DNA of 39,009 nt from NCBI GenBank assembly GCA_020342025.1, contig CP070840.1, positions 4,117,696-4,156,704 on the forward strand, given 5' to 3'. The position numbers and the translations under genes were made by a program. The notes beneath the pieces are model-generated. The model was not told where the DNA came from, searched no databases, and saw nothing but the letters and a program-made list of their open reading frames with translations. Numbering within the stretch: the first letter of the stretch is position 1; every line of letters begins with the position of its first letter. The DNA is from Deltaproteobacteria bacterium. Lineage in GTDB: Bacteria > Desulfobacterota > DSM-4660 > Desulfatiglandales > HGW-15. Positions 1-39,009 of the stretch are shown piece by piece.

Positions 1-1
1 G

Positions 2-91
2 GCCCTTGTCTTTCTTGGGGCCTATCTCATCATCCGTTCCATGTACCGTATCCACCGCTACGATCGAATCATCTTTTTTTCTCGCACATAA
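2..91 (+). CDS. C-terminal end of a membrane protein (partial)
   Basis: An open frame enters from the left edge and ends at TAA. The 29 visible residues are a hydrophobic run (ALVFLGAYLII) followed by a basic, aromatic tail (RSMYRIHRYDR), as in a last membrane helix with a cytoplasmic tail. The following 260 bp to the next gene are AT-rich, with no credible gene, promoter or terminator. No family can be named from so short a piece. Confidence 0.5.
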   Translation, partial: ALVFLGAYLIIRSMYRIHRYDRIIFFSRT

Positions 92-358
92 TCCACCTTC
101 CAGATTTTATTATTCTTCAAATGAATACAGGGTTATTAAGAGTAGTAAAGAGTTAAAATCATAAGCCATCTTATGTTAAATTCTATCAAAACTATCTATT
201 TTGAAAGAAAAATTATTACCCCTATGACGGTTCTATTTGACACCAGAATAAGAATTAGGTAGAAGGCCTTGTGAATAATTACACGATGTGGGCATTAGAG
301 GTGTCGTGCCTGTGGCAGAAGAAACCACTGCGGCGGTTCATCAAGGGAGGTGATGGGA

Positions 359-781
359 GTGGATAATCTGAGTGTCATGATCGTGGATGACGAGGAGGAT
401 TTTCTGGAAACGTTGGTGAAGCGCCTGGAAAAGCGAGATGTAAAGGTTATTGGGGCCAAAAGTGGGGAGGAAGCCCTTGAACTCTTGCAGGAAAGTCCGG
501 TGGACGTGGTGGTCTTGGACGTCAAGATGCCGGGCATGGATGGGATTCAGGCCTTGAAGGAGATCAGGCGCCGTCATCCACTGGTAGAGGTGGTCCTGCT
601 GACCGGGCACGCGAGCACGGAGGTGGCCATCAAGGGCATGGAGCTGGGGGCCTTTGACTATCTCATGAAGCCCATAGGTATGGATGAACTCCTTTACAAA
701 GTACAAGATGCCTACGAAAGGGTGTCCATAAAGAAACAAAAAATCAAGAGAATGGAGGGGGTGATGAACACAGACGGATAG
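359..781 (+). CDS. Single-domain response regulator (CheY-like receiver)
   Basis: A stand-alone phosphoacceptor receiver of about 140 residues. Visible are the acidic pocket (MIVDDEED), the phosphoacceptor Asp in VVVLDVKMPGMDG, the switch Thr in VVLLTGHAS and the conserved Lys in YLMKPI. There is no output domain, only a basic tail of about 20 residues. I chose the GTG at 359 because AAGGGAGG at 343-350 is 8 nt upstream; the frame stays open to an earlier GTG at 350 and ATG at 353, but those lie too close to that ribosome site. It precedes a transporter gene by 105 bp and could relay signals from an orphan kinase such as the hybrid at 23.8-25.4 kb; that pairing is inference. Confidence 0.9.
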   Translation: MDNLSVMIVDDEEDFLETLVKRLEKRDVKVIGAKSGEEALELLQESPVDVVVLDVKMPGMDGIQALKEIRRRHPLVEVVLLTGHASTEVAIKGMELGAFDYLMKPIGMDELLYKVQDAYERVSIKKQKIKRMEGVMNTDG

Positions 782-886
782 GGATGCTGGCTCGAATTTG
801 TGGATGAGGTCGCGTGGTTGCCATTGAAATGAGGGCGCGGTGACGACTTGTCACGTCGGAACCCTTAAAAAAGGAGATGAGGGGAA

Positions 887-2194
887 ATGAATTTCTTAAG
901 GGCATGGGGCAGATTTATGGTGATGGGGGCTAGAGCCCATGCAAGATGGGAACTCGATGTATCCAACACTATACTTGGTGATAAAAGGCGATTAATTATA
1001 CTCGGCTTACTCCTTGTCCCCGTCATACTTGGGGGAATTGCATTTGCCGATGAGATGGGCGAAGTCCTACCGGATGTCCTGGGCGGGAAGAAGGCATACA
1101 GCCCCGCCTTTTATTCAACATTTATCTTCGTTGTATCTATACTTATCGGCTTAATTGCCGGTCTCATCACCGGATGCATTGGTGCCGGGGGTGGATTCGT
1201 CATCGCCCCTGCCCTGATGAGCGCAGGGATCAAAGGGATACTGGCCGTTGGCACAGATCTTTTCCATATCTTTGCCAAGGCCATTATGGGGAGTACGATT
1301 CACAGAAAACTGGGCAATGTGTCTGTGCCGCTGGCTGTGGTGTTTTTGATCGGTGCCATCATCGGAGCGACCACTGGCGGCTTGATCAATCGATTCCTCT
1401 ACGAGATTAACCCGGTTCTGAGCGATGCCTTTATTACGACCGTCTACGCCTGCATGTTGGGTTTTTTGGGCATCTACGCCATGACGGATTTTATCAGGGC
1501 GAGAAAAGTAAAGGCGGGCAAAGACTTCCATGGCGTGGGTGGAGAAGAGGTTCCTGCAGGAAAAGTGGAAGGGGTCGAAATGGGCAATCTGCCCCAGAAA
1601 CTCCAGGCCATGAAGCTACCCCCTATGATAAAATTCGATTACGACTTTACTCCCGGAGGTCGGAGCATTTCATGGTTATTTCTGGTGCTCAGCGGCGTCC
1701 TGGTGGGGCTGGCAGCGGGCATTATGGGCGTGGGTGGTGGCTTCTTAACGTTTCCCATTTTCGTCTATATGCTGGGCGTCTCCTCCATGACGACGGTGGG
1801 AACGGACATCTTTCAGATCATCTTTACAGCGGGATATGCCTCCATTAGCCAGTACGCCATTTATGGATTCGTCTTTTATACATTGGCGATGGGCATGCTC
1901 CTGGGTTCGCTGCTTGGCATACAGGTCGGAGCCATGGTCACCAGGGTGGTGAAAGGAATCACCATTCGTGGTTTTTACGCCATGGCCGTGCTGGCGGGTT
2001 TTGTGAACCGGATCTTTGCCCTGCCCGGTAAACTGGGGGATATGGGTGTCATTCCCATCTCGAAACAGACGGGTGCCGTTTTAGACAGCATCGGCGTGTA
2101 CGCCTTTTTCATCGTCCTCGGCGGATTTGCAGTCTGGGTGATTTACACCTTCCTTGCAAACTTAGGGGTTCTTAAGGGAGAGGAGGTGGTATGA
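887..2194 (+). CDS. TauE/SafE (TSUP) family sulfite/organosulfonate-type exporter
   Basis: A 435-residue polytopic membrane protein of the TSUP family, which moves sulfite, sulfoacetate, sulfonates or related anions across the cytoplasmic membrane. The two half-repeats each show the family glycine signature: LITGCIGAGGGFVIAP near residue 95 and GLAAGIMGVGGGFLTFP near residue 280. They are joined by a hydrophilic loop at about 205-255. The family is usually about 250-300 residues; the extra length is an N-terminal extension with one hydrophobic segment, plus the loop. AGGAG lies just upstream of the ATG. It overlaps the next gene by 4 bp (ATGA), so the two are translationally coupled. The substrate is not determinable here; sulfite or another sulfur oxyanion fits the inferred organism. 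Confidence 0.88.
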   Translation: MNFLRAWGRFMVMGARAHARWELDVSNTILGDKRRLIILGLLLVPVILGGIAFADEMGEVLPDVLGGKKAYSPAFYSTFIFVVSILIGLIAGLITGCIGAGGGFVIAPALMSAGIKGILAVGTDLFHIFAKAIMGSTIHRKLGNVSVPLAVVFLIGAIIGATTGGLINRFLYEINPVLSDAFITTVYACMLGFLGIYAMTDFIRARKVKAGKDFHGVGGEEVPAGKVEGVEMGNLPQKLQAMKLPPMIKFDYDFTPGGRSISWLFLVLSGVLVGLAAGIMGVGGGFLTFPIFVYMLGVSSMTTVGTDIFQIIFTAGYASISQYAIYGFVFYTLAMGMLLGSLLGIQVGAMVTRVVKGITIRGFYAMAVLAGFVNRIFALPGKLGDMGVIPISKQTGAVLDSIGVYAFFIVLGGFAVWVIYTFLANLGVLKGEEVV

Positions 2195-2880
2195 TGCTGG
2201 CGAATAAGAGAAAGTTTTATGGCGGTTTTGGCATGATAGTTGCGTTCATCATCGTGCTCATCATCTTCTTTTCACCTATCTACCATGGGCAAAACGGGCT
2301 GGATTATCTGGACAATTTATACAATTCCATATCTAAAGGTTCTGCCTACTACATTCCAGACGTAAAGGAAGAGACGGACAAATTCAAAGGCAATGCCGTG
2401 AGTGTTACCCTAAACATGACGGACAATAAGCAGGCGGAGCAGACAGTTTCGCTTTTCAGGGCGAGCAGTGCGGAGGCCATGGCCGCAGATTCCCAGCTGA
2501 AGGTAACCGGTGATCTGGGCAAGATCCTTGAAAACGCCCTGGCCGATTCAGATGCCATGTATAGAAACGACGGGCAAACGGTCTCCGGGAAATACGGATA
2601 CGATGAGAAGAGGGCCCTTTATAACTGGTGGAAGGCCTTTAAGGAGATGGAAAAGGACCTGAAAAAACAGAAAGAGTTTAAGGAGGCCGACGCTGTAGCC
2701 CTGGTTGTGAAAAAGGCTTTAGAATCCTCCTACAACTACTATCGGATTGAACCTCAAAAGATCGGGGATCGTTTTGGGATTGTGATCTTCTCTCTCGTTT
2801 TTTACGTGGTGTATACCATGTGGTACGGCTTTGCCATCATGTTTATGTTTGAGGGATGGGGCATGAGGCTGGAACACTAA
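2191..2880 (+). CDS. Two-helix membrane protein coupled to the TSUP transporter
   Basis: This 229-residue protein has one N-terminal membrane helix (GMIVAFIIVLIIFFSPIY), a mostly polar region of about 150 residues rich in Lys, Glu and Asp, and a C-terminal hydrophobic hairpin or helix (IVIFSLVFYVVYTMWYGFAIM). By topology the middle part probably faces the periplasm. Its start codon overlaps the transporter stop codon (ATGA) and an intrinsic terminator follows, so the two genes form a closed unit. I do not recognise the family. An accessory or sensing subunit of the transporter is the simplest guess. Confidence 0.75.
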   Translation: MMLANKRKFYGGFGMIVAFIIVLIIFFSPIYHGQNGLDYLDNLYNSISKGSAYYIPDVKEETDKFKGNAVSVTLNMTDNKQAEQTVSLFRASSAEAMAADSQLKVTGDLGKILENALADSDAMYRNDGQTVSGKYGYDEKRALYNWWKAFKEMEKDLKKQKEFKEADAVALVVKKALESSYNYYRIEPQKIGDRFGIVIFSLVFYVVYTMWYGFAIMFMFEGWGMRLEH

Positions 2881-2933
2881 AAGATTGTTAATTGATGATT
2901 GACGATTGAGAGGCTGTTGCCCAATGAAGAGCC

Positions 2934-2974
2934 AGAGCCAAAGATCAGTCACCTTTGCCTTTGGCTCTTTTTTT
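2934..2974 (+). terminator. Rho-independent terminator
   Basis: A perfect 10-bp inverted repeat, AGAGCCAAAG at 2934-2943 and CTTTGGCTCT at 2959-2968, with a 15-nt loop, is followed by a run of seven T. It lies 54 bp after the transporter-partner stop codon and closes that operon just before the PEP-synthase-like gene. Confidence 0.9.
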
Positions 2975-2991
2975 GGGTATCCTGAGTTTGT

Positions 2992-5607
2992 ATGGGTCGA
3001 ATAACGGACACGATCAGAAACGTATTACAAGGTAAGAGGGGGAGAGAATCCTTCGATGCCGAGGAACTCCGCATTACCTTTAAGGCTCGTTATCACCAAT
3101 TCAGACTTCTTTTGAACGCCAACCATAATGCTTTGGACGTCATGGCCGAGATTGAGGAGGCCCTGAGAGGGGTCACACCTTTTGGGATACATTTTGTTCG
3201 AGCCCATTGCACCAGGGCTTCCACGAGCGTTTGGCAAATTGTAAAGCACTTGAACGAGCTGGCCCCAGGGAAATACGAAGGTCTCTATGAGCGTTTTAGA
3301 GGGATTCAGAAAAGAATCAATCCTTTTGCATACCCTAAGATGCTTCCAAAAGAAGGCCCGCTGGTCCTTCCCATTCGGGAGGTGGACAAGACCCTGGCAG
3401 ACCGGGTGGGCAGCAAAATGGCAAACTTGGGAGAGATCAAGAGCCGGATGCAACTCAATATCCCCAACGGGTTTGTTATCACGTCTCACGCATACCAGGG
3501 TTTCATGGCACATAATCATCTTGAACCCGAGATTGACAGGCTGATTCAGGCCACGGACGTGGAGAATTTAGACCAGCTTTACAGCCTCAGTTCTGCCATC
3601 CAACAGCGCATCATACGTTCAGATCTCCCCGAAGAACTGAAGGAGGCCATATCAGAGCATTATCGGACGTTAGAGAGGGAAGAGGGAGCAGGAATCAGGG
3701 TCGCCATGCGCAGCAGTGCCTTGGGAGAAGACCTGGTTGGGACCTCTTTTGCGGGTCAATATCGCTCAGAGCTCAACGTGAGCGCTGATCATATCTTTGA
3801 GACCTACAAGGAGATCGTTGCCAGTAAATACGGCATTTCCGCCATGGCGTACCGCCTGAATCGCGGCATCCGTGACGAGGATGTGGCCATGTGTGTGGGC
3901 GTGCTCCCCATGGTGGATGCCGTTTCGGGAGGTGTGGCCTACTCCAGAAATCCTGTGAATCTCAGCGACGACTCTGTGATGATCAATTCGGTTTGGGGTC
4001 TCCCAAAGCCCGTTGTGGACGGCAGTATAACCTCAGATCTTTTCATCGTCTCCAGGGGGGACCCCATGGTGATCCAAAGAAAAGAGATTGCCATCAAAGA
4101 AAGAAAGTTCATATGTTATGCCGATGAAGGGGTATGCCGTCTGGATATGACCGAAGGAGAAAGTGACATGCCTTCTTTGGGTGATGAGGAGGCCCTGGAA
4201 ATCGCCCGCTTGGCCATCAGGCTGGAGGCCTATTACGGCGTGCCACAGGATATGGAGTGGGCCATCCACAGTGATGGCTCCATTGTGGTTCTACAATGCA
4301 GACCTTTGCAGCAGACGGGGGTCCCTGAAGAAGCGGGAAGGATGGGTGATGTTGGGGAGACGGAACCAGTCATACTCCTCGGCGGGGTCACGGCCAGTAC
4401 AGGCGCTGCGTCGGGTCCAGTTTTTGTCTTAAAGCGGGATGCGGATGCCCTGAAGTTTCCAAGGGAAGCTGTCCTTGTAACGGCCCAAGCCCTGCCCCGG
4501 TGGGCGACTCTGATGAACAGGGCCACGGCGGTTATCACTGAAAAGGGGAGCATCGCGGGACACCTGGCCAATGTGGCAAGGGAGTTCAATGTTCCCGCCC
4601 TCTTTGGCGTGAAGGGAGCCATGGATCAGTTGAAGAACGGCAGGGTGATCACGGTGGATGCAGATGCTCGTAGGATTTACGATGGCCGGATCGATGCCCT
4701 GCTGGAGGGAAGAGAAAGGCCGAAAACCGTCATGGAGGGAACTCCCGTTTTCGAGGCCCTAAAAGGTGCCGCTCAATATATCATCCCATTACATCTCCTC
4801 AACCCAGATGCCCCCTCATTCAATCCTAAGAACTGCAAAACATTTCATGACATCACTCGCTTCTGCCATGAAAAGGCCGTGCATGAGATGTTCAAATTCG
4901 GGAAGGAGCATCATTTTTCAGAGCGCTCCAGCAAACAGCTGGTCAGCAATGTCCCCATGCAATGGTGGGTCCTGAACCTGGATGATGGGTTCAGAGAGGA
5001 AGTGCAGGGCAGGTACGTCCAACTGGACAATATTGTTTCCATCCCCATGCTGGCCCTCTGGAAGGGGATTACAGCCTTCCCTTGGGAAGGTCCCCCACCG
5101 GTTGATGGCAGGGGATTTATGTCGGTCATGTTTCAGGCAACGACAAACAGGGCCCTGACCGTTGGCGTGCCCTCCAAATTCGCCAACCGCAACTATTTTA
5201 TGATTTCGAAGAATTACTGTAGCCTCCATTCCAGACTCGGGTTTCATTTTTCTACCGTCGAGACCATCTTGAGCGATAGAGCGCGTGAGAATTACGTCAG
5301 TTTCCAGTTCAAAGGTGGAGCAGCAGACCTTGAGCGAAGACTCCTCCGATTGCTATTCATTAAGGATATTCTGGAAGGGTACGGCTTCACCGTGGAATTG
5401 AGAGAGGACCACCTCCTCGCCAGGATAGAGGACTATGATAGAGACACCATGGAGGAGCGCCTAGAGATTTTGGGTTATCTCAGCATTCACACCCGCCAGC
5501 TGGACATGATCATGGCCAATCCATCGAGGGTAACCTACTATCGGTCAAAGATGGACAAAGAGATCGAGGAACTGATCCACAGCCCCGTTCCTGAGACGCA
5601 CCGTTAA
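2992..5607 (+). CDS. PEP synthase/PPDK-like protein with a non-canonical C-terminal domain
   Basis: 871 residues. After an N-terminal region of about 120 residues comes a PPDK N-terminal ATP-grasp domain (VGSKMANLGEIKSRM; GTSFAGQYRSELNV; DMEWAIHSDGSIVVLQCRPL). A phosphohistidine swivel domain follows, with ITEKGSIAGHLANVA carrying the likely phospho-His at residue 524. In true PEP synthase a PEP/pyruvate TIM barrel follows; here there are about 280 residues I cannot match to that barrel. ATP-driven His phosphorylation is therefore supported, but pyruvate as acceptor is not. The ATG at 2992 has only a weak ribosome site and sits right after a terminator. It is convergent with the permease at 5695. 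Confidence 0.8.
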   Translation: MGRITDTIRNVLQGKRGRESFDAEELRITFKARYHQFRLLLNANHNALDVMAEIEEALRGVTPFGIHFVRAHCTRASTSVWQIVKHLNELAPGKYEGLYERFRGIQKRINPFAYPKMLPKEGPLVLPIREVDKTLADRVGSKMANLGEIKSRMQLNIPNGFVITSHAYQGFMAHNHLEPEIDRLIQATDVENLDQLYSLSSAIQQRIIRSDLPEELKEAISEHYRTLEREEGAGIRVAMRSSALGEDLVGTSFAGQYRSELNVSADHIFETYKEIVASKYGISAMAYRLNRGIRDEDVAMCVGVLPMVDAVSGGVAYSRNPVNLSDDSVMINSVWGLPKPVVDGSITSDLFIVSRGDPMVIQRKEIAIKERKFICYADEGVCRLDMTEGESDMPSLGDEEALEIARLAIRLEAYYGVPQDMEWAIHSDGSIVVLQCRPLQQTGVPEEAGRMGDVGETEPVILLGGVTASTGAASGPVFVLKRDADALKFPREAVLVTAQALPRWATLMNRATAVITEKGSIAGHLANVAREFNVPALFGVKGAMDQLKNGRVITVDADARRIYDGRIDALLEGRERPKTVMEGTPVFEALKGAAQYIIPLHLLNPDAPSFNPKNCKTFHDITRFCHEKAVHEMFKFGKEHHFSERSSKQLVSNVPMQWWVLNLDDGFREEVQGRYVQLDNIVSIPMLALWKGITAFPWEGPPPVDGRGFMSVMFQATTNRALTVGVPSKFANRNYFMISKNYCSLHSRLGFHFSTVETILSDRARENYVSFQFKGGAADLERRLLRLLFIKDILEGYGFTVELREDHLLARIEDYDRDTMEERLEILGYLSIHTRQLDMIMANPSRVTYYRSKMDKEIEELIHSPVPETHR

Positions 5608-5694
5608 CGCCTCTGGCTATTTTCTCGCTCCGGCCCATAGGCAAGAAACCCCGCCTGACTTGCTGGGTCAGCACACTCTGCCCTCCTGAACCTT

Positions 5695-7470
5695 CTAGAA
5701 AGGCCAGAAAAGCGGAATAAAAAGGGTGCCTACAATGAGGACGAGCAGGTTGAGGGGAATGCCGAGTTTGAGGTAATCACTGAAGCGGTATCCCCCCGGT
5801 CCGTAGACCAAGAGATTGGTCTGATAGCCGATGGGGGTGGCAAAACAGGCGCTCGCCCCAAAGCAAACGGCTATGATAAAGGGTTTTGGATCAACGCCCA
5901 ATGAAAGGGCGGTGGATATGGCAATGGGGACAAGGAGGACGGCGGTGGCGTTGTTACTCAAAATCTGGGTGCTTATACTGGTGAGCAGGATGATGCCGGC
6001 CAAAATAACCTCAGGGGTTGCCCCACGAAAAAGTCCTAAAAAGCTTTCCGCATAATATTGAGCGGCACCCGTTTTTTCCATGGCCGTTCCCAATGCAATG
6101 GCGCCCACAATGAGTACCAACACGTTTCCTTGTATAGACCGGTAGGCGTCTCGAAGTTGAAGGCACCCGGTCAAAATCATCAAAAAAGCGGCAGCAAGGG
6201 CGCAGACCATGATGTCAGCCACTCCCGTGCTGGCGGCCACGATCAATCCCAGAAAGACAAGAATAGCAAAAGGCGCCTTCTTCTTGTGAATGATCTCATG
6301 ATGCACATCTTCCACAATAATGAAGTCCGGTTCTCCTCGCATCCTTTCCAGCTTCTCTCCCGGACACCAAATCAGGATGATATCGCCCACTCTCAATTTC
6401 AGATTCTGAATTCTCTGCTCTGTGTAAAGAGAACTTCTCCTCTTTACGGCAATGATATGAATCTCGGGATCCTTTTGAAGATGGGTCTCCAGGAGCTTCT
6501 CTCCCAATAGTGAAGATTGGGGAGGAATAATCATTTCCACAATAAGGGATTCTTTTTCCTCAGCGGCAAATTGGACGTCTTCGGCCACGTGGGGCAATTC
6601 AACGAGTTTGTCACGAAGGATTGCAACCAGGTCATTAGGCGAACCCTTGACCAAAAGCAAATCCTTTGCGGCGATCTCCACCTTATCCCTTTCTGGATAA
6701 AAGACATGATAGTCGCGTGCTATTTCGAAGAGCTCAAAGGTGGTATATTTCTTAGAAAAGGCGTGAACCGGATTTTCTCCAATGAGCGCGCTGTCTGGTG
6801 GGATAACAAATTCGGCTAGGTAGCGTCTGTCCACACGATCTTCCAGTTCGCATACAGGCGCTGCGTGACCTGGCATAAAGCGAGGCGCCGCAAAAAAGAG
6901 GAAGGCAATTCCCAATATGGCAATGGGGACGCCCAAGGAAGAAAGCTCAAACATACTAATGGTTCCGTAGCCATACATCCCGCTCAAGTTGCTCACAATG
7001 ATATTTGTGGATGTGCCGATCAGCGTGCAGGTGCCAGCAAGTATTGAAGCGTATGAGACGGGAATCAGGAATTTTGAGGGACTGAGATCATATTCGCAGC
7101 TCAAATTTAGAATGATCGGGATGAAAAGGACCACCACAGGGGTGTTGTTGATGAAGGCCGAGGCGATACCGACGATCACCAGGGTGAAGAGCAAGGCAAG
7201 TTTTGCCTTGCCGCGAGAGACCTGTATGACCTTCTGCGCGACGAAACCCACGGATCCCGTCCGGATCATGCCCCTGCTGATGAGAAACATGGCGCCGACG
7301 GTGATGACGGCGGGGTTTGCGAATCCCGCAACCGCTTCCATGGGGGACAGAATCTTGGTCAAAATGAGCGCAACCATGATCCCAATGGCCGTAAGATCGA
7401 TGGGGATCCTTTCCGTAATCAGCAGAAAAAGCGTAATCAGTATAATGATGGAGACAATGAGAATGTCCAT
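5695..7470 (-). CDS. SLC13/DASS-type permease with two TrkA-C (RCK_C) domains
   Basis: A 591-residue membrane protein. Its two hydrophobic halves each carry a family hairpin motif (FINNTPVVVLFIPII near residue 105, LSNNATAVLLVPIA near residue 510). Between them lies a soluble stretch at about 210-380 that looks like two RCK_C/TrkA-C ligand-binding domains (for example LIGENPVHAFSKKYTTFELF). The family carries dicarboxylates, sulfate or other anions with cations. GGAGG lies about 8 nt before the ATG at 7470. It stands alone, divergent from the kinase at 7683. Sulfate or C4-dicarboxylate would both suit the neighbourhood; neither is proven. Confidence 0.88.
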   Translation of the reverse strand: MDILIVSIIILITLFLLITERIPIDLTAIGIMVALILTKILSPMEAVAGFANPAVITVGAMFLISRGMIRTGSVGFVAQKVIQVSRGKAKLALLFTLVIVGIASAFINNTPVVVLFIPIILNLSCEYDLSPSKFLIPVSYASILAGTCTLIGTSTNIIVSNLSGMYGYGTISMFELSSLGVPIAILGIAFLFFAAPRFMPGHAAPVCELEDRVDRRYLAEFVIPPDSALIGENPVHAFSKKYTTFELFEIARDYHVFYPERDKVEIAAKDLLLVKGSPNDLVAILRDKLVELPHVAEDVQFAAEEKESLIVEMIIPPQSSLLGEKLLETHLQKDPEIHIIAVKRRSSLYTEQRIQNLKLRVGDIILIWCPGEKLERMRGEPDFIIVEDVHHEIIHKKKAPFAILVFLGLIVAASTGVADIMVCALAAAFLMILTGCLQLRDAYRSIQGNVLVLIVGAIALGTAMEKTGAAQYYAESFLGLFRGATPEVILAGIILLTSISTQILSNNATAVLLVPIAISTALSLGVDPKPFIIAVCFGASACFATPIGYQTNLLVYGPGGYRFSDYLKLGIPLNLLVLIVGTLFIPLFWPF

Positions 7471-7682
7471 GTGTGACGCCTCCGCCCATTTCTAATTCAA
7501 CATCATTCTTCCGCTCGGCCAACGTGAACCACGAGCCCTTTGCGAAAGCCTGCGAACAGGGGAAAGGGGGTGTGAGAGAAACTATTGAGCGGAGAAAATG
7601 TGATCTTGCGTACCTTTTTATTATATCGTAATATAAATTCATTCCACAGTCATATCAATTCGATTTTGCGCTCAAATTATAG

Positions 7683-9164
7683 ATGATGAGAATATGGAGA
7701 TACATTAGCCTGCGTGCCTGGATCTACCTGATCTTAATGGCCCTGGTGTTTGTCACATTGACAGGGGCCCTGGTTGCCGTATGGTACACCTACCAAATGG
7801 AAGGGCTTTTCACTCAAGTCATTGGGAGAAATATGGCCGCTTTCCATGCCGCATTAGAACTGGAGACGGCCCTGGTCAACCAGAAAGGTTACGTTTCCTA
7901 CTATTTTATAGACGGGAATCCAGATTGGCTCAGACAATTGGGGGAGGACCGTCAGCTATTTAGGCAAAAGCTTGAAGAGGTCCAGAATCTGGCTGAAACT
8001 GAACAGGAAAAGGAGGTCATCAAGCGGATCGAATCCCAGTATCTCCAATACACCACCGGAAAAGATCAGGTGATCGCCCATTACAGGGCTGGACAAAGGG
8101 AAGCGGGTGCCAGGCTCCACTCCGAAGTGCGCAACTCGTTCTCCAAGACCTTGGAATCGTGTGAAGAATACAAAAATCTCCATAGGCAAAGAATCCATCA
8201 AGCCACTGACAGGAGCCATGCCGAGGCCAAAAGGCTGAGGATGACTGCTGCGGCAGCCATTTTTATCGCTTTCTCACTGGCGGTGCTCATGGTTCTCGTT
8301 CTGGTCAGGCAGATTTTGGGGCCTGTTCGTAGATTGGCTCTGGAGGCGGATCGAGAAGGCGTATCTGTCAGGTCAAGAAATGAAGTCAAGGCACTCAGCC
8401 GCAGTGTCCGAGGCCTGATTCAAGATATAGACCAGACACAGGGCGAACTGGAAAAAAGCCGGGAGCACCTCTTACAGGCAGAAAAGATGGTCCTGGTGGG
8501 AAAGCTGGCAGCGGGTGTGGCTCACAGCATTCGTAACCCGCTCACATCGGTGAAGATGCGGTTGTTTTCTTTGGGTCGAACCCTTGATCTATCCACCACC
8601 CAAAAGGAGGATTTTGACGTGATCTCCGAGGAGATCGGAAACATTGATACCATTGTTCAGAACTTCCTCGAATTCTCACGGCCCCCCAAGCTGAAAATGC
8701 AGAGGGTGAGTCCATCGGAAGTGGTGGATCTGGTTCTTCAGCTGCTGGAGCACCGCCTGAAATCCTACGATGTGGAGATAGAACTCCAAAGAAAGCAAGC
8801 CCTTCCACAAATCCAGGTGGATCCCGAGCAACTCAAGGAAGTGCTCGTCAATCTCATAGTCAACGCGTGCGAGGCTATGGAGGGTAGCGGCTTTATTGCC
8901 ATCCAGGAGGAGGAGTCTTTCGTGGAACCCCTGGGCCGGGTCGTGGTCATTCGACTGGACGACAATGGCCCAGGCATCCCTGAATCACTCAAAGAGAAGG
9001 TTTTTGAACCCTTTTTCACCACCAAGGAGGAAGGATCGGGACTTGGTCTCAGTATCGCTGCCCGGATCGTGGAGGAGCACGGAGGTTGGCTGGATCTTGC
9101 ATCAAAGGAAGGGAAGGGAAGCACTTTCGTAATTACTCTTCCCGTGAATCCTATAAAGGCGTAG
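7683..9164 (+). CDS. Membrane sensor histidine kinase (HAMP, HisKA, HATPase_c)
   Basis: 493 residues. The order is membrane helix (about 13-36), a helical periplasmic sensor (about 37-180), a second helix (about 185-208), HAMP, HisKA with the phosphoacceptor His281 in GVAHSIRNPLTSV, and a HATPase domain with N box (NLIVNACEAME), G1 (DNGPGIP), F (FEPFFTTK) and G2 (GSGLGLSI). The sensor looks like a four-helix bundle, so the ligand is unknown. No good ribosome site precedes the ATG at 7683. It is followed after 59 bp by an NtrC-type activator; they form an obvious two-component pair, and the kinase resembles the NtrB/ZraS group. Confidence 0.92.
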   Translation: MMRIWRYISLRAWIYLILMALVFVTLTGALVAVWYTYQMEGLFTQVIGRNMAAFHAALELETALVNQKGYVSYYFIDGNPDWLRQLGEDRQLFRQKLEEVQNLAETEQEKEVIKRIESQYLQYTTGKDQVIAHYRAGQREAGARLHSEVRNSFSKTLESCEEYKNLHRQRIHQATDRSHAEAKRLRMTAAAAIFIAFSLAVLMVLVLVRQILGPVRRLALEADREGVSVRSRNEVKALSRSVRGLIQDIDQTQGELEKSREHLLQAEKMVLVGKLAAGVAHSIRNPLTSVKMRLFSLGRTLDLSTTQKEDFDVISEEIGNIDTIVQNFLEFSRPPKLKMQRVSPSEVVDLVLQLLEHRLKSYDVEIELQRKQALPQIQVDPEQLKEVLVNLIVNACEAMEGSGFIAIQEEESFVEPLGRVVVIRLDDNGPGIPESLKEKVFEPFFTTKEEGSGLGLSIAARIVEEHGGWLDLASKEGKGSTFVITLPVNPIKA

Positions 9165-9223
9165 CTGCACTTTGAAGGCTAAGGGAATAATGGAATCGTG
9201 GAGGTGCCGGAGGTAATCGGATC

Positions 9224-10654
9224 GTGATGAGAATTCTGATCATCGATGATGACGACCAACTGCGGAAGAGCTTTGTGAAGCTTCTGACCGAAGAGGGGTA
9301 TTCTGTTGAAAGCGCTCCTTCCGGCGAAGCGGGTCTTGAATTGGTCCATAGGAATGTGCCAGATCTGGTCGTTCTGGATATGCGGCTTCCTGGCATGAAC
9401 GGGTTCGAGACTTTTCAGTCTATCCATGAGATGGAGCCCAGGCTTCCTGTGATTATTATGACGGCCTATGGCACGACCGAGACCGCCATAGAAGCCACCA
9501 AAATGGGGGCCTTTGACTATGTGCTCAAGCCCTTTGATATCCCCGATATGCTGAAAGTGATCGGCCAGGCCTTGGAGGCAGGTCGCTTCATGCGCTCCCC
9601 GGTGAATATGGACGCGGTACCAGAGGAGACTTCTGGCGAAGCGATCATTGGCAGGAGTGAGCAGATGCAGGAGGTCTACAAGGCGATCGGAAGGGTAGCC
9701 TCAACGGATGCCACGGTGCTTATTCGTGGGGAATCGGGGACGGGGAAGGAACTGGTGGCCCGAGCCATCTATCACCACAGCCTTAGGGCAAATAAGCCGT
9801 TTCACGTGATAAATTGCGTTGCCATTCCAGAGACTTTGCTTGAAAGCGAACTTTTTGGCTATGAAAAAGGGGCCTTTACGGGGGCGACACACCGCCGTGT
9901 GGGAAAGGTGGAACAGGCCAACAGGGGAACGGTTTTCCTCGACGAGATCGGCGATATGCCTATTGGTATTCAGGCCAAGATATTGAGACTGCTCCAAGAA
10001 AAGAAGATTGAGCGTCTTGGGGGCCGGGAAACCATTCCCGTGGACGTGAGAATTATCGCCTCCACCAACCGTGAACTGGAATCGGCAATCAGAGAGAGTC
10101 ATTTCCGCGAAGATCTCTATTATCGTCTCAAGGTGGTTACCATCTGGCTTCCTCCGCTTCGAGAAAGGAAGTCTGATATCCCTCTCCTTACGGAGTATTA
10201 CATCTCGCGTTACCGAGCAGAACTGGGCATAGACAATCCGGGTATCACAAAGGAAGCAAAAGAAATGCTGACTAACTACCCATGGCCTGGCAACGTCCGT
10301 GAGCTGTCCAATACCATTCAGAAGGCATTGATATTCAATCGTGGCGCTCCCATCTCTCCTGACGACATTACCCCGACTATAATGCACAGAGACTTGGACC
10401 AGAGAAATGTGTCAGGAACCGGTGATCAGGCGATCCGCCAATGGGCACGAGAAGCACTCGCTACGGGTGTTCAGGATAATGCTTTTGATTCTTGTATGGA
10501 CGGTTTCGCTAGTATTCTAATCAGCGAAGCCCTCAATCTCACTGGCGGTAACCGTTCCCAAGCCGCCAAACTCCTCGGCCTATCCCGACCGACTCTGCAC
10601 TCTAAGATTGAAAAATACGGCCTCAAACTGGAGACATCGGTAAAAGAAGATTAA
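9224..10654 (+). CDS. NtrC-family sigma-54-dependent response regulator
   Basis: 476 residues in three domains. The receiver has LIIDDDD, phospho-Asp52 in VVLDMRLPGMNG, and Lys in VLKPFD. The AAA+ domain has Walker A GESGTGKELVARAIY, the sigma-54 contact loop GAFTGA at 216-221, and Walker B VFLDEIGDM. The Fis-type helix-turn-helix at the C-terminus includes GGNRSQAAKLLGLSR. All parts needed for sigma-54 activation are intact. GGAGGT at 9209-9214 supports the GTG at 9224, with the ATG at 9227 as alternative. Eight sigma-54 promoters and seven palindromic enhancer-like elements lie downstream in the same window, making this the leading candidate regulator; that link is inference. Confidence 0.95.
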   Translation: MMRILIIDDDDQLRKSFVKLLTEEGYSVESAPSGEAGLELVHRNVPDLVVLDMRLPGMNGFETFQSIHEMEPRLPVIIMTAYGTTETAIEATKMGAFDYVLKPFDIPDMLKVIGQALEAGRFMRSPVNMDAVPEETSGEAIIGRSEQMQEVYKAIGRVASTDATVLIRGESGTGKELVARAIYHHSLRANKPFHVINCVAIPETLLESELFGYEKGAFTGATHRRVGKVEQANRGTVFLDEIGDMPIGIQAKILRLLQEKKIERLGGRETIPVDVRIIASTNRELESAIRESHFREDLYYRLKVVTIWLPPLRERKSDIPLLTEYYISRYRAELGIDNPGITKEAKEMLTNYPWPGNVRELSNTIQKALIFNRGAPISPDDITPTIMHRDLDQRNVSGTGDQAIRQWAREALATGVQDNAFDSCMDGFASILISEALNLTGGNRSQAAKLLGLSRPTLHSKIEKYGLKLETSVKED

Positions 10655-10656
10655 GG

Positions 10657-10695
10657 CTCCCTGCTGTCCCGCTCACTGCGTAGGACAGCAAGGAG
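10657..10695 (+). terminator. Stem-loop after the NtrC-type gene (possible terminator)
   Basis: A 13-bp stem with one mismatch (CTCCCTGCTGTCC at 10657-10669, GGACAGCAAGGAG at 10683-10695) starts right at the stop codon. There is no T run behind it, so it could be a factor-dependent terminator or an mRNA-stabilising hairpin. Confidence 0.4.
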
Positions 10696-11014
10696 TCTGC
10701 CAAGTGTACGATACCTTCTTTCCAATCCGTTGGTATTCACTCGCTAGCCCCTCATCAAGACTTCCACGAGCGCAGTCGACTCTCTGTGGGGAATGTACTC
10801 GCTGTCCGGTTAGGTTCGCTGATTTGCCCCAGGCAATGTGGAAGCTGGCTTTTGCGCAAATTCCCGCACCAGCTTCTTCAAGCTCTTGGAAAGGCACAAC
10901 CTTATTGGCAAGTCCAAGCCCAAGGACCCCATTAATCAACCCACCTCGACTGACCACTTCCCAGCAATGAACCTTGATCTAGAGACTGTGGAAAAATCGG
11001 CTCCCGACAGCCTC
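10696..11014. other. 319-bp stretch with no assignable gene
   Basis: Lies between the end of the activator gene and the end of the minus-strand UspA. Open frames exist on both strands (for example GTG at 10704 to 10970), but their composition is poor and I recognise no family. No palindromic enhancer, sigma-54 promoter or T-run terminator was seen. It may be decayed coding sequence. Confidence 0.4.
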
Positions 11015-11536
11015 CTAAGCATCGTGAAATGTTATGTCTGTCTCTCCTTTCGGCAAAGGAATAATAAGGACAGGCTTTCTCACTCTGCGTAGGACCCTTT
11101 TGGCAGTACTTCCCAAAAAGGTGTGTCCTATGATGCCCTTTCCATGGTTACCCATGACAATCGCATCGCAGTTCAACTCTTCCGCCTTTCTGAGTATTTC
11201 CTCGGCAGGGAATCCCTGGCACACCTCTATGGACGCAACTCTGTCTACACATTTAGGATCATCCTTCAGTTCCCTCTCACAAAATATTTTTAGCCGTTTT
11301 CTTATCCGATCCATCGTATCGACTATTGTTTTCTCCAGAATTTCTTTTTGTTGATCTTCATCAAAGTAGATATTCATCCAGACGGCGTAAGCAGAGCCCG
11401 GCATTGGCTCAAGGACATGTAAAAAGACGATACTGGCATCGTGCTTTTTCGCAGCGTCAATAGCATAGCGAAATGCATAGGCAGAATTGGGGGAAAGATC
11501 GGTGGCGTAAAGAATTTTTTTAATCTTGGGAATCAT
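11015..11536 (-). CDS. Universal stress protein (single UspA domain)
   Basis: 173 residues, cytoplasmic. It opens with the Usp beta-strand KKILYATDLSPNS and ends with the nucleotide-binding signature G-2x-G-9x-G-S/T (GNHGKGIIGHTFLGST) and KPVLIIP, so it is expected to bind ATP. It is slightly longer than the usual 140-150 residues because of a loop near residues 50-80. AAAGGAG precedes the ATG. A sigma-54 promoter at 11733-11748 and its enhancer-like element at 11845-11870 face this gene, giving a leader of about 185 nt. It is divergent from another cassette-controlled gene at 12184. Confidence 0.93.
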   Translation of the reverse strand: MIPKIKKILYATDLSPNSAYAFRYAIDAAKKHDASIVFLHVLEPMPGSAYAVWMNIYFDEDQQKEILEKTIVDTMDRIRKRLKIFCERELKDDPKCVDRVASIEVCQGFPAEEILRKAEELNCDAIVMGNHGKGIIGHTFLGSTAKRVLRRVRKPVLIIPLPKGETDITFHDA

Positions 11537-11586
11537 CGGTTTTCTCCTTTAAGTGTTTGAACCTTTTTCTAACCTTCTTTTTTTTC

Positions 11587-11718
11587 TCAACACGGATCCA
11601 TTGAAATGATTTCCAGAGGACCCATCGTTCCGTCTAAAAAGATGAAATCATCATCCTCAATGTTTTCAGTGGCAGCGGAAGTTCCTGCGACTGCCGGAAT
11701 TCCACATTTAGCCCTCCC
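11587..11718 (-). pseudogene. Fragment resembling the end of a PEP-utiliser (phosphohistidine) domain
   Basis: A minus-strand frame without a start codon reads GIPAVAGTSAATENIEDDDF and continues with FLDGTMGPLEI before a stop. That matches the tail of PEP-synthase-type swivel domains (GIPAVVG...AT..I.DG..V.VDG..G). The catalytic-His part upstream is missing and a stop precedes it. It lies inside the predicted leader of the UspA mRNA, so I read it as a decayed gene remnant. The match is short and made by eye. Confidence 0.35.
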
Positions 11719-11732
11719 TGTTCAAAAAAGAT

Positions 11733-11748
11733 TGCAAACGATGTGCCT
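11733..11748 (-). promoter_or_regulatory. Sigma-54 promoter for the minus-strand UspA
   Basis: On the minus strand it reads AGGCACATCGTTTGCA: GG and GC are separated by exactly 10 nt, as sigma-54 needs. The GG lies 116 bp from the centre of the enhancer-like element at 11856-11870. The transcript would start near 11722. Confidence 0.75.
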
Positions 11749-11844
11749 GACAGAGAGAAAGATTCTAATTCGGATAACTGCTGAATAATACATACAGATC
11801 CTGATGAATTGTTGAATGCAAGGCAGGGACAACCAAAACGATCC

Positions 11845-11870
11845 TGTCAGACTTTTTTCCAGCCTGAAAA
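11845..11870 (-). promoter_or_regulatory. Degenerate enhancer-like element for UspA
   Basis: Minus strand: TTTTCA-GGC-TGGAAA, then 6 nt, then TGACA. Two mismatches from TTTACA-N3-TGTAAA, but the trailing YGACA and the 116-bp distance to the promoter match the other six copies. A partial IHF-like match (WATCAA-N4-TTR, 11 of 13) lies 79 bp from the centre, near 11775-11787. Confidence 0.65.
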
Positions 11871-11935
11871 ACGGGCTACATTCCGCAGCGCTCCGAAGGC
11901 GCCCCGGGATCGTGTTGTCAGCATGGGTCCCAATC

Positions 11936-11961
11936 TTTACAGCCTGTAAAGAAATCCGACA
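11936..11961 (+). promoter_or_regulatory. Enhancer-like palindrome upstream of the ACT-protein operon
   Basis: TTTACA-GCC-TGTAAA at 11936-11950, then 6 nt, then CGACA at 11957-11961. The centre at 11943 lies 117 bp from the GG of the sigma-54 promoter at 12059. The spacing and the trailing CGACA are shared with the other copies in the window. Confidence 0.85.
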
Positions 11962-12018
11962 AGTTCCTTCAGGGGATCAGAGAATGCATCCCGTCACCCA
12001 CCCAAATAAATTTCTTAT

Positions 12019-12031
12019 ATTCAAAGAGTTG
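12019..12031 (+). promoter_or_regulatory. IHF-like site between enhancer and sigma-54 promoter
   Basis: ATTCAAAGAGTTG matches 12 of 13 positions of the IHF consensus WATCAA-N4-TTR. Its CAA begins 79 bp after the palindrome centre, the same distance as in three other plus-strand cassettes. DNA bending here would bring the activator to the promoter. Confidence 0.5.
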
Positions 12032-12058
12032 GACCATATTGTCTGATCGTATTCATCC

Positions 12059-12074
12059 TGGCACACTGTTTGCT
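12059..12074 (+). promoter_or_regulatory. Sigma-54 promoter for the ACT/AcuB-like operon
   Basis: TGGCACACTGTTTGCT with 10 nt between GG and GC, a near-consensus -24/-12 element. The transcript would start near 12085, leaving a leader of about 100 nt before the gene at 12184. Confidence 0.88.
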
Positions 12075-12183
12075 CCCGCTATTCATAAACGAACACTATG
12101 GTGGAATCCCGAAGAGCCAGAGGGCTGCTGCTCGTATTGAGCACCGTGAGAAACAAACATTCCAGATCAGGGAGGCGTAAATC

Positions 12184-12591
12184 ATGACCGGAAATTCTAC
12201 AACAGTGAATTTCGATCAGAATCTGAAGGAGATGGCCGAGGGGGTCTCAAAAAGCAAAATATCTGGAGATTCCGTAGATGACTATGAGCCGCAGGCCACA
12301 CATGCAATCACACAGTCAGACATTTCTCTGTTGCCGGTTTTCTTGAAGGATCTGAGTGAAAAAGGGGTACCTCTTAGCCTTATAGTGGAAGGTCGATCTG
12401 GCTCTATTAAAAAGGTCACCGATATCATTCGGAAGTATGGGGGCCGTACGGCGACTATCGTGACTAGCCGTGAAGGGATCCCCGAAGGTCATCGTAGAGT
12501 CGATATCCTTACATATGGGATTGATCGCGGCAGGTTTCCACAACTTAGGCAAGAGTTAAAGGGAAAGGCCGAACTTCCCCCCTATTTCTAG
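12184..12591 (+). CDS. ACT-domain protein, truncated paralogue of the AcuB-like CBS-CBS-ACT family
   Basis: 135 residues. The last 75 (VPLSLIVEGRSGSIKKVTDI, then IRKYGGR) align with the C-terminal ACT domain of the full-length neighbour at 12672. About 50 residues before that keep only traces of the second CBS domain (KISG, and ITQSDI), and the first CBS domain is absent. GGGAGG sits before the ATG, so it appears to be translated. It is the first gene after a strong sigma-54 cassette, 80 bp ahead of the intact paralogue. An adenylate-blind ACT-only partner is possible; so is a decaying duplicate. Confidence 0.75.
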   Translation: MTGNSTTVNFDQNLKEMAEGVSKSKISGDSVDDYEPQATHAITQSDISLLPVFLKDLSEKGVPLSLIVEGRSGSIKKVTDIIRKYGGRTATIVTSREGIPEGHRRVDILTYGIDRGRFPQLRQELKGKAELPPYF

Positions 12592-12671
12592 GAGCAACTT
12601 CTTCCCCGCTGTCATCGTGAAGCTTCGGCGTGAAGTGCAAGTCAGATGTGAACAAAAAAGGAGGAATAACC

Positions 12672-13349
12672 ATGTTAGTTAAAGACTGGATGAGTAAAGA
12701 TGTCATTAAGATTGACGAAAATGAATCTATGCAGGAGGCTATAAAATACTTAAAGGAACATGACATCCGGATGCTGCCTGTCATGAAAAAAGGTAAGCTC
12801 GTGGGGATTGTCACTGACCGCGACCTGAAAAGGGCATCCGCTTCCGATGCCACCTTACTTGAGATTCACGAACTGATTTATATCCTTGCACAAATCAAGG
12901 TAAAGGAGATCATGACCAAGAACCCCATAACGGTACCTTTCGATTACACCGTGGAGGAGACAGCCGAAATTCTGCTGACCAATAAAATATCTGGAGCCCC
13001 TGTGGTTGACCATGAGGGACAGCTCATGGGCACGATTACACAATCGGATATATTCAAGGTCCTGGTTTCCTTAACAGGTCTCAGTAAAAGGGGAATCTCA
13101 TTCTCGTTCATGGTGGAGGATCGCTCAGGATCTATCAAGGAGGTTACAGACATTATCCGAGCCTATGGGGGGCGTATGGCCAGCATCCTGAGTTCTTATG
13201 AGCGGATTCCCAAGGGATATCGCCGAGTCTACGTTCGCATGTATAACGTGGATCGATCCAGGATCCCCCAGCTCAAAGAGGAGCTCAAAGCAAAGGCAGC
13301 ACTGCTCTACATGGTGGATCACAGGGAGAACGCGAGGGAGATCTTTTAA
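12672..13349 (+). CDS. AcuB-like CBS-CBS-ACT regulatory protein (copy 1)
   Basis: 225 residues: a CBS pair (MLVKDWMSKDVIKID; GIVTDRDLKRASASD; KEIMTKNPITVPFDYTVEE; GTITQSDIFKVL) followed by an ACT domain (FMVEDRSGSIKEVTDIIRAY) and a conserved end (YMVDHRENAREIF). CBS pairs of this type bind adenosine nucleotides, and the architecture matches Bacillus AcuB. I chose the ATG at 12672, with GGAGG just upstream; the frame is open to a GTG at 12630, but the paralogues all begin MLV(K/R)xWM. Follows the truncated paralogue in the same operon. Confidence 0.9.
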   Translation: MLVKDWMSKDVIKIDENESMQEAIKYLKEHDIRMLPVMKKGKLVGIVTDRDLKRASASDATLLEIHELIYILAQIKVKEIMTKNPITVPFDYTVEETAEILLTNKISGAPVVDHEGQLMGTITQSDIFKVLVSLTGLSKRGISFSFMVEDRSGSIKEVTDIIRAYGGRMASILSSYERIPKGYRRVYVRMYNVDRSRIPQLKEELKAKAALLYMVDHRENAREIF

Positions 13350-13467
13350 AGTGGAAATTTAAGCGTTTCGTCCACATAGTCTGAGCAGATTTTATCTTTT
13401 TGGAGAACTGGGGAGAAAATTTTTCCCCTGGTAGGGAGCATTACCTTGACTCGAAGGAGGAATGATC

Positions 13468-14160
13468 ATGGCAGACACAAAACCTCAAGAAATAATCATG
13501 TTGGAAATACTCATAGACGCTGCGACTTCAGGAAAGAAGGTGGATCTGAGTCCAGAACCCGTTCGGGAAGTCGTCAAATGGGAGCATGATGGTGAAGAGG
13601 TAAATACCGTGATTTTATCTATGAAATATACGGGCACAATCGAGGGCAATCCCTTTAAGTTCAACAAGAATTATTCTTTTACCGAGGATGATACACCAAA
13701 TGCTCTTGCGTGTCTCTTGATTGCGAATAACAGACTGCAAACAGACTACGATAGGCTCAAAGAGGCCGGCGTGGCCGTAAAAGAGGCTTTTTTTACGTTT
13801 CAAAATGTATTTTTCGGTTTGCCTGGAGCCGCTTCAATGAAAAACCCTGCCTTAAGGTTACAGGACTTCATTCACCTCTTCCGTTCGGGTATACCGGTCT
13901 CTGTTGATGTGTCCCTCAAGCGTCCCGCCATTACGCTTAGCCAAGAGGGCGTGGAAGAGAAAGGGATTGGGTATTTGGCAAACTTTGTTTTCACCTCTGG
14001 AAAGGAAAGAACAACTATTGAAAAGCTCTATGGTCTGGAATTTAAGCGTGACACAGAGACATACCAAAAGGAAACGAGAAGGATGGTGAACAGACGTTTG
14101 GAAAGGGACTGTGACCGTCTAAGGCGCTCCGGCATGCAAGTTGATAAGCTGTCGTTTTGA
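13468..14160 (+). CDS. Conserved-looking cytoplasmic protein of unknown function
   Basis: A soluble 230-residue protein with no signal peptide, membrane helix or cysteine pair motif. It begins MADTKPQEIIM; the C-terminal third is strongly charged and helical (RRMVNRRLERDCDRLRRSG). AAGGAGG at 13454-13460 favours the ATG at 13468 over the ATG at 13462. It lies 118 bp after the AcuB-like gene and about 220 bp before sdhA on the same strand, so it may share transcripts with either. I do not recognise a family. Confidence 0.75.
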   Translation: MADTKPQEIIMLEILIDAATSGKKVDLSPEPVREVVKWEHDGEEVNTVILSMKYTGTIEGNPFKFNKNYSFTEDDTPNALACLLIANNRLQTDYDRLKEAGVAVKEAFFTFQNVFFGLPGAASMKNPALRLQDFIHLFRSGIPVSVDVSLKRPAITLSQEGVEEKGIGYLANFVFTSGKERTTIEKLYGLEFKRDTETYQKETRRMVNRRLERDCDRLRRSGMQVDKLSF

Positions 14161-14378
14161 GATGACTCGCAAGGCATAAACTGGGTGATCATCATGAAGA
14201 GCTAACAACCTAGTCGCTCGGGACACGAAGAGGTTTTCCAAATCTTCTTCAACCCCATTGTGCTTTGACCGAGAAAGCAGAATTTCAGATGGCCGTGGTC
14301 ATGGGAGCAGGCTGCGATGGGAGTCTGCCATGTCAAATAATGTATCCATGAGGTCTTTACGGCAGGTGGTGTTTCAAG

Positions 14379-16094
14379 ATGATGATCATTGATCATGATG
14401 TCATAATCCTCGGGAGCGGTTTGGCGGGATTACGTGCAGCCGTTGAGATGGGGAGAAATAGCGGCGGCAGTGTCCATATGGGGATTGTCTCTAAAGTTCA
14501 GTTAATGCGGTCCCATTCGGTCTGCGCTGAAGGGGGAACGGCAGCCGTGCTCCGTGAGGAGGAAGGGGACAGCCTTGACCTGCATGCCTGGGATACAATT
14601 AAAGGGTCAGATTTTCTCGCGGACCAGGATGCTGTATATCGATTTGTAGAATCGGCGCCGAAGGAGATCCTGCTGCTGGATCACTGGGGTCTGCCCTGGT
14701 CACGGCGGGAGGATGGCAGGATTCTTCAAAGGGTTTTCAGCGGCCATGGCTTTCCCCGCGCCGTGATGGGAGCGGATAAGACGGGATTTTTTGAAATGCA
14801 GGCCCTGTATGATACCCTCACACAATATGGAAATTTTACTCGGTATGATGAAGTGTTCGCGACATCCATCCTCATTGAGGATAACAGGTTTTGCGGTCTA
14901 ACGGTCATAGACGCAAGCACGGGCGAGTTTATCGTGATTCGGGGAAAGGCCTTACTCATTGCAACAGGTGGTCTCGGCACACTTTATGGGTTTACCACAT
15001 ATTCGCAAACCGTGACTGGCGACGGTCAAGCAATGGCCTATCGTGCCGGTCTCTCCTTAGAAGATATGGAGTTTATACAGTTTCATCCAACCGGACTTAT
15101 TCCCTCCGGCATATTGATATCAGAAGCATGTCGCGGGGAGGCGGGTTATTTGCGCAATAGGGATGAGGACCGCTTCATGAAGAAATATGCCCCGGAGAAG
15201 ATGGAACTTGCCCCTCGCGATATCGTCTCTCGGAGCGAAATGACCGAAATAATAGAAGGGCGTGCTTTTGAAGGGCCAGAAGGTTTAGAGTATATACACC
15301 TTGACCTGACACACTTGGGTGCTGAAAGGATTAAACGCCGCCTGCCGCTCATCCGTGAAGTGACCATGAAGTTCATCGGATTGGATCCAATTCATGAGCC
15401 TATCCCCGTTCGACCCGTTGCCCATTACTCCATGGGTGGCATCGAAGCGGATATCAACGGCAAGACGAGGGTGGAAGGGATCTGGGTCGCTGGGGAGGCA
15501 GCCTGCACATCCCTACACGGAGCGAATCGACTTGGCGCAAATTCCACGGCTGAATGTCTTGTTTGGGGCGGGATCGTTGGAAAGGCTATCGGGGAATATC
15601 TAAAGAGGAGTCCTGAAATGCCCGATGTGCCCTCAGATCGTGTTGAGGAGGAGGAAAGGCGCATATTTCAGGACCTTTTGAAGCGGGATGGAGAGGAGAA
15701 TCCATATCAAATGAGGCATGAACTGCGGGAGATTATGGGCAGGCATTTGGGCATATTTCGGACAGGGGATGAAATGGCGGAGGGACTTGAAAGAATAAGA
15801 CATCTGAGGAGGCGTTTCAAGCATGTAGAGATTAAGGATAAGAGTCGTGTTTACAATTCCAACCTTATCAATGCCCTCGAACTGGAGAACATGCTGCTCC
15901 TAGCAGAAACGGCAGTTATGGCGGCCCTAGCACGTGAGGAATCCAGGGGCGCACACGCAAGGCTGGATTTTCCCGTGCGTGATGACGAGAACTGGTTGAG
16001 GCACACGCTGATCACGTTGTTCGATGACGGACCGAAATTGGATTACAAAGATGTGACCATCACGAAATGGAAGCCGACGGAAAGAAGATATTAG
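14379..16094 (+). CDS. sdhA: Succinate dehydrogenase/fumarate reductase flavoprotein subunit
   Basis: 571 residues. The N-terminal dinucleotide fold (IILGSGLAGLRAA) is followed by RSHSVCAEGG, whose His46 corresponds to the His that carries covalent FAD. The dicarboxylate site motifs are present: QFHPTGL, PRDIVSRSEMTE and PVAHYSMGG. SLHGANRLGANSTAEC near residue 380 is the usual FAD-binding end motif. It interconverts succinate and fumarate with the SdhB and membrane subunits downstream; the direction (fumarate reduction or succinate oxidation) cannot be told from sequence. The ribosome site before the ATG at 14379 is weak. The gene order is A-C-D-B. Confidence 0.96.
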   Translation: MMIIDHDVIILGSGLAGLRAAVEMGRNSGGSVHMGIVSKVQLMRSHSVCAEGGTAAVLREEEGDSLDLHAWDTIKGSDFLADQDAVYRFVESAPKEILLLDHWGLPWSRREDGRILQRVFSGHGFPRAVMGADKTGFFEMQALYDTLTQYGNFTRYDEVFATSILIEDNRFCGLTVIDASTGEFIVIRGKALLIATGGLGTLYGFTTYSQTVTGDGQAMAYRAGLSLEDMEFIQFHPTGLIPSGILISEACRGEAGYLRNRDEDRFMKKYAPEKMELAPRDIVSRSEMTEIIEGRAFEGPEGLEYIHLDLTHLGAERIKRRLPLIREVTMKFIGLDPIHEPIPVRPVAHYSMGGIEADINGKTRVEGIWVAGEAACTSLHGANRLGANSTAECLVWGGIVGKAIGEYLKRSPEMPDVPSDRVEEEERRIFQDLLKRDGEENPYQMRHELREIMGRHLGIFRTGDEMAEGLERIRHLRRRFKHVEIKDKSRVYNSNLINALELENMLLLAETAVMAALAREESRGAHARLDFPVRDDENWLRHTLITLFDDGPKLDYKDVTITKWKPTERRY

Positions 16095-16206
16095 AAAAAT
16101 CCTATAAATTTTCCTTTTTGAAAGACTCTCAAGTTTCGGCCAGCATAATAATAAAATGTGAAATTCAGACAACTGAAATGTCACGAAAGATATTTATGGG
16201 GCAAAA

Positions 16207-16635
16207 ATGAGATATCCGAACAGCTTAGGACTCATGGGATGGCTTGCTGGGGGGAGATGGGGCGTAGAGCGATACCTTTATGTGTTACACCGGCTCACTG
16301 GACTGGGCATGTTGCTCTATTTGTTCGTGCATGTCTTCGTCACCTCTGCACGTGCATTCGGAAGGGGACCGTGGGAGAGATGGATGGGGATCTTTGAATC
16401 ACCGCTGTTTGTCATTGGGGAATTCCTCGTATTTGTCGCATTTGCCTTTCACGCTGTAAACGGAATGAGACTGATTCTCATAGAGCTGGGCTTTGCCGTG
16501 GGCAGGCCTGAGGAACCCATATACCCCTACAGATCCTCACTGAACACCCAGCGTCCACTCGTGGTCCTGGCCATGATCGTTGTGGCTATCTTGGTCGCTA
16601 TGGGTGGTTATGAATTCCTGGGACTCAGTCATTAG
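16207..16635 (+). CDS. sdhC: Succinate dehydrogenase/fumarate reductase cytochrome b subunit (SdhC-like)
   Basis: A 142-residue membrane anchor with three hydrophobic helices. The family haem/quinone motif HRLTG follows the first amphipathic segment, and His residues in LFVHVFV and FAFHAVNGMRLI are candidate haem ligands. It lies 112 bp after sdhA and 10 bp before the next anchor gene. Confidence 0.88.
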   Translation: MRYPNSLGLMGWLAGGRWGVERYLYVLHRLTGLGMLLYLFVHVFVTSARAFGRGPWERWMGIFESPLFVIGEFLVFVAFAFHAVNGMRLILIELGFAVGRPEEPIYPYRSSLNTQRPLVVLAMIVVAILVAMGGYEFLGLSH

Positions 16636-16645
16636 GGAGAGGGAT

Positions 16646-17020
16646 ATGCGGGAGACAAAATACTGGACCTGGCACATGCTTGCTGGCGTCATCATTCTGG
16701 TGCTGCTTGGTATTCACATCATAACCGTGCATATGTGGTCTCTTCTTGGTTGGTTCAATCCAGCCGGAGGAAAAGCGACCGAATGGGCCAATCTCACAGC
16801 AAGGGCAAGGCTTGGCATCTATGCGGCCACCTATGTTCTTTTGCTCGCAGCAGCCCTTTATCACGGTCTTTATGGCTTTAGGACCATTCTGTTCGAACTG
16901 GGACTCAAGCCCGCGAGTCAGAGGTTTCTAAACATTCTGTTTATCATAATGGGGACCTGCCTCTTTACATTAGGGGCCTGGGTGACATTGAGATTTCATT
17001 GGATTGCTAAAGGCGCTTGA
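16646..17020 (+). CDS. sdhD: Succinate dehydrogenase/fumarate reductase second membrane anchor (SdhD-like)
   Basis: A 124-residue protein with three hydrophobic helices and candidate haem or quinone-side His residues in YWTWHMLAG, GIHIITVHMW and ALYHGLYGFRTI. I chose the ATG at 16646 with GGGAGAGG upstream; the open frame extends back into sdhC but without a good site. Having two separate anchors resembles the four-subunit enzymes. It ends 13 bp before sdhB starts. Confidence 0.85.
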   Translation: MRETKYWTWHMLAGVIILVLLGIHIITVHMWSLLGWFNPAGGKATEWANLTARARLGIYAATYVLLLAAALYHGLYGFRTILFELGLKPASQRFLNILFIIMGTCLFTLGAWVTLRFHWIAKGA

Positions 17021-17033
17021 GGAGATTTCAAGG

Positions 17034-17882
17034 ATGACTAAGAATAGGGAGACACAAAAGGAAACGGATGTGATCTTCCACATCCGCCGATATAGCCCTG
17101 AGGTAGATGGGGAACCTTATTGGCAAAGGTTCACCGTGCATGTGGAGCCAGGGATGGTTGTCCTCGACGGGTTGCATCGAATCAGGGAGATACAAGATCC
17201 TTCGTTGACCTTTCGATATTCCTGTCGAATGGGCGTGTGCGGTTCCTGTGGTATGCTGTTGAACGGTCGACCTTCCTTGGCGTGCAGCACGCAGATTCTC
17301 CATATCGCGAGAAAAGATCTAACGGTTGCTTCACTTCCAAACCTGGACATTATCAAAGACTTGGTCCCTGACCTGACAACCTTTTTCGAAAAGCACATAT
17401 CCATACATCCCTATGTGGTCAGGGATGATGGCGACGAGATGTTGAATCCCACAGGAGAGTTCTACCAGAGTATGGAAGAACTTATTTCGTATCTTCAGTT
17501 CACATACTGTATCAAATGTGGACTTTGCATTTCTGCCTGTCCCACTTTAGCCACGGACCAGGAGTACATCGGACCCCAAGCCCTTGCCCAGGCCTACCGT
17601 TACAGCAAGGACACACGCGATGACGGCTTCAGTTTGCGAAAAAATGTGGCGGGCGGTACGCACGGCGCATTCAGGTGTCATTACGCCGGCGAGTGTTCAA
17701 ATGTATGTCCCAAGGGGGTTGACCCTGCTCGTGCCATACAACTTATGAAACGGGACCTGGTGTTGGACTACTTGAAACTCAGGAGGCGCAAAGTGAAAAG
17801 CCACGTATGTAGCAGACCAGGAGTCATGGTGCGGCCACCAGAGATCCCCGAGCCTCCCCCTTTTACCGTCGATCGGAAGTAG
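17034..17882 (+). CDS. sdhB: Succinate dehydrogenase/fumarate reductase iron-sulfur subunit
   Basis: 282 residues. The N-terminal plant-type [2Fe-2S] domain has YSCRMGVCGSCGM, with a further Cys in SLACST. The C-terminal ferredoxin-like domain holds CIKCGLCISACPT and CHYAGECSNVCPKGVDP, the usual ligand groups for the [4Fe-4S] and [3Fe-4S] clusters. It carries electrons between SdhA and the membrane anchors. I placed the start at the ATG at 17034, with GAGGAG about 9 nt upstream; the open frame reaches back to 17004. The tail after residue 255 is basic and Pro-rich. Confidence 0.95.
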   Translation: MTKNRETQKETDVIFHIRRYSPEVDGEPYWQRFTVHVEPGMVVLDGLHRIREIQDPSLTFRYSCRMGVCGSCGMLLNGRPSLACSTQILHIARKDLTVASLPNLDIIKDLVPDLTTFFEKHISIHPYVVRDDGDEMLNPTGEFYQSMEELISYLQFTYCIKCGLCISACPTLATDQEYIGPQALAQAYRYSKDTRDDGFSLRKNVAGGTHGAFRCHYAGECSNVCPKGVDPARAIQLMKRDLVLDYLKLRRRKVKSHVCSRPGVMVRPPEIPEPPPFTVDRK

Positions 17883-17954
17883 GCGTGAACTCAATCAGAC
17901 GGAAATGCAAAGGGTTTGGGTTAGGTTCAGAAACCCAGGAACGCCATTGGGGTC

Positions 17955-17980
17955 TTTACAATTTGTAAAAATAGTCGACA
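17955..17980 (+). promoter_or_regulatory. Enhancer-like palindrome upstream of the HdrD-like gene
   Basis: TTTACA-ATT-TGTAAA at 17955-17969, then 6 nt, then CGACA at 17976-17980. The centre at 17962 is 116 bp from the GG of the sigma-54 promoter at 18077. An IHF-core match CAA-GGCC-TTA begins 79 bp after the centre, at 18041. Confidence 0.85.
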
Positions 17981-18076
17981 TACAAAAGCCTTAGCTGCCT
18001 GAACGCCTTCCCATCGCTTCTCCTTTTATTCCAGTGAGTACAAGGCCTTAGAGGAATGCCAAAAGACTTTTATATT

Positions 18077-18092
18077 TGGCATCCCTCTTGCT
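18077..18092 (+). promoter_or_regulatory. Sigma-54 promoter for the HdrD-like oxidoreductase
   Basis: TGGCATCCCTCTTGCT with 10 nt between GG and GC. The predicted start near 18103 gives a leader of about 165 nt before the gene at 18270. Confidence 0.85.
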
Positions 18093-18269
18093 CCTCATCT
18101 AAACAAGGTAACGCTGTTCATAACGTAACAGGCTGCGCCGGAGTTATAGGGGATGCATTCGAGAGCTTGGGCCGCTCGCAGTGACAATCGAATGGCCTCA
18201 ATTTGTGTAAACAGGTACTCAAACAGATGCTCAACATTATCAGTCGAAAGCCCATAGGAGGTTACACTG

Positions 18270-20276
18270 ATGTTACCAACAGCGGGTAAGATCTTTCTAT
18301 TGTTCTTGATGGTTGTCACTCTCTCCCTCTTCGCCTTGAGGGCCAAATTTCTAATCAGCCTTCTCCGGTTGGGAAAAGATGAAGACAGGTTTGATCGACC
18401 TTTTTCCAGAATGAGGTACTTCTTGGGACATGTGCTGTTCCAACGCTGTGTCTCAAAGAATGTTACGAAGAAGGACTGGTCCGGTTTCGGACACATGCTC
18501 ATATTCTACGGGTTTTGCGCTTTTGCCATCAGCTATTGTTTCCATCTTGCCGAAGGCTTTTACGCAAAATGGTCTCCTTCACTCTTTGGCCCCGTATTTA
18601 ATAACGTCTTCTTTGCCGTCCTCGATACTGTAGGGCTGATCGTTATTGCTGCCTTAATCTGGGCGGCGATTAGGCGGTACATCATAAAACCCGTCAGGTT
18701 GGAGCCTGCCGGGTCAAAAGGTGCCGCGATCATTCTGCTTCTCATATTCTCCTTGATGATTCTGGGCTTTTGCATCGAAGGGTTCCGACTCTTGGGCGAA
18801 AACAAGCCCTTTGCCGACTGGGCATTTGTGGGCATCGCCTTTTCTGAGATTTTTACCCGTATGGGATTACAAGATTACAGTCGGAGCCTGTTCTACATCC
18901 TCTGGTACGTGCATATGATCCTCCTTTTTGGTTTCGGCGTTTACCTCCTCTATTCTAAACATCTTCATATTTTGGCTGCTCACTTTAATCTTTATTTTCA
19001 TTCATGGGACCCTAAGGGTTCGTTGCAGCCCATTGTGGACCTGGAAGAGGCAGAGACTTTTGGCGCTTCCAAGATTACCGATTTCTCTTGGAAACAGCTC
19101 CTTGATCTTTACGCATGCACGGAATGCGGACAGTGTAATGCAAATTGCCCGGCGACCCTCAGCGAAAAGCCTCTGAGACCCAAAGAGGTCATTTTAGACC
19201 TGAGGAAACATCTTCTTACCCATGGCAGGGACCTGCTCAATTTGAAAGAGCATAGCGAGGAACAATATCCATGTATTATCGAAGAGGCGGTTCCCAAAGA
19301 GGACCTTTGGGACTGCACCAATTGCGCGGCCTGTATGGAAGTCTGCCCAGTAGGCGTTGAACATGTTCAAAAGATCGTGGATATGCGTCGATATCTCGTC
19401 TTGATGGAAAGCAATTTTCCTCCTGAAGTCATCCCGGCTTTCAAGGGCATGGAGAGAAACAGCAATCCGTGGAACCTGGGAAGAGCAACAAGGGCTGACT
19501 GGACGAAAGACCTGGGCATAAACCTCATTTCTGAAAATGGCGATATGGATCTCCTCTATTACGTGGGATGCGCGGGGTCTTACGATGCTCATGGCAAGAA
19601 AGTATCCAGGGCGATAGTACGCATACTTCAAGCAGCAGGAATTCATTTTGGTATTCTGGGGACCGAGGAGGGATGCTGCGGCGATTCGGCGCGCCGTATA
19701 GGCAACGAATATCTGTATCAGATGTTGGCCCATGAAAATATCGAAACCTTCCACCGGTATAAAGTCAAAAAGATCCTGGTAAATTGTCCCCATGGGTATA
19801 GCACACTTAAAAATGAATATCCCAAACTCGGTGGAAAGTTTGAAGTCGTTCACCATACAGAATTCATTTCTGATCTCATCAAGAAAGGAAAGCTGCATTT
19901 GGAAGGTGAGCTGGCAAAAACCATCACCTACCATGATTCCTGCTGCCTCGGAAGATACAATGGCATTTACGAGCCACCACGACGGATTATTGCTTCGATA
20001 CCTGAAACTAAAATAGTCGAAATGGAGCGAAATAGAAGATATGCCTTTTGTTGCGGAGCAGGAGGAGGAAGGATGTGGATGCCCAGGATCAGAGGTAAAC
20101 GGGTCTATGCCATTCGAACAGAAGAGGCCCTTTCAAAGAATCCAGATATCATCGCTACGGCATGTCCTTTCTGTACGATCCATTTCGAGGATGGGCTAAA
20201 GTTCCACGATGCCGAAGAGAAGGCTAAAGTCTTGGATATTGCCGAGTTGGTAGCCAGTCACCTGGCAGAAAAGTAG
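18270..20276 (+). CDS. Membrane-bound HdrD-like iron-sulfur oxidoreductase (cytochrome b-type N-terminus)
   Basis: 668 residues. About 240 N-terminal residues form membrane helices of the NarI/HdrE-like cytochrome b type, with His residues in GHMLIFYGF and YVHMILLFG as possible haem ligands. Then come two ferredoxin motifs (CTECGQCNANCPA, CTNCAACMEVCPVG) and two CCG domains (YYVGCAGSYD with EEGCCGD; HDSCCLGRYNG with AFCCGAGGG). The same architecture is known from HdrED-type and EtfAB:menaquinone oxidoreductase-type enzymes, which link a soluble donor to the quinone pool. No etfAB lies in the window, so the partner is unknown. AGGAGG precedes the ATG. Under a sigma-54 cassette. Confidence 0.88.
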   Translation: MLPTAGKIFLLFLMVVTLSLFALRAKFLISLLRLGKDEDRFDRPFSRMRYFLGHVLFQRCVSKNVTKKDWSGFGHMLIFYGFCAFAISYCFHLAEGFYAKWSPSLFGPVFNNVFFAVLDTVGLIVIAALIWAAIRRYIIKPVRLEPAGSKGAAIILLLIFSLMILGFCIEGFRLLGENKPFADWAFVGIAFSEIFTRMGLQDYSRSLFYILWYVHMILLFGFGVYLLYSKHLHILAAHFNLYFHSWDPKGSLQPIVDLEEAETFGASKITDFSWKQLLDLYACTECGQCNANCPATLSEKPLRPKEVILDLRKHLLTHGRDLLNLKEHSEEQYPCIIEEAVPKEDLWDCTNCAACMEVCPVGVEHVQKIVDMRRYLVLMESNFPPEVIPAFKGMERNSNPWNLGRATRADWTKDLGINLISENGDMDLLYYVGCAGSYDAHGKKVSRAIVRILQAAGIHFGILGTEEGCCGDSARRIGNEYLYQMLAHENIETFHRYKVKKILVNCPHGYSTLKNEYPKLGGKFEVVHHTEFISDLIKKGKLHLEGELAKTITYHDSCCLGRYNGIYEPPRRIIASIPETKIVEMERNRRYAFCCGAGGGRMWMPRIRGKRVYAIRTEEALSKNPDIIATACPFCTIHFEDGLKFHDAEEKAKVLDIAELVASHLAEK

Positions 20277-20386
20277 ACGTCGATACGAGGGTGACTAAGA
20301 ACAATTCATATAAAGGCGTTTGTGGTCTCTTGTGAGGAGAGAGTAACAGATTAAGCGCACCTGTGAGAAGAAAAGGAGGAGCAACG

Positions 20387-21106
20387 ATGTTGGTGAAGAA
20401 TTGGATGAGAGAAAACGTGGTTACTATAAACGTAAACGATTCTGTTCCGGATGCCGTGGCGTTGATAAAGAAACACCAGATCCGGATGCTGCCTGTGATG
20501 GATGAAGACAAGCTGATAGGCGTCGTTACAGACAGAGATCTGAAACAGGTGTCTGCTTCTGACGTCATCCCGCTTGAGATTCATGAGCTCGCTTATAAGC
20601 TGACTCAGATTAGAATCGGAGAGGTCATGAGTAAACCTCCCATTACCGTTCCTTTTGATTACACCGTGGAGGAAGCCGCCGAAGTCCTCTTAAAGCACAA
20701 GATATCGGGAGTCCCTGTAGTGGACCACGAAGGACAGCTTGTGGGGACCATCACGCAGTCGGATTTGTTCAGTGTGCTGATGTCGGTTACGGGTATGGGG
20801 AAAAGAGGACTCCAGTATGCCATGATGCAGAAACGAGGCATCCAGTTTGCCTTTATCGTGGAGGATCGACCAGGCTCCATTCGAGAACTGGAAGAGATTA
20901 TTCGCAAGTACAAGGGGCGCATGACGAGCATCCTGAGCTCCTATGACCGCGTCTCGGACGGGTATCGCAAGGTCTATATTCGAATGTTCAGTATCGATCG
21001 ATCCAAACTGCCTCAGCTCAAGAAAGAGCTGGAAGGAAAGGCCCGTCTCGTTTACATGGTGGATCATCGAGAAAATAAGAGAGAGATTTATCAGGAGGGA
21101 TCTTAG
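20387..21106 (+). CDS. AcuB-like CBS-CBS-ACT regulatory protein (copy 2)
   Basis: 239 residues with the same plan as copies 1 and 3: a CBS pair (MLVKNWMRENVVTINV; GVVTDRDLKQVSASD; GEVMSKPPITVPFDYTVEE; GTITQSDLFSVLM), then ACT (FIVEDRPGSIRELEEIIRKY). It carries an insertion of about 10 residues between the domains (QYAMMQKRG). AAAGGAGGA precedes the ATG at 20387. It follows the HdrD-like gene by 110 bp without a terminator, so it probably shares the sigma-54 transcript and may report adenylate state to that oxidoreductase; the partner is inferred only from position. Confidence 0.9.
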   Translation: MLVKNWMRENVVTINVNDSVPDAVALIKKHQIRMLPVMDEDKLIGVVTDRDLKQVSASDVIPLEIHELAYKLTQIRIGEVMSKPPITVPFDYTVEEAAEVLLKHKISGVPVVDHEGQLVGTITQSDLFSVLMSVTGMGKRGLQYAMMQKRGIQFAFIVEDRPGSIRELEEIIRKYKGRMTSILSSYDRVSDGYRKVYIRMFSIDRSKLPQLKKELEGKARLVYMVDHRENKREIYQEGS

Positions 21107-21196
21107 GAAAGTTATATTCTTTATTTACACGCCGTCCGATTTGCATGGCTTTGCCCTTTTCACAAACCCAGGCCTATAAGATGAGGGGGTGATCGC

Positions 21197-21454
21197 ATGT
21201 TTTTCATGAATATTTGTACCTGGGATACAAAGGATGACATGGAGGTAAGGCAGAGAAGAGAGAAATGGAAATGGCCAGATGAGGTAGAAGTCGTTTTCGA
21301 GTTCATCGACCTTCAGGGCTGTAGAGCGATCAATGTCTTGGATACAGATACGAAAGGCTTGATTGCAACCCGATCCGCATGGATAGACATCATAAAGTTT
21401 CAGACTTTTCCCGTATATCCCATCGGTGTGAGCAAAGCGTTATTGGGAAAATGA
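21197..21454 (+). CDS. Small DUF3303-like protein
   Basis: 85 residues, soluble. The start MFFMNICTWDTKDDMEV followed by FEFIDLQGCRAINVLDTDT and the end FPVYPIGVSKALL resemble small ferredoxin-fold proteins of the DUF3303 type, recognised by eye only. GAGGGGGTGA lies before the ATG at 21197; an ATG at 21206 is an alternative. It is 90 bp after the AcuB-like gene and convergent with the kinase-like gene at 21552. Confidence 0.65.
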   Translation: MFFMNICTWDTKDDMEVRQRREKWKWPDEVEVVFEFIDLQGCRAINVLDTDTKGLIATRSAWIDIIKFQTFPVYPIGVSKALLGK

Positions 21455-21551
21455 GACTCAATAATAGGGTAAACGACCAGAACGTCCTGAGGTGATCACG
21501 AAAACGGCAATTGGGCTTTGAAAGATTTTTGGTGGACAGATAATAAGGTCT

Positions 21552-22310
21552 TCACATCAGGTAACCCCCAGCCTCAGAGCCAAATTTCTCTTTAAAGGCG
21601 AGCGCGACGATATCTGCGGCCCATTTTGGGTCACTGATGTAGTCACAATTGATGACGAGATCGAATTCGTAAGGAGAGGCGTCCTTTCTTTCATAAATCT
21701 TTTTAAAAAAATCTCTCTGTTCCCTGTCCATCTGTTCTATTTTCGTCTCCACCTCCTTCTCATCCAAATCCATGATGTCAGCCAGTCGCTTGACCCGTTG
21801 CTCTTTTGAAGCGATAAATCGGATAGCCAGAACCCGCTCGCGGGGCAGCAACATGTGGACTCCCCTTCCCACGAAAATGGTGGGCCCTAAACCGGCAATA
21901 GATAAGATGGTTCTAAACAAATGCCTGGTATAATCGCTCTTTATGAAGGCCTTTTCACGAAAGGCGAGGGACAATAGTTCACCTATTTCTCCTGGATAAC
22001 GCTCGTCAAAAAGGGCGACCGTTTTCTCACTCAGTTTGGCCTGGTTTGCTATGTGTTCCAGGATTTCTCTGTCTACAACGCGATACCCTGTTTTTACAGC
22101 GAGGATGTCTGCTATCTCAAGGGCGCCCACACCGATCTTACGGGAAAAACAGATGGACGGGGGCATCTCAGGCCTGGGTCGCTCCTTTTTGACTTCGAGA
22201 CGCTTCTCCTCCCATTCTCGAATGTAGTTCTCGGCCAACTCTGCAACATCCGGCCGCGTCTTCACATAAGTTCCAGGCACATATTTTCCTCGTCTGCTGC
22301 CTGTTTTCAT
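21552..22310 (-). CDS. Cytidylate kinase-like family protein
   Basis: About 252 residues. ICFSRKIGVGALEIADILA is the modified nucleotide-binding start of the cytidylate-kinase-like family. It is followed by YRVVDREILEHIA, a glycine-rich strand TIFVGRGVHMLL, and RFIASKEQRVKRLADIM. The family is related to CMP kinase, but its phosphoacceptor is generally unknown. I chose the ATG at 22310, with GGGGG 5 nt upstream; an ATG at 22322 in the same frame has no ribosome site. A minus-strand sigma-54 promoter lies at 22383-22398. Confidence 0.85.
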   Translation of the reverse strand: MKTGSRRGKYVPGTYVKTRPDVAELAENYIREWEEKRLEVKKERPRPEMPPSICFSRKIGVGALEIADILAVKTGYRVVDREILEHIANQAKLSEKTVALFDERYPGEIGELLSLAFREKAFIKSDYTRHLFRTILSIAGLGPTIFVGRGVHMLLPRERVLAIRFIASKEQRVKRLADIMDLDEKEVETKIEQMDREQRDFFKKIYERKDASPYEFDLVINCDYISDPKWAADIVALAFKEKFGSEAGGYLM

Positions 22311-22382
22311 CTCATCCCCCATAAATCATTTTGAGAATAGAAAGATTTAGGGTCGTGCCCATACGGCTCCCTATCTATGGTG

Positions 22383-22398
22383 AGCAAGGCGTGTGCCA
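22383..22398 (-). promoter_or_regulatory. Sigma-54 promoter for the cytidylate-kinase-like gene
   Basis: On the minus strand it reads TGGCACACGCCTTGCT, with 10 nt between GG and GC. No separate enhancer-like element is found 116 bp upstream; the shared palindrome centred at 22525 is 128 bp away, about one helical turn more than usual. Confidence 0.8.
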
Positions 22399-22517
22399 AG
22401 ATAAGGCAACCCTTCAGGCTTTCTTAACTGCCTGAGTTCATTGGCACTTATTGAATTTCATCAGATGTTCCTGTGAGGACAAATAGTCGGGTATGTCCAG
22501 ATTCTTAGGCCTAGTAT

Positions 22518-22543
22518 TTTACAATCTGTAAAAAAACCTGACA
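22518..22543 (+). promoter_or_regulatory. Enhancer-like palindrome in a divergent sigma-54 region
   Basis: TTTACA-ATC-TGTAAA at 22518-22532, then 6 nt, then TGACA at 22539-22543. The centre at 22525 is 117 bp from the plus-strand promoter GG at 22642 and 128 bp from the minus-strand promoter GG at 22397. Confidence 0.85.
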
Positions 22544-22600
22544 AAACTCCTATTTAAATTCCCTGCTATACCAACCACAAATTCCAACGATTTTGTCTAT

Positions 22601-22613
22601 TTTCAATCAGTTG
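22601..22613 (+). promoter_or_regulatory. IHF-like site between enhancer and promoter
   Basis: TTTCAATCAGTTG matches 12 of 13 positions of the IHF consensus. Its CAA begins 79 bp after the palindrome centre and 38 bp before the promoter GG, as in the cassette at 11.9-12.1 kb. Confidence 0.5.
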
Positions 22614-22640
22614 TCCCATGTTTTGTCAGGGTATTCCTAT

Positions 22641-22656
22641 TGGCACACAGGTTGCT
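22641..22656 (+). promoter_or_regulatory. Sigma-54 promoter for the STAS-like/AcuB-like pair
   Basis: TGGCACACAGGTTGCT with 10 nt between GG and GC. The predicted start near 22667 shows that the gene cannot begin at the TTG at 22640. Confidence 0.88.
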
Positions 22657-22699
22657 CAATCAATTTTTGCGCGTCATGGCGCAGACCGAGGAGCTTTTC

Positions 22700-22972
22700 A
22701 TGGCATCAAATTTTAAGATACTCGTTCATCAAAATGGTATCGACCTGCATTTGCAGTTGCTGGGCGACTTCGATGGAAGCTCAGCTCACCAATTGCTCAA
22801 TATCCTAAAGAAATATGGCGGTAATTGTGCCAGGATTTTCATCCAAACGGATTCTTTGAAGCGCATTATCCCATTTGGCCGAGGTGTATTCCTGAGCAAC
22901 CTTCATTTCTTGAAAGGCGAACCGGTGCACTTAGTTTTTACAGGGAAGAACGCTTCCCAACTATCACCGTAG
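22700..22972 (+). CDS. Small STAS-like protein
   Basis: 90 residues. The pattern FKILVHQNGIDLHLQLLGDF, then DGSSAHQLLNILKKY, then ARIFIQTDSLKRIIPFGRG, resembles the strand-helix order of STAS (anti-sigma antagonist-like) domains, though the usual phospho-Ser region is not clear. GAGGAG at about 22688 supports the ATG at 22700, downstream of the predicted transcript start; an ATG at 22676 would leave almost no leader. It is followed after 46 bp by an AcuB-like gene, so both sit behind the same sigma-54 cassette. Confidence 0.7.
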   Translation: MASNFKILVHQNGIDLHLQLLGDFDGSSAHQLLNILKKYGGNCARIFIQTDSLKRIIPFGRGVFLSNLHFLKGEPVHLVFTGKNASQLSP

Positions 22973-23018
22973 AGATTTATGTGAATTCAGAGCAAAACCC
23001 ACAAGGGAGGAAAAAATC

Positions 23019-23732
23019 ATGTTGGTCAGAAATTGGATGAACAATAAGGTCATCACCGTTGAGGCAAGAGATTCCATGCAGTACGCTATGAAGCTTATGA
23101 AAGAGAATGATATCCGCATGCTACCCGTTATGAGCACGGGTAAGCTGGTGGGAGTCATCACCGACCGCGATCTAAAAAGGGCATCTGCATCCGATGCCAC
23201 CACACTTGAGATCCACGAGTACATTTACTTGCTTTCAAAAATAAAGGTAAAGGACATCATGACAAAAGAGCCCATCACGGTGCCGTTTGATTACACCGTG
23301 GAAGAGACCGCACAGGTCCTTCTTGATAACAAGATCTCTGGTGTTCCTGTGGTTGATCATCGTGGCCAGGTCCTGGGCGTGATTACACAAACCGACCTAT
23401 TCAAGGTGATGGTATCGTTGACGGGTCTTAAAAAGAGAGGGATCAAGTTTGCCTTCCAATTAGAAGACAAACCGGGGTCTATTAAAGAAGTGGCTGACCT
23501 TATTCGAGAGCATGGTGGCCGCATAGCGACAATCCTGACTTCGTACGATGGTGTCAAGGAAGGGTATCAAAAAGTCTATATTCGCATGTACGGCGTTGAT
23601 CGGGCTAAGCTCCCCACATTGAAAGAGAAACTCAAGGCAAAGGCTGATTTCCTTTATATGGTGGATCTCCGTGAGAACAAAAGAGAGATCTTTGAGCCGG
23701 GATCTGAAGCCCCCTCCGTGAAGGCAGCTTAG
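23019..23732 (+). CDS. AcuB-like CBS-CBS-ACT regulatory protein (copy 3)
   Basis: 237 residues. CBS pair: MLVRNWMNNKVITVEAR, GVITDRDLKRASASD, KDIMTKEPITVPFDYTVEE, GVITQTDLFKVMV. ACT domain: FQLEDKPGSIKEVADLIREH. The end YMVDLRENKREIF is followed by a short extra tail. GGGAGG precedes the ATG. It is closest to copy 1 (shared GLxKRGI linker). Its partner is not evident; it lies behind a STAS-like gene and convergent with a kinase-receiver hybrid. Confidence 0.9.
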   Translation: MLVRNWMNNKVITVEARDSMQYAMKLMKENDIRMLPVMSTGKLVGVITDRDLKRASASDATTLEIHEYIYLLSKIKVKDIMTKEPITVPFDYTVEETAQVLLDNKISGVPVVDHRGQVLGVITQTDLFKVMVSLTGLKKRGIKFAFQLEDKPGSIKEVADLIREHGGRIATILTSYDGVKEGYQKVYIRMYGVDRAKLPTLKEKLKAKADFLYMVDLRENKREIFEPGSEAPSVKAA

Positions 23733-23769
23733 ATACTCCTGGAATTTGCTCCAGCGCGTGTACTTGCTT

Positions 23770-25449
23770 TCAGGCTATTTGCGGACCATGTCTAATTTTT
23801 GAAACCGTCTTTACATTCTCATACCCCCCATTCGTCGCCCGACTTTTTTGAATCTTATGCTCATGGGCCTTTTGAATAGTCTGAATGAGCTCGTCAATGT
23901 TAACTGGTTTCTCCATAAACTCGAAAGCGCCCAGCAATAAGGCGTCAATTTTGCTATATTTCGATCCATAGCCCGTTAATATTATGATTTCAACCTCTGG
24001 ATAGGTCTCTTTTACGCTTCGAAGGACCTCCATCCCGTCAAGATTCGGCATATTGAGATCCAGGACCATTACATCCGGTACCTGATGAGCTACTAATTCT
24101 AAGGCCTGCTCGCCATTAAAAGCAACGTCGGCTTCAAGTTTTCGCTTCTTTATCCGTCCATAAAGAGTCTCAACGAAATCTTTTTCATCGTCCACTAAGA
24201 GGACTTTAATCGGTTTCATAACCGTAGACTTCTTGCTCTCCTGAACGACAGGGATCTGAATAGTAAAACGGGTTCCCTGTCCTGGTCGACTGGAGACTTG
24301 GATATCCCCTTCGTGTTTCTGTATGATTCCATAAGACACAGCCAGCCCCAAGCCGGTCCCGTTTGACTTAGTGGAGAAAAAAGGATCAAAGATCTTACTC
24401 ATATGCTCCTGTGAGATACCGCATCCTGTGTCTGAAATCTCGACTATTTCGTACGTTTGATCCGGACTCATACGGGTGTGGATGGTAATTGAGCCATTTT
24501 CCTGAATAGCTTCCAAGGCGTTGACCAAAAGATTTACAAACACCTGCTGTATCAAGTTCACATCAAGAAGGATATCTGGCATTTCTCTGGATAAATAATT
24601 CTTCACCGAGACGTGATGGAGGTGAATTTCGTTTTCCAGAATGTCTAAGGTTTTTTCAATGATTTCGTTTACGCTGGCCAAGGACCTTTCTGGCGTCTTA
24701 TCTCTGGAGAATTCCAAAAGATTCTGAACAATGCCCTTGCATCGTTTGGCTTCACGAACGATGATCGACAAGCCCTCTTTGATAGCGCTTTCGTCCGAGG
24801 TCTTCTTAGTCAGATTCGAACCGTAAAGGAGGATTCCGGTCAGGGGGTTGTTGATCTCATGTGCAATTCCCGCAGCCATTCGGCCGAGGGCTGACAATTT
24901 TTCCGTGCGGAGGGCTAGCTGCTCATACCGTTCCCGTTGTCCATGAATGAGTCTAGTTTTTTCTATGGCACAGGCGCCTTGACGAGAGGTAAAGATCAAG
25001 AAATTGAACTCTTCTTCGGAGAGCGTTCTCTCCTCGCCAAAGAAGATTCGGATGATCCCTACTATTCGGTCTTGGAAAATGAGGGGTGAATCCACCACCA
25101 TCCGGATCCCTTCTTCCCATTTTTCTTTGGGGTCCTGGATGTGGGGGTCATGAAGGATGTCCTTTATAATACGAACGTGGTTTTGCCGGTACAGATCCTT
25201 GATGAGATTTTCCGAATATACAGGTCGTTTGGTAAGGAATTTCTCGCTCAGACCATATGAGACGGCCAGATCTATTTTATTTGTCTCCAAGTTTAGGGTC
25301 TGAATGAAGGCGCCTTTGGCTTTGAGCACTTGGGCCGCTCTTCTCACCACTACTTTTGCCACATCGCTTGGACGGCTTTCGCCATGTACCGAGGCGCTTG
25401 TTTCATGAAATACGCAATTAAAGGCTTTGATATCTATTGAGGACGCCAT
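23770..25449 (-). CDS. Soluble hybrid histidine kinase (GAF, HisKA, HATPase_c, receiver)
   Basis: 559 residues without membrane helices. A GAF-like sensor (about 20-160) is followed by HisKA with His197 in AAGIAHEINNPLTGI, a HATPase domain (NLLVNALEAIQ; DTGCGIS; DPFFSTKSNGTGLGLAV) and a C-terminal receiver (VLLVDDEKDF; VMVLDLNMPNLDG; EKPVNIDE). It is a cytoplasmic kinase that could phosphorylate its own receiver or a separate regulator. It lies downstream of two small minus-strand genes behind a sigma-54 cassette, with a 124-bp gap, so co-transcription is possible but unproven. The ribosome site is weak. Confidence 0.92.
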   Translation of the reverse strand: MASSIDIKAFNCVFHETSASVHGESRPSDVAKVVVRRAAQVLKAKGAFIQTLNLETNKIDLAVSYGLSEKFLTKRPVYSENLIKDLYRQNHVRIIKDILHDPHIQDPKEKWEEGIRMVVDSPLIFQDRIVGIIRIFFGEERTLSEEEFNFLIFTSRQGACAIEKTRLIHGQRERYEQLALRTEKLSALGRMAAGIAHEINNPLTGILLYGSNLTKKTSDESAIKEGLSIIVREAKRCKGIVQNLLEFSRDKTPERSLASVNEIIEKTLDILENEIHLHHVSVKNYLSREMPDILLDVNLIQQVFVNLLVNALEAIQENGSITIHTRMSPDQTYEIVEISDTGCGISQEHMSKIFDPFFSTKSNGTGLGLAVSYGIIQKHEGDIQVSSRPGQGTRFTIQIPVVQESKKSTVMKPIKVLLVDDEKDFVETLYGRIKKRKLEADVAFNGEQALELVAHQVPDVMVLDLNMPNLDGMEVLRSVKETYPEVEIIILTGYGSKYSKIDALLLGAFEFMEKPVNIDELIQTIQKAHEHKIQKSRATNGGYENVKTVSKIRHGPQIA

Positions 25450-25573
25450 AAATGCCTGTTAGGATCGAAATCCATTTCCATTCTATCAACCGGCCTCTTC
25501 TTAACCCCCTACTGAAAATTCCTATTTTCAATTCGCCAGAGCTTTATGACGGTATCATTTCGATGAAAGAAAT

Positions 25574-25723
25574 CTAAGAATGTCGCCTGACCGGTGAAGC
25601 ATATTTTGGTTTTCTTAGCGAAGTCTGTTTCTCCATGTGAACCTTCCCCGGATAGTTCAAGCAGGACTTCCTGCAGTATCCCTCAGGGACTTTTCCACCC
25701 TTCGGGCAAGTTATGATTTTCAT
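25574..25723 (-). CDS. 49-residue Cys-containing small protein
   Basis: A short gene missed by length cut-offs. It starts MKIITCPKGGKVPEGYCRK and continues SCLNYPGKVH, then a basic tail ending VRRHS. Cys residues at 6, 17 and 21 could form a metal site (C-x10-C-x3-C). GGAGG lies 9 nt upstream of the ATG. It follows the 97-residue gene by 63 bp on the same strand and probably belongs to the same sigma-54 transcript. I recognise no family. Confidence 0.6.
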   Translation of the reverse strand: MKIITCPKGGKVPEGYCRKSCLNYPGKVHMEKQTSLRKPKYASPVRRHS

Positions 25724-25786
25724 GAATTAACACCTCCAGCGCAGATTCATAGGTTATGGAATGAAAAATTAGGCTTCAATGATTGA

Positions 25787-26080
25787 TCATAGTTCATGAT
25801 AAAAGGGGATACGTAGTTCTTTGAAAGAGAAACGATGGAACACATTAAATCCATTATAGTCTAGGCATCTTACGTCTTCATTCTCTTTTAGATCCTTGAT
25901 TACAGCTTCAAAATGCTTCGTGTACTTTTGCTCTACCCCCGAAATATCCACTTCGTATGCTATAAATTTGTGAATACCCCTACCTGCAAGTTTTTCTATA
26001 AAGCCTGGGTGCTGGAGGGAATTATATGACGTTAAAAAGAGGGCAGGACCTCCTCCAGTAAAAACAATGACAGCGATCAT
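25787..26080 (-). CDS. 97-residue protein of unknown function under sigma-54 control
   Basis: A soluble protein beginning MIAVIVFTGGGPALFLTSYN, with an alpha/beta look (FIEKLAGRGIHKFIAYEVD) and an aromatic, basic end (FNVFHRFSFKELRIPFYHEL). AGGAGG sits at ideal spacing before the ATG at 26080. A near-consensus sigma-54 promoter at 26147-26162 with an enhancer-like element behind it points at this gene. No family recognised; the opening strand followed by glycines may form a small-molecule site. Confidence 0.8.
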   Translation of the reverse strand: MIAVIVFTGGGPALFLTSYNSLQHPGFIEKLAGRGIHKFIAYEVDISGVEQKYTKHFEAVIKDLKENEDVRCLDYNGFNVFHRFSFKELRIPFYHEL

Positions 26081-26146
26081 CGATTACCCTCCTTTGGTGT
26101 GTATTAAAGCTCCAGTCACAGCCAGGCTGGCTTTATTATTCTAAGC

Positions 26147-26162
26147 AGCAATCGCTGTGCCA
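26147..26162 (-). promoter_or_regulatory. Sigma-54 promoter for the 97-residue protein
   Basis: On the minus strand it reads TGGCACAGCGATTGCT, with 10 nt between GG and GC. The GG is 116 bp from the centre of the element at 26270-26284. Confidence 0.87.
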
Positions 26163-26258
26163 AAATGGAGCGGATAAGAGATTGCATGCAAGCCATTTAA
26201 AATATTGGAGGAAGTAATGGACAGCAAAAAAAGAGATCTCTGCTTTACAGATCAGCAG

Positions 26259-26284
26259 TGTCAGTTTTTTTTTCAATCTGTAAA
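26259..26284 (-). promoter_or_regulatory. Enhancer-like element for the 97-residue protein
   Basis: Minus strand: TTTACA-GAT-TGAAAA, then 6 nt, then TGACA. One mismatch from the palindrome. An IHF-like match (11 of 13) lies 79 bp from the centre, at 26189-26201. Confidence 0.75.
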
Positions 26285-26330
26285 AGGATGCCGAGCGACT
26301 TTAAAGAATATCCTCAAGGATGATTTGTAG

Positions 26331-26501
26331 AAAGACCTGCCTGAGGCCATAGAACTTGGGAAAGCCCTGAACTTGCTCCCGTCCCCCGTGATCGTTTACG
26401 TTATCGAAGCAGGGCGCTTTGATGCAGGGATGGGGCGATGACCCGATGTGGAGACGACAGCAGAGGAAGTGGTTCAAAGTATCGTAAAAGAGGTTTGGGG
26501 G
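26331..26501 (+). pseudogene. Remnant of a hydrogenase maturation protease (HyaD/HycI type)
   Basis: One frame reads KDLPEAIELGKALNLLPSPV and IVYVIEAGRFDAGMGR, then an in-frame TGA at 26439, then PDVETTAEEVVQSIVKEVW. This resembles the C-terminal half of hydrogenase maturation proteases, where an LSPEV-like motif stands at the position now holding the stop. The N-terminal half with the metal-binding Asp is missing and a TAG precedes the fragment. It lies between two divergent sigma-54 cassettes. The identification is by eye. Confidence 0.5.
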
Positions 26502-26619
26502 CGAAGGAGGTTACAACGGTCGATGCAAGAACCAGGATTTTCATTTCCTGAAACAGGATGAGATTAAGGCCCGTCACTTGTTCTTGAAACCCTGTGGGGA
26601 GATTTTTCCTGTAGGGTTC

Positions 26620-26645
26620 TTTACAGTCTGTAAAAATGCCCGACA
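26620..26645 (+). promoter_or_regulatory. Enhancer-like palindrome upstream of tandem Usp 1
   Basis: TTTACA-GTC-TGTAAA at 26620-26634, then 6 nt, then CGACA at 26641-26645. The centre at 26627 is 116 bp from the promoter GG at 26743. CAA-CCCC-TTA begins 79 bp after the centre, at 26706. Confidence 0.86.
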
Positions 26646-26741
26646 AGTCATTTTTCCCTTTTACCAAAACGCCCCCTTGGCTTGCAGTTGTTTTATCTGT
26701 GTTTCCAACCCCTTAAAGCAGAAAAAACAAAACCCAGCTTT

Positions 26742-26757
26742 TGGCATACCCGTTGCT
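26742..26757 (+). promoter_or_regulatory. Sigma-54 promoter for tandem Usp 1
   Basis: TGGCATACCCGTTGCT with 10 nt between GG and GC. The transcript would start near 26768, about 54 nt before the ATG. Confidence 0.88.
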
Positions 26758-26821
26758 GTCAATAGCATGCAGAGTATTTGATCGTTTTCTAAAGCGGCGA
26801 AACGAATAGGGAGGATTGGCA

Positions 26822-27721
26822 ATGGTAAAGGGAATTCAGAGAAAGATATTAGTGGCCGTTGACGGATCTGAAGGTGCCTTGGCGGCGGTCAGATATGTCA
26901 GCAAGACACCCTCTTTTGAAGACATGAAGGTGGTTCTTTTTACAGTCTACGGGAAGATACCTGAGTACTACTGGGATCTGGGAAAAGAGGGTTCACCTGC
27001 TTGGAGAATTCCAGAAGTCAAGGCGTGGGAAGTGGGACAAAAAAAAACCAGTCAGGAATATATGGAGAAAGCAAGGAAAATCCTTTGGAGAGCTGGATTT
27101 TCAAAGGAGCGGGTAGAGTTAGAAATACATGAAAGGGAGAGGGGTTTTGCCCGGGATATCCTCAGGGAAGCTAAACGAGAATACAGTGCCGTGGTTGTGG
27201 GAAGAAAAGGAATTAGCCAATTACGGGGGCTTCCCCTCGGGAGTGTATCAACGAAACTCCTTGAGAAAATCAACTTTACGACCCTCGTAGTGGTTGGAAG
27301 GAATCCCCAGCCCGGAGCCGTCCTCTTGGCCTTGGACGGCTCAGAGAACTCTTTGCGCACGGTGGATTATGTGGGAGCCATGTTGGGCGGTTCCCATTTC
27401 GAGGTGGGATTGATCCATGTGGTCAGAGGAGGCAAAGAAGCCTATCTCATGGAAGCCCAAGAAAGAATGGCCGCCGTGTTTGTTAAAGCAAAAAGTCGTT
27501 TAATGAGATCAGGGTTTGAATCAAATCAGATAAACAACAAAATGATCATGAGTGTTGCTAGTCGAGCCTCGGCTATTGTGGAAGAAGCGAAACTGGGCGG
27601 GTATGGGACGATAGTGGTGGGCAGAAGAGGATTATCAAAGGTTCAGGATTTCTTTATGGGACGCGTCAGCAACAAGGTGGTTCAATTGGCTAAAGGAGAG
27701 GCTGTTTGGGTCGTGAGTTGA
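26822..27721 (+). CDS. Tandem universal stress protein (two Usp domains), copy 1
   Basis: 299 residues, two Usp folds. Domain 1 starts RKILVAVDGSEGAL and keeps the ATP signature G-2x-G-9x-GS (GRKGISQLRGLPLGS). Domain 2 starts AVLLALDGSENSL and has GRRGLSKVQDFFMGRVSNK, where the final Ser/Thr is Arg, so nucleotide binding there is doubtful. GGGAGG at 26809-26814 supports the ATG at 26822 rather than the TTG at 26816. It stands behind its own sigma-54 cassette and has a close paralogue at 36538 behind another. Confidence 0.93.
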   Translation: MVKGIQRKILVAVDGSEGALAAVRYVSKTPSFEDMKVVLFTVYGKIPEYYWDLGKEGSPAWRIPEVKAWEVGQKKTSQEYMEKARKILWRAGFSKERVELEIHERERGFARDILREAKREYSAVVVGRKGISQLRGLPLGSVSTKLLEKINFTTLVVVGRNPQPGAVLLALDGSENSLRTVDYVGAMLGGSHFEVGLIHVVRGGKEAYLMEAQERMAAVFVKAKSRLMRSGFESNQINNKMIMSVASRASAIVEEAKLGGYGTIVVGRRGLSKVQDFFMGRVSNKVVQLAKGEAVWVVS

Positions 27722-27892
27722 AATACCCGCGCCATTTGCATTGATGTCTGCAGGGGAACACCTTCCTCACTTCTCTTGGTTGTTCATCGTTTCTAAGGGC
27801 TCCAGCACCCCTAGAGATAGATCTGCATACCCTTTATCTAGCATGGTGAAAGGGGATAAGGGAGAGGAAAAACCAGCAAGGGAGAAACGGAG

Positions 27893-28558
27893 ATGGCCAC
27901 TTTTGGTTTTGCCTACAGAGATAAGAACTACGACGTGGATTCAGAAGGTTTTTTGCTTGACTTTAAGCGTTGGGATGAAAATTTCGCAGAAGGGATGGCA
28001 CCCCAGCTTCAGATCCCCCACCGACTAACGAGGGAACATTGGGATGTTATCTATTTCATCCGTAAGACATTTGAGGAAACGGGCAGATGTCCCTTGATCT
28101 ATGAGAGCTGCAGAATGAACGCCCTGAGGATTAATGAAATGAAAAAACTTTTTCCCACCGGATATTTGAGGGGTGCATGCAAATTAGCCGGGGTCACATA
28201 CAAGGAAAGTTCTTTAGGTGAAGCCTATATGCCCCAGATCATTGAGGACCTTAACATGATCGCTGTTAATAAAATCTACAATGTGGATGTACGCGGATTT
28301 CTTGTGGACCCTGACGATTGGGATGAATACTACGCTGCCCATAGGGCCTGTGATATGAAAATACCCGGGGGAAAGCTGAGCGATATGCACTGGCAGATCA
28401 TAAGATTTCTTCGTGAAAGCTACCAAAAGAATCATAAGGTCCCGACCGTTTACGAGACCTGTGAGGCGAATCAGATGGATATAGGGGAGCTTGAGCAGTT
28501 ATTTCCGGACGGCTATCATCGGGGAGTCGTCAAGATTGCTGGCCTGAGAGTGAGGTAA
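27893..28558 (+). CDS. Tandem DsrC/TusE-like protein lacking the C-terminal cysteine
   Basis: 221 residues made of two DsrC-type folds. Repeat 1: VDSEGFLLDFKRWDENFAEG, LTREHWDVIYFIRK, LFPTGYLRGACKLAG. Repeat 2: VDVRGFLVDPDDWDEYYAA, LSDMHWQIIRFLRES, LFPDGYHRGVVKIAG. DsrC carries sulfur on a penultimate Cys with a second Cys ten residues before it. Here repeat 1 keeps only the second Cys (RGACKLAG) and repeat 2 has Val in its place; neither has the C-terminal Cys. It is therefore unlikely to be a sulfur-trisulfide carrier; a regulatory or scaffold role fits better. GGAG precedes the ATG. The octahaem cytochrome gene follows after 10 bp. Confidence 0.85.
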   Translation: MATFGFAYRDKNYDVDSEGFLLDFKRWDENFAEGMAPQLQIPHRLTREHWDVIYFIRKTFEETGRCPLIYESCRMNALRINEMKKLFPTGYLRGACKLAGVTYKESSLGEAYMPQIIEDLNMIAVNKIYNVDVRGFLVDPDDWDEYYAAHRACDMKIPGGKLSDMHWQIIRFLRESYQKNHKVPTVYETCEANQMDIGELEQLFPDGYHRGVVKIAGLRVR

Positions 28559-28568
28559 AGAACTGGCA

Positions 28569-29243
28569 TTGACCGCAAAAACCAAGAATAAGGCTATTCT
28601 AATCATGGGTTGTGCGGGAATTCTTCTTGGCTTAGCCGGATATGTTTTCCCCAAAAGGGTATCGGATTTGCCTCCACGGATCTATTTTGAAACGGTGGGC
28701 GGCCACGTGCTTTTTACCCATCAGATCCACACGGATCCTTCCCAATTCACGTGCGGAAGCCCTATCAATGTTTCCAAAATGAGTTGTGCCGATTGCCACC
28801 ATGAGATGGTTCAAGCGAACCATGTTTTCCCATGTAAAAAATGCCACCCAGGGGAGGATTATTCAAAGGAGTCTATGCCGCATTCGGAGTTGTTGGCAAT
28901 GCATCCGCCCGGGTGCACTCTCTGCCATAGCCCACGACCTGGAAGAGTGAAACCCTGCGGGACCTGCCATTTGCGAAAGGGAGAACCGAAACCGGTTTCG
29001 TGCGATAAATGCCACTCTGGAGAGGGGTATAGTGCAAAAGATTTCAGCCACGAGGAACTAGAAGAAATGGAGGGGCACTGGTGCACCGAGTGTCATAGTG
29101 TCCGCCGTAAGGCCGATGCGATTCATATGCGTTGTAACCGATGCCACAAAGACTTGGAATGCGGGACCTACATTAAGAAAAAAGAGCCAAGCGATGAGGG
29201 ATTCGCCTGTGCCCTTTGCCATTTGAAATCAGGCTCACTATAG
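28569..29243 (+). CDS. Octahaem c-type cytochrome, upstream of rnf
   Basis: 224 residues. After a basic N-terminus, a hydrophobic segment (AILIMGCAGILLGLAGYVF) acts as signal peptide or anchor, placing the rest in the periplasm. There are eight CxxCH sites: CADCH, CKKCH, CTLCH, CGTCH, CDKCH, CTECH, CNRCH and CALCH. Several extra His residues can serve as sixth ligands, as in class III cytochromes. The likely start is the TTG at 28569; the ATG at 28605 would remove the basic part of the signal. A multihaem cytochrome gene next to rnf is known from Desulfovibrio and Methanosarcina, where it exchanges electrons with the complex. Confidence 0.9.
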   Translation: MTAKTKNKAILIMGCAGILLGLAGYVFPKRVSDLPPRIYFETVGGHVLFTHQIHTDPSQFTCGSPINVSKMSCADCHHEMVQANHVFPCKKCHPGEDYSKESMPHSELLAMHPPGCTLCHSPRPGRVKPCGTCHLRKGEPKPVSCDKCHSGEGYSAKDFSHEELEEMEGHWCTECHSVRRKADAIHMRCNRCHKDLECGTYIKKKEPSDEGFACALCHLKSGSL

Positions 29244-29367
29244 ATGGGGTGAAAATCGGTAAGATTTTGATATTATACCTTTTTTCTGTTGATCGGCGCG
29301 ACTATATGACTGCAGTATCTTATGCGACATGGCAGGTGAAATCAAATGGAAATGAAAAGAGGTTCTT

Positions 29368-30696
29368 ATGTGGAGGCGATTTCTTGGTTTCCTGAGACCA
29401 AAGATCACATTAGAAGGCTGGGATGGTGAGGTAGAGACACTACCTCCCCCAGATTCAGTGACACTTCCCCTCTCACAACCAGATCAAATGCCCTTTAATC
29501 CCATTGTGGAGGTGGGGGACAGGGTAAAGACAGGGCAGTTCATTGCCATGCTGCCCAGCTGCACCGGTGTTCATGCCACTGTAACCGGCAAGGTGAGTTC
29601 CATCGGACCTGGCTATTCACCCCATGGTCAGAAAATTCTCACCATTTCAATTCAGCGAGAGTCCGACGACGAGTTTGAGACGCCGATAATAGTGGAAAAC
29701 CTGGCAAAAGCACCAAGGGATCAACTGATTCAGACGATGGCCGACCTGGGATTTGCATCGCCATGGAAACCGGAGTCCTTGAAGGACAAACTTTCGGAAA
29801 TGGAGCGAATTCCGATTCACACGGTCATCATTCGTGCGGTTGACGAGGAACCGCCGATATCCGTACAGCGACGCTTTCTCAACGAATTTTCCCGTGACTT
29901 TGCGGAATCCGTGGAGGGGCTTCGAAACATTTCCGGGGATGCCCGAATCGTCGTCGCAGTTCCCGAATCAATGGCCGGTCAGGCGCAATCCATTTTGAAG
30001 AATGTGGAGATCTTTCCGGTCGGCAACTCAACCCTGGAGACGAATCCCAGACTATTGATCTATAAAATTACCGGCAAATTTTTCGCCTCAAACGAGCGTC
30101 CTCGCCGGGACGGAATCGCAGTCATTTCAGCAGAAAATTTGGCCTTCGTCGCACGATGTCTTCATAAGGGCAAATCCAGGACCAATAAACTGGTCACCGT
30201 TTCTTCCCCAGATCTGGGTAACCCGGTCACGATTCGGGCTCGGCTGGGTACACCGGTTTCGCATGTTCTAAAAGCGCTGAATGTTAAAGTTGCTGCAGGC
30301 GACCGGATTATTTTCGGTGGTCCCCTGATGGGAGTTGCCCAGCCAGATATGAAAGCCAATGTGGTTTGGGGTGTCAACGGAGTCACCGTGATCAGAGCAT
30401 CCAATGTGGCACCGTTTACTGACGCGCCTTGCATCAATTGCGGCCGGTGTGTAAGGGTGTGTCCTGTCAATATCCAGGTCAATCTGGTGGGCCGTTATGC
30501 AGAGTTTGGTTATTTTGAGAAGGCCGTCATGGGGGGATCCCTATCTTGTGTGGGATGCAGTCTGTGTGCCTATGCATGCCCCTCCCGCAGACCCCTTCTC
30601 CAATATATGATATTTGCGAACAATCAGTATGGGTTACAGGTAGAAGAGGCTCAGGAGTGGGAAGAAGGAGAAGAAGATGGCGCGGGCAGTCTTTAA
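29368..30696 (+). CDS. rnfC: Rnf complex subunit C (divergent)
   Basis: 442 residues, peripheral membrane subunit. The N-terminal barrel-sandwich part (VEVGDRVKTGQFIAM; VHATVTGKVSSI) and the C-terminal pair of [4Fe-4S] motifs (CINCGRCVRVCP; CVGCSLCAYACPSRRPL) are normal. In the central part the usual glycine-rich GLGGAGFPT-type motif is replaced by DLGFASPWKPESL, and the NGAECEPY-type motif by RAVDEEPPIS. These motifs belong to the NADH/FMN-binding region shared with the complex I 51-kDa subunit, so NADH oxidation here is doubtful. An AAGAGG site precedes the ATG. It overlaps rnfD by 20 bp. Confidence 0.92.
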   Translation: MWRRFLGFLRPKITLEGWDGEVETLPPPDSVTLPLSQPDQMPFNPIVEVGDRVKTGQFIAMLPSCTGVHATVTGKVSSIGPGYSPHGQKILTISIQRESDDEFETPIIVENLAKAPRDQLIQTMADLGFASPWKPESLKDKLSEMERIPIHTVIIRAVDEEPPISVQRRFLNEFSRDFAESVEGLRNISGDARIVVAVPESMAGQAQSILKNVEIFPVGNSTLETNPRLLIYKITGKFFASNERPRRDGIAVISAENLAFVARCLHKGKSRTNKLVTVSSPDLGNPVTIRARLGTPVSHVLKALNVKVAAGDRIIFGGPLMGVAQPDMKANVVWGVNGVTVIRASNVAPFTDAPCINCGRCVRVCPVNIQVNLVGRYAEFGYFEKAVMGGSLSCVGCSLCAYACPSRRPLLQYMIFANNQYGLQVEEAQEWEEGEEDGAGSL

Positions 30697-31654
30697 TGTA
30701 GCGGTGGGCCCCCATGTCCACGACGGATCTGGCGCATCGCAAATAATGATCGGGTATCTTTTGGCTCTCATTCCCGCCTCGATCTGGGGTTGTATCCGAT
30801 ACGGTCTGCCGGGTGTCTCCACGCTCCTTGTGGCAGTGGGAAGCGCTGTGGTGTGGGAGTGGATCGCACGGAAGTTAATGAAGAGAAACATAACACTTCA
30901 TGACGGTTCGGCTGTTGTCCAGGGCCTTTTGGTGGGTATGATGCTGCCCGCAAATAGTTCTTGGTGGCTGATCACCGTGGGAACTTTCTTGGCAATTGTT
31001 CTGGGAAAGCAGTTCTTTGGGGGCATCGGTTGTTACCCATTCAATCCGGTTCTGGTCGGGTTTGCAATTTTATCGATTTCCTGGCCGCTTCGAATTTCGT
31101 CTCACTTCACGATGACGGACTGGCATCTGGATGGTTTAGTACTGGAGCCTCTGGTGGCACTCAAGAGCTATGGCCCTCGGGTGATTGATGTCTACCACCC
31201 AAAGGATCTTTTGCTTGGATTCCAAACCGGTGGCGTCGGTACGGGAGCCGTATTGCTTTTGGCCATTGGGGGACTCTATTTGATGGCCAGGGGATTTATA
31301 TCGTGGCGGGTTAGCCTATCCTATTTATTGGGTGTTGCGGTCACGGCTGAACTCTTCCACGTGGCAGATGCCTCGAAGTACGCGGGTCCCCTGTTTCACC
31401 TCCTTGCTGGAATGACTATTTTCGGGGCATTCTTTTTGGCTTCGGACTATACCACTTGCCCTGTGAATCCAACAGCCAGAATAATCTATGGTTTTGGGGC
31501 CGGCATGTTCATTATTCTCGTTCGAAATATTGGCGGTTACCCAGATGGAACCGTTTTTGCCATACTGATTTTGAACATGTTTCATCCCCTACTGGACCGT
31601 ATCCATAAACCGGTGCCAGGGGTGAGGGCGCTCGCGCTGAAGCTCAGGGAGTGA
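30677..31654 (+). CDS. rnfD: Rnf complex subunit D
   Basis: 325 residues with many membrane helices. It is recognised by GGIGCYPFNPVLVGFA and by FLASDYTTCPVNPTARIIYG near the C-terminus. The segment that should carry the covalent-FMN Thr (usually S/T-G/A-A-T before P-L) reads GLVLEPLVALK, with Glu157 at the Thr position, so the flavin site may be absent. AAGGAG precedes the ATG inside the end of rnfC. Confidence 0.92.
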   Translation: MARAVFNVAVGPHVHDGSGASQIMIGYLLALIPASIWGCIRYGLPGVSTLLVAVGSAVVWEWIARKLMKRNITLHDGSAVVQGLLVGMMLPANSSWWLITVGTFLAIVLGKQFFGGIGCYPFNPVLVGFAILSISWPLRISSHFTMTDWHLDGLVLEPLVALKSYGPRVIDVYHPKDLLLGFQTGGVGTGAVLLLAIGGLYLMARGFISWRVSLSYLLGVAVTAELFHVADASKYAGPLFHLLAGMTIFGAFFLASDYTTCPVNPTARIIYGFGAGMFIILVRNIGGYPDGTVFAILILNMFHPLLDRIHKPVPGVRALALKLRE

Positions 31655-31690
31655 GGTGTTGCTTCTCTTTGCAATTAGAGGGTCCTGCAA

Positions 31691-32290
31691 ATGAATGGAA
31701 TAACGAAGATGGTCCTAGTTGCAACAATTATCTGTTCCTTTTCAGCCGCATGGCTTGGGGCATTGAATAAAGGGCTTGAGAAACGCATTCAAAAGCAAGA
31801 GGACTATTTCATACGGGGGCCTTCCATTATGGAATTATTGGAGGGTTGCCCGAATGACCCCCTCACCGATCGAATTACCCTCAAGAAGGAGAAAGATCAT
31901 ATCAGCATTTACCCCTGGGTAGAGGCAGGTAAGGTTCGGAGGGTAGCCCTGGAAGGAACCGGCCGGGGTGGATACGGGGGAGATATTATTGTGATTTCGT
32001 CGGTGGATCTGGAATCCAATCGTATTCGCGGCGTGAGGGTGACCCAACATAAGGAAACACCTGGCGTTGGTACCCGTGCCATGGAACCCTCCTACCTGAA
32101 TCAGTACGTTAAGCTGTCTATAAAAGAGGAGATCAAACTAAAAAAAGAGGGTGGTCAGGTGGATGCCATCACCGGCGCCAGCCTGAGCAGCGCAGCCATT
32201 GCAGATGCTGTTGACCAATCCGTGAAATTCGTGACGGATAACAAGGAGAGGATTATCAAAGCAGTATTGGAAAATAAGGGCATTAAATAG
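31691..32290 (+). CDS. rnfG: Rnf complex subunit G (FMN-binding)
   Basis: 199 residues: one N-terminal membrane helix (MVLVATIICSFSAAWLGAL), then a periplasmic FMN-binding domain. The flavinylation motif is DAITGAS with Ser164 in place of the usual Thr; Ser is a known acceptor in some ApbE targets, so FMN attachment remains likely. It starts 36 bp after rnfD; the ribosome site is weak. Confidence 0.92.
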   Translation: MNGITKMVLVATIICSFSAAWLGALNKGLEKRIQKQEDYFIRGPSIMELLEGCPNDPLTDRITLKKEKDHISIYPWVEAGKVRRVALEGTGRGGYGGDIIVISSVDLESNRIRGVRVTQHKETPGVGTRAMEPSYLNQYVKLSIKEEIKLKKEGGQVDAITGASLSSAAIADAVDQSVKFVTDNKERIIKAVLENKGIK

Positions 32291-32301
32291 AGGGAATCAG
32301 C

Positions 32302-32904
32302 ATGAGGGTGGTCAAAGAGTTTAAGAAAGGTTTTTCCACGGAACTGGCACCTTTCCGGCTTGTCCTGGGACTCTGTCCCACACTGGCAGTTACAACCATA
32401 GCTGAGAACGGACTTGGGATGGGGTTGGCGACAACCTTTGTTCTGACCTGTTCAAATATCATGATCTCTCTGTTGCGCCATATCATTCCCAAGAAGGTAA
32501 GAATCGCATGTTATATCGTTTTGATCGCCACCTTTGTGGTGACGGTTGAGCTGCTGTTACAAGCATTTTTCTATCCGCTCTACCGGCGATTGGGGATTTT
32601 TGTCCCCCTGATTGTGGTTAACTGTATCATTCTGGGCAGGGCTGAAGCCTTTGCATCAAAAAATAGGGTGGGATACTCAGTGGTGGATGGGCTGGGAGTG
32701 GGTCTTGGATTCACCCTGTCGCTTACGTTTCTGGGAGGTCTGCGGGAGGTGCTCGGAATGGGAACGCTCTTTGGCCTGCATGTTATGTGGGAAGGGTTTG
32801 AACCATTCGGCTTCATAGTAAAGGCCCCGGGAGCTTTTGTCACGTTGGGTGTTCTTCTGTTCCTGATGAACGTCATGACATCCCTGAACAGGGGAAGGGC
32901 TTAG
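32302..32904 (+). CDS. rnfE: Rnf complex subunit E
   Basis: A 200-residue integral membrane protein with about six helices, homologous to RnfA in inverted topology. The conserved Cys residues for the shared intramembrane [2Fe-2S] cluster are present in GLCPTLAVTT and VVNCIILGRAEAFASKN. It starts 11 bp after rnfG and ends 11 bp before rnfA. Confidence 0.95.
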   Translation: MRVVKEFKKGFSTELAPFRLVLGLCPTLAVTTIAENGLGMGLATTFVLTCSNIMISLLRHIIPKKVRIACYIVLIATFVVTVELLLQAFFYPLYRRLGIFVPLIVVNCIILGRAEAFASKNRVGYSVVDGLGVGLGFTLSLTFLGGLREVLGMGTLFGLHVMWEGFEPFGFIVKAPGAFVTLGVLLFLMNVMTSLNRGRA

Positions 32905-32915
32905 GAGGTTTATAC

Positions 32916-33488
32916 ATGGAATATTTTGTATTGGTCATCAGTGCCATTCTTGTGAACAACATCCTGCTGGCCCAATATCTGGGGAATTGCCCGTTTCTTG
33001 GCGTGTCTAAACAGATGGATACGGCACTCGGCATGGGGGCTGCTGTTATTTTCACCATCACCTTGGCGTCCATGCTTGCATGGTGCGTACAACGCTGGCT
33101 CCTGGTTCCTTTGGAACTGGAATTTCTTCGAACCATCGCCTTTATTCTGGTGATTGCCTCCCTGGTTCAGTTTGTGGAAATATTCATGAAAAAAATGATG
33201 GATCCCCTCTATCAGGCCTTAGGCATCTTCTTGCCCCTTATAACCACCAACTGCGCAGTCTTGGGCGTAGCAATTATTTGCATTAGGAACGACTATTCCT
33301 ATCTCAAAACAATCCTCTTTTCTTTCTCCTCCGGTGTGGGTTTTGCCTTGGCCCTCGTGCTTTTTGCTGGCTTGAGGGAGAGATTCGCCATATCGAGGAT
33401 CCCCCAGACCCTTCAGGGTACGGCCATCGGGCTTGTGACCGCTGGTCTCATGTCCCTGGCGTTTCTGGGCTTCTTGGGGATGACGTGA
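32916..33488 (+). CDS. rnfA: Rnf complex subunit A
   Basis: A 190-residue integral membrane protein. LLAQYLGNCPFLGVSKQMD and TTNCAVLGVAI carry the conserved Cys ligands that pair with those of RnfE. AGGAGG lies just upstream of the ATG. With RnfE it forms the core through which electrons cross the membrane while ions are moved. Confidence 0.95.
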   Translation: MEYFVLVISAILVNNILLAQYLGNCPFLGVSKQMDTALGMGAAVIFTITLASMLAWCVQRWLLVPLELEFLRTIAFILVIASLVQFVEIFMKKMMDPLYQALGIFLPLITTNCAVLGVAIICIRNDYSYLKTILFSFSSGVGFALALVLFAGLRERFAISRIPQTLQGTAIGLVTAGLMSLAFLGFLGMT

Positions 33489-33538
33489 TCTGAGGTTGCC
33501 AAGACGAGGGATCGACCCTTAAGCAAAGGACTGTTGTA

Positions 33539-35638
33539 ATGATGGCTGGTTTATTGGTTTTAGGTGGTATCGGGTTTCTAGCAGCACTGTTACTGGGTTA
33601 TGCATCCCGGGTCTTTTACGTGAAAGAAGATCCGTTGGTCACTGAAGTTGAAGATGCCCTCCCGGGTGCAAATTGTGGTGGTTGCGGGTACGCAGGGTGC
33701 CATGCGGCCGCTATGGCTATCGCTCGCGGCAAAGCACTCCCAAACATATGTGTTGGCGGCAGCCCTGAAGTGGGGGAAAACGTAGCAAATATCATGGGCT
33801 TGAAAGTCGTTGCTAAAGAGCCTGAACTGGCAAGCAGAGATTGTTGCGGGGGTGCCCGAGCGCTTGAGAAATACCACTATGATGGCATTCAGGATTGCAG
33901 GGCAGCCAACATGTTGTTTGGGGGCACCAAACTATGCCAGCACGGATGTCTGGGGTTTGGGACCTGCGTGGCCAATTGCCCTTTTGGGGCCATTGAGATG
34001 GGGCCAAACCGGCTGCCGGTTTTTTTACCCGATCTGTGTCGAGGTTGCGGCACTTGTGTGCGTGTCTGCCCAAGGGGCATTATTTCTCTGATTTCCTCCA
34101 CCGCAAAAATTCTTCACTTCAACCAGTTTTCAGAGTGTCTCGCGCCATGTCGACAGAAGTGTCCTGCGCAGATCAATATCCCCACATATATCGAGCATAT
34201 CCGAGAAGGGCGATTTAAGGAGGCCCTCCTGACGATTAAGGAACGGAACCCGTTCCCACTCTCATGCGGCCGCGTTTGCCCGCATCCATGCGAAGAAGTG
34301 TGCCGCCGAGGCGTTGAGGATGAGCCAGTGGCCATCAATCACCTCAAGCGTTATGTGGCGGATTGGGAGAAGAATCGGTACCTTCATCTGCCTGTTTCAG
34401 TGGCCGCCCCCACAGGGCACAAGGTGGCCGTCATCGGTGGGGGACCGGCGGGCCTTTCTTGCGCATATTTCCTGCGAAGATTGGGTCATAAGGTAAACAT
34501 TTATGAACAAATGCCGAAGCTAGGGGGTATGCTTCGATATGGTATTCCAGAATACCGACTGCCCAAGAAGATCCTGGACTGGGATATTGAAGGAATCATT
34601 AATTTGGGTATCGAGGTGAGAACGGGTGTCACGTTCGGCGAAGATTTCGATCTTGAGTTTCTGCGTGCTGCAGGCTTTGATGCCGTTTTTTTGGGCATTG
34701 GTGCCTGGTGTGGCCGTAAAATAGGGATAGAGGGGGAAGATCTTCAGGGCGTTTGGGACGGTATCGACTTTCTCTGCCGATTCCATCTTGATGACATGCC
34801 CAGAGTTGGTCGCCATGTGGTCGTGTTAGGAGGAGGAAATACGGCTATTGATGCGGCCAGATCGGCTCTGCGCCTCGGGTGCAGAAAAGCGACCTTGATG
34901 TACCGCCGTTCCAGGGATGAGATGCCGGCTAACGATATGGAGGTTCAGTCAGCCATAGAAGAAGGCGTCGAAATGCATTTCCTCGCGGCACCCTCACGCA
35001 TTCTCGGTAGAGACGGGAAAGTTACCCAGATCGAATATATCGAGATGCGGCTCACTGATCCGGATTCAAGCGGCCGGCGGCGACCGGTACCCATCCCTGG
35101 TTCAGAAACGCTCATGGATGCCGATACGATTATTGCCGCCATCGGCCAGTTCTCCGACCGGGGTTTCATCCGTGAGGGAAAGCTGATCAGCCATTTAAGA
35201 GTCACCAAATGGGATACCATCGACGCCGATGAAGAGACTCTCCAGACCGAAATACCCTATGTTTTCACCGGCGGTGACTCCTTTACAGGGCCTTCCATTG
35301 CAGTCGAAGCCATAGGCGCGGGTCGCTATGCAGCTCGGTCCATTCACTACCTCCTGACCGAGGGTAAAATTCCGCCCATCGAGGAGAAACAGACTGAGCT
35401 CATCAAGGAAACCCTCTTTGAATATGTTGAAGGCCTACAAGAAGTGCCACGGGTTCAGCCTCGTGAACTGAAGATTGACACAAGGATCATGCATTTTGAG
35501 GAAGTGGAACACACCCTCTCTCAGCATGAGGCACGAAGAGAAGCCTCTCGCTGTTTGCGTTGCGGACTGATATGCTATAATCGTGATATCGTAGAGGCGA
35601 TGGGAAGAGAACTGGAAGCCCTTTCTGGGAAAGGGTAA
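33539..35638 (+). CDS. rnfB: RnfB fused to a GltD-type NAD(P)H:acceptor oxidoreductase
   Basis: 699 residues, over twice the usual RnfB. Residues 1-25 form the membrane helix; NCGGCGYAGCHAAAMAIARG begins the RnfB iron-sulfur domain; CLGFGTCVANCPFG and CRGCGTCVRVCPRG are the two ferredoxin motifs. A complete GltD/NfnB-like module begins near residue 200: CLAPCRQKCPAQINIP and CGRVCPHPCEEVC (N-terminal clusters), VAVIGGGPAGLSCAYFLRRL (FAD), VVVLGGGNTAIDAARSALRL with YRRSRDEMPA (NADPH-type site), and a second FAD motif GGDSFTGPSIAVEA. A short Cys motif (CLRCGLICYN) ends it. The fusion implies direct electron exchange between pyridine nucleotide and RnfB. Confidence 0.93.
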   Translation: MMAGLLVLGGIGFLAALLLGYASRVFYVKEDPLVTEVEDALPGANCGGCGYAGCHAAAMAIARGKALPNICVGGSPEVGENVANIMGLKVVAKEPELASRDCCGGARALEKYHYDGIQDCRAANMLFGGTKLCQHGCLGFGTCVANCPFGAIEMGPNRLPVFLPDLCRGCGTCVRVCPRGIISLISSTAKILHFNQFSECLAPCRQKCPAQINIPTYIEHIREGRFKEALLTIKERNPFPLSCGRVCPHPCEEVCRRGVEDEPVAINHLKRYVADWEKNRYLHLPVSVAAPTGHKVAVIGGGPAGLSCAYFLRRLGHKVNIYEQMPKLGGMLRYGIPEYRLPKKILDWDIEGIINLGIEVRTGVTFGEDFDLEFLRAAGFDAVFLGIGAWCGRKIGIEGEDLQGVWDGIDFLCRFHLDDMPRVGRHVVVLGGGNTAIDAARSALRLGCRKATLMYRRSRDEMPANDMEVQSAIEEGVEMHFLAAPSRILGRDGKVTQIEYIEMRLTDPDSSGRRRPVPIPGSETLMDADTIIAAIGQFSDRGFIREGKLISHLRVTKWDTIDADEETLQTEIPYVFTGGDSFTGPSIAVEAIGAGRYAARSIHYLLTEGKIPPIEEKQTELIKETLFEYVEGLQEVPRVQPRELKIDTRIMHFEEVEHTLSQHEARREASRCLRCGLICYNRDIVEAMGRELEALSGKG

Positions 35639-35675
35639 ACGGAATCAGTGGCGAGAGCCTGAAGGGAGGAGAAGT

Positions 35676-36143
35676 GTGGAGAGAAATGAAAGACCAAAAG
35701 ACCGTACCTACTTGGAAAAAACCAGGTATAACGTACGCGTCCGCTTAAAGAGGCGTAGATTTCTCCATGCCTATTGCCCGAAATGCACAGGCTACCTGAT
35801 TAAGGATAACAACGTCCAGCTTGTGGCGGAGACCGAAGAAGGCGGGAAAGAGATTTTGGACCTGATTCTGTATCTTAATATCTATGAAGCCGCAAATAAG
35901 CACGAGATTGTCAGGCGTCCGAGGGCCGAGCTCAAAGACGTAGAATGTCCCATTTGCAATCAAAGCCTCGTTCATCCGGAAGTTCTCTGCGGGGTGTGTG
36001 GATCTCGTCCCGCTGAATTGTCGGTGGCAGCGGTGCATATCCAGGTCCCTTTTTTGTTTTGCCTGAAACAAGGATGTCATTGGCACGCGATAACGCCGGA
36101 GGATGAACTCCTCCTGATAAAGGACAGTTCCCGCGAATGGTAA
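35676..36143 (+). CDS. Zinc-ribbon protein at the end of the rnf operon
   Basis: 155 residues, cytoplasmic, very basic at the N-terminus (KTRYNVRVRLKRRRF). Cys pairs CPKC, CPIC and CGVC plus a last CLKQGCHWH suggest two zinc ribbons or a rubredoxin-like metal site. It starts at the GTG at 35676 with GGAGGAG upstream, 37 bp after rnfB, so it is probably co-transcribed. Family unknown; assembly or regulation of the complex is a guess from position. Confidence 0.75.
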   Translation: MERNERPKDRTYLEKTRYNVRVRLKRRRFLHAYCPKCTGYLIKDNNVQLVAETEEGGKEILDLILYLNIYEAANKHEIVRRPRAELKDVECPICNQSLVHPEVLCGVCGSRPAELSVAAVHIQVPFLFCLKQGCHWHAITPEDELLLIKDSSREW

Positions 36144-36330
36144 GGTCCCGCCAATCAGTCTTTTTAGGTAAAATGGAGGTAGGGATATTAGAGAAAAAAG
36201 TGGTATCAAAGAACGTGAAAACTTCAGGTCCCTGTGGGATTCCTTATCTTGGGAATCGAGTGGGTGAACCCCTATAGGCATAAATAGGTCAGAGGGTTTC
36301 CTTGCCAAAGGGCGCGGCAACGTCGTCCTG

Positions 36331-36356
36331 TTTACAGTTTGTAAAGATATTCGACA
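36331..36356 (+). promoter_or_regulatory. Enhancer-like palindrome upstream of tandem Usp 2
   Basis: TTTACA-GTT-TGTAAA at 36331-36345, then 6 nt, then CGACA at 36352-36356. The centre at 36338 is 119 bp from the promoter GG at 36457. The IHF-like core is weaker here (GAA-N4-TTA at 36419). Confidence 0.85.
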
Positions 36357-36455
36357 GAGGCCGTCCATCTCGCCATATCAATCCCTCCTGTACATACCCA
36401 TAATCCCCCAATATTTCCGAAAAGTTAAAGCACATCATGAATTCGCTTCACCATT

Positions 36456-36471
36456 GGCATGTTAGTTGCTC
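36456..36471 (+). promoter_or_regulatory. Sigma-54 promoter for the Usp 2 - HydB/HydG-like operon
   Basis: TGGCATGTTAGTTGCT with 10 nt between GG and GC. The transcript would start near 36482, which rules out the TTG at 36466 as a start codon. Confidence 0.87.
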
Positions 36472-36537
36472 ATAAAAAGTTTGGGAGCCTCGATGGTTTT
36501 TCAAATCGGGGAGGAACATGGGAAGGCAGATGTGGTG

Positions 36538-37440
36538 ATGACCCAAAAAATCAAAAACAGGGGTTTGTTGCTGGCTGTTGACGTATCTGATCACGCCTTA
36601 GAGGCGGTCAGATATGTAAGTAAAACCGGCCCCTTTCAGGACAAGGAAGTGGTCGTTTTTACCGTCCACGGTAAAATACCTGAATACTATTGGGATTTAG
36701 AAAAGGACCCTCCGCTCGGGTGGAGAATCAAAAACGTCAGGGCGTGGGAAAGGGAATATGAAAAAAGGACGCATGAATACATGGACCGGGCGAGGAAAAT
36801 CCTTTGGAGGGCCGGATTTCCGAAAGACGCCGTGAAGATCAAAATACATAAAAGAGAAAAGGGCCTTGCCCGGGATATTATCAAGGAGGCCCAAAGCGGA
36901 TACAGTTGCGTTGTCGTGGGAAGAAAAGGGATGAGCGAAGTAAAGGGTCTGGTCCTCGGAAGTGTGACGGCAAAGCTTCTTGAGAAAATTACCTTTATTC
37001 CACTCATCGTGGTTGGGAGGACCCCCCATCCGGGGACCGTCCTCTTGGCGATGGATGGCTCAGAGGGCGCGATGCGGGCTGTAGATTTCGTGGGAAAGAT
37101 GCTGGGAGGTTTCGATTTTGAGGTGGGCTTAATTCATGTCATTAGGGGGGATAAGAAAGCGTACATACAAGAAATTGAAAAGCAGATGAGCAGAGTCTTT
37201 AATGAAGCTAGCGGTCGCTTACTAAGTTCGCGATTCGAATTGAACCAGATCAGCACAAAAATGATTACAGGTGTGCATAGCCGTGCAGAAACCATCGTCG
37301 AAGAAGCCGGCAAAGGAGGATACGGAACTATTGTGGTTGGAAGAAGAGGACTGTCCAAGGTAAAGGAATTTCTCATTGGAGGGGTCAGCAACAAGGTGAT
37401 TCAACTGGCCAAGAAGCAGGCTGTCTGGGTCGTCAGCTAA
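36538..37440 (+). CDS. Tandem universal stress protein (two Usp domains), copy 2
   Basis: 300 residues, clearly paralogous to the protein at 26822 (shared KIPEYYWDL, ARKILWRAGFPK, VGLIHVIRG). Domain 1 retains the ATP signature (GRKGMSEVKGLVLGS); domain 2 has GRRGLSKVKEFLIGGVSNK without the Ser/Thr after the last Gly. I set the start at the ATG at 36538 by alignment with the paralogue; an in-frame ATG at 36493 would leave a leader of only about 11 nt. Two HydB/HydG-like genes follow from 37 bp downstream. Confidence 0.9.
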   Translation: MTQKIKNRGLLLAVDVSDHALEAVRYVSKTGPFQDKEVVVFTVHGKIPEYYWDLEKDPPLGWRIKNVRAWEREYEKRTHEYMDRARKILWRAGFPKDAVKIKIHKREKGLARDIIKEAQSGYSCVVVGRKGMSEVKGLVLGSVTAKLLEKITFIPLIVVGRTPHPGTVLLAMDGSEGAMRAVDFVGKMLGGFDFEVGLIHVIRGDKKAYIQEIEKQMSRVFNEASGRLLSSRFELNQISTKMITGVHSRAETIVEEAGKGGYGTIVVGRRGLSKVKEFLIGGVSNKVIQLAKKQAVWVVS

Positions 37441-37477
37441 AAGGGGCACATATGGAATCCCATACGGAGGGAGAGCT

Positions 37478-38524
37478 ATGGAGTTACAAGTCATCCACAA
37501 GTCCGATCTCAGTCGGTTCGTTGAAAATCTTCTCACAAAGCATCAGGTGGAGGGAGTCAAAAAGAAGGAGGGCTCATTTTATTATGGGTCCATTGAATCG
37601 CCTGAAGAGCTTTTCCTGGATTTCGATTGTACTCTAATCCCTCCAAAAAAATATTTCTTGCCCCCAAGAGAGACCCTATTTGAGTTTGCAACAGCCCCAT
37701 CGCTTTGGATCACGCCTGTGATACAGGACAACCCCTTTATCCTTTTCGGCGTCCATCCCTACGATCTAAAGGCCATCAATCAGATGGATCAAATCTTCGC
37801 CAATGGCCTTACAGACCCGCATTATCTAAAGCGAAGAGAGGGCGCTCTTCTCATTTCAGTCGACCCCAAAAGGGTGGCACCACGCTCTTTCTGGGTCGAC
37901 ATGGGGGCGGCTGCCATATCCAACGGCTTTGACCTCATGTTCACAGATATTGGGGAAGTCTTTGTCGTGGAGATCGGCACTGAGAAGGGGGGCAACCTGA
38001 TTAGCCAATACGGGAAGTTTCGCCAAGCCACAAAGGACGAAACCCTGAAGAGGGCAAATGCCCGTTTTCAGCTTACTCAACTGTCCCGGAAATGGGGTCT
38101 GAACTTTCCCAAAAGGGAGATCCCTAAACTGCTAGAGCAGTCTAAGGAGAATCTCATCTGGGAAGAACACGCGAGTAAATGTCTAAGTTGCGGGTCATGC
38201 AACCTGGTCTGCCCCACCTGCTACTGTTTTGATGTCCAGGATGAGATGGAATTGGACCTGGTCCACGGAGAAAGGTTTCGTCGCTGGGATGCTTGTTTAC
38301 TTCAAGACTTTGCCAAAGTGGCCACCGGTGAAAATTTCCGGGAATCCAGAACGGCAAGGTACCGTCATCGTTTCTTCCGAAAGGGGCTTTATCTCTTCAG
38401 GGTGCTCAATGATGTGGCATGCGTGGGGTGTGGGCGATGCTCTGCATCCTGTCTGCCGGACATTGCAGACCCTGTAAACCTGCTTAATAAATTGAAGGAA
38501 GGGGAAAGACAAGGAGGGATCTGA
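37478..38524 (+). CDS. HydB-like 4Fe-4S dicluster electron-transfer subunit
   Basis: 348 residues. The C-terminal part has two cluster motifs, CLSCGSCNLVCPTCYCFD and CVGCGRCSASCLPD, separated by about 80 residues (with RRWDACLLQDFAKVA), as in the beta subunit of sulfhydrogenases, AsrA and FlxB-type proteins. The N-terminal 220 residues are the matching family domain (FGVHPYDLKAINQMD). It passes electrons between the flavin subunit encoded next (start 1 bp after this stop codon) and a catalytic partner outside the window. GGAGGG lies before the ATG. Confidence 0.9.
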   Translation: MELQVIHKSDLSRFVENLLTKHQVEGVKKKEGSFYYGSIESPEELFLDFDCTLIPPKKYFLPPRETLFEFATAPSLWITPVIQDNPFILFGVHPYDLKAINQMDQIFANGLTDPHYLKRREGALLISVDPKRVAPRSFWVDMGAAAISNGFDLMFTDIGEVFVVEIGTEKGGNLISQYGKFRQATKDETLKRANARFQLTQLSRKWGLNFPKREIPKLLEQSKENLIWEEHASKCLSCGSCNLVCPTCYCFDVQDEMELDLVHGERFRRWDACLLQDFAKVATGENFRESRTARYRHRFFRKGLYLFRVLNDVACVGCGRCSASCLPDIADPVNLLNKLKEGERQGGI

Positions 38525-38525
38525 T

Positions 38526-39009
38526 ATGAAGCAGACTCTGCCGGAAGTTTCTCCCTATATACCCATATGGGCAGAAATCTCCCGAATCGAGAATCTCACG
38601 GCGAGTGAAAAGCTCTTTGAAATGTCTCTTTTGAATAAAGAGGCCTTGGGCCACATGCCTGGGCAGTTTGTGGAGTTATCCGTGATAGGCATTGGGGAGT
38701 CCCCCATTTCCGTTTCCTCGGCCCCCCGAGAGGATGCGTCCTTTGAACTCGCTATTCGAAAGGTTGGGAACCTGACTAGCGCCGTTCACCGCCTTAAAGT
38801 AGGAGACAGGGTGGGGATACGTGGCCCTTTCGGAACCCATTTTCCCATAGAAGAGGCCAAAGGAAAAGATCTCCTGATTGTGGCGGGTGGAATAGGCTTA
38901 GTTCCACTAAGATCTTTTATTCATTTTGTATTGAAACACCGAAATGAATATGGCGATGTCATCATCCTATTTGGTGCAAGGAACCCCTCAGAACGACTCT
39001 TTCTCAATG
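38526..39009 (+). CDS. HydG/FlxA-like FAD/NAD(P)-binding subunit (partial, runs off the window)
   Basis: 161 complete codons are visible from the ATG at 38526 (AAGGAGGG upstream). The ferredoxin-reductase fold is clear: SPISVSSAP for flavin contact, VGDRVGIRGPFGTHFPI, then LLIVAGGIGLVPLRSF opening the NAD(P) domain and IILFGARNPSERLF. Such gamma subunits of sulfhydrogenases, or FlxA of Flx-Hdr complexes, oxidise or reduce NAD(P)H and pass electrons to the HydB-like protein. Which catalytic subunit follows (NiFe hydrogenase, Hdr, sulfite reductase) lies beyond the window. Confidence 0.9.
   Translation, partial: MKQTLPEVSPYIPIWAEISRIENLTASEKLFEMSLLNKEALGHMPGQFVELSVIGIGESPISVSSAPREDASFELAIRKVGNLTSAVHRLKVGDRVGIRGPFGTHFPIEEAKGKDLLIVAGGIGLVPLRSFIHFVLKHRNEYGDVIILFGARNPSERLFLN

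Follow-up and report, generated by a model that had tools for sequence, protein, structure and literature searches.

A candidate sigma-54 regulon with rigid enhancer-promoter geometry in a deltaproteobacterium and related genomes

Seven cassettes, each consisting of an enhancer-like palindrome, an IHF-like element and a -24/-12 promoter, were found in a 39,009-nt stretch of a deltaproteobacterial genome (hereafter, the window), and are probably the promoters of one sigma-54 regulon that may supply sulfate uptake and energy or electron-transfer functions, with the response regulator encoded at 9224-10654 as the predicted activator. The reading draws on sequence features: the putative enhancers and promoters, their fixed spacing, the IHF-like signature, the co-occurrence and proximity of the regulator gene, and recurring target families. 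In the proposed mechanism, the kinase encoded at 7683-9164 would phosphorylate the NtrC-type regulator, which would bind the sequence TTTACA-N3-TGTAAA-A-rich-C-YGACA roughly 140 bp before the transcription start; IHF would bend the DNA between enhancer and promoter, so that the AAA+ ring could meet the sigma-54 RNA polymerase on the right helix face and open the promoter. The regulon would then supply sulfate uptake and energy or electron-transfer functions, perhaps under sulfate or energy limitation.

Cassette architecture and its recurrence

All seven palindromes reported in the sequence-only reading exist, five perfect, one with a single mismatch and one with two, and each is accompanied by a promoter of the GG-N10-GC form with the GG 116-118 bp from the palindrome centre (Table 1). 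Six of the offsets given in that reading stand, and the seventh, at 36338, is 118 rather than 119. The core CAA-N4-TTR, fitting the IHF consensus, begins exactly 79 bp from the centre in four plus-strand cassettes (11943, 17962, 22525 and 26627), as had been claimed. Weaker matches had been reported for the other three; read by eye, these are putative cores with one mismatch, at +79 for 26277(-) and at +80 for 11863(-) and 36338, that is, with a shift of 1 bp instead of the claimed 2 bp, which at 11863 does not accompany a more distant promoter (offset 116). In the aligned cassettes, YGACA at +14 to +18 is conserved and belongs to the enhancer; it had figured in the scan proposed by the earlier reading, though not among the distances given there. 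An extra sigma-54-like promoter, 22398(-), on the opposite side of palindrome 22525 and 128 bp away, faces a cytidylate-kinase-like gene and had gone unmentioned in the earlier reading.

Table 1. Predicted regulatory elements and genes of the window. Operon extents are predictions; offsets are from palindrome centre to the promoter GG or the IHF-like core.
Feature	Position	Strand	Details
Sensor histidine kinase (4HB periplasmic sensor, HisKA, HATPase)	7683..9164	+	Pfam; probable regulator partner
NtrC-type response regulator (receiver, AAA+ with GAFTGA, Fis HTH)	9224..10654	+	proposed activator
Enhancer 1	11845..11870	-	centre 11863; 2 mismatches; lowest model score, 39.9
Promoter 1, AGGCACATCGTTTGC	11734..11748	-	T of TGGC replaced; GG at 116
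Probable target 1: Usp	11015..11536	-	Pfam; operon predicted from position
Enhancer 2	11936..11961	+	centre 11943; perfect; palindrome and model score
IHF-like core 2, CAAAGAGTTG	12022..12031	+	+79
Promoter 2, TGGCACACTGTTTGC	12059..12073	+	GG at 117
Probable target 2: unknown ORF, CBS-ACT, unknown ORF, SDH/FRD-type subunits	12184..17882	+	predicted operon extent
Enhancer 3	17955..17980	+	centre 17962; perfect; palindrome and model score
IHF-like core 3, CAAGGCCTTA	18041..18050	+	+79
Promoter 3, TGGCATCCCTCTTGC	18077..18091	+	GG at 116
Probable target 3: CCG/4Fe-4S protein, CBS protein	18270..21106	+	
Enhancer 4	22518..22543	+	centre 22525; perfect; possibly common to two divergent promoters
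IHF-like core 4, CAATCAGTTG	22604..22613	+	+79
Promoter 4, TGGCACACAGGTTGC	22641..22655	+	GG at 117
Probable target 4: small ORF, then CBS-ACT	22640..23732	+	true start of small ORF probably downstream of promoter
Additional -24/-12-like promoter, TGGCACACGCCTTGC	22384..22398	-	promoter score 21.9; GG 128 from centre 22525
Cytidylate-kinase-like gene	21552..22322	-	faced by additional promoter 22398(-)
Enhancer 5	26259..26284	-	centre 26277; 1 mismatch; palindrome and model score
Promoter 5, TGGCACAGCGATTGC	26148..26162	-	GG at 116
Probable target 5: 97-aa and 49-aa ORFs, then GAF kinase-receiver	23770..26080	-	
Enhancer 6	26620..26645	+	centre 26627; perfect; palindrome and model score
IHF-like core 6, CAACCCCTTA	26706..26715	+	+79
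Promoter 6, TGGCATACCCGTTGC	26742..26756	+	GG at 116
Probable target 6: Usp, DsrC-like, multihaem-type cytochrome, Rnf genes	26816..35638	+	predicted operon extent
Enhancer 7	36331..36356	+	centre 36338; perfect; palindrome and model score
Promoter 7, TGGCATGTTAGTTGC	36455..36469	+	GG at 118
Probable target 7: Usp, hydrogenase/sulfite-reductase beta-like Fe-S protein	36466..38524	+	listed Usp start overlaps promoter; true start probably further on

Palindromes with up to two mismatches number 10 in the window against 1.16 expected, a count reached in none of 100 shuffles. A score model trained on 125 pattern-selected cassettes from public genome contigs recovered exactly the seven window cassettes (scores 39.9-62.7) and nothing else; in the comparison with shuffled sequence proposed by the earlier reading, it detected no cassette in 100 dinucleotide shuffles of the window. 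The reversed pattern yielded no cassettes in 247 genomes, where the true pattern matched 35 times in 16 genomes, and none in a set of 48. A chance origin is rejected on the strength of these controls. The enhancer alone does have a background: with two mismatches allowed, six genomes gave 68 matches versus 18 for the reversed pattern. Known RNA families were also rejected, none reaching Rfam gathering scores in the window.

The cassette recurs, as a proposed scan of related Desulfobacterota was to determine: genome contigs contain at least 118 cassette stretches, whereas we estimate that about 0.6 would be expected; this lower bound does not delimit the wider distribution of the cassette. The titles of the listed stretches are of deltaproteobacterial type, three saying only 'Proteobacteria'. 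The 48 genomes were chosen for cassettes with a spacing of 106-126, which favours that range, and enhancers selected with no promoter requirement provide a freer test: for 33 of 37 such enhancers (from a total of 41 with at most one mismatch, in six genomes chosen as cassette carriers), the best sigma-54 promoter lies 113-119 bp away. Spacing outliers tend to sit whole helical turns away (in this tally the G280 enhancer at 13967 appears twice, at 116 and 140).

Columns outside the search pattern are conserved among the cassettes as well. TGGC-N7-TTGC was itself part of the pattern that retrieved the 125 cassettes; promoter columns A+3, Y+4 and R+5, none of them in the pattern, are conserved in this set (one overlapping match, GG offset 12, was filtered out of the profile). 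The search contained no IHF letters either, and an IHF-like signature emerges over the 125 cassettes, with 41 of the 50 CAA-N4-TTR matches located at -42 to -36 from the GG.

Target genes and the likely role of the regulon

First genes and operons were assigned by a simple ORF rule, which left 11 of the 125 cassettes with no usable ORF. The 114 first genes include 26 dCache, 13 TauE, six DASS/CitMHS and three ATP sulfurylase genes (in L059 and L113 the last have leaders of 470-520 bp, which speaks against the main reading), and the targets at large comprise dCache-kinase/receiver/DASS modules, TauE, Usp, CBS, Rnf and hydrogenase genes. The best dCache-kinase match has an enhancer at most 500 bp upstream in all six genomes; eight of 20 dCache-kinase matches have none within 2 kb upstream. 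The Cache kinase/receiver/DASS modules were found behind cassettes in related genomes, not in the window, where the score-model scan detected no cassette ahead of the kinase and regulator genes, of TauE or of the DASS-like transporter (5695-7470). The DASS and TauE families carry other anions too. From this family content, we give a role in sulfate uptake and energy metabolism about an even chance.

The same regulon and regulator might instead mediate a general energy-stress or starvation response, an explanation of substantial weight although short of even probability. Usp and CBS account for 15 and seven of the 114 first genes, and these families head or share six of the window target sets; furthermore, DVU3305, the general-stress regulator of Desulfovibrio vulgaris, is likewise described as a sigma-54 response regulator with UspA-domain targets (PMC3333781). 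DVU3305 carries GAFSGA and has a Lon-type receiver protein partner, whereas the window regulator carries GAFTGA, and the other targets differ. Against a stress role, the dCache, TauE, DASS/CitMHS and ATP sulfurylase genes point to sulfate, and the dCache-kinase/DASS/CBS set resembles the sulfate-uptake gene cluster described in 2025 for Desulfosarcina variabilis and relatives (26 species; PMC11887813).

That cluster combines Cache-domain kinases, response regulators, CBS proteins and DASS transporters, as do cassette modules from other genomes, in contrast to the window itself, with no cassette before its DASS gene. The regulators proposed for it are of WalR type; section 14 of the article names neither a sigma-54 promoter nor an NtrC-type regulator, and the only mention of 'sigma54' in the main text is a general remark (PMC11887813). 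Control of sulfate uptake and energy in Desulfobacteraceae-type sulfate reducers is poorly understood, the 2025 study having proposed only a model (PMC11887813), and the present analysis gives a candidate activator, a probable DNA site, a probable kinase and a target list. It is conceivable, albeit doubtful, that this previously unnamed two-component system is a master sigma-54 switch across Desulfobacterota, which ties the uptake and activation of sulfate, and electron-transfer complexes, to energy charge or the availability of sulfate via an IHF-bent loop of helix-quantised length (about 94, 105, 116 or 126 bp).

The candidate activator

The regulator encoded at 9224-10654 combines an AAA+ domain containing GAFTGA with a DNA-binding HTH. 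NtrC proper, the nitrogen regulator NR(I), was rejected because the scores fall below the NCBIfam cut-offs (491.9 bits versus 558.6 for TIGR01818; 413.4 versus 620 for NF008176), and only generic names appeared among the best 120 of 3245 protein matches. Orthologs are present in all 16 cassette genomes and in 45 of the 247 genomes overall (P 1.2e-13, ignoring the relatedness of the genomes). Among 16 motif-bearing genomes, 15 have the ortholog at 63-76% identity, the next matches being at 48% or less. An ortholog of the kinase adjoins that of the regulator in many cassette loci.

It is improbable that the palindrome belongs to a different enhancer-binding protein common to the same lineages, with the response regulator a mere neighbour. 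The motif-bearing genomes do encode some 80-100 AAA+ activator-family matches apiece (E up to 0.001; at most about 101 scored), and G014, outside the 247-genome draw, carries three strict cassettes and lacks the ortholog (best match 44%), which may reflect an incomplete 2.4-Mb MAG or the use of another activator. However, the listed 118 cassette loci hold 22 activator matches that score over 100 bits, of which 18, each in a different locus, are the ortholog (among the matches listed) and a 19th, in L011, is by its coordinates the tail of the G012 ortholog; the ortholog is followed by enhancers at about 16-270 bp in eight genomes (G012, G046, G181, G239, G013, G009, G010 and G256); and relatives at 47-57% identity have no cassette in any of 20 flanks (enhancer-only scores shown for 10 of the 20). 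One of these relatives, L219 (57%), shares the recognition helix SRPTL, yet its flank has no cassette.

Strict cassettes are missing from 29 of the 45 ortholog genomes. In 20 flanks drawn from these 29 (near-full-length orthologs at 60% or more; G053, with a partial match at 64%, was left out), an enhancer score above 22 was obtained in 12 and not in the other eight, and 15 lack a full cassette; the model used for these and the relatives' flanks was trained on pattern-selected sites. Co-occurrence and proximity together make it very probable that the palindrome is the site of regulator 9224-10654. This association and the geometry conserved in related genomes lend good support to the earlier claim of a single activator and a single regulon.

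Inverted repeats of such size serve many regulator families, so the palindrome could also be the operator of a non-sigma-54 regulator, such as a repressor or a protein of FNR or LacI type, upstream of sigma-54 promoters answering other activators. We consider this very unlikely, because the constant 113-119 bp to the -24 element, the IHF-like element in between and the co-occurrence of an NtrC-type activator are what an enhancer needs, not an operator.

In the window, as in G013, G009, G010, G256 and G046, the sites crowd around the regulator gene, so the intergenic regions, which the sequence-only reading had considered independent, are not all so; sites in Desulfonema magnum are spread out, and those in G276 mostly so. 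Despite such local clustering in the window and five of six genomes, the idea that the cassettes are non-functional copies of one spreading repeat with inherited spacing is hardly credible and was rejected, as the spacer columns carry almost no information, while the cassettes stand before unrelated genes on both strands, with the same spacing in many genomes.

Comparison with known sigma-54 systems

Among the open-licence papers listed for the motif itself, for sigma-54 regulons of Desulfobacterota, Desulfobacteraceae and Desulfovibrio, and for sigma-54 in sulfate uptake, we found no account of the motif, in keeping with the earlier statement that no description is known. The predicted regulon, of a known sigma-54 kind, is unusually rigid and widespread. 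Its many natural enhancer-promoter pairs, set at an almost unvarying distance, are also a natural data set on the limits that DNA looping places on sigma-54 activation.

The order enhancer, IHF site, -24/-12 promoter is shared with the IHF-dependent promoters of the D. vulgaris orp operons (enhancers at -131 and -88, IHF sites differently placed; PMC3897727), the IHF-assisted promoters of CbrB in Pseudomonas putida, whose sites are relaxed and poorly conserved, and the IHF-dependent promoters of NifA, mentioned in the same source (PMC6296734); in these systems, IHF is described as needed for full activity. Unlike in the orp and CbrB cases, a single geometry is kept here over many promoters and genomes. 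The sigma-54 regulons of D. vulgaris Hildenborough also involve GAFTGA-containing NtrC-type activators, palindromic sites and sigma-54 promoters (PMC4641369, PMC3333781). The enhancer-promoter distance reported there varies widely, with most regulons consisting of one to four operons, whereas here it is near-constant, and by the descriptions in Table 1 of PMC4641369, no regulon has the present target set. The D. vulgaris sites are described as repeats of 4-6 bp spaced 3-8 bp apart, with TGT/ACA half-sites separated by 9, 11 or 12 bp (PMC4641369), and the window site, which contains TGT-N11-ACA, matches this half-site spacing.

Cassettes of fixed geometry in the window

The seven cassettes of the window, each consisting of a palindromic enhancer, an IHF-like element and a sigma-54 promoter, are real and conserved, and are unusual in their rigid geometry and reach. 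All seven palindromes claimed in the sequence-only reading are present, five of them perfect. Palindrome matches with two or fewer mismatches number 10 in the window against 1.16 expected, and none of 100 shuffles reached 10. A score model that had learned from public-contig cassettes picks out exactly the seven window cassettes and finds none in 100 shuffles of the window, so that the arrangement withstood the comparison with shuffled sequence. The distances from palindrome centre to the GG of the -24 element (GG offset) were reproduced for six cassettes, whereas the seventh, originally given as 119 bp, was one base too long. The exact placement of the CAA-N4-TTR core in four cassettes likewise held; the weaker cores proposed for the other three are one-mismatch matches recognized by eye, of which that of 26277 lies where it was claimed and those of 11863 and 36338 do not.

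Cassettes, kinase gene and candidate activator gene in the window (cassettes are named by palindrome centre)
Feature	Position	Palindrome mismatches	GG offset (bp)	IHF core (bp from centre)	Predicted targets or domains
Cassette	11863(-)	2	116	+80, weak	Usp
Cassette	11943	0	117	+79	CBS-ACT with SDH/FRD-type genes
Cassette	17962	0	116	+79	CCG/Fe-S and CBS proteins
Cassette	22525	0	117	+79	CBS-ACT; on opposite side of palindrome, cytidylate-kinase-like gene
Cassette	26277(-)	1	116	+79, weak	Two small ORFs, GAF kinase-receiver
Cassette	26627	0	116	+79	Usp, DsrC-like, cytochrome, Rnf
Cassette	36338	0	118	+80, weak	Usp, hydrogenase-beta-like protein
Kinase gene	7683-9164
NtrC-type regulator gene	9224-10654				Receiver, AAA+, Fis HTH; GAFTGA

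Occurrence and spacing in other genomes

A relaxed form of the cassette, written as palindrome core, GACA, 86-106 bases and TGGC-N7-TTGC, was estimated to match about 0.6 times by chance in the whole collection; at least 118 stretches there matched it. The titles of the matches listed are of delta-proteobacterial type (Desulfobacterales, Desulfomonile, Desulfosarcina, Desulfonema, Syntrophobacteraceae, Desulfovibrionaceae and others), with three (L004, L020, L097) titled just 'Proteobacteria'. The 118 loci among the matches listed hold 125 cassettes, with the consensus TTTACA-N3-TGTAAA-A-rich-C-YGACA and conservation extending to columns outside the pattern. Anchored on the GG, the profile of these 125 listed cassettes contains an A/T tract at -54 to -49, a WWTTCA-like stretch at -41 to -36 and TT at -30/-29, which we take to match the IHF consensus; this signature arose without any IHF letters in the search pattern. 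The CAA core is most often found at -37 from the GG. Of 50 core matches that lie between enhancer and promoter in the listed cassettes, 41 fall at -42 to -36.

Among 247 genomes drawn evenly from the phylum of Desulfonema magnum, the strict cassette was detected in 16 (35 matches), and a reversed-pattern control gave no match in the same genomes. The enhancer alone, with two mismatches allowed, has a background, the pattern and its reversed form giving 68 and 18 matches in six genomes (G013, G009, G010, G256, G046 and Desulfonema magnum) and 45 and 1 in three (G276, G004, G292). Sites cluster around the regulator gene, as in the window, with a few elsewhere, in G013 (12 perfect sites within 110 kb), G009, G010, G256 and G046; six are spread over 3.5 Mb in Desulfonema magnum, and placement is mostly scattered in G276 and mixed in G004 and G292.

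Enhancer-promoter spacing was surveyed with 76-168 bp allowed in 48 genomes from 50 loci (two fell in one genome and one was left out). The GG lies 113-119 bp from the centre in 127 of 145 pairs, a count biased toward 106-126 because the genomes were picked for having a pair in that range. The outliers include spacings of 105-106 (five pairs) and 93-94 (two), which are shorter by close to one and two turns of the helix, and a Rayleigh test at period 10.5 (n=13 outliers, p about 0.012) is no more than suggestive of helical periodicity among them. In a freer test, enhancers with at most one mismatch were found without any promoter requirement, and 37 of 41 were examined over a 220-bp range: the best sigma-54 promoter stands at 113-119 in 33 of the 37, one of these scoring poorly (2.1), and at 112, 110, 94 and 166 in the remaining four. 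The near-perfect enhancers of loci L164 and L151 lack a convincing sigma-54 promoter at the customary spacing, the best scores within 220 bp being 2.1 and 8.5.

Candidate activator

The cassettes can probably be assigned to a regulator, and the single activator postulated by the sequence-only reading is, judging from gene content and position, probably the NtrC-type regulator encoded in the window. A clear ortholog (63-76% identity; next matches 48% or less) is present in 15 of 16 motif-bearing genomes. The remaining one, G014, has no clear ortholog (best match 44%) despite three cassettes. This genome is a 2.4-Mb MAG (bin233) whose strict cassettes are L029, L059 and L071, one preceding an ATP sulfurylase gene. 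In the 247-genome draw, near-full-length orthologs at 60% identity or more occur in 45 genomes, with a partial one (64%) in G053; all 16 cassette genomes fall within these 45 (P 1.2e-13, relatedness ignored), and the strict cassette is absent from the other 29. The 118 listed cassette loci contain 22 activator matches above 100 bits, 18 of them the ortholog; one further match, in L011, corresponds by its coordinates to the tail of the G012 ortholog.

In G012, G046, G181, G239, G013, G009, G010 and G256, enhancers follow the regulator gene at about 16-270 bp. Of the 29 genomes that lack a strict cassette, 20 had their ortholog flanks examined: a full cassette is present in 5 and an enhancer with a score above 22 in 12, and therefore 8 of the 20 show neither. 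No cassette is present in the 20 flanks examined for more distant relatives (47-57%), and the best enhancer score in 10 of these is 14.6. SRPTL is the sequence of the recognition helix in 52 of 53 ortholog rows (SRSTL in L125), a few of which represent the same genome twice; one of the 20 more distant relatives, L219, has it too.

Desulfonema magnum encodes a kinase that shares 62% identity with the window kinase. Its gene (L177, G001:C1:3641358-3644630) follows a cassette and is remote from the regulator gene, which for its part is the last in a cassette-led DASS/kinase/receiver gene row.

Predicted targets and published systems

Families counted across the 114 first genes behind listed cassettes include dCache (26), HATPase (22), Usp (15), TauE (13), receiver (11), CBS (7), DASS (6), CitMHS (6), ATP sulfurylase (3) and cytidylate-kinase-like (3) proteins. 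Two of the three ATP sulfurylase genes were placed (L059 of G014, and L113), and their link to the cassettes is weaker because the leaders measure 470-520 bp. Cassettes also precede [NiFe]-hydrogenase operons in G010 (L175:9272-13259) and G009 (L173:9453-18572), the latter including NuoF/NuoG-like and molybdopterin-domain subunits. One dCache kinase from a cassette locus was searched against six genomes, and in all six the top match had an enhancer on its own strand no more than 500 bp upstream; by coordinate comparison, 12 of all 20 matches have an enhancer within 2 kb and 8 have none.

PMC11887813 (2025) describes a gene cluster of 30.5 kb in which DASS sulfate transporters are encoded together with cache-domain kinases, WalR-type regulators and CBS proteins; related clusters occur in a total of 26 species, and the kinases are proposed to sense sulfate. 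Its section 14 names no sigma-54 control. Because modules behind many cassettes resemble the cluster as described there, we infer that the cassette regulon would contribute to sulfate uptake and energy metabolism; the signal sensed may be either sulfate or general energy status. Sulfate transporter families are covered in passages of PMC5840216. The sigma-54 regulons of D. vulgaris have similar half-sites but differ among themselves in distance, and Table 1 describes no regulon with the cassette target set (PMC4641369, PMC3333781, relevant sections). IHF-dependent sigma-54 promoters are reported in parts of PMC3897727 for D. vulgaris and of PMC6296734 for CbrB. The motif, thought undescribed at the outset, was not found described among the open-licence papers listed, motif figures and supplements aside.

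Within the window, divergent sigma-54-like promoters flank palindrome 22525 (22384-22655) at 117 bp (+) and 128 bp (-), so this single enhancer may serve two genes; its minus side has no IHF core at the expected place. At the left edge, which cuts the operon, 350-5607 encodes REC, TauE, an uncharacterised protein and a PPDK-like protein, and since several related loci have this set behind cassettes, a further cassette may stand just outside. TGGCA-N6-TTGC strings at 2229(+), within gene 2191-2880, and 10702(-), just past the regulator gene on the opposite strand, have no enhancer at cassette distance. Of the two small ORFs behind cassette 26277 (25574-26080, minus strand), the one of 97 aa has a good ribosome-binding site and the one of 49 aa is cysteine-rich.
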